This document shows positions 1-64,000 of a DNA stretch of 64,000 nt, one piece after another (position 1 is the first letter of the stretch; the number at the start of each line of letters is the position of its first letter). Under the pieces are notes generated by a model that was given only the letters and a program-made list of their open reading frames with translations, made no database searches and was not told the origin of the DNA. The translations under genes were made by a program, and so were the position numbers. The DNA is from Fasciola hepatica (lineage: Eukaryota; Platyhelminthes; Trematoda; Plagiorchiida; Fasciolidae): positions 1,674,001 to 1,738,000 of the forward strand of contig CANUEZ040000071.1 in assembly GCA_948099385.1 (NCBI GenBank), given 5' to 3'.

Positions 1-248
1 GCGTGCACTGGTGGTTAATGATCTATGGACACTGTGAAAGTTTGGTCCTCGAGTGTGTGCCGGAAGTGTCGGATACCCAAGTTTGTTGCCAATGGTTCTC
101 TGCTGAACGTACTGTATCGGACTTTCGCAGGCTGGAGATGATTGGAGAGGAAAGCTACTGGTTGCCAGGAATCGTTGACGAATTGCTGCAACGCTGCTCC
201 AACAGCGGTGTCCGAAGTACAAGTCAATTCTCGCAAATCGAATCCCAA
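1..248 (-). pseudogene. RNase H N-terminal part of gypsy copy A (partial)
   Basis: Minus-strand frame of 77 residues cut by the window edge. It contains the RNase H pattern of gypsy pol: a T-S-D-T-A-V-G-A-A-L-Q-Q segment (first catalytic Asp region), then W-Q-P-V-A-F-L-S, R-Y-S-T-F-S-R-E (catalytic Glu) and the F-T-V-S-I-D-H end (third catalytic Asp). Three of the four acidic positions are therefore visible and retained. The reading begins abruptly near position 248, where the sequence that should link it to the RT is replaced by about 670 bp of unrelated DNA. Copy B shows the same region at 5760-5950. Confidence 0.8.
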
Positions 249-920
249 GACCAGAACAAGATTTATTCGTAGCTTCTATGGTACTGAATTGAAATTCACA
301 AAAGTTACAAATATAAGCAAACCTCAAGTATGCTGCCAAATAGGCTTTACAGTAAAACCCAAGTGTTCAAAGCCTCGCTGCTCGAGCACGACAGTCTGAA
401 AGGGTTCAAGGCCAAACTCAAAAGTCTCTCATAGATGAACAAACGTGAAAACATGCGGTGTAAGGACGAACTTTTCAAAGTAATGTCGACTGTAGTCAAA
501 TTCACAAAGCAATTAGAACATTTGCAAGGATTTTCAGTATTTGTTCTTTACGCGAAGCATCTGCCCCTAGTGCCACGGAAGTAGAAGGATCGGAAAGTGA
601 ATGGAGTGCTATGTTCGCGGTAGCTTCCTTGATCAAACTAAATGCCATTTGCAAGAAGCCTTTGAGTAATACGTAGCCAAATTTGAAACGAACCCCGAAA
701 TCAAGATGCGATTGTTCGTGAAATTCTACGATACTAGATTACCCAATCAACAATAACATAAAACAGATACGAATCTCATTTATGCGGTCACAGGGGCTCA
801 GAAACGAGAGCCGAATTGCGGCTTGCGAGAAAGTAGCTTTTGCATCACCCAGGTCCAGAATAGGATATGAAAACATACAGTGCGTAAAAACAAGCCAATA
901 TTATAAATGAGTGTGTGATG
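249..920. other. Unassigned DNA interrupting gypsy copy A
   Basis: In copy B the RT thumb leads into RNase H within about 130 bp; in copy A the same two parts are separated by this stretch. No open frame above background, no obvious terminal inverted repeats and no target duplication could be seen at its edges. It may be a small insertion or old rearranged DNA. Confidence 0.4.
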
Positions 921-1600
921 TCAAGGAAACATGGATTTGCGGTGTGTCTGGGGGGATTTTCCACGACCGGTCGTTTCAGCATCTGTGCCTTGTGGGGGAA
1001 AAATGGATTTCCGCTTACTTCCACGTAAAAGTTCTGCTAGAGGCTGCATTATTTCGGCGCAGTGTGGGATAAGCCGGCGATAAAATTTGACGAAACCAGA
1101 AAATTGGCGCATTTGCTGGTAAGAGTTGAGCTCAGGGTAGTCGCGAATGGCCACAAACTTGTCAGGCAGGGCCTGTGTGCCCGCTGGTGGAATTTCGTGG
1201 CTTAGGTTTGTGATGGTTGTCCTACCTTATTCGCATTTCGTAGGATTACTGGTTAAACCGTGTTGGCTAAGGCGCTCAGAAAGAGCGCGCAGTTGTGCCA
1301 TACGCTCATTTTCCGGAGAACTTGTCACCAAAATATCGTCTAGATACACGTAGACATTCTACGAACCGCGTGTTGTCTCATGCATGGACCTTTTATAGGT
1401 TTGGGCTGCATTGCCGAGCCCATGCTGGACGGGCGTACCATGCCCAGTTCTATCATGTGTTCGAATTTGGCTCGTGTCACGCGGAGCTTGTCTGGCGCCA
1501 AGTGACGTGGTCGGCTAAATACTGGGGGGTCTTTGGTGACAATATGGTGGATGCCGTTGGTGATCACCCCTGGAATGGGTCCAGATTGTCTTAGCATTGC
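921..1600 (-). pseudogene. Reverse transcriptase of gypsy copy A (internally deleted)
   Basis: Minus-strand RT remnant. The N-terminal part (1597 downwards) carries F-S-R-P-R-H-L-A-P-D-K-L-R-V, typical of the start of gypsy RT. It then jumps from R-P-S-S straight to a G-N-A-A-Q-T block, so roughly 75 codons of fingers and palm are missing. The active-site box Y-L-D-D is intact at 1335-1346, followed by a thumb region with Q-F-S-G-F-V-K-F-Y-R-R-L-I-P-H-C (about 1090-1050). At least one stop lies just before the Y-L-D-D box and there are frame changes. No product is expected. Confidence 0.85.
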
Positions 1601-2105
1601 CGGGTAAGCTGAATGGACGTCTGTATATGGGTGTTCGGCCTGCTGTTCGATTTATAGGGGCGTGATGTGATTCACCGTGGAATACGAACCGGTTACGGAA
1701 AGAGCAGTCTGTCAGTCGCCAAATCTCTGGAACCGTGCATCTACTGGGAGGTCATTATGGCCAAAGAAACCGATACCTAGCTTGGGCTAGGGGACGTTTG
1801 CTACTAATACCACCCAAAGGAAAGTGCGGCATAAGTCTAATTTGAGCGCGGGTGGCTCACGGCCCTAAGTAGTAGTAGGAGTTCCGTTTGCAGCATGGAG
1901 TTGTCGGATTGACGGAGTCGTTGCATCACCTGCTTCCTTTGGAATGACACTGACTGCTGCACCGGTGTCGATTGGGAACAGGTTATTGGAAACTAAATTT
2001 CGAACATACAACAGACGACTGCCGTCACGGCTGCCTATCGTGTTGGTCGTCGGAACGCGTCGGGATATAAGTTTCCTTGTTTGGCACCTGGGAACGTGCA
2101 ACCCG
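1601..2105 (-). pseudogene. Retroviral-type aspartic protease of gypsy copy A
   Basis: Minus-strand frame 2101-1865 with the retropepsin core L-F-P-I-D-T-G-A-A-V-S-V-I-P, in which the catalytic D-T-G triad is intact, preceded by S-R-L-L-Y-V-R-N-L and followed by an A-A-N-G-T block. This is the protease placed between gag and RT in CsRn1-type elements. The part from 1865 to the RT start at about 1600 has no open frame and is probably decayed PR-RT linker. Confidence 0.8.
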
Positions 2106-2823
2106 CTTCGCGTCGCCGAGCCTCCTCCTCAAACCTTTCGTGATATCGCAGTACGTTGATCGAGATGGGCTAACGGGGCGGTCAGAGAAGGGCTTCTGAG
2201 ACTTTCAAGTCGGTCGGAGTTGTGATAAGATTTATGGTCTCTACAGTGAGAACAACTAGGAGTGGAAAAAGGTCTGAGGGCCTGCTTGAAAGCAGTTATC
2301 AGAGTGTCTTCGAAATGTGTTCAGCTCCATAATACCGTCCGCTAGTTTTGCCACCTCTGTGAGCTTATAATGGCAAGAAACCTCTAGCAGTGCTTGAATA
2401 TTGGGTGGTAATCGCTGTACCCACAACTCTTTAGGGACTTTTTCCTCTAAAAGTTGTCCTGCCAGCTGCTGCATTTCTTTCAGTAATGCAGAGAGCTTCT
2501 TACTGCCTAACTCTGTCCCTTGGATCAGATGTTTCAGTCAGGACGATTCCAACGCCAAAAGACAAGAGATTACCGCGTCTTCCACGGTTGTGTAAGAATA
2601 ATTACTGAGTATTACGTCGCGCATCTGGGTACCAACGTCACGGGGAAGGCGACCGATTGTCCACAAGTACTGGGTACTCTCGCTTGGGATTCTTTATGAT
2701 TCAGACTCTGCCTCTAACATATGAACCCAGAGTTGAGGATCATCAATAAAAGAACTCAGGGAAGCCAATGGAGACTGCTAAAACGGACGGTTCCCGATCA
2801 GGCTTGCGGTCGTTGCTAGCCAT
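2106..2823 (-). pseudogene. Gag of gypsy copy A (frameshifted)
   Basis: Minus-strand gag remnant starting at an ATG at 2823-2821. Recognisable blocks, in different frames, are a D-P-Q-L-W-V-H-M-L-E-A-E segment near 2730, the capsid-like L-W-V-Q-R-L-P-P-N-I-Q-A-L-L block with K-L-A-D-G-I-M-E-L (2474-2300), and a degenerate zinc-knuckle region near 2160-2100 where only a Y-H-E-R-F and a terminal Cys remain. The capsid block L-P-x-N-I-Q-A and the following A-K-L-A-D are typical of gypsy Gag. Several frameshifts rule out function. Confidence 0.75.
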
Positions 2824-3602
2824 AAGTGCAGTGGTATATCAAATGTAAAACAATATATGAAGATCAACTCAGCAACAGTGAAACAATTATATTATCGATA
2901 TGAATAAAATACAAAAGGAATATGGTAGCGGTTCTCGTGATTTTCCGTTTATATGTGATTGAAGGACTTACGAGTGTCCTCGGTGGAATGAATTTCTTCT
3001 TCGGGCTCATGAAGTTAGGATTCACCTAAGTTAAGTCGAGACTGCTCACGTACAAAGTCTAAAGTCCCTGGTCCTCGGTTCGTGACACGTTAGCGAATAT
3101 ACTAGGCAGCGCGCAAAAAAGCAGAACTCAACACGCTGGCGCGGGATAAGGTGTGTATTAGAGGAGCGCAACGGCGTGCAGACGGTGTACACAAGAGGTG
3201 CAAGTGGCGCAAGCAAATTCGGTATCTGTTCAAACCAACAAATTTGTTGGTCTTAGTATTCATGTATTTTATCGGTAGCACTACAGTTTTCCTGTGGAGA
3301 AAAGTGATTCGCCACTCATAGAGATAAGTAGAGTACAAATGTACACTTTCTTACCTATGATACATCGTTATTTCTCCGTATATAGGATACCATCCATATA
3401 TACGAGTGTGCGTGTATTCATGCATGTGTGTCCTTGGACATTGAAGTATTCGTTTACTGGTGCGGTTCTCTTTGGAGTTCATGCACTATTCAGAACTAAT
3501 CGCTATGAAATGTTGGCAATTCATATACGGAATATTGAACACAGAGTACATTGTCATGCGTAAAGAGAAGTGCGAGAGTTATTGGAGGAGCAAGAAGTTC
3601 CT
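2824..3602. other. Leader region of copy A plus unassigned DNA
   Basis: Lies between the gag start and the conserved leader/LTR fragment. Copy B offers no counterpart because its gag is deleted. Nothing coding is recognised; the stretch is longer than a usual gypsy leader, so an insertion is likely. Confidence 0.35.
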
Positions 3603-3688
3603 CAGTGCAAGGTGCTTTATTTTGGCGAGGTGACATAATGAGAGCACCGAGGTTCGTTGCCTGAATCACAGTCAATAGGTATGCTAAG
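3603..3688 (-). repeat. LTR or leader fragment of copy A (inverted partner of 4741-4826)
   Basis: The reverse complement of this 86-bp stretch matches 4741-4826 at 78 of 86 positions by hand count. Each copy lies 5' of its own element on opposite strands, as expected for LTR or 5' leader sequence. Copy A holds an AATAAA (in AAAATAAAGCACC), which is AGTAAA in copy B, so an LTR polyadenylation signal is one reading. A short open frame starting ATG-TC is the other. Confidence 0.7.
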
Positions 3689-4740
3689 AACAACCGAATG
3701 TTGCCACGTTTTTCTTCAATCTTTATTCACAGTAGATAGTTACTCCTGGTGTCCATGCAGCTGAAGTAGAGTCATGAGGGTACAGCAAACAGCACATTTG
3801 GGGTCTGTGGATCTCTCAAGCAGCATTCTGTTCACTACCAACGTATCGAAGTCGATCATCCATGCAGGTTAGCACATTTGTATTCTTTTTATTTTTTTAG
3901 CTGGTCAAGTAATACAGCTTGGAAGAATCGTGTACCGCTGGTTTGGGAGTGTGCAATGGAATGCTTTTAAAAACAGGTCCATTGTTCCCGTCAAGAGTGG
4001 GTCAATGAAGTTTGTTGTCTCTGACTAAACTCCAGACGCTGTTCGCTCCATCCCAAAGTTCGCAGAAGAGCCGGTGCTTGTCGGTAAGAGACATGAACCG
4101 TTCGTGTGCCAATGTTGGAAGTCAGGAAGATGCAAAATGGAATGAAGGTAGGTGAATTGTCATTTTCTTCGAGAGGAATCTCAAGCTACCTTTTCTGGTG
4201 AGATTCTTTTTATTTAATTTATTGTAATTAATACTTATTCAGGAATTTTGAAGCTTAATAACAGTATATCATAAATCACAACTCTAGATGTTCCTCTGAT
4301 TTAGTCCAGAGTTTATTTGAAATTTTACCATTTAATTGGTTATAGTTGTTCCGATACATGAACTATCATATGGTAAACCGTTTTGTTGAAAACGGTTTTC
4401 AACCAAAGTATTTTTGAAACCTGCATGCAAAAATGTTTTGCCGTCCAACGTTATTTTGTGCCACTGTCCCACCTTTGTGAATGATATTTCAGACCACGTC
4501 ACACAAGAGTGATGAACGTCTTCTGAACATTCTGAATGAAGGAGTCCTCGAGTTGCAAGTTTTACAAGCTTTCAGTATGCCATTTTTATAATAAACTTAG
4601 TGTAGTTCGCACCTACAAGGTATATTGCACGTAGAACTTTTGGTATCACCGATTCCATGCTTGCCCTAAGTGAAAACAGGTCATGTGCACTGACAGCTGG
4701 TTCATCCTAATGGTAAGCAGCAAACTGCACGACGGGTCTA
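3689..4740. other. Spacer between head-to-head gypsy copies
   Basis: May hold the U3 ends of both LTRs, but outside the 86-bp match I see no extended similarity between the two sides and no coding sequence. Confidence 0.4.
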
Positions 4741-4826
4741 CTTAGCATACCTATTGACTGTGATTCAGGCCACGAACGCCGGTGCTTTCATAATGTCGCT
4801 TCGCCAAAGTAAAGCACCTTGCACTG
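4741..4826 (+). repeat. LTR or leader fragment of copy B (inverted partner of 3603-3688)
   Basis: 86 bp, about 91% identical to the reverse complement of 3603-3688. Similarity stops sharply at both ends. About 85 bp downstream the RT coding sequence of copy B already begins, so gag and protease have been removed between leader and pol. Confidence 0.7.
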
Positions 4827-4904
4827 CTGACCTTCTAAGCCGGCGATTCTAAGGCTATCCGGACCCCTTCTCGCGGTAATTTCTAATGTCACCCACCGTT
4901 TCAT

Positions 4905-5640
4905 CACTGAAAGCCCCAGATTTCAGCCGACGTTCTAACTTGGCACCAGACAAGCTCAGGATAGCACATGGTTCCTAACACTAATGACTACTGGCGTCCC
5001 TGTAGTGACTATAGAGCTCACAGTCAAGCTTCGACCCAAAATAGGTACCCCATTCCAAACAGGCTGGACCTTACTACCTACCTTTCTGGTTCCTCGGTCT
5101 CAGCCACGTCAACCTGGTAAAAGCCTATCACCAAATCCCAGTGGCTGAGGCTGGCATTCCTCAAACGGTTCTCACAACTCTATTTGGACTAGTCGAGTTC
5201 TCGCGCATGCCTTTTAGCCTCCGCGATGCAACCCAAACGTTTCAGAGATATCTGCGCGGGGCAAAGCGCGGTTCAAAAAATGTCTACCTGTACTTAGAAC
5301 ATATTTTCTTTGCAAGTTTTTCGGTGAAGGAGCATATGGATCTTTTCGAGCGTCTTGGTCAACACGGTGTAAGCAATAACCCGGCCAAAAGCGGAATAGG
5401 TAGGTCCACATTCTTATTCCTAGATCACAGCATTTCATCCTGGGGTATACAGCCTCTGTCAGGCAAGTTGGCGACAATTTGCGACTATCCTGAACCCCAC
5501 TTCTACCGGCCGTTACGTCAGTTTTCTGGTTTGGTTGAATTCTATCACAAATTTATCCCTCACTGCTCCAAAATAATTCAACCACTAATAGACGTGTTAC
5601 TTAGAGTTACTCGGAAATTGATATTTTCCGAAACAGGCAG
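4905..5640 (+). pseudogene. Reverse transcriptase of gypsy copy B
   Basis: RT remnant in several frames. It starts with S-N-L-A-P-D-K-L-R-I-A near 4930, then D-Y-W-R-P-C-S-D-Y-R-A near 4990 and V-N-L-V-K-A-Y-H-Q-I-P-V near 5110, followed by the longest frame 5141-5746, which holds the F-G-L-V-E-F-S-R-M-P-F block and the thumb Q-F-S-G-L-V-E-F-Y-H-K-F-I-P-H-C. The catalytic box, normally Y-x-D-D, reads Y-L-E-H near 5295, so both catalytic aspartates are lost. Copy A keeps Y-L-D-D at the same place. Confidence 0.9.
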
Positions 5641-6190
5641 CATTTACTTCGATCATGGAAGTTACCAAAAACATAGCACTCATTCGATACTTCAACTCTT
5701 CAGAACCCCTGGCATTCGGGATAAACATTTCAAACACAGCCGTTGAAGCAGTGCGGAAAAAACCAGTCAACAACTCATGGCAATCAAAAGTTTTCCTCTC
5801 TAGAACCTTCTAGCCTGTAGAATCCCCATTAGGTACGTTCAACAGGAAACTACTAGAAATTTATTTAGGCATCCGATACTTTCGGCACACACTCGAGGGC
5901 CAAACGCACACAGAGTACATAGTTCATAAGCCTTTAGTGTAGGCTCTCTAGTCAGCTTCTTATTGATACGCAAAACGCGAGATTCGTAGTTTACTACGGA
6001 CATTTGACGTATCTCTGAGCAAACAATTCTGTAGCAGAGACCCTCACACGCGTCCACAGTATCGACGACCCAACACCAGTAGGCAATGATCTAGCAGCAA
6101 TCCCCATAGCCCAAGCAACTAATCCTGAGGTCGAGCAGCTCAAAACAACAGCTGCTGCATCTGTTGTCAGTGACCTTTCAAAGTTCCTAC
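5641..6190 (+). pseudogene. RNase H and linker of gypsy copy B
   Basis: A frame opening at V-N-N-S-W-Q (about 5766) continues through F-N-R-K-L-L-E-I-Y-L-G-I-R-Y-F-R-H-T-L-E-G-Q to V-H-K-P-L-V, with two in-frame stops. The catalytic Glu is replaced (F-N-R-K), and the T-D-H motif reads I-V-H. It ends with a V-A-E-T-L-T-R-V block (about 6030), the degenerate counterpart of the final V-A-D-A-L-S-R-type box. The following linker near 6090-6160 contains P-E-V-E-Q-L-K. Confidence 0.8.
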
Positions 6191-6199
6191 ATAGCTATT

Positions 6200-6840
6200 A
6201 TCTGCGATGTTCCACTATGTCAAGCCCAACTAATAGTCCCTGGCATTTTTCGCCGAGGTGATTTTATCCGTCTGCATAACTTATCGCACCTTGGTGTGAC
6301 TGAGTCAGTGAAACTAACCACCGGGCCATTTACTTGGACTTGCATCAAAAACCATGTACGTCTTTGGACCCGCGCTTGCTTTTAATGTTAACACCCTAAA
6401 ATACCCCGTCGCACTAGATCTGCATTGGACACGCTTTCTGAGCTAGACGCAAACTTTCATCACACGCATGTGGATCTCATAGGACCCTTCCAACCAACCT
6501 GCAGTTATGTCTACACTCTCACGTGTGTAGATCGTCTCACTCACTGATCAGGGGTCTTACTTTTTCCGCATCCTACCTCAGAGAAAGTTGCAAAAGTATT
6601 TCTAGGTGGTTGGGAAATTCATTTCGGTTACCCTGCTATCGTGACCACTGACAGCGATTCTCATTCTGATGGAGCCTTCCTCGAGCAACTGATCACATTC
6701 GGGTGCAGAGACAACATGTCTACAGCCTATATTCCTAAGGCTTATGGCACGGTTGAGCGATTCCATCGCCAGCTGAGAGCAGCCATCATACTCACGATAA
6801 TCCTTCGTGGAGTGAAGTTTAGCGGTTGGTTCTCTTAGGA
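6200..6840 (+). pseudogene. Integrase of gypsy copy B
   Basis: The zinc-binding H-N-L-S-H and a downstream C-F-stop-C correspond to the HHCC module, broken by stops at about 6383. The catalytic core follows: H-V-D-L-I-G-P-F (first Asp, about 6470), T-T-D-S-D-S (second Asp, about 6643) and G-T-V-E-R-F-H-R-Q-L (Glu, about 6750). All three DDE residues are therefore present although the frame is interrupted at about 6546. The end of the core passes into a region with E-E-L-I-Y and L-R-L-P-S. Decayed, but the best-preserved part of copy B. Confidence 0.88.
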
Positions 6841-7440
6841 CAACGCAGCACCGGTAAGAGGGAGGTACGTTTTAAGCCGGAGGAACTGATTTATATCTTC
6901 ATATTACGACTTCCAAGTTAGTTGGATTCTCCGTTACCATCTGTATTCCAGTTACAGACATCAAGCAAAACGTTCATCATACCAAATGCGGGTGCTAAAG
7001 CCTATACCGTCGGGGAAACAAGCCCTCAGCAGCTACAAACCAATCACTTCAGCAACCGCCAACCATGTGTTCATTCGAGTAGATGCGGTGCAATTACCAC
7101 TATAGCCAGCATACTCTGGCCAGTTCCGCTTTTCCCATCGAAAAGAAATAAATACGTGGTGGATGCTGAAGGTAGGAAAGAGATCATCAGTAAAGACCGC
7201 TTTAAACCAGCCGTCATCAAGGCAGGACCCACCCTGGACATCCCCCCCCAATGCTGCCACCTGCTTACGGCCTTCGGTTATTAGTCCTGAGTCGGGAACT
7301 GTTACTGCTACTAATGACTTACCATTACCGGTTGTAACACAAAACTCCTCGGGAGATACTGCTGCTTCTCCAACAGGAGAAATCGACGGGGTTGCAAGCT
7401 GTGACAACGGGGTTTGCAAAATTTGTAGACGTTGTATATA
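6841..7440 (+). pseudogene. C-terminal pol tail of gypsy copy B
   Basis: Contains H-V-F-I-R-V-D-A-V near 7066 and, after a frameshift, K-Y-V-V-D-A-E-G-R-K-E-I-I-S-K-D-R-F-K-P-A (7150-7215), the conserved end of CsRn1-type integrases that leads into a variable tail. A short F-A-K-F-V-D-V block near 7415 may be the last of it. The opposite-strand open frames here are shadows. Confidence 0.75.
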
Positions 7441-8099
7441 TCCAAGTCTACTTTTCTTATTCCAATTGTGCATACTTTAGTAATACATGATTGCAGGACG
7501 ACGTAGTTTATCACGACAAGAGCAATGGAAGCCTGTATTAAGCCAGTATGTGTCTCTCTCAGTCGAATATCTGTATGTGTTCCGAGGAGCATCTTTTGTG
7601 TGTTTTTTGCCTTCCAGCTTTTCCCATCCGACAGAACAACATGGACTTCCAGGATCTCGCACGGCTCAAACACAGCACTCCTGGGATCACGGCTGGATGC
7701 ATTTCCCGCCTGATACTGTCTCGTTGGACAAGGCAATAACCACCTCAGGCAAACAAAACCTTGAAGTATTCTGACAAAGACGAATCTGAAAACACTTTCT
7801 TCACTCTGAACAATCGCAATCAGCATCTACCTACGTCGGATTCACTATTGAGCAGGAATCATTTTTGCGATCGTCGCACAGTGACCACTGTAATTCACGG
7901 AGAACGGCTTGTGCTACCTTCGCTGTTGGGCTTGATCTCTGCGGGAGGCATGGAAAAGCCTCATAGAAGAAGTTTAATGGGCGGCCTGTAAATGTGTCTC
8001 GTGTCAGGTCCCACAGCGAACAACAGACAAATTCCCTCGACCGAATGAATTGAGACGACCAGAATCTGTTAACAGATGCGGTAGTATATTCCGTACTTT
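7441..8099. other. Unassigned, possibly 3' end of copy B
   Basis: Would be expected to hold the 3' LTR of copy B, but I find no copy of the leader repeat. Near 7995 a C-V-S-C-Q-V-P-Q block in a broken frame resembles the end of an integrase zinc module, but it is too short to assign. Confidence 0.3.
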
Positions 8100-8453
8100 A
8101 TGGTACCGAAACAGTGCCAGTACGAGAAATACACGAAATGCAAACGAAAGCTACGACTAAACGAGAAGCGAGCTGGGTGTGTACGATCGACAAAAGCTCG
8201 GAAGTGTGTCAAAAGCAAGGTCGACCGAAACCTCGCGAACATTAGTTCAGGTAAATGTGGGAAAACGAACAAAGCAGTGGAAACCAACCGTCAGAAAAAT
8301 TTTTGTAGAAAACTTAAACCCAAAATGATATCCGGAAAATGTTCATCTCCTAAGCACTGTCGGGACCACTGTGGCCTCTTGCCAAAAAAGCCTACTTACC
8401 AATCATCGGTCGAAACCCAGCTTTCTAACCGCAGACCCCTGTGGGGCTACTGA
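8100..8453 (+). CDS. Lys/Cys-rich open frame of unknown nature
   Basis: A 117-residue frame with an ATG start. Residues 4-91 are dominated by Lys and Arg and hold nine cysteines at irregular spacing (positions 6, 14, 27, 36, 53, 69, 81, 87, 91). No known domain is recognised, no signal peptide is visible and no TATA or splice context supports it. Composition differs from neighbouring frames, but a frame of this length can arise by chance in 64 kb of this base composition. It may be a fragment of a retroelement nucleic-acid-binding protein. Confidence 0.15.
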   Translation: MVPKQCQYEKYTKCKRKLRLNEKRAGCVRSTKARKCVKSKVDRNLANISSGKCGKTNKAVETNRQKNFCRKLKPKMISGKCSSPKHCRDHCGLLPKKPTYQSSVETQLSNRRPLWGY

Positions 8454-9136
8454 CATGATATTTGCACATACTTACAAATTTGTTTATCTGAACGATTACC
8501 GAATCAGGTGGCACCAGATGCTCCACTTAAGTACACTTTCCGCAAGCCCTTGCGTATGTAGTGATACTGCATTCATTTCTGGCATTCATCATCTTTATTG
8601 CCATCCCGTGTATAAACTTTGTTTTATTACTCTGAACTAAGCTGTTCCTGGTTCGACTACCAGTATGACACAAGCTCTTGCGATTCCTCTCTGATCACTT
8701 CCGGCTCTTTACTCCTTGATATGCAGGTTTGCATAAATATCTCGGAGGCTTGCCTTTGGCTTTCTGACTACCATGTTTCGATTCGTAGCTGTAATTATCA
8801 ACGACTTCCTTGCTCTATTCATCTTGTTAGAGCTGCGCGCTTAATTGGCGAACGAAATGTAACTTCTGCAAGCAGGCTCTGTTCTTGATTTTCTGGTAGA
8901 CTTTTTCACCACGGATGTTTTATCAGCTTTTGAATAGTTTTCTCTGATAGAAGTATCTCAGGATCCCATTGATTGACCTGAGTATTTTAAAAAAATCTTT
9001 ACATCGAATTAGGCTAATTTTGCTGGTAAAAATAGCTAATTAATAGGAGGCATCACTACTAGACGTTAAAGGTGTGAGAGACATAGGATAACCCGGCATA
9101 TCCCCAATACACAAGAGGATTCCTGAGCTCTTACCC
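8454..9136. other. No gene recognised
   Basis: AT-rich, short frames only. One minus-strand splice-like micro-exon pattern (8476-8487) was seen and is taken as background. Confidence 0.4.
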
Positions 9137-9865
9137 GCTGACGCAGGGTTTGGACCGGTTCAAGTAGAAGCACAGTTTCAAATGGGCTGAATAACTGGCC
9201 AATCTACCAAGCCTAATTATCTGACGGGACATTTAAAATCGGCTCTGGATCCAGTAATTAGAAATGTTGTATGCTACCCACTGGAAGAGGGCCCGAACGA
9301 CAGACTGCGGGACAACACACTGAGAAGGTTTGGAATATCAGAAAAACACATGGCCTAAGCAACTGGTGTCCGGCCTTGAGCTCGGTAACCATGGCCCCCA
9401 AACACCCATCCACGTCTGCACTTTACGTGGGAAAGGTCTCTACCCTCAATTCGATGATACAATGTTACGCTTGCACTGGATGCAAGCCCTTCCCAATAGC
9501 ATTTGAGCAATCTTCGCTGTTTCTTAGATTAAATCAGCGTTAGATCAATTAGCGGAAGCTGCTAATCAAGTGAAGCACATACCTCAACCTGTGTGCAGCG
9601 CAAAGCTCAGGGAACTGACGTAGATTATGTTAACTCCATGTACCTTTTAGCTGAGCAGATGGGGCGATTATTCCCCCCGGTTGATGCGCTGAATGCATCG
9701 TGATCAAACTCCGTATCTCGCAGAATAAGTAGCCTCAACCGTTTACGGCAGCGTAGCCTCGCAAACTCTGGCGAATGAAGGTGCCACCGCAACCGCGGTG
9801 ATTAAGCAAAAATGGCACAAGGAATTGCACCTGTAAATCTGAGACTGGGGAAAAGAGTGAGTAAA
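9137..9865 (+). pseudogene. Gag remnant of a third gypsy element (copy C)
   Basis: Collinear gag blocks in shifting frames: F-G-P-V-Q-V-E-A-Q-F-Q-M-G near 9150, Y-L-T-G-H-L-K-S-A-L near 9220, N-D-R-L-R-D-N-T-L-R-R-F-G-I-S-E-K (9293-9345), M-Q-A-L-P-N-S-I then A-L-D-Q-L-A-E-A-A (9478-9570), and a zinc-knuckle-like end with C-H-R-N-R and R-N-C-T-C-K (9785-9840). This is the usual order of gypsy capsid and nucleocapsid. It differs clearly from the gag of copy A, so it is a different lineage. No pol follows, so this is an isolated fragment. Confidence 0.75.
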
Positions 9866-10470
9866 CCGGTGCAGGCAAAACCCGTATCAGATCTTTCCAC
9901 TTTGATATTTTGGAAGTAGAATGTTCCACATTATAAGACCCGATTGGATTGGATCATCTTAAATGTCATTCTGTTTGACTTCCAGTGACCTCGAAGAAGA
10001 TAGATAATGAAAATTCAATGGATTTCTCTCTCGAAAGACGAGTGTAACGCGTGGTTTGATTCAGCCGGTGTGGGTTCGTACATTTTCACACCCACTGATC
10101 GATTTTATTTCGACAAACAGATAAGTATGATAAATAGATTGTCTTGTAGACGTTTTGGGGTTAAATCCAAGTATGCTCCAGTACAGAAAGTCCAACTCTG
10201 ATAAAGTTTCGTTTAATAAATTTTAACAGAATTAGGCTATATTTAGTGTATGTATTTAAGTATATTTTTCAAAACCATTCGATCGCGTGAAAAGGGGGCG
10301 GGGGACGATCTCATAGGTCTTCCAGAAACTGATTTCTTCACCAGTGATTCTTCAATGCAGGTCAGTCGGGTCAATCAACAAGACCACCGAGGTTGATCGC
10401 ATTTGAGAACAGATAACTTGTGCCTCTAATTCTTGTTATCTTATTCAAAGAAATTCACCAATAGTACCAG
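9866..10470. other. Intergenic, upstream of the spliced gene
   Basis: No repeat or coding block recognised apart from the short G-rich run at 10295-10305. Promoter sequence of the plus-strand gene is expected in its right part. Confidence 0.4.
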
Positions 10471-10478
10471 TTGAAACA

Positions 10479-10486
10479 TATATAAA
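10479..10486 (+). promoter_or_regulatory. TATA box of the MEG-like gene
   Basis: TATATAAA lies 62 bp upstream of the ATG at 10541. That leaves a start site near 10510 and a 5' UTR of about 30 nt. The octamer fits the consensus fully, but AT-rich DNA yields such matches by chance; the weight comes from its position in front of a signal-peptide exon. Confidence 0.5.
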
Positions 10487-10540
10487 CAAAGCTTGCTGCT
10501 GGCAAAGCTTCCAAATAGTTCGAAAGAAAGATTGCTAGCC

Positions 10541-10589
10541 ATGAAAATATTTCTGCTGCTCTGTTCTTTCCTTTCAGTCAATGGAACTA
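10541..10589 (+). CDS. MEG exon 1: signal peptide
   Basis: Encodes M-K-I-F-L-L-L-C-S-F-L-S-V-N-G-T plus the first base of the next codon. It has a basic residue, a hydrophobic core of about ten residues and small or polar residues at a likely cleavage site after V-N-G. It ends at a perfect GTAAGT donor (10590-10595) in phase 1. The frame would stay open into the intron for only a few codons, which supports splicing here. A signal peptide in the first coding exon followed by a phase-1 intron is standard for secreted MEG proteins. Confidence 0.65.
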
Positions 10590-13500
10590 GTAAGTACACG
10601 AACAAAACAACGGAACAATTTTAGTTTTTTGCTGCACGGCATTTTATTGTACTACGTTGTACCGTTAGTATTACAAGAGACAATTCACGGACAAATCATT
10701 TCAAAATACTATTTAGGGTGAATTTTTCTGTGTGTTGCGAACGATCCGAAATGATTTTCTCAGTTGGAACCTAAATATAGCAATCATGCTAATTGCATTT
10801 TTTCTCAAAATTTATTATCATCAGATAAAACAGGGGAGAAAATTGGTGACAAGCAGAGTCTGGAAGATGTCGGTTGCGTTAGCCCATTTTTCAGAATCAA
10901 AGTCGCTTTAGTAGAAATGTATATGTATTTGGTCATATTGTGGATTGGAGGAAAGGTTTATTCACATCGTTCATGGTTCGAAACTGGTACTACATTACGA
11001 CTCGCTTGGTTCTATGGATGAATCCTATGTGCATTCGTTTACCTGTTCCCATTTGACAATATGTGTCAATGGCTGCCTGAATGCATCCGTAATTACCACC
11101 CGCACTATTGTTGGAAAAGCGAAGTCATTTGACATCAGCCTGAGGCGAGTCTGTTTTGCACGGTTGTATCTCACAGTGAGACCGGAAGACATCAAGCAGA
11201 TATCAAGCTTGATTTTGTGGTCTGGTTGCCGGAATTCACGGTTACGGCTCGTCAAATTTTGAGCAAATGAATGAGAATAAATTCTGTTATATCGGTAAAC
11301 CAGACAACCAAACCAAGATGAAAGGACTGTATGGAACTGACCAAAATAATCGTCATCAGTCCTAACGGAACTCGAACCCACACATAGACCTCACCTAATA
11401 CTAACTATTATTCTTCACTATGAAACAAGCACGCATAAAACGTCATAGACTCACTGTACGGGCTAGTGAATAAAGTTCGTTAGGTTGCTGAAGGATAACG
11501 TAATTGCAAAGATGATCAAGGTCACACGTTTTTACAAATTTTTCGTTTTCAGATGACTAGCCACGGTTATCGTTACTTTTTTAATGCATGCTTGCATACA
11601 AATGCATTGCGTCCACTACCCGATGATTTGTACCAAGTAGCCGGAACCCGTGTTGGAGAACCACGTAAAGTTTCAATAGGTCAGGCGTGGTAACAAGCCT
11701 GACTTCCGTGGATTATGGACTATTAGCTAAATGACCGACTGTGGTCGGTGTAAGTAAAATCAGCTAAAATAATCGTTTCTTGCCACCTGTTACCCTGATT
11801 CGTTTGCTAATAAGAAGAGGGGATGGAGACAAAGCTGTGAGATAACCTGGTTTATATAGTTATTCAGAAAATGTAGAACAGCGTCTGAAGTTTCACTTTG
11901 TTTATGTTATTAATAAGAACAATCATGGTTACTGCTTGTTAACTCCGGGATTAGGAGTGACCTTCTGATATCTTATCATACTTACTAATTGACCCGATGG
12001 TGATATGTTTGATTCAACATTGAGTTTTGAACTGGGAAACCTTGGTATTGCAATCAGTAAAGCAAAATTTCGCCTATTATTTAAAGGAGCAAGATATAAC
12101 GGTGAGTTCATTGATAACTGATTAGGACAATTACGCAGTGTGCCCCATTTGAGATGGAACTTATTACAACTTAGTAAGCGTATTAGCACTCTCTGAAAAG
12201 CATAACCTACTCACAGAAACAATTCCGATCACAACGGTCATCCTGCAGCCATTTTCCCTGTTTATTCAGGTGTCAGACCTGTAAATAATAGGGTAATTAT
12301 TTTGTGGTATGGAAGAGATCAAAATGATGAGCATATTGTTGATGAGGAACAGCAAAGAGACAATTCACTGTGTTATTTTTGACTACCTTCGGTCATGAGC
12401 ATTCGGGAGAACTGTGCGCGCAATTTAACTTGTTTATTACGAGGGTAGTTGATCAGATCAGCAACACTAATTGAGGAACCATGTCGCTTTTTCATCGCGT
12501 CACAATACAACCTGAAAATTGTTTTAAAAAAGACAAAGAAAAATAGCCAGAGAAGAAAAACGTTAGAGTTCAAGAAGATTCTGGCCATCCGCGTCAGCCA
12601 AATTCGTGATACCTTCAATAACTCCAAGAGAAAAAAGAAGCTTTCGTTGTCCCTAGATGGGACACGATTTACTGGGAAAACCTTTCGTATGACTGTTCTG
12701 CTAGGATCAAAAGAGTTTTGTCTGACTAAAATCGAGCAAAATGGGAGAGATAGATGCAAATCCTGAGCACATCAATTTGCTCGATGAAACGTGACAACAA
12801 ACCCTCGTAAACCCACCTTCTGCTTCATTTATCCTTTTTTGTCTTACTGATGAAGAATTGTTCAGGGATGTTCAGGAATGACAACTCCAGTGATCCGTGT
12901 GGTCAAGTAAAGCTGGGACAGTTAACCTACGACAAAAATCCCCAGTGAAAGAAAACGTATATGGGGCAACCACTATCAGGTATAAACCAAATTGTCTATC
13001 ATAAACTGACTGGCACAAGGAGTTAGATAGCATGAATAGATTTGGTGTAATGCAATTGATAACAATTCACTGTGGACAATTCAGGTTTCTGTCAAATCAA
13101 CTCGATCACCGACTGACACGACCACTTGGAGCTTTCAATATTGACTTTTTAAAATCGGAGCGGCAGTGTAAGAGCCATTGCCGAACGTGACCATCCATCA
13201 AAGCCGATTATTGAATGAGGGAAAATTGATCCATTCGAACAGGTTCAACTTGTTTGGACTGGTCCACTTCATAAAGAAAAGGTCATTTTGACACAGTTCT
13301 GCGATCTGCATTTTCATCCCCGTCCATTAGGCAAGTAAACATTCCCGTCATGAATGAAAGCCAAACAAACTATTGCCTCAAAATACCAAGCTCATGAGAC
13401 TGACTAAAAATTTAGACTCGTTTTCCTGCTAATCCAAACACACGTAATTAGCGACGATGTCGTGCTCACTAAGAAATGACGCTGGTCCTCTACTTATCTC

Positions 13501-16500
13501 CATAGCCTTTTATACCTACTAAGTGGTGATATTCGTTTGACCATTTTGGTTTCATCGATATTTTTGGGATCGCAGACGGAGGATCTCTGTATATTGTTTG
13601 GTGAAACATGATGTGGATGCGACTGATGTCCTTGAGAAAAGCATCCCTGATTTTCACCCAACATCAGTGTGAACTGTTATAAATCAACTGCGCTGCTAAC
13701 CGAGACTAGGACTGTCCAAAATTAAGGTGATAATTAGAGTTCATGTCAGCTGTGGGAGACAGTTTGTTTTGAAAATATGTGATCTCCAGCAATTTGCTGA
13801 CCAAATTATGCATGAAAATGCTTCTTATCAGACTTGACAGACTTTATTTATGGTAAATAAAAGTTCTTGATGAGTTCACACGAGCAAAGAGCGAAAGGTT
13901 TCTAAACAACTCGGAAACTGTAATACCGCATCCTAAAGATCGATTGAACTAGTAATTTGTTGGAACCCAACATTTTTGCAATGCTTGTTTCCCCCACAAT
14001 GAGAAGGTGTTATTCAGTAAGATGAATGCTGAATATCCACAATCAGGGGTACATAAAACATCTTCTCGTCTTGTCTAGTTTTGTCACATAATTGATTTCA
14101 GAGCTGTGATGATTTTGTCAGCATCGGGTGAAGTAGAACTGCTGCTTGTTTGCTCAACCGATAAGTAAATAGTATGCTTTCAAAACAGAATTGGAGGAGT
14201 ATATTGGCTGAAATCGAGGGTGAATTTCCTGCTTTTCATCTGATAATTTTGATGAGTTCAACTTGGGTGATCAGGGTGACAATGGTCACCTGGAGACCTA
14301 AAATATTCGGGATTGTAAGCCACGGTCAAAAATTGGGATTGAATTTTAACTTACTTCCACATACCCAATGCTATGTTCAGGCGAAACCAGAAAAAAAACC
14401 ACTTGTCATTATCACATTTTTTGTACTCTGAGCTGATTTAGTGATCCTTATAAAGTAGGTTGCTGAGTTCATAGCATTTTGTGATAGTACGTTGATAAAT
14501 CTTAACCACCGTGCAAAAACCTCCACGGAGTCCAACTCATAAATTGGGCTCCCACGTGTTAATTTGAGTGTTGGCTATTCTAATTTTTTCATATGGGGTG
14601 TTCAGACACACAATTCAGTGTGCAGAGCTCAAAGGCATTTGTTGTCAAGGAAGTTGGTAGACAAGAAGGGAGAAATCAAAAAGCCCATACAATTGTCTAG
14701 TCAAAATTCCCACTGTTAGGAAGCAGGTGTTCATGAGAACGCGCAGAAGATTGTTGATAAAATGTAGGAAGTAGAAATACACAATCAGGACTCATCACCA
14801 GATCAGCAGCAGCTTAGAAAACGCGTGCCTGGATCTATTGAAGAGATCACCGGTCTACCGGTTTTTAGTTTCAATGATGTCCATAGCAACTCATACATGT
14901 CACTCACAACCTGAATATTAGATCTCTGTCAGCCACTTAGCAACATAATATGGAATGATGACTGATGGAATTTGTTAGACAACCAGCTATGTTTTACATG
15001 ACCGTTTTCCAGAAATATCATTGACCAGTCGACCACTTCTTTTCTCCAGATACATTTTTACCCAATGTTTCAACTGGTGTATGCTTGGTATGATCAGCTT
15101 AGTTCCGCCTTTCTATATATAATTCGGCTAAAAGAAGTTCTGTATTGGTACGTATCACAATTTCCAGAGTTCTTGTTTTCCCAATACACCCGCATGCAGC
15201 ATTTCTGGAAGGTAAGGTATTTGAAAATTATCTGAAATTTTCGAGATAAGAAATCGGGATGATGTTAAATATATCTTTCACCGGCTACACGGAAATTCGA
15301 ATAAGAAATGACAACGGGAAGTTTTTGATTCGACATCTATTTATAGAGATTCAGAAAATGAAAACTATATATTGTACGAGTTCTACCTTTGTGCAAAATT
15401 GGTGGTTTACGTGAAATGAGGCCGAATTCTCGCCCCTACAATGCACTTTATATTCGCTAGCCACACGGGGTCACGAGAGAACCGTCACAGGAAAACACAG
15501 TATGGATAGATTGAATACGTCATTTCTTATTGGAGTTTTTAATTTTCCAGTTACTATCTTGATAGTTGCCCAGAAAATGCATCTTCGAGAGAGGTTCAAG
15601 TAGAATTAGACTTTTTATTCACACGAATGAGTTTACTGTTGGAGAGTAAAACAAATGGTTTGCAGCTAGGGGTACACTAGGTAATGGGGTCACTTTAGTA
15701 TCTCTTTCATTAGATTGGGTGATAAATCAGTACCATTGTCTGCGCAGAGAGAGAGCCAACTCATTTCCTGAGGTGTATGGAAGAAAATGCATAAACGTTT
15801 TGACAGTTTAACCCAATCCCGGTTGCATTTTGTAAAATTATGCTTTTTATCTCCATTTGTCCCGCAATATACAGCGGCAAATCGGGGCAAGTTTTCAATT
15901 GATGATGCACACGCCCACTTGGAATTAGATGGCAAATTTGTTCCACAAACAACAGCTTCAATTGTACAAAATGTTTCCGTTCACTGTATGCATACATGGC
16001 TGTTTAACGTGTTTTTATGAAGACGTATTACTTGATTTTTATTCAGCAGAGATTTTCAAAACTCACTAACAACAACTCATTTGAAAAATAAGTGAAACAT
16101 GCTTCATTATTCATGGTATTTCATAAGCTGAGTAATTTGGGATTGCAAGTTTTTAGTGCTGTTTAAGAATCGTCGACTACATCTGAGACCGTCCATATTG
16201 ATAGACTTTACGATAGTTTTCATAAATGAACACTTCGATTAGCCTGAATTCAGCCTAATGTACCCAAATTAAAAATGACAAGCAATGATACACGAGCATA
16301 TACTACATAATAAATAAGTTTCAAGCCTTGCAATCTTCAGCAATACTGCAAGTGTCCAATGGATTCCCATTCCCCTAATCATAATAGTGTTGCTGCTGCT
16401 GATGTGACTAATTTGTGAAAGTACAATAAAGGTTACTCTATTTTAGGTAGAATATCTACTCGAAGTTGGGCCCAGAATATGACAGAGGTGCTTGGAAAAC

Positions 16501-19500
16501 ACCGATCAGAAAAGGCGATTCGTTTTCCGAGTGTTCTCCAGTTATCAAAAGAGCCACTGAGCAAATAATCTTCAGTTTCGTCACCAAAAAAAGCCATCCC
16601 CTAAACCATGTGCAGTGTAAATATTGATACAACTTCTACATTGGGAACACTCACGTGTGAGCAATCTGACCTCAGAACAATCGGACGGATAGTTGTTTCG
16701 TGGAAGAATATCTATCTTACTCATGAGATACGAAAAACGGAAGTTCCGATATGAACAACAGAAAGAAGATTAACCTAGCGAAAATCGATATAATCTAGAC
16801 CCAAACATTTCGTTGAACGAAGCTTATGTCCGTCAAGAAGGGCATGGATGGAGGTGGGTGATAACAGTCTCTGAAGATGGGTTCGTGTGCTTTCCGAACA
16901 GGTAGAGCATAGGTAACTTTTAATTCTGTGAGGTTTCACACAAGTGAATACTGTTTAGGACAAATGCGTGAACCCAAAACCGGTGGATAACCGAAGCACG
17001 AGATTCCGAGGAACAGATCAGAATTGCCCAAAGAGGGAAGGAGCACTCCTTGGAATGGAAAGCTGAAATTATATAACCATAGATCACATACTTCGTTACA
17101 ACCACATAGTAATAATGACCACGTTTGGCTGCGTGCAATTTGAATATTTTGATTTATTTATCTGCTGATTACCTTATATCGAATGGATCATGATGAACGC
17201 AGGACTGGCAAACAGAATTCTTTGTCTCTGATGACGTGTTGACCAAGTGAAATTTCTAGCATAATCACAAGAACAAATGGAAAGACTAACGTACCGAAAG
17301 CATATAAAGTTATTTGTAAATCAAAAGGAACTGTGTGTATTCTCTTAATTGGTGTTCATTTAGGTGGCCGATTACTCATACGGTCATTTGTGCACGTGAA
17401 CCGTCTGGACGATTAGCAAAATGGTGTATAATTACGTGGAAGTTGAAGTCTGAGGCTGAAAATCCTTGGTAAAGCTCGCATCAGAGGTAAACTTCTTTGA
17501 CAGTAGCTGTGAACCGTGGTACCTGTGTGAACACTACAAAGTGATATTAGTCATTTGGATCTAATGACACAGAAACTACACACATGAAGAAAGGAGTGCA
17601 GTTGATTTCTGTGATCCCTGTGTCCACTGACGCTAGCTTGGTACACCACATGAAAGGAGCACGCATCTCAGTTATTTGGGCCGTGATTCAAACTCCAGAA
17701 CATTCACGGGTTATTTCTTACTTCAATGATAAAATACTGCGTCCATTCATTAGAGGTTCTCCTTCAACACCATAGTGCTCAAAATGCTCTCAAACCCACC
17801 CTGATTTCACATGAGAACCTGTGAACCAAGCCGCGTAAAGTGACCAAACTTGACAAGCTGGTGTGTCAACCGACTACCACACCGAAAGCACACAAACATT
17901 TGGCATATTTAACAGGTAAACCGACTAGACTGGAAAATGTGCCTCAGAAGGACCAGAAAGCCATTTGACACATTTCTTGGGAAAGAGCAAAAAACACCGA
18001 AACTGGTGAGCAAAAGCAACGTCCTTTGTCGTTATTGACTCATTCCATTTGCTCGGGGATGTGTTACCGAATAGTTTTCATGTCACGCACGAACGTGAAC
18101 GGATTTCACTGAATCTACACATTCTGGTTTTTACCAGGAACCTCACATTTTTTTGAGAAGTAGAATGGTGCGCTGTTCAAGACTGTTTTACAACACAATA
18201 ATCTGAAGTAAACTACCAGGTATGAGTACTTGCCAGATTTAAAAGAGTATCTTTAGATCAAAAATAAGAATTCACAGCTTTTTGAAGGAGTTTGATCACT
18301 ATGTGACTGAGGAGAAAAGTGAAATTCAAGTTCAGATTTTAACCTAATTTAAGCATTTGGCGTTCAGAACAACTCTTACAGCCTGCACTATATCTGCGGT
18401 ACAGAAAGATGAAACCACTACCTTGGATGACTGATCACATTTTGAAAAAAACATTATTGACCGTAATCTGGGTTGCAAGGTGAACATCTACGACTGAACT
18501 CTTTCTGGATTTACAAAAAAATGAGCATATTTTTGGTTTTAAATAATCTCCGGATAGTTTTATGATTCGGTGAATAAGAACACAGCATCACTTCTATAAA
18601 TTAGTCGCCTTTTACAAAAATAACCGATGCGGTAACAAGTCTGCTAATTGAAAATTAAACAACATCATAATGGAATTTGTTCACAGTTTGAAGCCCTAAC
18701 TGATGAGGTTGTTCATTTTTTTGGATAAAATAACGGTACCACAAAAACGCATATTGCATCCTTGCAGAAATAATAAAAGTTGAACGCATAGGTGAGACTC
18801 TGCATCACAGCATGTATTTATACTTTCCACTCATTTTCAGTGATCATCTCTGCCGTCGTCACAACGCTGCCACACATTTTTCCCCGATTATGTCCAATGA
18901 GCGGAATTTGTATTCCATCCCGAGTTATGCTTCATGAATCGTATTTTAGCAGTCGGTCACTCACAAGACTAACTGGGCAAAGTTCCACGGTTTCCAGAAT
19001 GGACAACATTGAGTTTAATTGGATCTTGCGCACACTGATTTCAAATTTCAATGATTGGTTTTCAAATTTGGACATTGTGAATGCTGATTGACATTGATCT
19101 TTGGTTACAGTTCGTTTGCTTACATTATAGTACCGATGCTTCTAGCTACCCCATTTTATTGTTCTTTGCTAAACGGAACAGTTCAAAAAACAGGGTTTTG
19201 TTCTTTTGCACCAAATTGTGACCGTCTTATTCTGTCGTGAAAAGCATACCGTGCAGTGTGAGATGGTCAACAAAACACGAATATTAACTAAGTTTAATTT
19301 AGGAACAATGACGGGAATGATTAGAGGGCCATATTACTTGGAGCAATTAGCAGAATCAGATTTAGAGGAAAATCACAAAAAAGCTAAAGTGGTTTCAGGC
19401 CAAAATGTCCCAAGCTGAGTGGTGCTCAATTCGAATATCAGAAAATGATTTGTGTCCGACTATGACGTAAAAATACCGTGACAAAAACACAGTCTATCTG

Positions 19501-22500
19501 GTCTGAAGCAATCTGTTTTCATTGAGGGACGTATCTGGTAGATAACTGATAATGCTATTGCCATCTACCATCAGTCAGACAGAAATGAAACCAATCGGAA
19601 CTTACTTAGTTTTACGCGGCCAGCTTTTGCGAGGCGAACAGCCGGCTTCATGGATGTCCTGAAAAGTATCTGCTCATGAGCAGTGCGTGTAGGGGAACTC
19701 CTCATACAGATTCTCGAGGATTAGGTACGAAGTAGAGTTCCCAAAGTTAACCAGATTTTTGTTCGAGGCAGCAAATCTGACACGTGACCAATCACGTTTT
19801 ATCCTTCAAACAACAGGAGAATTATGTTTTGTGTATCAGTGAACATAAGATCTGTTTAATCATCTTTCTGATGATGGTCTGCCAGTCACGGATCCCGAAA
19901 TCGTCCCAGGATAGCTGAATGTGACAATGGCCTCACTTAATGTCAGGCCACATTCTCGCAGTTCATGCTGCTGTCTATGGGCTTCTGTGGCTTTTAGGTA
20001 GAGATTTCTCAGCCACGCAAAGATCCCACCTCACCCTCTAACAAAGCTAACTTGCAAGTATCTGGCTATTCTTCCTCGGCCTGTCCGATATGGGTGACCT
20101 TGAAGAAGCACTTCGCGCTCCAATCAGCATTGCCCTCGGGGTCACCGTAGCACGCAAACCCAATCACCACGGTAAGGTAGCCATGTCGGAACCACTCAAG
20201 TACGATTCTTCCTATCTTTGAAAATACGGTTCTACTTTGCTAGTAATTTCAAGTGACTGTGAAGTACATAAATATCTTTTTCAAGTACTCGCCTAACTAG
20301 CATTTTATCTCCGTCTTTAAGGAAGTACAACACAAAACACACGCATGAGGTTTTTTACTAAAGAAAAAACGGAAGTTGCTAGATGGATGAAATGTTTTTC
20401 CTGTGTTAGAAATAGTACCAGTTATCATATTCCAACTATTGGTTTTAGTTACGGAATATATGGACCAAAGTAAGTAACCCACCGTTTCCCTCGCGCGTCT
20501 CCTTCACCGGCTGATTTGAAGTATTTCGACTGCGGTGGGCATCCATTTTGTCCTAAAGTCTTCCACAGTGTTTTGCTCAAAAAGCAGTTCCAGGGAAGAG
20601 ACAGTTACTCAACACAGTTTATGCTGGTAATCTGACCATTAGATGCTGCCGTCCTGCAACCTGTGCGTATCATTTTTACATTACGCCACTACATCCAACT
20701 GACATGTTTACATTCTATTTGGTAGAACCTGTGTCTGTACTAAGTTAGGGCGATGGTGGTTTTCAGCATTTGATACGCAAACAAATGCGGTTTCGCCTTC
20801 ATGCTTCGTGTTGCTTATTGCGGATGCAACCTGATAGTGTTCATGCAAGCAATATATTACTGAATCTGGGTGACGGGGGAAAAATTCCCCCGAAGGTACA
20901 CGATCGGTTTCTCAGCTGTCGCTGCTGATCAGGTATGTGTACGCGGCACTCTCCTGTCCAATCACTTCGATGCGTGAACACTTCAAATTAGGTTCACCAA
21001 CTTTTTCTCCTTTGAGTCATAAAGGATGTCCTTGACTAACCGATAAAATCACCTACAAAGAATACCCTAATCATTCTAAAAATCGACTCTTCGTCCACGC
21101 ACGTTCCTCGTCATTCTAATGAGATTAAGGTGATAATGCTGTTTAAAGTTTTTAACTTGCATTCGATAAAAATCAACAACAAATTTTTGGGGCTCTTGTA
21201 GGTGAAGAGCATGGGGCCGTGAGAGCGTCAAAAATCACACCACACTGTTTAATTTTCTAGGGCAGTATAATGAGAGCAGACTGAGTCTTTATTGAACTCG
21301 ATTTACAGTAAATTAAACTAGATAGATTGTGTATGTATATATATTTTGGGTCTGTATTTTCAGGGGATTTGAGGGACACTGAAGAAAAAGTTATAGCGAA
21401 CAGAACTTCACCTCGAACGGTTGACTGCTTTGGTCCTCGTCAATATTTTTTGTCTTAGGTGTAGATTGCTTCCATGCTTGGGTTCAGTTGTTGTCGCGAC
21501 TAAATGTGTTCTCCGTTTAGATCGATTTGTTTACTTCATGAATTCGTCTCCATGATGAGAACGTTTGGAAACAGTTATCCCACAAGGAATCAGCCAGTTC
21601 ACTCAAGAAGAAACGAAAAGCTGAATCAATAAGGCATGAGCTGGAGAACAGACTAGGAACCAAACGATCCGGAGTGATGAAGGGGTGTGCTAGAAAAGGA
21701 ACTGCTGTGTTATAACTACGGAATTGATAATAATGGCTTTAGTACATAATGTAGCTTAGGTGCATTTTTAATGTAAGCCACACTGAAGCTATTCCATCAC
21801 CCTGTGGTGGGTTAAGCACCTCTGAATGGAAAGCAAACTGAAGCTATCTTTCGAACGGGCTCAATTATGGCTTTTTTAATAGATTTACATCTCATCCAGT
21901 GCACGATGGTATCAGTCAAACAATTCAGTGCTAATGTCCCGCAAAGAATCGTTTCTAAGCTATAGTATTGAAATGTGAATCAGCCAAGAAAGTTTTTGAA
22001 ATGAAGGTAAGTAGGACAACGGCACGGATAAATGGCCCATTCTATTATAGTCCGAAAGGTGAATAGAGTGGTATCAAAACTATCTTCGTAGTACTGAACA
22101 ATATGAGACGTTATTTACCTGTATCCAAGAAAAACGTCCTATGAACATATTCACGTTTGGTTGCATTCGACTTCGCATTGTTGTCAGATTTCACACGTGA
22201 ATGAAGCACCAAACATTTGACAAAATGTTTGCTTCTACCATTCATATTCTCTAAAAGGAGCCGGCAATGACAAAAATATGAAGAAAAGTCTGTCCCTGTG
22301 CTGGTTAAACATAATGGTGAAAGTTTATCAGAAAATAAAATCCATATTACGAGTCGTACTCTAGTAAAGATTGTTCTGTCCGTGAGTGTTGTTCTACGAT
22401 ATAACCAAGGTACAAAATCACATGTGGTTGGTGGCCAGCCCACACACCACCGGCCTTTATATCATAAAATTTGTTGATACTTGTGATACTGATAGTTCTT

Positions 22501-25500
22501 GGTCACCAATATGCTAGGCACAGTGTTTAATTGATAAGCCCAAATTAGATTGTCAAGCTTTTTCCCCACAGAATGTCGTCGACTGTTATGCGATAATTTG
22601 AGGTGTCCGTTTGAAGCAATGCTATGAGATCAGCCGAATGGCATAAATGTAATGGTATAAAGTAATTATCAGACAACATCCAAATAATGTGATAACTATG
22701 AACACATAAAACCTCTCGTTACACGAAGGACACCATGCCCAGCTGGATACGCAACTGAGAACCCTGGGTCTCCATTGTTTAATTCATGAGAACAGAGAAA
22801 AAAGGTGGTGATAAGCATGCATTTCGTTTATTGTTGTCAATGGTGATTCTGAATCGTCAATACATGCATGACGTAACAGGGGCGAAGCAGAACTGCTTGG
22901 TAGGTTAGATTGAAGGCTCGTACGGTGGAACAGAGGGAGGATTGTTGGAGGCAGAAGAATATTTCTTATCAACGTTTTGTTTGCTCACAGTGCTGATTGA
23001 CTTCCTCTGATAACCACTGACTCCCTGAACGCCGATAAATTCACTTTAGGTTGCACTGTCTTACGCTGACAGTTCAGGTATGACCTGCTTCGCGACCCGA
23101 TGCAATTAGGTGTCCACCAAAGTTTGACACAAAGGCATTTTTACGAACAAACCAGTATGATTTGGCTTTCCTTTCAGTATAAAACGAATAGTTTCTGTAA
23201 ACGAAAGAATATGATCTTCGATTAGTTCAACAAAGACACGCATGGAAATTATACGAATAAATTAAATCATATCCAAAATATATCTCACAGGGAGTTTTCT
23301 CTGTAAAAAATGACTTAACAGTGTCTGAAATGCTTGCATTATGTTATGTATCATGCATTCGAAACGTTCACATGATCACTGGAACCCATGGAAGCACTGT
23401 ATAGCTGTTTTGTTCTTATTAGTTGTCTTCAGAAGTGTGCTCATACTGAGCCCTCAAAGGAACACGAACTCCGGGATGAACGATTGTGAGTCGAAAACCT
23501 AACGACCAGGCTAAACGAGATGACTCCTAACGGTTAGCTGAACTTATACATCACGGTTCATAGCGCCCTGAAATACTACCCAGTGTGGCCTGGAACTAGC
23601 CAGCTTAATCGGATGAATTGGTAACGGAATCTTCGATTTGATTTTAAATATTCTCGAGTTAAACACGTTTTTGCTAAATTACTTCGGCATCACTTACAAA
23701 ATGCAATATAAGGGAGAGGGGGATTATACTAGTAGAGTCAACTGGATTGGAAGCACTCAAGGTTCATTCTAATTCACGATGGGCAGTAGCAAGTGCAAAT
23801 GCTGGCAACTCACGACCAACTTTAACTCAGGTATCGATTTTCGTCACCGTGGTTATTGATTTTCTATTTTTTCCATCATTATCGAGGTCGTGTTCTATAC
23901 CGACAAGTTGCTAGGTGCCGAAAATGAGCTTGTCTGCTATCTAATGTTTTTTTTCTTGACTTAGGTCAATAATACAAGTCGATGAGAGCCATTCTGAGTA
24001 GGACCGTCACTGTTGCTTTGTCTCTGCATGTTAATATGAGACGAAAATAGCTGAAGCTGAGAGCCTCTCTGGCTTAGTTGAAAGATTCTCTAAATGCAAT
24101 CTTTGTCAACTTTTTCACAGTGGATAGTTACTTGAATGGTGAGTATTTGTTATTTATATGGCATGTATTCTGATTTTTCATAACTTCCTCAACCATGTAG
24201 AAATAAACTGAAGCAGCCAAAAGAGGTTATCACATTTTCAAATCAGGTATGAAAAATAAAAGTACTTGTGCCCGCTCTGTCATCCACTGAGGGACGTGAG
24301 AAACACGAAAGAACTAAACAGTTGAGAGTTTATATAGTGAATCGAGATGCTGGTTGGATCGATTAAATACGTGATTGATTGTTCACATAAACCTGGAAAG
24401 CGTTAGTGACGGAATAAGCGGCTGCGATAATCTGGCGATCTCACTGAACACGCTCGTATCTTTTACTGAACACGTGATGTGCTTCATGCGTCCTCTCTTT
24501 GATCGATGCAATTTATCATCTCATCGATTGATTTGATATATTTCTTCTCTTGCAGAAAGGGGTAAGCTGGCTGGATCCGATTTTCTTACTCCTAAGTTGA
24601 CACTCTCGTCATGCCGAAATCACAGTCCCCTTGGTTCCATTAAATTGAATAGAAAGCATTGGTAATATAACTTGTGAATAGCAAAATTAAAGAGGAATTA
24701 ACTGGGGAAATATACATATGCGAGCATACTGGCCGATCCAAGTGCATGTGACTAGATTTGATTTTTCCCGCAAGCAGCACAGCGTAGCACAGCTGCCAGT
24801 GATAAAGATATTGGCAGATGAACAGCAAATTAGGAAAGCCGTACCGTATAATCAGGTTGCGCAGATGCTTTACGCAGTCGAAGTGGAAGATGCAGTTTCT
24901 TCACACAATACGAATAACTGACTGAAGAATGAAATCAACCCTGATTATCCTTGGAGTAAACTAGGCATTTGGTAACTGAAGCCAGACCATTGAGAGCTTT
25001 TGGGAAGAAATTATGCTTCGATGAGCATTATTTTTGATGCACTATTACCGTTGTCTTCCAACAAAAACACATTGTCGGTGAATCATGATGGAGAATACCT
25101 GACGGCTCTCCTCAACCAATGAAGATTTTCCTTGGAAATTAATTTGTTTTCGTGTCAAGTCGGAGAAAATGCCTGAGTGTACGACTATTTCAGATACGAA
25201 CTCTGTGTTGATAAGATTGTCAGTGTGTCTTGCAACATCTCCAAAAGCTCAAAAAAAAGGTGATCGAAGAACCACGACAGAAGAAAATGGAGGTCACTAA
25301 TTTGGATTACGATTATATTGTGAGGAAATAGATGGAAAACTTATAGTTACTTCAAAACGTGCAACTTTACGGTCTGTCAGTTAAAATAATCAGGAAGAAA
25401 CTCAATATATAAGAGACTCAAACTACAACTTGATGCTCTCAGTGCCTCCATCACAATTTCACACAAATCACAACTGGACGGTGGGGGAAGTGGGAGTAGG

Positions 25501-28500
25501 GGGGGGGTGAAGAATTCTGTCAAAGCTTAGACCAAAACTGTTCAGATTCCTTCTGTATGGTCCGAAACTGGAATTGGTCCAGCCATCAGTAACTAACTAT
25601 GATATAATCTGTGTAAGACAGCAAGTGTGTTGTACAGTTTTCATCAACTACATCTGAGCATTTCGATGAATTTGAGAAGCTTATCTGTTCTCTTGGAGAT
25701 CAAGTGTGGTTCCTTTGCCGAAACTACTGGTGACTTATTCGGTCTCACAGCCCCGTGTTGTCATTTTTAGTTGGTTGAATTGTTAGGGGAAAACTTGATT
25801 GCGACTAACCATTCGCCATTATTAAAAAAGTTACAATTCGAGCTCAAAATGAAGCTACAAGTTTTGAACAGAATCGGATAGTCTAGTGGTTGTTACCTCG
25901 TAGCGTGTACGGCTGCTTCGGCGGGGTTCAACCGGCGGATGGAATTCCATAAATAAACAAACAAAATAGCAATAATGAGCGTTTAAACTACGTGATGAAT
26001 CATATAATACACATTCTGATTCCCTATTACTCGTAATCAAAAAAATAATACTAATAAATTCCGAAGTTCATCAACGCAAAAGGGTTTCGAAACCAAAGCA
26101 GTAACAATGCCTGAAACGCATACAGGCGTTTCAATCAGAAGCGTCCGAACAAAATACACTTATAATTATGCACATGTCAACTTTTCTACCAAATGCTTTC
26201 TTTCCAATCAAGTAATTCACTGAGAAATAGTCATTTAGATCACCACTCTGACGCATGATAATCGTTTTTTAGTTTACGCAAAAGGTTTTCCGCTGTTATT
26301 TGAATAAAACATGTAAAGAAAGTGGCAGGTTCAGGAACTATTATGCACGAACACCTGCAGTACATAAAGCGGTTATAAGCCATATTCGCTTTTAACACAA
26401 ACTGTGTGCACAAACAATATCAACCTATGGGCTCGTTTGGGGTAAGTGCATGAAAGTGAACAGTAAATATACTGAATCGATAGAGCAAATAATAGTGAAA
26501 TTCTGTGGATTGCAGAAGTCAGTTAACTCATCCATCCAAAGAATAAGCTGATCACGTACCCTCGCGTACTTAGGTTTTTATTCTCAAAGATGTTTAACAA
26601 CCTGGTCTTTACCACCACTAAGCTGTCGACTTAGTCACACGTATCACATTCTCCAGTACGACAAAAGCCTACTTGTGTACAAGCAGATCTTTAATATAGG
26701 CGAAATAGTATTTACAGTTGCTTTCAAATCAAGTGAGCAAAACTGGTATAATTGTCTGCGCCCGAAAAGATGAAGAATCACGAGACAAACACACCAACCA
26801 AAACATCCGTTGTGATTCTGTTAATTGGGGAGAGTGAAGCATAACACTCGCTCAGAAACGAACTGAGGCTAATGGGAAGACATATCGAACTTAATTCGAA
26901 TGGTTTTGCAGTTGAATCGACCTGTGGATTACAAGGGTCTTTTTGACGTTTCCACAGTCCGTCAAACTTCTTCGCAAACAATCCATACTGGCTGACGGGA
27001 TCCGACTGATTCATTAACAAATCAAGACAAGGGTAATTACATTGTAATTTCACCGGTAGATAACGTAAGGAATCCTAATAAGGGTGAAAAATAAGCGATT
27101 CATTTATAAGTGTCAAAACCTATGGGTGTAGTCTAACTGATAACGTGATGGGACATACACCGGAATTGAGCTTTAGTGAGGTTCACTTAAGGTTTGGACA
27201 GTAGAATAAGTTAAATATGGATTGCCTTAGCGTTCGCTAATACCTATGTGAAAGTTGATGAAATTTAAATGGTTAGCACGAAAAACAACCACTGGCATTC
27301 TTGTTTTTAGACGGACAGTTGAGACATGCATTGAGTGAGTCAGTTTCGTTCCATCATTCCCAATGACTTAATGGTACTTTAGAGCTTTTTTACTGTATTT
27401 CCTGCGCTCCATGCCCCAAGGACACATTTATCTTATTTTGTTCCATGGAATAATCAGGGGGAATTGCGAGCACCATTTTGAAGGAATCCGTACGATTGAG
27501 CCTCGAGTTCAGGTTGCCATTGCAACAAGATCAGCTTCGATTTGCTGTTTGTTTGTTCATATGTGACTTCAACAGTTCTCTATGCGTAGAATAATACCTA
27601 GAATCGATCGAGTTTTACTAACTTGAGGTAATGACTGATGTCTTGATGGTAGTACACAAGCAACACATGAACTCAACGATCCATTCTCATTCCTGTTATG
27701 TGCCTTATACTAAAAGAAATTGGGTGGAAAAATAAGTTTCACAGAAGCAAGATTTACTCAGGGAAAGGCCGGAGTGCGTGCCAGTTGCAAATTTACATAC
27801 TGTTCTCTGTTAGTGATCGTTGTAAGAATAGGCTGATTTTCCCGTGTCATCCAAGAAAAACCCTTAAATTTTCACGTTCAAATAAAGATCAGCCGGTTCG
27901 AAATTTTGGAATTATAGTTGGAAAAGGTACAGTTCTTAACCTGAAAGTGTTAACTCACAGACACAAACGTATTCCGATTGTCCGGGTAGTTGCTCTTCTG
28001 CGCATAGGGTTTGGCCCATTTTGAATAAATTGGTCGTATTTTCAATCCAGCCACTTCGCACAGGGAACGGTATACGTGGGTAATACAATTTAGATATGAT
28101 AATTATCTAGAGAATAATAAAATCATAAAACCAGTAAAGGAATAAATTTTCATGAAGATGAACACAATGAAGGGACGGAACATCTAAATCAGGCTCACAA
28201 ATACCACGCAATATGTTGTCATTCGTAATCATCGACCCTATTTGAACCATTACTGAAATAACTGGATACCTCATCAGTACCTAATCGCGGACTTCAAGCT
28301 AAGCGGATGAAGTCAATAGCAACTTAATGCATTCAGTTATAGCCTTGTTCTGCGTTGGCTTACTACCAAGATTTCTCTGCATCCGATACATCTTAGTTTA
28401 TTGGTGCACAATGGAATCTATTTGATTCTGAGTCACTGAGAACGAAACCAACTGGCCTAACTGGTATCTGACAATATCTCTTATAACGGGTTGATGATAC

Positions 28501-31500
28501 AGCCTATCACCGTAAGACGATATTTCTTTCTTATCATACTGATCCACGCCATCGAACCTGTCACTCGTGATTTCGTGGGAGTGAATTCTAGACCTCGATC
28601 TCTGACAACGTCTGCTTGTGCCTTACATGGCTCACCTTGATAGCAGTGGCCCACTAATCGAGTGAAGCTGCCTGATGGAAGCAAATCAAGCAATAACCCC
28701 CGGGTAGTTCATTTAGATAATTATGAGCAGAGACCAAAGACAAACGACCACTTATGTGTTCTGTGACCGTGACCACACTGAACAGCCTCACCATACGCTG
28801 GAAAACACCTTCATCCTTTGACAGGCAAACAGTCGCTAATCAGAACAGATTATGTTGAATAGAATCAGATATGACAATTAGGATTCCCCGGAATACATAG
28901 TTTGACAATTCTTGGTTTTGATCCCCGAGGTTTCTGTCGGCCAACTGGGTGAGGCTACAGTGCTGTGTGGTCGTGTACCATCCTGCTGGAATACGATAAG
29001 TGGACGAGATTAATGAAGTCAGAATGTTGAGACAGTCACCTGGTATCCCTTCCATCTTACTGACGTTGTGGTTGGATTCACAGAAGCCACTACTAGTCAA
29101 ACGAGAACCGTGAATAGTGAATCGTAAATTCTATTTCGGATCATTTTATCAAATGCTTTATTATTAAACGAAGATGAATGTATTCTCCAAACTTCCATGC
29201 TGGCGGCTTTTCACATTTTTCTTCTTCTTTGTTAGAATGCTCACATCAGATCCGAAATAAACGCCATATTCACAAAAAAGACCAGTCGTACAATCACTGA
29301 GCCTAATCAGTTAGCAAACTCCTCAGTTTCGCAAAGTGGTCCCATGCGGTAGAAGTTTGTGAGCTTTCAGGTCTTTTGTAAGCTTTCATTACCTAATAAA
29401 CGTGTACCACTCTCGTTGTACAAAACGCGGAGGCCCTACCAGTTGATTCGGATGTCCCAGATAAACTGGCTCACATGATCCTTTCAAACTGAGACCGGTT
29501 AAACAAAAAAAGAATTCATTATCAGGGTATTGTGCAGGTAGTACTGCTCTGACTTGGTGGAAAATCAAATGAATGAAACCATAGGGATTTGGCTGGACAC
29601 GACATTACATTATATAAAACGGCACAAACCACACTGCTCTGTTTTAGTTGTTGAATTACTTTTCGTTTCTATGAGTGGATCTAAAATTTCCTGTCCCAAT
29701 CATCGGTGTAAGTACTTACCAGAGGACAACTCCAAAGCATTTCACAATGTGGCAGCAATCACTTTCTGTGTGAACTATTGAAGTGATGGGCCAGTCAGTC
29801 GTTGTGCTCAGCCTATCATCCAACGAAAACATCCCACACAAATAATATACTCACTGGTGATGATGAATTGTAAAACCACTCAGGTTCTTTGTTGGAAAAT
29901 TGTTGCATCATGCTTTAATCAGTCATCGTCGTCCTTTATTGTTTCAGTTACCCAAAAAAGTGCGTATTCGCTTGGACTTAACGAGGGTAAGTTCTAAGTA
30001 GGTTTCAGTAGAAGCGAATGCAAGGATATCTTTGCACTCGTTCTACCCCGTAATCCTGTCCGCCTGGCATTTTTGTCTCGTTTTTAAAATCCTTCACCTC
30101 CTTATTTACTTCCTTTCACCAAGTAATAACGGAACAATATTTCGGGAATGGGATCGTGACGAATTGGCCAACCCCATTTGAAGTGAGCATCGGTGGAAGC
30201 AGTATTCGAAATCGGGACAGAAGAGTCAAGTGTCTGCTACAGTGTCCGGTTTATTATCATGGGTTGATGGCACATGCAGTCGCATGTAGTGGTGCGAATG
30301 ATGTACAAAACATTTCGCGGATGAGTACGAGAAAACTATCCGTTGGTTATTTTTGTTTTTTGTAATATGTACACTCCGAAATGAGCTGGGAAACCTGAAA
30401 CTGAATACTTATAACAAACGGATAATAAAATAGCAGGTTTTGAACTCATTTACCGAAATGCCATGGTATCGCTGAAAGTTGCTCCATGGGTTGACAGAAT
30501 GCCTGTCGCAAACTCAGATGTTAACAGTTTCCTGGCGAAATATCCCAGTTTGTTTAGGGCAGTATCGTGCCAATTCCAAGTAGACAACACAGCATACGAC
30601 TGCGTTCCATTGCAACTCCATTCAGCATACACCAAACCCGACCAATATCATCTCTTAAAGGAAAGGCGGTTGCTAAAGCACTTCAGGAAATGCTCGAGAA
30701 CGATTTAGTTGAGCCAGTGCAATGCTCTGAGGGGCTTTGTCCTTTGATTTAGGTTCTCAAGAAAGATGGATCTGTACTGGTCTGTTCTGATTTACTCATG
30801 CTAAACAAACATGTCATAGTAGACGAATTTCCGTTGCCAACTGCAGACGAACTAATCATAAGGTTAGTCGGTGCTAAGATATTTACGAAGTCGGATGTGC
30901 GAAGTGCCTACTTTCACATGCCACTCACAACTGATTCAAGACCTTTAACGGCTTTCCTAACTGAGGATGGACTCATCCAATACAAAGTACTTCGTATGAG
31001 GCTGGCTAGTGCACCAGAAGCCTAGCAAAAGTTTATGGCACTCGCATTCGCCTATCTGAAAGGTTGCGTAGTTTACATGGATGGTTTTTGCTTCTTTGAC
31101 AAATCTTCCGAAGAGCACTTGTCTAACCTAAAAACCGTGTTGCTTCGGTTCAGTGAACTAAATTTGCTTTCACATTGACGGAAGTGCCAATTTGCTGTAC
31201 CAGAAATTGAGTTTCTCTGTCATGTCATTTCATCGGCTGGGGTGAAACCTAATGAGAAGAATACACGTGCCATCGGCGAATACCAGAATCCAGTAACAGT
31301 TGAACAAGCAAAACACTTTTAAGGTATGTGTACTTACTACCCACGGAATTGAAAAACTTTGCAACCATTTCGGAACCAATAAGTAAATCGACACGAAATG
31401 GACAAAAAAGTGTTTGGAATACTGAACGAGAGTGTGCTTATAAGTCCATTCGTCAACTGGCTGTTTCAACTCCCACGGTAGCTATTTTTGACGAGACCTG

Positions 31501-34500
31501 CCCCAGGTACGTTTTTAGAGACGCTTTGGACGCTGGGATTGGAGCTGTGTTATCGCAGTTACAAAATGGTATGGAGAAAGTAGTTGCTTATGCTTCACGG
31601 TCTCTATCTGCCACCGAGCGAAATTACTCTACCGGTGAGAAGGAGGCTCTCGCATGTGTTTCGGCATGCGAAAAGAGGCACCTCTACCTCTTTGGAAAGC
31701 CTTTTGTTTTGCGTACTGATCACGCCTCTTTGACCACCCTACTTTGTCGCCGAAGCAAAGGTCAACGTCCCCTACGCCTCAGCCGCTGGCAAGCACGACT
31801 ATTAAATTATGATTTTGACTTCGTCTGTGTAGGCAGACAAAACAACCAAGTAGCTGACGCACTTTGTCGTCTTCCTTTGGATAATGCAGATGAGGGCGAC
31901 GATCTGGGGGAGGTCAAAATGGTTGCGTTTCTCAGTGGTTTAAATCCCGAAACGATTACGCTTATAGACTTTAAGGAACACACGGATTGATTATGTTTGA
32001 TTATGTTTCCACTGAAAGACCAAAGAGACAACAACTACAACCCGAATGGGTAACACTTCATTCTGTCAAAGATGAGCTTTCAGTAGTTAATAAGTGTGCC
32101 ACGAGAGGTCATCGTCTTGTAATACCGGAAAGTTTAGTTCCTGCTGTTATATAAGCTGGGCACGAGGAGCACCCTGGTATCGTGAGAAAGGTTTGCATAC
32201 GTGAATACTGCTGGCGGCCACGATTCAACTCCAGTGTTGAGGCTTCAGTAAGAGAACGTGCAGTTTGTCAGCATTCCAAAGCCACTGAATGCTTCTATTC
32301 AACCCACTGAGTATCCAGTGAAACCTTGGGCAAAAATGGTAATTAATATCATGGGACATTTTGGAAAGGCCCCTTATCACCAGCTGGAAGTTCTCGTTGA
32401 CACATGTTTCCGCTCCACGTGGCCAAAGGCTATTCTATGCCGCGAAATTACACTTTTCATAGTTCTGCGATGGCTGCAACATCTTTTTGCGAGGTTTGGT
32501 CTACCTGGCGAGATAGTCACTGACAAAAGTCCTCAATGTTGCAGCTACGAATTCGGAAATTACCTCACTCAGAATGGTATTCATGGTGTGCGCACTGTTC
32601 CGTACAATCCTGAAGCAAATGGCATTGTGGAATGCCAACATCGCACATTGAAAGAAATCAGTCAAACTATAGCCATTGGAGGGGAGAAGTGGGAGATATC
32701 CGTTACTGCTGCACTGGCTCCTTTCAGAACTACACCGCATCCTGCTGCCTTAAAGACCTTTTCATATTTGGTGTTCGGCAGACAAATACGAAAGTGATTG
32801 GACGTGGCGCGACTGGAGTACAGTGATCAGAAACCCGAAGAAGAAGGGAGAAGAGTCAATTACCAAAATGAATACAGGCGATATGGTCAAACAGTTGGAC
32901 CCGGAACTTTTGTCAAACTTTGCAAGCTTCAAGTTCGCAAAGGAGAGAACATGCTGTCTTCCCCAATAAAAGTTGAAATCGTTCAATCTCCCGGTACATA
33001 CTTACTGGAGGACAGCACTAAGGTAAACAATGGTCGACTTTATACAACACTTTGTCGGAGAAGACCGCCAAAGACACTTTCGTCGAGTATTACATCCTCT
33101 TCACGCATATCGGCAGTAAACAGCGTGGGGCTCCGAAGATCCATCCGGGAAAGATTTTCCGGTAAGCGTTACATTTAGCTGAAACAAATAAGGGGAAGTG
33201 GTGTTGTGTTCGGTCTGAACAGGCACTTGCTCAGACAGACTATCGATAGATTCATACAATCAAATTATGCTTTAGCTGGCTCTAACTATGTACTGCCTAC
33301 GTTGGTGGTTTGCTTAATTCTGAACACAACACTAATTTACTATTTTGATTCATTGGTACTAATTTATGATGCATAATGTCGCCTAACTAAAAGCATGAAC
33401 CACTACACGTATCCATTATGAACAAGAGGAAAAAGTATGTATTACTTCTACACGAGCAATCGCTGCTCTCGAGACGACAGCGTCTTTTGTTTGTGGAAGC
33501 CCCACATCGGAAACTCGATAGAACCAAAAATATATCCTCCTCAGAATTCCATGGTGGACAGCTAGTCAATGGCCGTAATACTGCACTACTACATTACGAT
33601 GTGATCCAAAATACCTAAGCAGATAATGTTTTGCTGAGAATAAGTTCATCCACAAAATTCATAAATGAAATAGTCCTACTGGTATCTGGCAGAGAAGAAG
33701 GTGGTTTGAATGTGGCCATGTCACTTTCCATTTTGAGCAAGATTTGTATTTGATTTCAAGAAGGAGTAAAACGACTATGCTTAGCAATCCATCCATCCAG
33801 TTGTTTGTTACTAATGGATTTCTCACAATGTACCTACCTACGACAGAGAAGTCTTTCTCAAGTTTTATGATTTTGGCATCACTCAACAGGATCTCGTTTA
33901 TAAGAATGATTTTATGACAAAATAATTCACAGGAAATCAAATACATACGAGTCATTATGCAATAGTTTTCACATTCACCTTGCAAGCTGGAGTTTCTACG
34001 GACGGTATCCAAGAGTATTTGATGAATAATAGAAAAGCCTGGAAAGTTTCACCACCAAGTCTGCTAACATCTCTGGCAGAATAAGATCCGTTATAATCCT
34101 AATTTTCGAATGACACTTAGTGTTATTTACTTTACTGAAGATAATACTGTAGACTACTTTTCTCACACAATATTGATTTATCTACTAATCACTGACAGGA
34201 GATGCCTAAGAGGAATTACCTGTGAGACCTGTTATTCTCAGTCACGAAGAGTTCACGGATTTCCTTTGGTAATATGGATTATCTGAACTGAACTACATCT
34301 TGGGTAGTTCTTTCATACGTGTATTCCCGTTCAAGACTGTGAAGGAATATCATGCAATAGAGCAACAATTTTCCCATCGAGTTGATGGAATATTTCCATT
34401 TTTATCATCGCTCATGGAAGACGATTATTTGTCCTTCATCTGCCCTCTGCAACAATATAGCATTGGAAAACATTTTCAGATACAGTACGTTTATTATTTT

Positions 34501-37500
34501 TTCCAAAGTCTCATATCACTATCTAAATATAATGGTTTCTGATGCGACATTGACCCTACATGGAGCTTCCGGTGAATAAATATGCCACAACCCAAGGGTC
34601 TTGATACTACCCTAGGGCGTAGTGGTTCATTTAATTCTGTTGTGAATACAGCTATGTGCAAAGAATAGTTGTGAATATGGTCGCTGATGTCGGTCACAGC
34701 AATACAACTTCATGCAGTATACATGGATCCTGATGGTGACTTTTCCTGAACATGTTCATATATTTCATTTTGACTACTGCCGTCCAGGGTGGTAGTTGTT
34801 TCTTGATAGCTAAATATTATGGGGATTATCCACAAGGCTGTTTTGTATAGCAAATCAATTTCACTTACATTTGTCGACATATTTTAAGTCTGCCGTTCAC
34901 ACTGACGTAGTAAAGAGCACCACTTTTGCTGTGTGTTATACAGACACCGAATATGTTGCACATTTACTCCTCCACAGTGTGATCTAAAGCTGCATGTCTA
35001 ATCTCAACTATCAAGTATTATATGTAAATACCGGTGTGGATCGCTGCCCAGTGTTGCGCGATTTTTGGAAGTAAGCATGCTAATATTCTGTTATTGACAG
35101 TGTTTAGTAAGGCTTTGGGCTAGTTGGCTAACGTCTCGATAAACACGTCAAGCTCACCTCAACGATGATCGTGCTTTGCACCTGTTGTGTTCAGAAGTGA
35201 ACAGATTAGAAAGAGATAAGCATTGTACTATGGAGCATGGAACAATCAACCGTCCACGAGCTACCGTGCACAGAATTTTGAATCAGTCAACAGGCCAATG
35301 TCTCATCGATCCAATAGCACGTGAAGCCACACAACCTCATCTCTCTCTTCTCGATGAGGGAGCACAAAGTACGTTTCCTGATGACGCAACCACGGTAAAC
35401 GTTATATCACACATGGAGCTATTTACTTGTGATTGATAAATATGGGCGAAGCAAAGCGTGACGTCGCACGTGCGAGTGCAAGGCGAACGTGGTTGGAATG
35501 AAAATCATGAACGGAAGCCAGTACCATATGTTGGCATCACAACATCGTTCCCCTTTTTTTCTTAGGAAAAAAACACTCAGAATTTGTACACAATATGTGA
35601 AGCAAGAAAAAGTGCAAATATGGGCTTAGACAGGAATGACAAACAATTACATTTATGGTATGAGTGATTGCATGGTAAGAAGCAAAGCCCCTATTTCCGA
35701 AACAGGTGGAATAAATGAAAACTATCGATAGGTCTTACAATTCGAAAGGAGTTATAAACGTGAGGTCTGTAAACAAATGAAGTGCATGTAGGATGTGGGT
35801 TGATTCTTGTAATTCTAAACACTATTCAATGCTTTATTGAGAATAATAGTTTGGTCCCGTGAACAAACCACTGGATATCTCCGAAGATCAGTATATGCAA
35901 CCTTTCCGTACAGAATATCATAACCAAATGCAGTGTCTGTATAAAAGCTTTCGGCCTGAAATGGCATTTTTTTAATGTTAGCACTTCAACACATGTTTTT
36001 ATGTGGAAAAATTTCAGAAAATGACATTTTACTTGATGGTAAGTAGACAAATCATGTTGGTATCAACTGTATTCCAGTCATTGCCAAATAAACCAAACAG
36101 AATAAGTTTATATGTTATCTACAAAAATGCAAGCAGTTCTATCATCTGAATTAATATGATTTCCCAGGGGAATTAACTCAGCAGAGGGGTAAGTTCTTTT
36201 AATAAGTTACACCAGCGGCAATTTCAAAAGATTATTCATGGTTCTAATATATGTTTTCAAGGGGTAACGTAATATGACGACTGCTCACCTTGATATGGAA
36301 TAAAACTGAAAACACATGCCTTCATTGGTGGGCCATTTGAAATGTTTCGAGATCCGATGGTAACCAATCAGCATGCGAAATTACACATTTACTCACCGAA
36401 GTGCAACCGAAACGAGTCTAATTTGTGTTTAGGCTTGACAACGGATAAAACCAGTAGAGATAAATTGCGTGAGCGCCAGACGGTTCATCATGCTTTCTCA
36501 ATAGTTTGTGTTTACTTTCGACTGGAAATCAGACTTCACATGAAAGTGTGCACTTTCTGGGCATACCGTTGGTGGATGATCGACGCAGAAATGTCTCAGA
36601 TTCTTATGAAGTAGTGCCATGGGGGGAAGTAGTGCACAGTGAAGACGGCGGCTTTAAACTTAGTCGCTTAAATTAAAGCACTATGGCCCTTCCGCTCCTG
36701 TGGCATCTTTTTGTCCATTAAGAGTGATAAAACGATGTTCTAAAACGGGACCACTTAGTGTGATATCTACCACGCTTTTGGCATTAGACACGCCTGTGCA
36801 GCGCCTCGTGGTGCAAATCAGTCTGACGTAAAACAGTGCTGCTGGATAGATGTTCGTGAAGATTTGTCAGTGTTCATATGTCCGGAGACACGTTTCCCAA
36901 TACTGGTGTGTGGTGACGTGATATCAACGTGATATCTCATATGAGCACGTTTCCTTAAGAATCAAGAGTACAGCAGTCGTAAAATGTCATACCATGATGG
37001 ACAACAATCGGCCACATAGTAATATAATATAACATAATAATAATCATAATAATAATAATAATCATAATAATCATAATCATAATCGTCCAGCTCCACAGCG
37101 ATAACCATGCAAAATGAAGTGTTTCATTTTTAGGTTTGGAAATCCATCACCTTCTTCAGTTGATAAGTTAGAAAATATTGCCTCTTCTGGTAGGACCAGT
37201 GTTCTTTCCCAGGAGGTGTACCGGTGAGAAAACAACACAAAAGATTCAATACGTTCAATTATATCATCTTCTATGTGAACTTTCAAAAGCAAATGGTCAA
37301 TGAGGGTACAATCCCGTTATGAGTGGGGGCTTCTTTCACTGAAAATGACGAATTACCTAACACTATAAAATGGTCCAAAATCAACCGCTTGTCCGGTTGT
37401 ACTGTATCATCCGACAACCAGACAAATGATTTTGTTGAGGTAGCCATTTGACTCATCTTTTCAATTATTCTTTAAACGGCTAACTGGGGAAGTCTGCCAA

Positions 37501-40500
37501 TGTTTCATTGCACCCCTATTAGGAATGAGGCCAAACCGCTTTTCGTTAATAGCATAATAATCGGAAACAGTTTCGTCATTTCTATTTTTTCACTTCCAGT
37601 AATGAAATTCTCACAAACACATAGTCATGGGTGCTGACATGGAACAACCGAAATTCCTCTTCATTCGTCAATGCCCTTATTAGCACGTGGAAAACCATTG
37701 GGTAAGTTCACTTACTTCATTGCAAGGACTAAACCTGTTTGTTCTCGTAAAACAGGCTATGCTTTGCAAAAAATATTTTTAAATAATTCGTTCATCCGCA
37801 GTGTCCATTTTTTGCTTGAGATCTTCCACCTGAACTATTTATAGCTTGAAATTCACAAAGAGCATTTCATGCAATACAAACATAATTCGGCATGACTCTT
37901 TCGAATGAAGACTTCCACTCCATGAACTCTGGCTTCTAAAAAACGTGTCATCCTCGAATTTTGCCAATCTGACTCATTTACCTGTTTCCCAGTTCACTCA
38001 AGAACGTTTGCATTATGTACATGTGCTTGCGATATAGAGCCCAAAGGGAGGTTCTCATCATGACGGTGGTGTTCTACTGCGATCAGCTAGATCGTCCCTC
38101 CTAACTAGTCCACTTCTATAACATTTGATTTAACGAAAAGAATAAAAATCACCTATAGATTGGTACGTTTTAATTTTTTTTTCCAATCAATTTTTATCCG
38201 TCGAACGTTGCATAACTCACTTGGATGAAGGACTGATTGTCTCGTTCCTCCCAGAGTTCACCAGATGTTTCTATCTCACTCGCTATACCTTTCACGTCTG
38301 CCAGTAAAAGCGGTCCCGATCTTTGAATAGACAACCCATCTGCTGTTTGAGTAGATAGAAAAGGGTAAAAATTTGCTAAGCTTGTAAAAAAAATAAGAGT
38401 AATGTAGAATCTCACTTTGGTTTTTACAAGCTTTTCCAAAATGCTGACTGATTATAAGTACGCTCTGTTCGTGTCCATAATTGTGATATGATAATTTAAG
38501 TTCCGCATCTACAACGACACATCCTTTCAGCTGTATATCTACTACAAGGTCAGTGAAAATGAACCTAATATAATTCGAAATCCGATTCGTCATACGTCTC
38601 TCAAGCTCAGCCAACAATATCAATCATGGTTGTCGGTGAATTGGGAGCATGTTTTATAAGATGAAGTCAAACCAGTTACCTGTGACGGCTGAGTGGTTCA
38701 GAGTGTTTGGCTAGTATCTCGGAGGCCGGAGGTTAGAAACCCCACCGTCATGGGTTATCTTGATGTTGTTAGGCTCGCTACCACACATGATCTATTCGAA
38801 CTTCTTGGGGTTATTCAATCATAGTCTCAGGGGTTGGTTGCCTTTTATCTTCAATAAAGAAGTGGGCCTTTGTGGCAGCTGAGTATAAACCCCTCCAGCT
38901 GCACTTGTGAGAAAGTATGTAATACAAAAATACGGATATTTCGTAGCCTAATTCGTGGTACTCATATGCCGGAGAATAATCATATTGTGAGGCTGATGAA
39001 GTGTATTATCTAATTTACTATTGAATCTGTGGTCGAATGAAATCGTAAAGTTCATGGTTTGAAGACGTTGCTCTAGGCTATCGGACAAAACCGTGCTGGA
39101 AATATTATTACGAACAAATCACTCGACACGTAAGGTCGTCGTTGTTAGACAAGTATTAGCTGCTTCGATTTATGCTTCTCTCTTACGAGTACTTGCGAGT
39201 ATTCTGTGAGACTGAAAATACTTTGCTTGATTGATTGCCCTTTCGGACTCCGCACTTCAAGTCCATCACTCAGGTCACGCAGTCAACCTCATACTCAGGA
39301 GCATCAAACTGGAGTTTCACTCATGTTAAGCCTTACTAGTGATGCACATTTACCACCGCACTCGGGCTTCGAACTCGGGCCTTTTCACCCCAAAGGAGTG
39401 TGTGGTATCACTGCCCCCCCCGACTTCCCGCTCTCGTCAGCTTTGATCCGAATTACTGCCCAGATGTCGTCCAGTATGGCTGCCAGAATTACCCGACAGC
39501 TTCGGAGGGAGATATGGTCATCGTGCAGTTAACTTCAAGCGAACTACCTCCACCAAGTCAAGTCTTCTTCACAAGAAGTTCCAGCGTACCCATTTTTATG
39601 TTTAGATCTAGACGAGACTATCCTCACATGTGCGGAATTAGATCCATTATATTAAGCAAATACAAATCAATAGTTCTGAGTCTCTCTGTGTGTCTACCGA
39701 TCTGACATTTTACACTTGTTAGCTATAAAAAAGGCCTTGCACATATCATCGAATACATGATAACACCGAGCGAAGCGTTGATCAAAATTACGGTAATCGT
39801 TTTCCATGCCTTCTAGCTTGTTCACAATACCATTTTCGTAAATGAATGAGAACAGAGGCGACTAGCCCTCTTCTTTGAACTTCTTATTCCGCTTACAGAT
39901 GCTAACAGAATATATCAGTGTGAGAATTCTTTTCTGGCAATTGCTATGGTTTAGTTTGATTAAAAATTTGCTAAAATCAGATCGGTGGATTTGCCGTCAT
40001 ATTGTGCAGTCTTGGATTACCAATAAACGGCCGATGAGCCGATGTGCACTTGATTCCATACTCTACTGAAATACTGACTAGCAGACATGTTTGATTTTCC
40101 TCAATTGCATGGAATGAACGTGTCATCATAGTGTGAAACGCAACATTTGTGAAATAAACGGCTGAAGAAGATCTGAACAAGATGGTTCATCCGTATTGAT
40201 GGGTCACTGGAGGTGTGGTGGCCGTTCACCGTTCAATTCTGGATAATTGTCATCTCAAGTACAAAAGAGAAAGACTGATCAAACAACGTCTAGTCTTCTC
40301 GGTCACAAATTACTCTGCTATTCGCTTATGTGTTTGAGGTTGGCCAGTGGACAAAGAGAGCATTGAACCGTGTTTCCGAATAGATAAATGACAAATTAGG
40401 TCTATGATAGCCAACTGGATTTATCCTAGGTTATTTGGTGATACAGACTAATCAGTCGAGACCAGGTGGGACGGGGTACCGTGATCTTTGCAGTGAACAT

Positions 40501-42830
40501 GGATTCATATCGCCATCGGTGGTCATTAATTTGTCGTAGGCACCTTTACAGAATTCACACTCTTACTGAAAAATAAATCGAGAGGAGGCAAAGAAATAGT
40601 AGTGTCGTGGTAGACGAAGAATTTTGCCGCGTCCCATAACAAACGAAGTAATCTTGTAATTGTCAGTCCAGTTACAGTTACATTTATAATATTTATCTCA
40701 CCCACAATTGAACTGAAAGCTTTCCTTTCGGTCTAGTTACATCTGGAACGCTGAAGGCGGATATTCCTGTTTTGATAACATACCACACCAACAACGAACA
40801 GAAATGCATGTGATGCTCCGTCCAGAGAATACATTACGTTCGTGTTATTCGAATAAGCTCACCATCCATTGCCCGGTTGAGATTCCAAATATCCTTGAGG
40901 AATTTCCAAGTCACTCGTGAAATAATCCCAGGCCAAGCTCTCCCGAAGTTGTTTGACCAATATTTTGCTACGTTCACAAGCATCAATAGGACGAATAGAC
41001 GACATTCATTATGATCCACCGTAACATGCAATTTGCACCACATGTGATCATTTTTCCGTTTTTTTAAACGACTTGCATCAACTCAATCTTTTCACATGTT
41101 TCGCTGAAAAGTAATTGGAAAAATCATGAACTGTAAGTGAAATTCCAAACGGACTGATTAATACTTGGATACTAACCCACTCCTACCGAAGATAGAAGTT
41201 TCCGTTCAATAGGCCCGTTGCTCTAGGTGCTCTATACTTCTCGAATGCTGATTCGTTGCTCATTTCTCACGTCATCCTTTGCGTATGTACGCTGTAACAG
41301 CTATAACCGTGTGTTCTACTGATATTTACAGTTAAAGCTCTTGGTCCCACACGGGTCTCGCGTGGAATTTGGTCTCTTTCTTTCTATGTCGCTCAAAAAC
41401 AGCAAAGTTGCTCCCATGTGATCCCCAGATAACACGAGACTGTCCTGGAGACAAACATGACATAGCACTAACAAGAAAAACAAAACACAATGAAACATTC
41501 AAAATCTTTTACACCGAATCCGGATGTGACAAACTGTTCGGCACTGATGCACCAATAGACGATATCCTAACGAAATCTGGAGCTCCCAAGTGGTAATCTG
41601 AATTGTATTTAGTCTGGGTATATAAATGTGCTACAAGGTAAAAACAGGTATTCAGAACAGAAATGGAAAAAATTCCCACACCATGTTTTTGGCTTATAGG
41701 CCAAAGAGAGTCGAGCGTATATCGAACGAAGCACATCGATCGAAATGCGTATCGGTCTATTAAAACTTAGCTAACTCTGTTGCGTTGCTGTGCTCTGGTT
41801 TCCGTTGCTACCTCATAGAGTAGTCTGAATACCATCACAAACAGTAGATGACGGAGCAGCAATGAAACAATGAAGAAGGAAAAGATCAGGCGGATCTCAT
41901 TTGTTCCGTTCTCTTGCGGTTTTCCATGTTGTAAGGCGAATTTTCCTTTGTCGCTATGATTCTGGCTGCTCGTGTAATTGGCTAGCTAGACCGAACGAAC
42001 AGTTACGTGTGCGAATCACGTAGATGACAAACAAATTCCACTTTAGATACGAAGCTGACCACGGAACCTCGAACAGTCTTACTTATTTTTCTGTTTTAAT
42101 GTAAGCAGTTAGAACCAGCGGTTTCTCATCGAAATCGTCTTCTCTTCAAACACATTTAAGGGAGAGCAGAGTGTAAAATTCAAGCGTAGTTAATCCATAG
42201 TCCTTAGCTGAATGCTGGGTAACCAGCAGGTTACCGAAAGAACCACTCCGTGATATGAGCCATTTTACTAAGAATGTTTTTAGAATAACGCAAATCTCAG
42301 GGTGATGAAGCTCACAACCAAGGAAAACTCTAAAATCTATGAAAAAACAGCAAATCAAACAACTGTTGAACTCCAAGATGACATTTATGATGGATTCTCC
42401 AAAAAACCTATTTTAGAGAGGTTGGTTTGTCTAGTATTAGCTACCTAAAGATGTGTGGATCGGTCACCTACTTTATTTTATAGGCACTTCAAGCAATTGT
42501 TTGTAGCTGACCAGTGATCAGTTTCATCAATTCGATCACGGTTTGGTAACAAAAGTTACCATTTGGGTCTTGCATTATGAATACTGGGAAAGATAGCCCC
42601 ACGTAGAACTGGCATATTTGAAACGTTTTAAAAGGATTAGAATTATTTCAATTTGCAGTATTCTCTGAACTAAATCCGCGTAAGTACTTGAGAATTGTAG
42701 GGTAATTGTCAATATTTCTGTTCATTTTCCTGCACTGTTTATCAAATGTCTCCTGGATAACCACGAAACTAGAGGGGCTTTTATTATTAACGAAATATGT
42801 GATAGCCACAGCGAGAAATTAGACAATGTG

Positions 42831-42875
<45 letters not shown>

Positions 42876-45800
42876 AAAGCGCACTACGATCTATGCCCCA
42901 CAATCTTACATTGAATTGTCATGTTGCGTGAGGTACAAAACTTTATTAGACAAATTACTGTGACTTGACGGTTCACAAGGCGCGTCCTCACCAATCGGTG
43001 ATCTACAATGTTTCCTAATCCCTCGTCAGTACTCATTACCAAACAATGGGATTTCTCACTAATAAGTGTGTCTGAATTCCAGCCCATTTGTCTTAGCCTG
43101 AACTCAGTCTCCTATTGTCATTGTTATTATTATTGTCTTCGGAATCCAACAAGGCTTGGAAATCGTTGGTATTACGATTCATTTAAATCGTCCAAGCTTT
43201 CACTCGGGTGTAAAAGATCATCAATGTGTTCTGCAGCAAACGTCATCTTCTGGTTAATCTTCAAGTGAAAAAAATCATTCTAACGATATAACTATGCTCA
43301 TATATAACATGTTAAAAGTCTTTTAGTTAATTAAGAGCATTAAGTCTTGGTGATAATGATAACGTCAATCAGAGTTTGCTATTGCCAAACTACTTCCTTT
43401 TGTTCTTCCAGAATCAGCCATTACCCGTGAGTAACCACTGATTTGCGTAGATCAGTGGTCAAAAATCGAAGTTAAAACAGAAACTGCTAAAGTAATATGC
43501 TACGCTATGTGGTTTGTGATGCAAAGGAAGCACATGGAGGAATGTAATAACTGGCGTGCCTTTCGTTGTTGCAAGCATCACGTTTAATTTTCCTTCAAGA
43601 ATAGGCTTGACGTTGTGGTAGTATCGCGTCTCCGTGGTTGACACAGAACAGTGGTTTGCAGTCCGCAGAGGTACAAACGCATATCAGCGTACTATGACCG
43701 CGCATACCGAATGGCATTTTTACAGCAAGTTACTCAATCAAGACAGATGAAAACAAATTTGTACATGATTGCTTATCTAAACGTTTTCATACAGATGAAA
43801 ATAGACAAGGTACTGTTTGGAAATTCATTCACTATAGTCTGAACCGCATCCACGTCATTCAGCTTTCAGACAGAATAAATTCCCCTGTAAAGCAATATGC
43901 AAGATTTAAGTATTGAAACTATCCTTGAATTGTTATGCTCATTTTTAAGTTTTCAACAGACAGTTGATTACCACTTGACATACAGCGTGAAAAATAGTTC
44001 AGCTGCATGTTTTGTAAACTCATTTGAGAGTTCAGGTTATGTACACACATTGAAGAGATAATGAGACAACAATATTACCTTGAAGCAAAACTCTCACGAA
44101 TATTGTCGATCAAATGGGTCATTTCGCGATCATCTACTTTAAACGATCACGCAGCTAAGCTGTGCACCTTTCTTGTAACTACAAACATTCGTTCGAGAGG
44201 CAAGCTGCTAGTTATGGGACTCGATCGCTGTGAGAATAGAGTTGTGAGCCTTCATAAGGCAGAGACAAATGAAAGCTGAAAGGTGTATTGTTTGTAGTAA
44301 AAACATCATTGAAAGACATTCAACTTCGCTTCGTGGCGATGGTAAAGCGGAAATTGTTTACTCCTTAATATGTAGTACGCTTAGGGCTCGATGGATTCAA
44401 CCGGCTGAGAGATAAACCACGGTCCCTGCTCCTAGGGAATGGAGCGATCACCAGTACCAGTCATCACATACGTACATATATAAATCGAATATACCACCGG
44501 TTACCTCTTTAGACCATCAATCATTTGAACACCATCGCCTTGTACGATATGTCGGACGAATAAGTCAATTATTGTCAATTTATGACAACGCTTTTGGCTT
44601 ATATCTTGGCGTAACTTCCAATTGGTTTTACTAATTTCAGTAGGGTACCTAGAAAATATACTAGGCAAGTTTTGAAATTCACTCCCTATAATGACTGGCT
44701 AGAATTTTTAATTTATAAATTAATCAGACTATCGGTGAATATTTGTTCTATGTTCATGCATTCGTTTTGACGCCGTTCACACGGAGTGACGTATTCACAA
44801 GCTCGTGTGTGAACGAATGCAGACCGGAATCTGACTGGTGCCAGTGAATCATTCAGAACGCAATGAACTTGCTCTCTCCCCGAAACAAGCTAGCCAGTCG
44901 TGTAGACTGGACAGTCCGCCAGGTAGAGAATGTACAGTCAGTGATTGGTGTAAAACAGGTATAACATAACAACCACAATGGAACTGTTTCTCGCAGAGCT
45001 TTGTTATCTAACCGAACATAACTGTTGCATCGGCTAAATAATCTTTTTCTCGCTTCATAATGTGAGAAAATCCCAAATTTTACTGGATTCATTCAAAATA
45101 ATTCAGAACTATTTGCAAATAAGCCCCAATCAGTTTGAGATCCAAGCTTACAGCCTCTTCTCCGGAACCTCAAAAACTGGGATGAATGGACAGCGAGATT
45201 ACTTGTAGTTCTATGATGCATTGTGCATTGTTCAAACTGGTACATCATCTTCGTGCAAGCAAGTTACTCTTGGTATTCTTGAGATTTATGTAGGCAACAA
45301 ATTCAGCACTGGTCCGTCTATCCTATGCATGTGATATCGCAATCACAAGTCCACTGAGTCAGATGCGTGAACCGCAAATTCACTATGGAACAATTACATA
45401 ATAGTAATAATACTCACTCTGTTTCAAACGTTAATGCGCTAGAATGGCATACATCTACCAGGCACGATTTTATTCTTGGCAATTCGTGAAAACAACTTTG
45501 CAGTAAATCTCTGACCATTGATACTGAAAGCAACAGCAGTTCAAAATGTCTGTTTTGTAGTGTATCGGATTTGATTGTAATATCATGTTATTCAAAATGG
45601 TTTATTTTATTACTCTCGAGTTGATGGTTTTCACTGGTTCATAAGAACTAAGTTTGGCAATTGGCTCGTCAGCCAAGGGACACTAGTGCTGGCAGTAATG
45701 ACATATCCCGTGGCTGGTGACAAAACGCTTATAAACTCAGTGCCAAGCAAAGCTTTCGAAATCTCTGCAAAACATTCTAGCAATTTGTTATTGGACACTC

Positions 45801-48800
45801 TTTTTTGAAAATAAAATAATGATCCAGCAAGTAGAAAAGAATCATTCTCTGTTGCTGAAAACATCTGGTTATTTGGTAAAACCAGCTGCCTCATGATAGA
45901 AGCCTGAAACGAAATAACGATAACGGAATGTGTTCAAAATTCAGTAAACATATCTTGATGTTTAGAGTGGCAAATTTTACTCAGAAATATTTTGACAATA
46001 TGGTAATGCAGATTCAATGACAAGTAAGTTATGATTTCGGTGTATATCCTGGTGATTAGCAAAGTATCCCGATAAAAGAACTACTCTTTCTCGTCACCTT
46101 TGTTTCGGTATGTCTCACATGTCTGACAGCCAAAATAACTGTCTTATGAAAGATCATTCCATGTTGAAACACTATGAAAGCCTCGTGCAAATATTTCAGC
46201 TGGATTGACATGAGAAGTGCACTGTGGTGAAATCCTGTCTGGGAATTGGACTCAGGTGCCCTGTATGATGATTGTGATTATTTGTGATTAGCTTCATGGT
46301 TGTTGAAAGGAACACGTATTGGGCTGGTACGTACAGAACAAAGGTGAATGGAAGCAAGAAGCCAGTTTGTGTGAATGATGGTAAAACCTGATCTCTCATT
46401 GGTGGAATAGCTGTTGTTGAACCTGAAGTAACGGCTTATCATTTTGAAAATTGAAACAGGAATTCGAAGGACCGTGGAAAAATGTGAGCTTGTTATCATT
46501 TTTTAGAATGGTTTTCTCTTCCTTGTGTGGGACTTTGTCCTTGGGTGACATTAAAAAATTAAAATTGCACTTCGAAGTGTCCGAATTCGGATTGTCATTT
46601 CATTGTTACAATAAAAAAGAGCAAAATACAGATCACAGAAACTGGTTTTCCTACAGACCGAGACATCTTATTTTAGTAGTGACCAAATTGCCAACTTCTG
46701 TGTTGGGAAGCCATTCTCTAATTTGGTTCATGATGATATTCTGAGCGTCCAGTTACTTCACTGAGATGCTTGACTAATAAATCACTGAGAACTGGCAGTC
46801 CCATAAGCCAAAATGAATGCATCAATCTTCGTGAGGCACCATTTCAGTGAAGTCTGACAACTCATTTGACAGGCAGACCTGTGTTGAATACATTCCCACC
46901 ATGTCGATTTCGAATAATCATCCAGTTACCACTTTTTCCAGGAAAGCTTTAGACGGATTAGCAAGATGATTTATTTTGAGAGGTATTGAAAACAAATTGA
47001 GTCGATAGCATAAATTCATTCAAGAAAAAAATGCGTTATCATGCAAGTGCAAGGCTAGTGATGTATTGTCCTGAACCAGTCGGCCATCAACCAGAAACTC
47101 GTTAAAATAGAGCCTGCTGACATTCCGAGTCGTCTGATTTGCCCACTGGCATCTGCTGAGCCACGAATATGAACACCTAACTAACTGTGGAACTTTACGG
47201 CAGCATTGCAAATATGTATCCTAGAGTTCGTTGGACATGATTAGAGATATGCTACACACGTTTTTCAATAAGAGCATTATACATCATTTTTCGCATCTTT
47301 TCGTAATCAGTAAAAATTATTCGAAAATGCCGCTTGTCTGGCTATCTGAGACTTCCCCGTGATTGTTCAGAAGACCGGCTCACCAACCATCCGTACGTAT
47401 TTCGCGTAGGTTGTCACACCGTGAACTCGTCATTTGTGCATCGCACCACAAAGTGTGTCGACCATTGTGCTCATGGATTCATCTTTGTCGTGACCAGAGC
47501 AAAGATGCCCAATAACTATCACGTAACCGAACCAGGTGATCCAGGGGCGATCAGTAACAATACTGGTAGACAGAAGCAGGTCTCTCATGTTTGCTGTGCG
47601 TTTCTGAAGTTGGCGGGTTGGACGAAACAAGTGAAATCCCTGTGATGTCGAAAAACAACTTCGAGGGTTACAACGGGAAAAGAGTAATGAAATGCGATAA
47701 TAATGGAGCAAAATGTAACCGAATTTCGACCAGTTTGTATTGTTAGTGATAGGTGATAAAACGTTATCGTAGCGTACAAGTTATAGACTAAATTTTGGCC
47801 CCGTTTTTGAGAGACAACTAGGCAACACTTCGAATGTCAAGATGTTTAGACTCACAGGCGTCGGAAGAAGGGGCGTGCTAAACGTGATTTGCTTTTTTCA
47901 ACAGCATGCATCCATAAACGCAGACCGAAAGCCTTGCTTCTGTGCACTAGTCTTGTTATTGACCTAATACCACTTATTAGTGTTATCACACAATGAAGAT
48001 ATATCGTTCAAAACTTGGAAAAGACAGAAAATATCCTTGGTCTTAGTACGCCTTACTCTATCGAATATATTCAGTAAAGTACCATAAACTCAACAAACTC
48101 TGGTTGACCACCAGAAATTACTCCCTTTAAACCAGGCCGATGGTCATGATCGTGCATCATCATCTCGGCGTGCAAACAAAACTCGGTCTACTGAGGGCAT
48201 CAAACTAAACACATCCGTTTGACCTACCGCCAACTTCGTGCGCAAATTCCTACTGGCTAATAATTATTCATTCCAACTTCTTGGGTAATTGAATTTGAAC
48301 TTGATGTCATGATAACTAATCTAACAAGTAGGTATCTATTATACAAATACTAAATGGTTTATTGGCTAATTTTTCGTTTTGAGATAACAAGGAGCACCCA
48401 CGATGTGAAATATGCCATCCTAATATACAGCCTGGAATTGGTCATTGTTCATTCCGTGTTGGAATTCTCTCCCCCCTTGTTGCGACCGACAAAAACCACA
48501 ACAATTTGGTTTGTAATGCTTTTCATAGTCGTTCGCGAGCACTACATGTTAACTGTTCCCAATAACAGCATCTTACATCCTTACTGTATCCATTTTATTT
48601 CTGAGTTGTCTGATGTGCACGGAGCTTACATGAAAAATGAGACTCATTCATTGACTGTATCAGAAAGCTTCCGTACCTGCACTCTTCAACTTGTATTCGA
48701 AAATGAATCTGACGAGTTATGAATCGGCATTCGTGACATTCCTGAATCATCCTTTGACTATGTCTTCCGTAACAGTGAAGGATATTGCCTCCAAAGGTAA

Positions 48801-51800
48801 GTTACCATCGACCAGTTGCTGAATAACTCCTAAATGAAAAGACTGTCAAATAGGGGGTTTTTCCGATCGACATATAACACACAACCCCATTAGTTCGTTC
48901 CATCTACCCATCAACGCGGACTAGTCACGTTGCCTTCAGGATCATTCGGTGATGAATCGTGACGTTTGCACTTAGATACGACGAGGGCATTTAGTGCCCA
49001 GTCTAATAAAAAAATGATATCTGAACTTCGGAGAACAACTCTGAAAGTAGCAAAAGAGTATACACTAAGAAGACTACCTGTGAATACCACACCAGCAAAA
49101 TTTTGAATATGCATCGATTTTTGAAAAATAAATGACCGTAGAACATTTATTTCAACTTTTCGACTCCAGTAATATTGGCTAGTCAAAATAATAGACAAAA
49201 TTTTCTTTATTGGGTAGTCTCATCCTTCTAAATGAGAGAATATGATAGGCTGAATTACGGAAAAATGATGGAGTGACATTTAATTACCAATTGTTGCTGA
49301 TCATGTCTTCCAAGTTTTGTCCCAAATTCAGGAACGTACCACTTCACGTAACCAACCGTTACCATGAAACTTGTTATCTGGATGATGTATTACTCACTTT
49401 TCACTCGGGATTGCTATAAAACGTTTTAACTCTTAGTGCGGAACCTTTTAGCAAACAAAGTTGAACCATATCTCGATAATGTCAGTATTTTCAGCACCGT
49501 ATGCGTTTTGAACAAACTTTTTTCAGATCCGTTTGTCGAGGTCCAGTCGTGACAAGTCAAAGGATTAGGGATTGGCTTCGCACTGGTGCAGATTTTAGCT
49601 AAAATCCATATGGGAGATTCATAAGCTATTGATGGTAACTGCAAGGGTAAATTCGAAGGCGTCGGAGAAATAGGCAACCGAAGAGTTGGTCAAAAAATAT
49701 GGAGCTGTACAATCCCTCGAGGAAAATGACGGAATAATTTGCTACATGATTAGTCTTTGGCATGAATCTTATCTAATCGAGAGAATATCACCTCCTGGTA
49801 TCCGAAGAACATACTCGTGGCCAGTTTAACTCTATTCATACAAGAATTGAGTAGATGAGGAAGGTTCGAGTCTTCGAAAACAATCATGGGTTGGGTGTAC
49901 ATTTTGAGAAATGGTATTTGAGTTGCTCTCATTTATTCCCAGTTTTCGGTTATGTCGCGCATCAAGCTGAAATCCTCATCAAACCACTAACTCGACTGGT
50001 GCACCACTAATTTTCATTACAGAAGTGTGAGGACGTAAGTAGACTCCATGGTCAAACGTTCCTCTCAACCACCCTTGCAAAAGGATGTCTCAGATTCGTT
50101 TTCATCTGTCAGCACTTTTCACAGACATTATGGTATTACACTGATCGCATGTACGTGGAACCAACCCTTTTTATTGATTGGCTTGGGATTCGGAATGTCC
50201 AATAATGTCGATGAAACACCATGTTCGCAAATTAGCAAACGAATTTGTCGAATCAGGTGATCAGGTACGCTTTACCGACAAATACGTTTACCTGAACATA
50301 ACATAAATTTGCATTGTATCAGTCAATAATATTCTTTTACCGATAATAAGCTTATTCAGAACTATGCTGTAGTCAATGCTGCTATGAGTATCTTCAGTAT
50401 GACCATCTCCACAGAGTTGCACGATTGTACAAACTTGAATCCTCCTTTACCTTGATTCTTTATCAAATACCAGATATGTCGTGACGGAGGCAATATTTAT
50501 CGGAGACAATGAAACCTGAAATAACTTGGAAAACTGTCTATCAGGAAATGTGAACTTCACTTATCCCGGATAAAATTTGCGGTCAATTTGTTTCGTGTTC
50601 TAGTACTAATTGAGGTTGACCAAGAACGGCTAACCAAACACGGTAAATGGTGAAATTAGGTTGATATGAATGGCAGCACAAAACCTGTATCCCTTCAGAG
50701 TAAACGCTCCGCATGTGTATGATTATGATTTGTGCCCTGGTTCGATTTGTATTCCCCGCGATTTGCCTCAGTGAAGTCTGATTTCTCTGGCCAAACCCCT
50801 TATTAGAATGCCCAAAAATACAGTTTCGGAGACCTCAAATGAAGTTAGTGTCGATGAAAAAGGTCTCCAGTGTATAAATTAAAACGGTACTTTGGTGCAA
50901 CATTTTCATGGACATCTGAATGATAGACCGAAATGAAAATCACCGAGAAAAGCAAACGTGTGTTGTATTCAAATATTTCCAGCAATATGTCACGGATAAG
51001 GATGCTTTGGTAAAGTCACGAGTTTTTTAACTCAGCGGAGAATACATTTCGTGACAAATGTGTATATTTCACGCGGGTGTGATGAGTTGAGACGCGATTG
51101 GCAACTCGACAAAGCACTAGGAATTGCCTTATTTTTGTCACCCATTCAATAGTCGTCGAAGGACAAACTCTAAAATTTATTCAAGGTTTGATTTTGGTAC
51201 TTGGTTTTTCAACTGTATTTTGACTTAATAGGGGATATGTGAGAACTACTTAAGAAATTACCGTGAATCAGAACATACGCTCCGTTCTGAACCTCGTGAT
51301 ATCAGGGAACACAGACGGGATTCACAGTGTTCGACCGAGGGAGATCAGTTGCCGTCGTCTAATTAATACAAGGCAGTGCTGCGGCCTCACGTGACTTGCC
51401 AAGGGATCACTGATGACCAGAATATATTACTGATTCGATCCCAGCAACTTCAGCAGTTGCTTCCCGATACTCGATCCCATGGTTTGGTTAGAATACACTG
51501 CAGGAATTACAATAAATACAATACGAAGGAACATGTTGCACAAGCGCAATCCGCTGAGCGTTTGCTTACATTTATCCTATGACGACGATGTTGGGTCAAC
51601 TCAAGTTAGTGAAACAATACGGTCCATTTTTGCTGCCAGGCATGTCCCAAATCAGTACGTTGTTTTTAAGCACGTATTGAACCATCGACTGTAGAATGAC
51701 CTTTCACGCTATAACCATCATCTCACTGGCAATAGAGCTGTTCAAAAATTTACTGATTGTCTTAACCTTGCGGTTTTCAAGCAGACACCCTCGAAGCTAC

Positions 51801-54800
51801 TGTTTGCCATGTCTCTCTTAATGGTTTATTCTCTACTACGTATGTCAGTACCATTCATGTTTCAGGTCTCGTGCATTCGATTTCCGTCTTTTCTGATATG
51901 TTCCTCCCGTAAGATTGTGTTTATCTGCCACCTGTGGTAGTTACTATGCCTTCAGCTGCAGTATGTCTCCAAAAGGGTCGATATTATTACTTCTCAGCAA
52001 TGTCAGGCAGCAGCTTTCATCCGCAAGCGGCCTGACCCATTGGGTCTCAAGTGTTTTACTGTTCATCTACAAGTACCGGTGGTCAGTGCTGACTATGATC
52101 CGCTTTGTAAGTTAAGATCGTTTAGAATGACGCGTGAAGATTTTTAACGAAGTATATCCTTTTGTTTGTACGTGTCTATTCCTCCTGGAAGAACTCGGAC
52201 AGTGGCTGGTTTAGGCAAAGATACGTTTCTGACGATCATGGATCAAGGACGACTGCAATGTTCACGATATATGTACCCGCTGTTGCAGGGAGGTTATTTT
52301 GAATCTTTTCGAAACACGCTTTAATTAAAATGGTATATTGTCCGGATGACAGGACAAATTATCCCCCGAAAAACATAGCCGGTTTCGTGGCTTTGCCGCA
52401 GATCAGGTATGCGTACCTGGTACTCTTCTGCTCACTTATACTTAAAATTGAGCATTCCACAGGTAGTGTAAAGCTGTGATCTAAGTTGAATGGTAGAGTG
52501 TAGGTAAAGACCTATGTTTTATTTTTGGAAGCACAATATGATTGTCCAAAAGTTATTTCGTCGGCTAACACCGTTCCCATCCGAGTAAAGTACAGAGCTC
52601 CAATGACCAGAGAAATTAGGAGTTTTCCGGTTAGTCAGCAAAATGACGAATGATTTGAGCATAGTGCATAAAAAACGGTAAAATATTGATTGTCCGAGAA
52701 AACGGTAGAGATCAATGTGGGTACTTTAGACACACCAAAAACGTGTAGCACTAAGCGACGAATTAAACATGGACGAACTGAGAAATTTATATTTATCTAC
52801 ACACTGAACAGGCAGGTATCACAGGTACGTAAGTCGATGAATTGAATCGGAATAACACACGGACGGCCTTGTTAGTTAACTTCCATCAGGGGCACCTCGG
52901 ACAATGAGCAAATCGTCACTGTTATGACCGAATATTTCCCATACTTTAGCGAAAAGTGGTTGTATGATAAGTTATTAGTCTTTCTGGATGGTGACCTATG
53001 CCACATCTCATGAATCATTTTTGAATTAATCTACTCCATAAAATTGATGCACATGTTATCGCACAACAAAGTTCCGGGTCATTCATTTACCTACCTGTTA
53101 CCCAGGTGTGATCACAATTGAAAACTCTTTCTGTTCTGGAGAAGTAAGTCAGTGGACTACCTTCGATGTCAAAACTGAACCAAAGATATGAAAGGATTTT
53201 ATGACCAACCTCATCGATTTTATATCAAATCGAAATTACAGGGAAAATTGTTGAGGACTAAATCCAGACTCATTGATTTCACCTGTGTTTATGAACGTTG
53301 TATTTCTATTGTTTGTTAGTTTCCTTATTGTACATCATGTTCCATTGTCCGTTCTGGGCTGACATTCGGTCATGGTTGCGGCCGTCTTCGGGTAGCAAAC
53401 ATAGAGCTTCATCTACAGATTGAGCATATTTCAGCAGGTTAAAGCAGAACACATGCAATATTACTATGAGAACGTCACCATGACTTGCTATGTATCGTCT
53501 ATATTAGGCTATGTATTTCCGCGTTTGTGTGTCACGTGTGCTTGAGTTTCGTACTTCTTGGCTCCAGGCTAATTTAGCAAGGTGATCAAAATCACACAAT
53601 TCCAACTGCCAACCGATGGCAGCAAAACTGCTTGGTTATTGTTATCAAATTTCGGGAAAGAAAATATCATTGCTTTAAAATTTTCTGCAGCCCTATATGT
53701 GAGAGCACTGGCGGACAAATCGTCGACTGATAACCCAGTTGCATGAACAACCAGTTCATTATCATCTACCCAAGTTCGATGACAAAACTTCAGTCAGCGA
53801 GGCGAATCGGTGGCTAATTCACTCTATGACAAAATGGAACGAAATCAATGAACCAGCTGTCCCGATTGGTTTCGACCGAGATGGACGAAATCGGTCGATC
53901 GGGTTTGCAATTAAACTTTTCTATCAGAAGCAGAGAGGTGTTCTTTGCAAAGCTAGTCGGTGGTCTGAAGCACCGTTTTATGATAGTGAAAATAGAGGTA
54001 GATGAATTCAAAATTGGGTTCAAACTCTGTTTCCTCAAATACTTTTCCCTGTGGTTCTCCGACGGTCTGCATGAAAATATTAAATACTTGTATCACTCTA
54101 TACTCGATTCGCAGTTGTACCGTAAGACTTCGGAAATTGGAGAAAGCGAGATTTTTAAATTGAGAATTTGACCTACACCGAACTATTTGTTTGCTGTCCG
54201 CAAATTAGGCATTGAAAAAATGTATTATCTTAATTTATATTTTAGCTTGCTCCTTTGAATTCCTTTGACTATTTTGTCCCAAAAGCTAAAATACAATCAT
54301 GAAAAGATCTTTGGAATAGATTCCAGCTCCTTATTCTCTGATAATCACTTAGCGAAATCAAAAGAACATCGGTAGAGAAAATAAGAATAGAAGAAAAACA
54401 GCTGAACAGAATACAAAGAGATGTATAAAGACAAAACAGTTACCAGTCAAGGAAAATCCCAAAAGAGACGCGAGGCGGTTGAAATGAAATTGCTCACCGA
54501 TGGCGAAGATAGGTCGAACACAGTTTGAAATAATGTAAAGTACATTCACGGACATTCGCACACATTTATAGGTGGTGGAACGATCGACATTGTCAGCACG
54601 CGTTGGCCAAGTTTGTACCAGATCGTGGTAATATTCACGATTTTGCGCTATCGTTTCTTCGTGCCTTGAACAACTAAACGGGCTTGCCTGCCAGCGATCC
54701 ACGTGAAGCGAGAACACTTGTGCTTCGTTAGCGCGAAGAATCCACGGTAAGTATAATCTATAAACTTACTCCGTTTTCCACTGAGCGAAAGCAACATTGG

Positions 54801-57800
54801 TGTGGCGAGCTAGGGCACGAAGGTAATTCTACACAGAAACCCACCGGGCGACGGACTGAACGCAGATTACAACTCACTGCTGGAAGGAGGTATCATTGAC
54901 GTATTGATGAATTCACCATCGGAAATCTAATAAACTATGGGGTGCCATTGAATTAGAAGACAGACCTGGAGGAATCGAACCAAAAAGTTGACGCTCAGTA
55001 CTCTGCCTATGGGATAAAGCAACGAAATGAAGGAACATTTACTGAGAAATCCTTGTTATCGAATCTCTACTTGCAAGGGCAGTCTGCGTAAGTAACCTCA
55101 GTTTGCCGCTAGGGTTACCTTCAACGGCTAATGAAAAGCAGAAAACATCGGTACAGTCTGTGGCAAAATATTAAATTAGGTGAATGCGGGACATTCTAGA
55201 AGCACTCATTATTGCGTCACATCAGATCATGTATTTGTCTGATTAATTGGTCCACTTACTGCCGGTGTAAATGACTCGTGCATTTTCACCCATTCTGTGG
55301 ACCATCCTCACATATTTGGTCGTACGCTGGACAGTGGCTAACGAACCAACCTGACGTGACATCCACGCTGACCGGTAGCCATCTTACGGAATAGTTTCGG
55401 CCACACCTTGAGTGGCCTTGAGCTGGAGTTAAGTACAACCTAGAAGAGTCTCATTTTACTCACGTTCATTTCAGTTCCAAGGAACTGTGAGTAGACATAC
55501 CCTTACAAATGTGATCATCTTTATTTGTGAGCAGAGGGTAGAATAGAAAGAGTGTGTATGGGGGCAAAATATTGGTTACCTCTCACTCAGACTTTTGCGT
55601 AGAAGAACATTCGTATTACAGTCAAAAGCGATTTACACTTGTCAACTTTTCGAAACAAGGGGATGAAGTAAAGAACTGTTATATGTCAGAAATGCCAAGA
55701 AATTCGGCGGATACTCCCGCCCGGTTCATTAGGATTCGCGCCGCATAAGCAAAGGTAGAGTTTTGTATATGCTAACGCGGAAAGGTACATATCAAATTAT
55801 GAGTATGGAAGATATCCGACTGATGATAGATAGACCTTGAAAAAAACTTTATAGTTTCTTTTAAGCAGGCCAGCAAAATTAACAAGGGCACAGTAGAAAA
55901 GAACAAGGAGAATACTGACAAACAAAGAATAAAATAGCATTCTGTTTACCAATAAAATGCCCAAGCTTTTGAATTTGGTAGGATAGCCGGCGCCATTACT
56001 CCACGCAGTTTGAAAAGTGAGATGACCACTTGTAATTTTCATCGACGGTGATTCCTAAATAATTGACAGAACCCACTCCTGCTTGCGATTCTGAAGAAAG
56101 GTTGGACGGATCGCAAAGATTAGCCGAGCGAAGAAGGGTTATTGTGTAATCAAGCATTTGGACACATTTGAATTCAAGCCGGCTCGAACAGACTAATCAA
56201 AAATATGAAACAGAATAATAGAAAGTTGTTGAAACCCTGGGTTTCCGAAACAAATTGACAAAGAGCCACGCCCCCAACATACTCAAATAAATGTGCCAGA
56301 TAACTGTATGAAGTATCTGCAATGCGAGGGGTGAGAAAGGATGGTTCCCTTAAGCACTCCTGAATTATTCATTGAAGGTTACCATGTTAAAACCCAGTGG
56401 TATGCTCTGAGATTTGTCGATAAAATAATCAGGCAACCATACTTTTAGGGGTGTTGGACAACGGCAAGCTTCCAGTTTACCAAGGAGGAGAAAGACCGTG
56501 GAAGAGAATCAGAGGTGGATGAATAGTCTAGGGAAGAGCATCTGGCAGACTTCGCTGATCCATCCGCGGATTTGGTTATGTGGTGGGCTAAGAAAGCAAA
56601 AGCATACAGAGTGAACCTGTTCGGTTGATTGGCAAACCGCAAGAGGCAATTGGGAATCATATAAGAATTCAAACGTTTAGAATGGCACACTCTACAAGTT
56701 TGGGATCTGATGAAATTGGAGTAGTGGGACGGAAGCCTTTAGCTAAACGACTGGAGTTGCAATGTTTGAGTGTAGAACCTGTAGTGACTGGTCCACAGCT
56801 GTCGGGAATGGAAAACGAGCAAGATTTGTTTCGGAGGGAATTAAATATATCGGTCAGAGCAACAAAACCATGTCTCAGAATTGATGACGATAGGCCATCA
56901 AGACCAATATCTGAGACCATTTTCACAGTACGAAGAAGCTCGAATACCTCTTCTATGAAGATGGGGTTAATTGTGCATCGTCTTCTGGAATGAATACATT
57001 TGGAGTGCCTTTTGACGGGTGGATGAAAACTTTGTTGATACTGCTCAAGTTGTCAGCAAATTTCACTCGTCTCGTTTTCTTTCTGCATAGAAGCCGAAAG
57101 CCTTGCCATTTTCGGGTACGATTGTGGCTACATAAAAACAGAACAGCCTAAGTTGACTCAGTCTGTTTAATCTCTTTCTTTAATAAAAGACGAATGTGTC
57201 TTACTTTCAAGTTATCCCGGGTTTCGTAGAATCATTCATTTCGTCTTCCCAAGAGTCCTAACATCGAAGAAGTGGCACTGCAGTTACCGGGGGAGAAGGT
57301 TTCCAAGAGCCAGCTAATATCGAAAAAAAACTTCATTGACATGTACAGGGTCAATCCCAAGTGTACCTTAGAATGAGAAACTGGTTCACAGCTCAATTAG
57401 CTGATAACACTGAATCATTTAAAAAGTAACAGATAAAGCACCCAATAAAGAGGAAATTCACCCAACGATCGATCTCTGTGTATCGACAGCTAGCTACTTC
57501 CTATCTATTACGCCAAACAAAGTCTTCAGTACTGCTAAGCACAGTGAATACCAAAATCAAACCAGAATATGCATGTGAAATTCTCAATGAACAGTATGGA
57601 AACTGTCCTGCAGACCATGTTATTTAGGCACACTGTTTTAGGAAAATAATAAACATTATTCGAACAAACAGAACTCAATCCAGATTCACACTTGAGAATC
57701 ACTGTTTCCAGTATCATCCCAATTAGTAGAACCATTTTCGACCGTTTTCATGGTGGATCATAACACAATGCTGACGTGTAAAATGCTTCAGAACTTTGTG

Positions 57801-60800
57801 ACGTCAGCCAACGAGCTTCTTTGACTCCGAATTCAAAAGTTTGCTTATGAAACGCTTTCTTGTATCTTATTCTCCACGTTTTATACCAAAAGTTGAAGTA
57901 TAGGTTGCCAAATGAACTCGGTTTTCCGAAGAAAGGACACGCCTTCGATTACATTTAAGTCTAGCCTACTACTGGATAATTGTATGAACTGGACATCAAC
58001 CTTGTTTCTACTTTTATAAGTCTGGAAATAGATAGCGAAGAAACAAATTAACTTGTGAATATATTTCCAAACCATTCGTGAAACATAGCCAAAAGGTTTT
58101 CGCTGTAAAATATCAATTCCCAACGTGACATCTTTCGTAGTATTCCGGGAAAATTTTAGTTACGACGGCGATGATTCCGACTTACTTCATGTGCCTCCGA
58201 TTGAAGTCCATCAACAAGCTTGGTCAGCTTTTATCCCGGCTGAGATTGCTAATTTATGTGGATGGAATATCTTGCTAGTCACTGGCAAGCTTTTCCGTGG
58301 GACTATCTACGCATAACGACTCTGAGTCATTCATGAATCATCGCACACAGAGCACTCGTCTGCAAAATGAACTGTTTGCGCGATAGGAATTCACATGTGA
58401 GAAACGAATTGTGGTTAAAATCTTTACCCTTTCATATTCAGACTGCTCTCTTGTAATAACCTTCCCAGAGAAGAATAGACTTTGTCGCTTGCAAGATTAC
58501 CGTGAGTAGTGGCACTAGAATTATTCTCCCCTCATCACCAGACATTATGCAATTATAAGGGTGTCGACCGCTTTATTAAAGTCCTCTTATACGTCAGAAA
58601 TAGTTTTGGTTATCATAAATTCTGTGCCTCTGAGTGTGTGTTGACTATTTCTGGTTAAACCAGATATTTCGTCCCAATCGATCTGATATCCGGATATTTG
58701 CAGATCGAAAGCCACCTGAATGAAAAGGAGAAAAGAGTTTCGATTATTCACTCTCAAGTTTTTTCTATAAAATACCGGATAGAAGTCATACTCAAAAGAT
58801 ATAATTGGCAAAGTTTGGAAATAATGTATGCTGCACTGACAGCGAATCTGGTCGAACGAAATGGTGTTTGTGTCACATAACCTCTGTCAGTTCATGTCAA
58901 AACTTAGGCCAAAGAAGTTGTAGATCGTGGAATGTTTGTTTGCTAGCATAGTTTGGTTGGTGAATTTTGGTTGCTTTTGTTTTGGCTGCACACATCAAGA
59001 CGCTGCTGATCAGGTTATATCGGTTAACTAGAGTTTTATATTTGATGGTGAAGGATAACTTAAAGTCCATCGAATGAGCATACAGATCAGCATTTCCGGT
59101 GATGATGTTCTGATGACCCTTGATACATCGTATTTTAGCCAGGCCGGATGACGTTCGTGAATTATCCCGATCAAAACCCTACTGATACAAATAATATAGA
59201 CGGCTCCAAAGGAATTACCATTACACTGGTTAGTAAATTTGCGAACCCTTGCACAGTGACCGGGTTGACTGAACGGAGCAATTCCGACTCGGCTTCAATG
59301 AACATTTTATGGTTCTAATTAGTGTATCTCCGTTAAAAATTTCACATAAACTGTCTGCCACAAGGAGAAGATAAATGAATAATTTCAGACCAAGGGAAGT
59401 TCTGTAGAAAGTGTGAGGGATTTAAGTGGTTACCGATCACAAAAAATAGACATGGTATGAGAAAGAAAATATCTGAAAGGCCAAGAGGCAACTTCTGCCA
59501 GCTGAACCCAACTAAATAACCAGTACATAAAAGTTGCACGTGATCATGACAATCAGCCTATAATACAGACGTTTGAAAGGAATACGTGATATTTAGAGAT
59601 GGACAAAGCTCATCTTGGATGACCCCGACGGACTAATATACCAGTAGCCTGCCAAGCGGAAGAGCTGGCTTGACGTAAGCAATCAGGTCTTCAGTAGGGG
59701 CTCTGAGAAGATCTGGAAGCCATTTTTACGGACGGTAAACCACAGCTGCTAGTTTTCGACTGAAAGCGGCCGGATGAGTCTTTTTTCAGAATTTCCAGTG
59801 GCCTTACTTCCTGCAATCCTCAGGTAGAAAATGTCACGATACATACAGCTAGTGTTAGTAAAACGTGACTACTCTGTTGAATTGACAAAACTGATCTTGT
59901 CTTGCTTACAGTTCCAATTTAAAACCAATCAGGGTTTTATGGTGAGGCAAATCTATGCAGACGGAAGTGTCTTCAGCGTTGTTCACGGAGTCCTACAGCT
60001 TTCCAAAATGAAGCAGTCAAAAACCTGGTGGAACAAAACAAGCTCACTGATCCCCCTTAGTTGCTTCTACGAGAATCCGTGCTCAAAGCACTTTGTGCAC
60101 CAAACTAAAACAGTGGCTGTTAGACTCTCAAACCAGCAATTGAAATTGATGACAAGGAAAAAAGATAGTGGAATATTGATTTTAGCTTCTATCACGGCCT
60201 TGTTCATGAAAACTTGATTGCTGTTATGAGAACAGCTTCAAACCTGAGATGAAAAGAACTGAGTCTCAACTGAAGAGCGGGATTATCTGGTTGTTCACCG
60301 AAAGCGAGGTGGTAAAGTGGCTTTGGGGTCGTAATGTTGATGAGTTACTCACCAAGCATCACGGAAAAGTCGTTTTACCGTATCATCATTCGTCAATGTT
60401 ACCAACTGAGGCTCAAAACAGAATGTGTTATTCAGTTGCAGTTGGTTTTGCCCCAACAATGGCAAAAATATCGCACATCCGCTATGATAAATGCAAAGCA
60501 GAAATCCTACACAATGGATAAGTTTCAAACCTTCCATGAGGATGTGATTACCAGACGGACATCACCAGTTGGAACTGCCCTGGAGAGTATCTTCAATGAA
60601 ACTACTCTACTAGGAAACATATGAAAGAACAACAATTTATCGAAAAACCTCACTTTTTGTGTATCACCTACTGGCCAATAACAGAACGTTGCTTAACGGA
60701 AGGAACATTGTTAGAAGATAAGCATCTTGGTTTCTTGTTCACAGCACAAGCCCCCACCCAACTCACATAATACTGTCTTCCTCACATAAACAAACAAATT

Positions 60801-61824
60801 TCCTATCTCCATCCACTGTTGACAGATGTATATTATGTGCTGCATTTGGCCATCATAGCAAGTTTGCTCATCAAATTGTTGTTCTTTCACTGCACCTATG
60901 GGGTATTTTTACCCACTTGAAGAAAGCATGCATATTGGAACACTAATCTGAGCTTGGTAAACTTCCTCACACCAAGGAGTACCTTCGGCAAAAAAATATG
61001 CAAAAACCGATGAAGAACGATCTGGAGCGAGGGCGTGCTGAGTAATCACCGACCGGTGGAACGAACTATTAAGGTACCTTTCCGTTCATCCTGTCGTTCA
61101 TTCAGCCAAGCCAAAAAAGTGCCAGCGGTATTTGACTGCTCAGCCGAATTTCGTGAGCATTCTCTAAACTTATAACTTATGTCAAGACCGGACTTGATAA
61201 AATCATTAGTCGGAGAGCTCGAACAAAAGTTGCTTCCATGGCCAGCATGAAATTGAAATCTCCCAAAGCACGTATTCAGGAAAGAAGAGACATTTTACAA
61301 ATTTTTGCTGGACTAACGAAGATCTTACCTGCAGCCTATTTGGAGTGAGATTCTTGCAAAGTTGACCTTATTTCACACTACATCGGCCTGTCGACGAAAA
61401 TCCTAACAGTAGCGGAGCAAGTTTTATTGAAGATGAGAAACGAAGTTCTTGCGGCGACGACCGTCTCTTCAGCGTCGTAGACGAAAGTACCGTCATTCAA
61501 TTTACACGACTGCTGACGTTTATGTGTAGCAAATTAAGATTCAGTTTGACTAAATAAAAAAAGGCCAGCACATATTTCATGAAATCAATACCGGAGTCGG
61601 AAAGGGCTACACGTGCAATGCAGCCGCACTGCAAAATGGTTCCTTTCAGGTGGCATTCCCTGTGGAGTACCAAGTGGATATCGATAAGTTTCATTATTAT
61701 CTTCATTCTTTGACAGGAACGTTCCGTATTAGGGACGTACTTCGCTAACTGTCTCCTGTGTGTGATCTCATGGTTATTACGGATACGGTCAAAATACTCA
61801 AAAGAGGGGTTCCATGGTACTTAA
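10541..61824 (+). CDS. Micro-exon gene (MEG-like), spliced, spanning about 51 kb
   Basis: Predicted secreted protein assembled from a signal-peptide exon and many micro-exons separated by introns of 0.1-9 kb. Core exons: 10541-10589, 15200-15211, 24121-24138, 24556-24561, 29948-29986, 36018-36038, 36168-36188, 37684-37701, 39899-39919, 42659-42679, 43412-43426, 48776-48796 (all phase 1), then 50023-50034, 54732-54746, 55475-55486, 58469-58501, 59912-59941 and terminal 61717-61824 (phase 0). A phase-changing exon between the two groups is needed; 49170-49213 is the only candidate seen. With it the total is 516 nt, about 171 residues. Several extra in-phase candidates are listed separately. In schistosomes MEGs encode small secreted proteins whose symmetrical micro-exons are skipped at will; that role is inferred by architecture only. 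Alternative: two adjacent genes, joined here by mistake. Confidence 0.55.
10825..10845 (+). CDS. Weak micro-exon candidate, 21 nt
   Basis: A T-rich tract and TCATCAG acceptor precede 21 nt that are open in phase 1 (K-T-G-E-K-I within split codons). The donor GTGACA is poor, which is why it is not in the core set. Confidence 0.2.
15050..15076 (+). CDS. Micro-exon candidate, 27 nt
   Basis: A very good acceptor (CTTCTTTTCTCCAG) is followed by 27 nt open in phase 1 (T-F-L-P-N-V-S-T). The donor GTGTAT is weak. It lies 123 bp before the next core micro-exon. Confidence 0.3.
15200..15211 (+). CDS. MEG micro-exon, 12 nt
   Basis: Acceptor CGCATGCAG after a CT-rich stretch (GTTCTTGTTTTCCC), donor GTAAGG. 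Twelve nt, phase 1 to 1, coding F-L-E between split codons. Joined to exon 1 the split codon becomes Thr. Open in all phases, so its support comes from splice sites and length. Confidence 0.45.
15212..19984. other. MEG intron, no repeat recognised
   Basis: Short chance frames only. A 69-nt stretch at 18841-18909 has an excellent acceptor and is open in phase 1, but its donor (GTATTC) is weak. Confidence 0.4.
19985..20200 (+). mobile_element. 3' tail of an RTE-type LINE (fragment)
   Basis: Contains the ordered blocks TTCTTCCTCGGCCTGTCCGA, TATGGGTGACC, GCATTGCCCTCGGGGTCACC and CACCACGGTAAGGTAG. From memory, these resemble the conserved 3' untranslated end of RTE/SR2-type LINEs of trematodes. 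No RT coding sequence was found upstream, so it would be a 5'-truncated copy, the usual fate of LINE insertions. Similarity was judged by eye only. Confidence 0.5.
20872..20970 (+). repeat. Dispersed repeat, copy 1
   Basis: Shares ordered blocks with 52345-52440 in the same orientation: TCCCCCGAA, CGGTTTC, GATCAGGTATG, GTAC and CACTCT/TACTCT. Type unknown; perhaps part of a non-autonomous element. It also contains the 19-nt palindrome at 20874-20892. Confidence 0.5.
20874..20892. repeat. Perfect hairpin, 8-bp stem
   Basis: CGGGGGAA and TTCCCCCG are separated by AAA. The left arm is absent in the second copy of the repeat (52345-52440), so it may be a local change. Confidence 0.6.
24121..24138 (+). 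CDS. MEG micro-exon, 18 nt
   Basis: Acceptor CAACTTTTTCACAG, donor GTGAGT. Eighteen nt, open only in phase 1 (D-S-Y-L-N between split codons); both other phases contain a stop. This is one of the two most constraining exons for the common phase. Confidence 0.6.
24217..24246 (+). CDS. Micro-exon candidate, 30 nt
   Basis: Ends at a GTATGA donor and is open in phase 1 (K-R-G-Y-H-I-F-K-S). The acceptor at 24216 (GAAGCAG) lies 16 nt past a stronger AG at 24200; using 24200 gives 46 nt and a stop in phase 1. Uncertain. Confidence 0.25.
24556..24561 (+). CDS. MEG micro-exon, 6 nt
   Basis: Only AAAGGG lies between a strong acceptor (ATTTCTTCTCTTGCAG-like tract) and the donor GTAAGC. Two codons' worth in phase 1: Glu/Arg across the split codons when joined to the preceding G. 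Six-nt exons are the lower end known for schistosome MEGs. It is open in all phases, so the evidence is the tight pairing of two good splice sites. Confidence 0.55.
25483..25507 (+). other. G-quadruplex candidate
   Basis: G-runs of 5, 3 and 9 separated by 4-nt loops; the last run can supply two G-tracts. It fits the four-tract rule with loops of at most four bases and lies on the coding strand of the gene's intron. Confidence 0.5.
25873..25965 (+). mobile_element. tRNA-derived SINE or tRNA pseudogene
   Basis: An internal pol III A box TAGTCTAGTGG (25879-25889) matches the consensus, and a B-box-like GGTTCAACC (25925-25933) follows 35 nt later, the normal spacing. An A-rich stretch (CATAAATAAACAAACAAAA) follows. 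No paired acceptor stem and no tRNA anticodon arm could be drawn convincingly, so a functional tRNA is unlikely. Confidence 0.55.
29648..29707 (+). CDS. Exon candidate, 60 nt
   Basis: Acceptor CTGCTCTGTTTTAG and a perfect GTAAGT donor bound 60 nt open in phase 1, including V-E-L-L-F-V-S-M-S-G and S-C-P-N-H-R. It is longer than a classic micro-exon and has an internal alternative AG, so it is kept outside the core set. Confidence 0.35.
29948..29986 (+). CDS. MEG micro-exon, 39 nt
   Basis: Acceptor CCTTTATTGTTTCAG, donor GTAAGT. In phase 1 it encodes T-Q-K-S-A-Y-S-L-G-L-N-E between split codons; phase 2 has a stop. Phase 0 is also open and gives a basic peptide, so phase 1 is chosen from the other exons. 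Confidence 0.55.
29987..30462. other. Intron between micro-exon and gypsy copy D
   Basis: A long pyrimidine tract at 30080-30118 is not followed by a usable exon. No 5' LTR of copy D was found here. Confidence 0.4.
30463..31325 (+). pseudogene. Reverse transcriptase of gypsy copy D
   Basis: The frame changes near 30660 and there are stops at about 30750, 31024 and 31177. Blocks: L-K-K-D-G-S-V near 30760, F-T-K-S-D-V-R-S-A-Y-F-H-M (motif A, Asp retained, about 30885) and L-R-M-R-L-A-S-A-P-E-A. The catalytic box reads Y-M-D-G near 31077, so the second active-site Asp is lost. C-Q-F-A-V-P-E-I-E-F-L and an S-S-A-G-V-K-P region follow near 31190-31245. Confidence 0.88.
31328..31990 (+). pseudogene. 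RNase H of gypsy copy D
   Basis: 220-residue open frame, the longest in the window. It holds D-A-L-D-A-G-I-G-A-V-L (first catalytic Asp), S-T-G-E-K-E-A-L-A-C-V (Glu), V-L-R-T-D-H-A-S-L (Asp) and V-A-D-A-L-C-R-L-P (fourth Asp), so all four catalytic positions are kept. The stop at 31988-31990 interrupts the reading before integrase, so the polyprotein is broken here. Confidence 0.9.
32150..32797 (+). pseudogene. Integrase of gypsy copy D
   Basis: The zinc module begins H-E-E-H-P-G (about 32160) and should end C-x2-C, but reads R-A-V-C-Q, so one Cys is lost. After a frame change near 32270 the catalytic core follows: the first Asp position reads I-N-I-M-G (Asp to Asn), the second Asp is present in I-V-T-D-K-S (about 32520), and Glu is present in G-I-V-E-C-Q-H-R. 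The domain is therefore inactive by substitution as well as by frameshift. Confidence 0.85.
32798..33178 (+). pseudogene. C-terminal integrase domain of gypsy copy D
   Basis: 126-residue frame in a different frame from the core, with G-P-G-T-F-V-K-L (GPF/Y-like module), S-P-I-K-V-E-I-V and a basic end R-R-S-I-R-E-R-F before the natural stop at 33176-33178. The stop lies 12 bp before the polypurine tract, as in an intact 3' end. Confidence 0.75.
33191..33201 (+). promoter_or_regulatory. Polypurine tract of gypsy copy D
   Basis: AGGGGAAGTGG directly abuts the TG of the 3' LTR, the position required for plus-strand DNA priming in LTR elements. A single T interrupts the purine run. Confidence 0.65.
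33202..33331 (+). repeat. 3' LTR of gypsy copy D, 130 bp
   Basis: Begins TGTTGTGTTC and ends GAACACAACA, a perfect 10-bp inverted terminal repeat with the TG...CA ends of LTRs, immediately after the polypurine tract. At 130 bp it is short for a gypsy LTR. No second copy was seen upstream, so the element is 5'-truncated or recombined. Confidence 0.65.
33332..36017. other. MEG intron
   Basis: No retroelement domain seen to the right of the LTR. One 6-nt exon candidate (35101) is listed. The acceptor at 34196 is followed by a stop in phase 1 and is not used. Confidence 0.4.
35101..35106 (+). CDS. Micro-exon candidate, 6 nt
   Basis: TGTTTA between acceptor TTCTGTTATTGACAG and donor GTAAGG. Phase 1 would add one Phe between split codons. 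The donor is preceded by A instead of the usual G, so confidence is lower than for 24556. Confidence 0.35.
36018..36038 (+). CDS. MEG micro-exon, 21 nt
   Basis: Acceptor AATTTCAG, donor GTAAGT. Phase 1 to 1, coding N-D-I-L-L-D between split codons; phase 2 contains a stop. It lies 129 bp before the next core exon, the closest pair of core exons in the locus. Confidence 0.6.
36168..36188 (+). CDS. MEG micro-exon, 21 nt
   Basis: Acceptor GATTTCCCAG, donor GTAAGT. Phase 1 to 1, coding E-L-T-Q-Q-R between split codons; phase 0 contains a stop. Same length as the exon before it, though the sequences are not alike. Confidence 0.6.
36189..37683. other. MEG intron with ATT-rich microsatellite
   Basis: Short frames only, no recognised element besides the microsatellite at 37019-37084. 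Confidence 0.45.
37019..37084. repeat. AAT/AATCAT microsatellite
   Basis: About 66 bp of interrupted (AAT)n with several CAT interruptions. Such tracts often follow mobile-element tails, but none was recognised beside it. Confidence 0.85.
37684..37701 (+). CDS. MEG micro-exon, 18 nt
   Basis: Acceptor with a long CT-rich tract (TTCCTCTTCATTCGTC..CCCTTATTAG), donor GTAAGT. Phase 1 to 1, coding R-G-K-P-L between split codons. Open in all phases; supported by the quality of both splice sites. Confidence 0.58.
37702..38681. other. MEG intron
   Basis: Overlapping minus-strand frames at 38194-38623 have no recognised similarity. Confidence 0.4.
38682..38925 (+). mobile_element. tRNA-derived SINE
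   Basis: The 70-nt head (38682-38751) has an A-box-like CGGCTGAGTGG (38686-38696), a B-box-like GGTTAGAAACC (38731-38741), one mismatch each, and a 6-bp acceptor-like stem TGACGG/CCGTCA (38683-38688 with 38745-38750). No CCA and no complete cloverleaf. A tRNA-unrelated body follows and ends in an A-rich run near 38925. This structure is that of a Ser/Leu-type tRNA-headed SINE. Confidence 0.6.
39190..39430 (-). mobile_element. tRNA-derived SINE remnant
   Basis: On the minus strand a B box AGTTCGAAGCC (complement of 39365-39375) lies downstream of a degenerate A-box region (complement of about 39400-39420, G-rich). The body continues to about 39190. Orientation is opposite to the SINE 270 bp to the left. 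The pol III promoter is damaged, so it is dead. Confidence 0.5.
39899..39919 (+). CDS. MEG micro-exon, 21 nt
   Basis: A very strong acceptor (CTTCTTATTCCGCTTACAG) and donor GTGAGA. Phase 1 to 1, coding A-N-R-I-Y-Q between split codons; phase 2 contains a stop. An overlapping donor GTGTGA two bases earlier would give 19 nt and break the frame. Confidence 0.55.
39920..42658. other. MEG intron
   Basis: Nothing recognised. A minus-strand frame at 41316-41498 starts with a hydrophobic, signal-like stretch but lacks any gene context. A good acceptor at 41332 has no donor in phase. Confidence 0.4.
42659..42679 (+). CDS. MEG micro-exon, 21 nt
   Basis: Acceptor AATTATTTCAATTTGCAG, donor GTAAGT. Open only in phase 1 (F-S-E-L-N-P between split codons); both other phases contain stops. 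With 24121 it is the strongest evidence for the shared phase. Confidence 0.62.
42834..42872. repeat. (AT)n dinucleotide microsatellite
   Basis: 39 bp of uninterrupted TA repeats in the intron, 155 bp after a micro-exon. Can form a cruciform; likely length-polymorphic. Confidence 0.95.
43412..43426 (+). CDS. MEG micro-exon, 15 nt
   Basis: One of the best acceptors in the window (ACTTCCTTTTGTTCTTCCAG) with donor GTGAGT. Phase 1 to 1, coding S-A-I-T between split codons. Open in all phases. Confidence 0.58.
44757..44821. repeat. Compound inverted repeat
   Basis: TGCATTCGTT (44757-44766) pairs with AACGAATGCA (44812-44821), and GTTCACAC (44775-44782) pairs with GTGTGAAC (44807-44814). The right arms overlap by three bases, so the two stems compete in part. 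Might be a small element terminus or a structured remnant. Confidence 0.6.
46012..46023 (+). CDS. Micro-exon candidate, 12 nt
   Basis: A perfect GTAAGT donor and 12 nt open in phase 1 (S-M-T). The acceptor GGTAATGCAG lacks a clear pyrimidine tract. The alternative acceptor at 45984 gives 39 nt with a stop in phase 1. Confidence 0.3.
48776..48796 (+). CDS. MEG micro-exon, 21 nt
   Basis: Acceptor TATGTCTTCCGTAACAG, donor GTAAGT. Phase 1 to 1, coding K-D-I-A-S-K between split codons; phase 0 starts with a stop, so it cannot belong to the phase-0 group further right. Last exon of the phase-1 series. Confidence 0.6.
48797..50022. other. Interval where the reading phase must change
   Basis: Phase-1 exons end at 48796 and phase-0 exons begin at 50023. 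Candidates inside are the 44-nt exon at 49170 and an acceptor at 49526 that would give a short phase-1 terminal exon (D-P-F-V-E-V-Q-S, stop at 49549), without an AATAAA nearby. Confidence 0.4.
49170..49213 (+). CDS. Phase-changing exon candidate, 44 nt
   Basis: Excellent acceptor (TTCAACTTTTCGACTCCAG), 44 nt open in phase 1 and leaving in phase 0, exactly what is needed to join the two exon groups. The donor GTAGTC is poor, so this is tentative. Confidence 0.22.
50023..50034 (+). CDS. Micro-exon, 12 nt, phase 0
   Basis: Acceptor AATTTTCATTACAG and perfect donor GTAAGT around AAGTGTGAGGAC. In phase 0 it reads K-C-E-D; in phase 1 it contains a TGA. So it either opens the phase-0 part of the gene or is a stop-introducing (poison) exon for the phase-1 series. 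Confidence 0.5.
50035..54731. other. MEG intron
   Basis: Holds the second copy of the dispersed repeat (52345). A fine acceptor at 53686 is followed 8 nt later by GTGAGA, which would break the frame. Short frames elsewhere are unremarkable. Confidence 0.4.
52345..52440 (+). repeat. Dispersed repeat, copy 2
   Basis: Same-orientation partner of 20872-20970, with shared blocks TCCCCCGAA, CGGTTTC, GATCAGGTATG and CTCT. Function and family unknown. Confidence 0.5.
54732..54746 (+). CDS. Micro-exon, 15 nt, phase 0 compatible
   Basis: Strong donor GTAAGTATA; acceptor TTGTGCTTCGTTAG is acceptable. In phase 0 it reads R-E-E-S-T; open in all phases. The acceptor is the weakest of the phase-0 core set. 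Confidence 0.4.
54747..55796. other. Intron around the 55475 micro-exon
   Basis: Apart from the micro-exon at 55475-55486 nothing is recognised. The right end may contain the 3' UTR of the minus-strand LINE that ends near 55797. Confidence 0.4.
55475..55486 (+). CDS. Micro-exon, 12 nt
   Basis: Excellent acceptor (TTTTACTCACGTTCATTTCAG) and donor GTGAGT. In phase 0 it reads F-Q-G-T; open in all phases. Confidence 0.55.
55797..57160 (-). pseudogene. Reverse transcriptase of a non-LTR retrotransposon (CR1/jockey-like)
   Basis: Minus-strand LINE ORF2 remnant in broken frames. In order: a region before RT with I-F-I-E-E-V-F-E-L-L (about 56980), D-I-G-L-D-G-L-S-S-S-I-L (RT block with G-x-D-G-L, about 56910), P-D-S-C-G (about 56820), F-R-P-T-T-P-I-S (about 56730), L-D-Y-S-S-T-S-D-S-L-P-R-S-F (motif A, about 56530), G-T-I-L-S (motif B, about 56340) and Y-V-G-G-V-A-L-C at the catalytic box (56270-56281), where both aspartates have become Gly. 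It then continues with L-N-S-N-V-S-K-C-L and a G-L-L-K-R-N-Y-K end near 55860. Endonuclease sequence was not found upstream. Confidence 0.75.
57161..58468. other. MEG intron
   Basis: May include the 5' part of the LINE, but no endonuclease motif was found. Otherwise unremarkable. Confidence 0.4.
58469..58501 (+). CDS. Micro-exon, 33 nt, phase 0
   Basis: Acceptor AATAACCTTCCCAG after a CT-rich stretch, donor GTGAGT. In phase 0 it reads R-R-I-D-F-V-A-C-K-I-T; phase 2 contains a stop and phase 1 is open. Phase 0 is chosen because its neighbours at 50023 and 59912 exclude phase 1. Confidence 0.5.
58502..59911. other. MEG intron
   Basis: No mobile element recognised. The exon-like stretch after the acceptor at 59795 ends at GTAGAA after 25 nt and would break the frame. 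Confidence 0.4.
59912..59941 (+). CDS. Micro-exon, 30 nt, phase 0
   Basis: Acceptor GATCTTGTCTTGCTTACAG, donor GTGAGG. Phase 0 reads F-Q-F-K-T-N-Q-G-F-M; phase 1 contains a stop. It is embedded in a longer open frame (59831-60217), so its boundaries rest on the splice sites. Confidence 0.5.
59942..61716. other. Last intron of the MEG-like gene
   Basis: Open frames at 59831-60217 and 60249-60624 have vague LINE/Penelope flavour but no decisive motif. Nothing else seen. Confidence 0.35.
61717..61824 (+). CDS. Terminal exon candidate with stop codon
   Basis: Acceptor ATCTTCATTCTTTGACAG. Phase 0 gives 35 codons and TAA at 61822-61824; phase 2 stops after four codons and phase 1 after about ten. 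The peptide has a hydrophobic segment Y-F-A-N-C-L-L-C-V-I-S-W-L-L followed by basic residues, possibly membrane-active or a membrane anchor. AATAAA follows 114 nt after the stop. An internal GTATTA nine nt into the exon is a possible donor. Confidence 0.42.
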   Translation, partial: ERSVLGTYFANCLLCVISWLLRIRSKYSKEGFHGT

Positions 61825-61937
61825 TTAAACGCAAAGTGGACCGGAATGACAGAATCACAGCGAAGATGTGATGTTGCCGGAACTGCAATTTTCCCTGTTT
61901 TCCGGCTATTTTTCTTGAGTATAATGATATGTAAAAT

Positions 61938-61943
61938 AATAAA
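61938..61943 (+). terminator. Polyadenylation signal AATAAA
   Basis: Canonical hexamer 114 nt downstream of the TAA of the terminal exon. Such hexamers are common in AT-rich DNA, so it supports but does not prove the gene end. Confidence 0.45.
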
Positions 61944-62739
61944 GTGGTTTTATCTTTACCCAGTCGGTGTCTTATCAAGAAGTTAAATGGAAATTCAGGT
62001 GTGTTTATGGGGATGATAAGCCAATACACATTGCGAACGAATAACTTAATTTTAAAAACCAGAATACCTGCCGGAGTAGGCGCACCGAACGGGTTCCTGG
62101 AATCCAGTCTCTTCAACTACCTTCCATCATTTCTGAGGAAGCAAGGGAACTCCCTCATATTGACACTTACTCATATCAGTACTGGCAATAATAGATTTTT
62201 CAAAAAAAGCCGGGGTACAAAACACGTCCTGTGACATGTGAACACTATTTTATGATAGATGAATATCCTCACATACATAATGATCTTCTTTTTCCAGTTT
62301 TCATTTCTTTTGCCACTTCGATTTTCACACCTTATCCGCTGGCAAGCGCCACATGCATGAAATTCCGACACGCTTCACGTTTGACTGACCCTCACCGTAG
62401 GATCTGACACACCAGGAACAAGCCTGTCCAACAACATTCCTACTTTCTTAACAACATATCCCTAGAGATTTACCGTCATTGAATTGCTACACTATTTCAA
62501 GTCACAATTGTTACCCCGTTTGAGGATCTTTCCTGATACAGTGGTTGCGAACTAGACGTGCCTCAACGTCGGCTTGGTAACAGTGCATGCTTGGTGATAG
62601 TGAGACGGTTGACGTCTATTTCGGTCAAAACATGATTTATTTTTGTTTATCCTTGATGATGATGTGAAACAAGTGATTATGAAATACAAACTCATATTTT
62701 GTGGGAGAACAAGACCTTAGAGCACATGATTATTGTTGA
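61944..62739. other. Intergenic
   Basis: No gene or repeat recognised; overlapping frames on both strands are of chance length. Confidence 0.4.
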
Positions 62740-63990
62740 TAGGTTCATTTTCTGACTACTTTTGGAAAACTGACGGGTGAGGTATTTTGGGAAGCACTTG
62801 CACCATCTTCGCCCCCGGGTTTCTTGTGTCTTTAACGGTGCACATGGACAGCTTATTGCAACTTGCTGCTTGGTCGGAGAAAACAGACAGCGCTGCAGTG
62901 CAATTGACAGTCCTGTACCCAACTCTGACAAGTGTGGCTCAAGGCAACATGGTCGACCTTGGTGTTTTATTGACCCAAAAGGTGCAGAACGTATGTGGCC
63001 GACAGGCAGTTAGGTCCTAATAAGTCCGAACATGTTCAGAACGGGTGATGATCAGATCTCAGCCAAAGACAACTTGCAAACCTCTCAACTACATGAATCT
63101 AGCCCAACAAGGCCTCCTAAATGCTCCTCGATCGCCTCTAGCCTGTCTAATCTTGCATCCAAATCTACTTCCAAACACTGAGAATCGGGAAGTTTCGAGA
63201 GTCCAGAAAACCACGGAATCGGAAGATAGTTCTCAGTTTTCTAGAGCAAGCGAGAGAGGTCCTATCATTTAAAAGGAAATCCCATTCTTCTCCAGCAAGA
63301 ATTTTGTCATGAGAAACGTCAAGAGATGAGTCAGGCCTGTGCAGAGATTCGGAAGGCAGAGAGAAACGATGGAACGGATCCTTGTATCCAAGATTGCCCT
63401 GTGGTGCAGGGGAGAATACGGATAAGCTGTCCACCACTAAAGCCGGCGAGCTCTCTCAGTGCTCTGTAGTAGAAGATATTCGGGCAGGGGACGACCGGGC
63501 GACGTCCGCCGAGCTATGGCTGACTAAAGTGCTAAATTACCGAACGAACGGGATGAAATGGAAACCCTAGCGCTGGCTAGAATGCCGTCCACCATTGCAC
63601 TTAAAAAGACATGGCCTACAGCTGATATTCGGGACTCAGATGTCTCACCGCTCGGGTATATGCTGTTCTGTGTTGGTTCAATTTTCTACAAGAGATATGG
63701 GAGTTGTTACCATGTACGTGCTAAATGGGGGTACCAGTACACCTACTTGATACCCAGGTGGACAAATATGAGCACGGAGAGGCTTTGTGATGCAGAGTAA
63801 AATTCTTCAACGGTGACTACGTGGTGCTTGAGATCATCATCTGTCGTACGCTGGCCGTCGAAGTGCAGGGTATTCTGGATTCCTTGCATCGACGGGTGAC
63901 GGACGGTCATTGTCTGGTACTTGGTGGCATTTTGGGCTCCTCATACTGACTGGATATTGAAAAGCTGCAAAACTTCCGCGGACGGGTTCT
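62740..63990 (+). pseudogene. Broken coding-like segment, unidentified
   Basis: Higher GC than the introns, and a chain of consecutive plus-strand frames (62787-63020, 63045-63272, 63382-63570, 63558-63800 and onward). Blocks such as D-S-L-L-Q-L-A, V-D-L-G-V-L-L-T-Q-K-V-Q and a Ser-rich part look like decayed protein. No domain was recognised; a gag or structural gene of an LTR or DIRS-like element is possible. An opposite-strand frame (63165-63437) competes, so even the strand is not secure. Confidence 0.3.
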
Positions 63991-64000
63991 CCCGTTTTCT

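What the first reader, a model, noticed from the sequence alone, without database searches (positions are those of the whole stretch)
10541..61824. A probable micro-exon gene spread over about 51 kb
Seen: a signal-peptide exon ending in GTAAGT, then at least sixteen intervals of 6-39 nt, all multiples of three, each between a pyrimidine-rich AG and a GTRAG donor, all on the plus strand, and a plausible terminal exon with stop and AATAAA. A comparable hand scan of the minus strand gave one such interval (8476-8487). Known: schistosome micro-exon genes have this layout and make secreted variant proteins. Inferred: this is a member, or a MEG-like gene in another flatworm, too small to be found by ORF-based annotation.
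Basis: partly seen in the sequence, partly recalled or inferred. Interest (0 to 1): 0.92.

Follow-up and report, generated by a model that had tools for sequence, protein, structure and literature searches.

The report
Micro-exon gene in a fluke genome
About 51 kb of a flatworm (probably fluke) genome appears to hold one gene chopped into a dozen or so tiny coding pieces behind a secretion signal, the layout of schistosome 'micro-exon genes', and two diverged copies elsewhere in the genome keep most of that layout.

Summary
A rescan with scored splice sites finds 3n micro-intervals (6-69 nt) on the plus strand far above every control: at score 13 or more, 9 (3n) against 1 and 0 for the other length classes and 2, 3, 0 on the minus strand; 1500 Markov simulations never exceed 7. 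The phase fixed by the 49-nt signal-peptide exon (10541-10589, TATA box at -62) is the most open one (13 of 16). The window's own 1.5-Gb genome holds two further copies, about 91% identical, that keep exon 1, its donor and most micro-exons. The longest three-copy perfect run in the 51 kb is centred on a 39-nt micro-exon. I count 11 well-supported micro-exons, four weaker ones and an uncertain 3' end. Best reading: a micro-exon gene (MEG) of a non-schistosome digenean. The layout is met by prediction; transcription and kinship to named MEG families are untested. Against: single micro-exons of the copies carry stops or lost sites, and changed codons show no purifying pattern. New member of a known kind; interest about 0.5.

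The parts
10479..10486 (+). TATATAAA box, 62 nt before the start codon
   Evidence: TTTATAAAC (B71) and TATATAAAC (B232) at the same place in the copies
10541..10589 (+). Exon 1, 49 nt: start codon and signal-peptide-like sequence; ends with one base of a codon (phase 1); donor GTAAGTAC
   Evidence: 49 nt and donor GTAAGTAC kept in B71 and B232
18768..18791 (+). Weaker candidate micro-exon, 24 nt
   Evidence: sites kept and open in phase 1 in A, B71, B232; score just under 11
20410..20469 (+). Weaker candidate micro-exon, 60 nt
   Evidence: score 11.4; sites kept in both copies; stop in phase 1 in B232
23423..23485 (+). Micro-exon, 63 nt
   Evidence: score 13.2; sites kept and open in phase 1 in all three copies
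24121..24138 (+). Micro-exon, 18 nt
   Evidence: score 14.5; exon identical in three copies; open in phase 1 only
24556..24561 (+). Micro-exon, 6 nt
   Evidence: score 15.5; sites kept in both copies; two base changes in B71 leave Arg in phase 1
27311..27334 (+). Micro-exon, 24 nt
   Evidence: score 11.2; lies in the 7th longest three-copy perfect run of the 51 kb (61 nt)
29948..29986 (+). Micro-exon, 39 nt
   Evidence: score 14.5; lies in the longest three-copy perfect run of the 51 kb (81 nt)
36168..36188 (+). Weaker candidate micro-exon, 21 nt, found by the joint scan
   Evidence: and in B232 scanned alone; stretch absent from B71
37194..37223 (+). Weaker candidate micro-exon, 30 nt
   Evidence: sites kept and open in B232; stretch absent from B71
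39899..39919 (+). Micro-exon, 21 nt
   Evidence: score 14.5; exon identical in B71; sites kept but stop in phase 1 in B232
42659..42679 (+). Micro-exon, 21 nt
   Evidence: exon identical in three copies; open in phase 1 only; acceptor AAG in B232
43412..43426 (+). Micro-exon, 15 nt, or 9 nt from a second acceptor at 43418
   Evidence: highest score of all (18.5); both B copies have a stop in the 6 nt before the second acceptor
48776..48796 (+). Micro-exon, 21 nt
   Evidence: score 12.2; sites kept and open in all three copies
55475..55486 (+). Micro-exon, 12 nt
   Evidence: score 12.4; identical in B71; AG lost and donor weakened in B232
58442..58501 (+). Micro-exon, 60 nt, or 33 nt from a second acceptor at 58469
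   Evidence: score 14.4; kept and open in B232; 59 nt with a GC donor in B71
61717..61748 (+). Tentative terminal coding stretch: acceptor, 9 codons in phase 1, TAA
   Evidence: same stop in both copies
61938..61943 (+). AATAAA, candidate poly(A) signal
   Evidence: B71 has AATAAA at other places, B232 none within 400 nt of the acceptor
62298..62407 (+). Alternative terminal exon: acceptor, 35 codons in phase 1, TGA
   Evidence: open with the same stop in both copies; no AATAAA within 400 nt
30753..32794 (+). Broken Ty3/gypsy-type pol remnant inside an intron
   Evidence: Pfam RVT_1 and rve (both below curated cut-off) and RT_RNaseH on separate frames; also at the corresponding place of B71

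Best explanation
The plus strand of about 10.5-62 kb is one MEG-type gene, probably of a digenean fluke other than a schistosome. A TATA-driven transcript starts just before 10541. The first exon supplies a signal peptide and leaves one base of a codon. Eleven well-supported and four weaker micro-exons, all multiples of three and read in that same phase, follow across long introns (0.4-12.8 kb between the well-supported ones), and a terminal exon, not yet fixed, supplies the stop. Because every micro-exon is symmetric, any of them can be included or skipped without shifting the frame, so one gene can make a set of secreted peptides that differ by a few residues. Shown here: the 3n excess, the mostly shared phase, and retention in two copies. 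Inferred: transcription, skipping, secretion, and a role at the host interface.
For: 3n excess on plus beyond every control. The phase predicted by exon 1 is the most open: 13 of 16 at score 11 or more, stops 13/3/5 in phases 0/1/2. Exon 1 is the most hydrophobic of 118 ATG-to-donor candidates in the window and has a TATA box. In two copies at about 91% identity, exon 1 length, donor and TATA-like box persist; phase-1-open 3n intervals at 11 or more keep sites and frame in 23 of 25 copy comparisons, against 2 of 6 for the phase-1-closed ones and 7 of 14 for 3n on minus. B71 scanned on its own gives 7/0/1 on plus and 2/1/4 on minus at 12 or more, and 11 of its 12 plus 3n intervals at 11 or more are open in phase 1; 10 of the 12 lie at window candidates. 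The longest and 7th longest perfect runs lie on micro-exons 29948 and 27311. 56 long frames inside the region show only retrotransposon Pfam domains plus one marginal DUF.
Against: No transcript evidence. The phase test alone is weak (p about 0.06 on stops, 0.13 on open exons). Site retention of same-strand non-3n intervals is also high (10 of 12 and 14 of 17), partly because some reuse sites of 3n exons. Changed codons show no purifying pattern: A-B71 in phase 1 syn 4, nonsyn 7, stop 1; A-B232 4, 14, 3. Copies carry stops or lost or weakened sites in 20410, 39899, 43412, 55475 and 58442; B232 scanned alone has only 9 of 13 open in phase 1. The 3' end is uncertain and the expected long 3' exon was not found. 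Conventional exons are not excluded: 10 of 60 plus intervals of 70-300 nt are open in some phase.
Confidence: 0.84

Rival explanations
1. The micro-exons are real but belong to two or more neighbouring transcripts, or to a longer gene that starts or ends outside 10541-61748; exon 1 is only one of its starts.
For: Two terminal exons are possible (61717 and 62298), and 57091 or 46507 could end a shorter form in the window copy; 9.9 kb separate 29986 from 39899 in the well-supported set. The flank to the right of the window could not be fetched.
Against: The well-supported micro-exons of the window copy are all open in the phase set by exon 1, though they were chosen partly for that; only one other hydrophobic start exon (23388) passed the cut and it would give another phase. 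The 57091 and 46507 endings are not kept alike in the copies.
Confidence: 0.3
2. The locus is a decayed or decaying MEG: the gene family is real but some or all copies no longer make protein.
For: Stops and lost sites in single micro-exons of both B copies; more nonsynonymous than synonymous codon changes.
Against: The damaged exons could be skipped without a frame shift; exon 1 and the most conserved micro-exons are intact in all copies. The window copy shows no damage in the listed exons, but they were chosen as open. High dN/dS is reported for schistosome MEGs (PMC4350168, passages).
Confidence: 0.25
3. Chance: short AG...GTRAG intervals picked out of 51 kb of intron or intergenic sequence.
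For: At score 10 the control classes also hold 3-8 intervals open in a given phase, so some of the weaker ones must be chance.
Against: Zero of 1500 simulations reach the observed counts or chain score; the other strand, the other length classes and two copies agree.
Confidence: 0.03
4. The spliced RNA is real but non-coding, a long RNA with many tiny exons.
For: No purifying pattern in changed codons.
Against: A non-coding RNA gives no reason for lengths divisible by three or a shared open phase, nor for a signal-peptide start exon.
Confidence: 0.05

Closest known systems
Schistosoma mansoni / japonicum micro-exon genes (MEG families)
   Same: Signal peptide in the 5' exon, central run of short symmetric exons, long introns, a TE remnant in an intron (MEG loci are reported as enriched in TE insertions, PMC4350168, passages)
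   Different: Introns up to 12.8 kb if the weak exons are not used, against up to about 5 kb in S. mansoni (PMC10526429, passages); 5' coding exon only 49 nt and no long 3' coding exon found, where the MEGs of PMC4671649 (passages) have two long flanking exons; the nearest named TE relative points to another digenean
Tapeworm MEGs (Hymenolepis microstoma, Echinococcus multilocularis)
   Same: Same layout; the published H. microstoma family motif begins MRLFILLC (PMC7653826, passages), which resembles the start of exon 1 here; short hydrophobic signal peptides often look alike, so this is a lead only
   Different: The tapeworm motif continues with a CPKQCP stretch that is not in exon 1 here
Group 2 VAL-6 of S. 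mansoni (composite VAL/MEG-like gene)
   Same: Part of the gene is a run of tiny symmetric exons (PMC4350168, passages)
   Different: No SCP or other conventional domain among the Pfam matches of 88 long frames of the window; shorter exons would be missed

Membership tests
Micro-exon gene (MEG) | At least 7 exons, at least half of them shorter than 70 nt and divisible by three, with at least 4 such exons in a row (criteria of PMC7653826) | tested here: met
   By prediction only: 11 well-supported internal micro-exons in one phase
Micro-exon gene (MEG) | Signal peptide mostly or wholly in the first exon | tested here: met
   Hydropathy screen: exon 1 is the most hydrophobic of 118 candidates; no dedicated signal-peptide predictor was available
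Micro-exon gene (MEG) | Two long flanking exons at the 5' and 3' ends (PMC4671649) | tested here: inconclusive
   49-nt coding 5' exon, leader inferred to be short from the TATA box; 3' exon 61717 has 9 codons, alternative 62298 has 35
Micro-exon gene (MEG) | Alternative splicing that skips micro-exons and yields protein variants | not testable with these tools
   No RNA data; alternative acceptors at 43412/43418 and 58442/58469 are compatible
Micro-exon gene (MEG) | Product secreted or surface-exposed, expressed in glands or epithelia of host-dwelling stages | not testable with these tools
   No expression data
Micro-exon gene (MEG) | Sequence similarity to a named MEG family | not tested
Micro-exon gene (MEG) | Found in parasitic flatworms | tested here: inconclusive
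   Nearest named relative of the intronic element is from Dicrocoelium dendriticum, 62% identity; species not identified

The most novel reading that the evidence does not exclude
In a non-schistosome digenean, a MEG locus has been copied at least twice, and the copies diverge exon by exon: because every micro-exon is symmetric, single exons may take a stop or lose a splice site (39899, 43412, 55475, 58442 in the copies) while exon 1 with its donor and a core of identical exons (24121, 27311, 29948, 42659) persist. In 43412 the stop of both B copies lies in the 6 nt that a second in-frame acceptor would leave out. Symmetric micro-exons would then be disposable units in gene evolution as well as in splicing.
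Probability: 0.3. Interest if true: 0.65.

Novelty: new member of a known kind. Interest (0 to 1): 0.5.

Why it matters
MEGs are described from schistosomes and tapeworms. My paper searches (capped listings; passages read in eight papers and the abstract and outline of a ninth) showed me no MEG described from another fluke. [quoted passage not shown] A MEG in a non-schistosome digenean would help fill that gap and would bear on whether the layout is tied to living in blood. It also shows that splice-site scoring, the length-mod-3 test, phase and paralogue comparison together can point to such genes without RNA.

Tried and rejected
Rejected intervals: 23965 (acceptor lost in B232, closed in phase 1), 50023 (sites lost in B71, closed), 59912 (donor GT lost in both copies, closed), 51640 (acceptor AG lost in both), 35101 (acceptor lost in B232, unmapped in B71), 43030 (one base shorter in B71, where stops appear), 35706 (closed in phase 1 although its sites are kept in B232). 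Rejected endings: 57091 (B71 lacks the AG; other stops in the copies) and 46507 (stop at once in both copies).

Led nowhere: Rfam on the window, 0 matches at gathering; protein search with the frame at 5141, 128 candidates and none at E 0.001; exon-1 codon pattern in the whole genome: 30 places, of which 4 are the known copies; 20 of the 30 became loci, the script found the motif on the stored strand in 9 of these 20 (the window's own and 8 others), and 7 of those 8 have no comparable donor within 147 nt while one (L047) has a phase-0 donor at 120 nt; five of the 8 share a TTGCAG repeat sequence. The other 18 of 26 places were not read. A DNA search with 181 bases around micro-exon 29948 at E up to 10 found only the same four places; the pattern search for more diverged copies and the search with the 3' end never got an answer.

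Limits: the splice-site weights are a recalled consensus. The 14-exon list used was chosen from the window's own scores and phase, so those counts are not blind; exon sites differ at 44 of 797, flanks at 578 of 7271. Perfect runs could be scored only where both copies align (46,994 columns). The most conserved 120-nt window ties between 22370 (no exon known) and 29880. B71 and B232 differ by 6-11% while A and its C232 copy agree at 99.9%, so I treat B71 and B232 as separate copies, but divergent haplotypes are not excluded.

Full report
What was claimed. The finding names only a few of the sixteen.

Is it more than chance. I scanned both strands with two rules. The simple rule gives 11/0/2 intervals on plus for length mod 0/1/2 and 2/3/3 on minus; one of the 11 lies in exon 1 and one is nested. 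The scored rule, confined to 10590-61716 and made non-overlapping, gives at score 12, 13 and 14: plus 12/4/5, 9/1/0, 6/0/0; minus 4/3/2, 2/3/0, 0/1/0. In 1500 order-4 Markov simulations of the plus strand the 3n count never exceeded 10, 7 and 4. The chain score of 3n intervals open in phase 1 is 64.9 on plus, 21.7 on minus, simulation mean 12.3, maximum 37.4. Earlier runs with order 3 and 5 chains (150 each, best of three phases) had maxima of 33.1 and 32.7, and every mod-1 and mod-2 class scored 23.0 or less. The weights are a recalled consensus; the agreement of two rules makes that less of a worry.

One phase. Exon 1 has 49 nt, so it hands on one base. At score 11 or more, 16 plus-strand 3n intervals hold 13, 3 and 5 stops in phases 0, 1 and 2, and 13 of 16 are open in phase 1. 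Randomising the phase per exon gives p of about 0.06 (stops) and 0.13 (open exons): supportive, not decisive alone. No 3n interval of 81-150 nt listed inside the region on plus was open in any phase, but over 70-300 nt and all length classes 10 of 60 plus intervals are open in some phase, so a conventional exon is not excluded. The start exon is special: among 51 plus and 67 minus ATG-to-donor candidates two pass the hydrophobicity cut, and 10541 scores highest, with a perfect donor and a TATA box 62 nt before it.

Copies in the same genome. The window is contig C71:1674001-1738000 of a 1.5-Gb, 656-contig assembly. The exon-1 region has four places: the window, a 100% match on C232, and matches of 93% on C232 and 90% on C71, the last in inverted orientation 470 kb away; the micro-exon 29948 region gives the same four. 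I fetched 70 kb at each of the other three. One C232 stretch is 99.9% identical to the window and adds little; the other two (B71, B232) match the window at 91.4% and 91.1% of aligned columns and each other at about 89-94%. Both keep exon 1 at 49 nt with donor GTAAGTAC and a TATA-like box. For phase-1-open 3n intervals at score 11 or more, sites and frame are kept in 23 of 25 comparisons; for phase-1-closed ones in 2 of 6; for minus-strand 3n in 7 of 14. Against this, plus-strand mod-1 and mod-2 intervals keep theirs in 10 of 12 and 14 of 17, partly because some use the same sites as 3n exons. Scanned alone, B71 gives 7/0/1 on plus and 2/1/4 on minus at 12 or more, and 11 of 12 plus 3n intervals at 11 or more are open in phase 1; B232 gives 9/2/3 and 2/1/1, with 9 of 13 open.

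Which exons. Identical in all three copies: 24121, 27311, 29948, 42659. The longest perfect run in the 51 kb (81 nt) covers 29948 and the 7th longest (61 nt) covers 27311. Kept and open in all three: 23423, 24556, 48776, and the weaker 18768. Kept in part: 39899 (stop in B232), 43412 (stop in both B copies, which the second acceptor 6 nt on would avoid), 55475 (AG lost and donor weakened in B232), 58442 (frame and donor lost in B71), and the weaker 20410 (stop in B232). The weaker 36168 and 37194 lie in a stretch that B71 lacks. The eleven that I call well supported are 23423, 24121, 24556, 27311, 29948, 39899, 42659, 43412, 48776, 55475 and 58442, 300 nt in all, with introns of 0.4-12.8 kb between them. 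The 3' end is open: 61717 with stop 61746-61748 and AATAAA 61938, or 62298 with stop 62405-62407; the AATAAA is not at the same place in either copy. Changed codons show no purifying pattern; over the 14-exon list, exon sites differ at 44 of 797 and flanks at 578 of 7271.

What else is in the region. 88 stop-to-stop frames of at least 85 residues, 56 of them in 10.7-61.8 kb, show only retrotransposon domains plus one marginal DUF. A broken Ty3/gypsy-type pol remnant at 30.7-32.8 kb lies in an intron and at the matching place in B71. Its RNase H frame is nearest, among named proteins, to Dicrocoelium dendriticum (62%); the genome is very likely not that species, since that protein finds at best 72% (127 matches; 126 of 17,916 candidates scored). 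So the source is probably another digenean; it is not named.

How it most likely works. Inferred from layout and from MEG literature: one long transcript is spliced so that symmetric micro-exons are kept or skipped, and a signal peptide sends the small variable products out of the cell. For schistosomes this is reported (passages: PMC10526429, PMC4350168, PMC5825161, PMC4671649; abstract and outline: PMC12998952). Nothing here shows transcription, secretion or a host target.

Kin. The published layout criteria for MEGs (PMC7653826, passages) are met by the predicted gene; the 'two long flanking exons' of PMC4671649 (passages) are not clearly met; kinship by sequence was not tested, because the pieces are too short to search alone and I left them unjoined. 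Papers: passages of PMC7653826, PMC5825161, PMC4413821, PMC7263636, PMC10526429, PMC4350168, PMC4398949 and PMC4671649; abstract and outline of PMC12998952; PMC10399815 in a listing only; DeMarco 2010 not held, recalled only.

Verdict. It is a new member of a known kind; interest 0.5.

Noticed in passing
window 22365-22530: About 165 nt with only two variable or gapped columns among three copies that otherwise differ at 13% of aligned columns; no phase-1-open 3n interval at score 10 or more there. Possibly a regulatory element or an unseen exon.
   Followed up: partly
window 9903: The copy B71 stops matching about 640 nt before exon 1 in the 568 nt of further sequence held, so the duplicated unit includes the promoter; to the right it matches to the window end.
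   Followed up: partly
G000 contigs C429, C468, C471, C552 and others: COX1 matches spaced 14.2-14.9 kb within single contigs: head-to-tail mitochondrial copies in the assembly, with in-frame TGA as expected of a mitochondrial code.
   Followed up: no
L033, L034, L037, L040, L047: A dispersed sequence that begins like a signal-peptide start and shares TTGCAG; it can mislead searches for MEG start exons in this genome.
   Followed up: partly
window 8100-8450: A frame rich in Lys and Cys without a Pfam match.
   Followed up: partly
window 1-10 kb or 61.7-64 kb (member of alignment A2 not identified): A second RNase H frame (RT_RNaseH, E 2.3e-15) and a sub-threshold integrase zinc-binding match at 6110-6382: further gypsy-type remnants.
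   Followed up: partly
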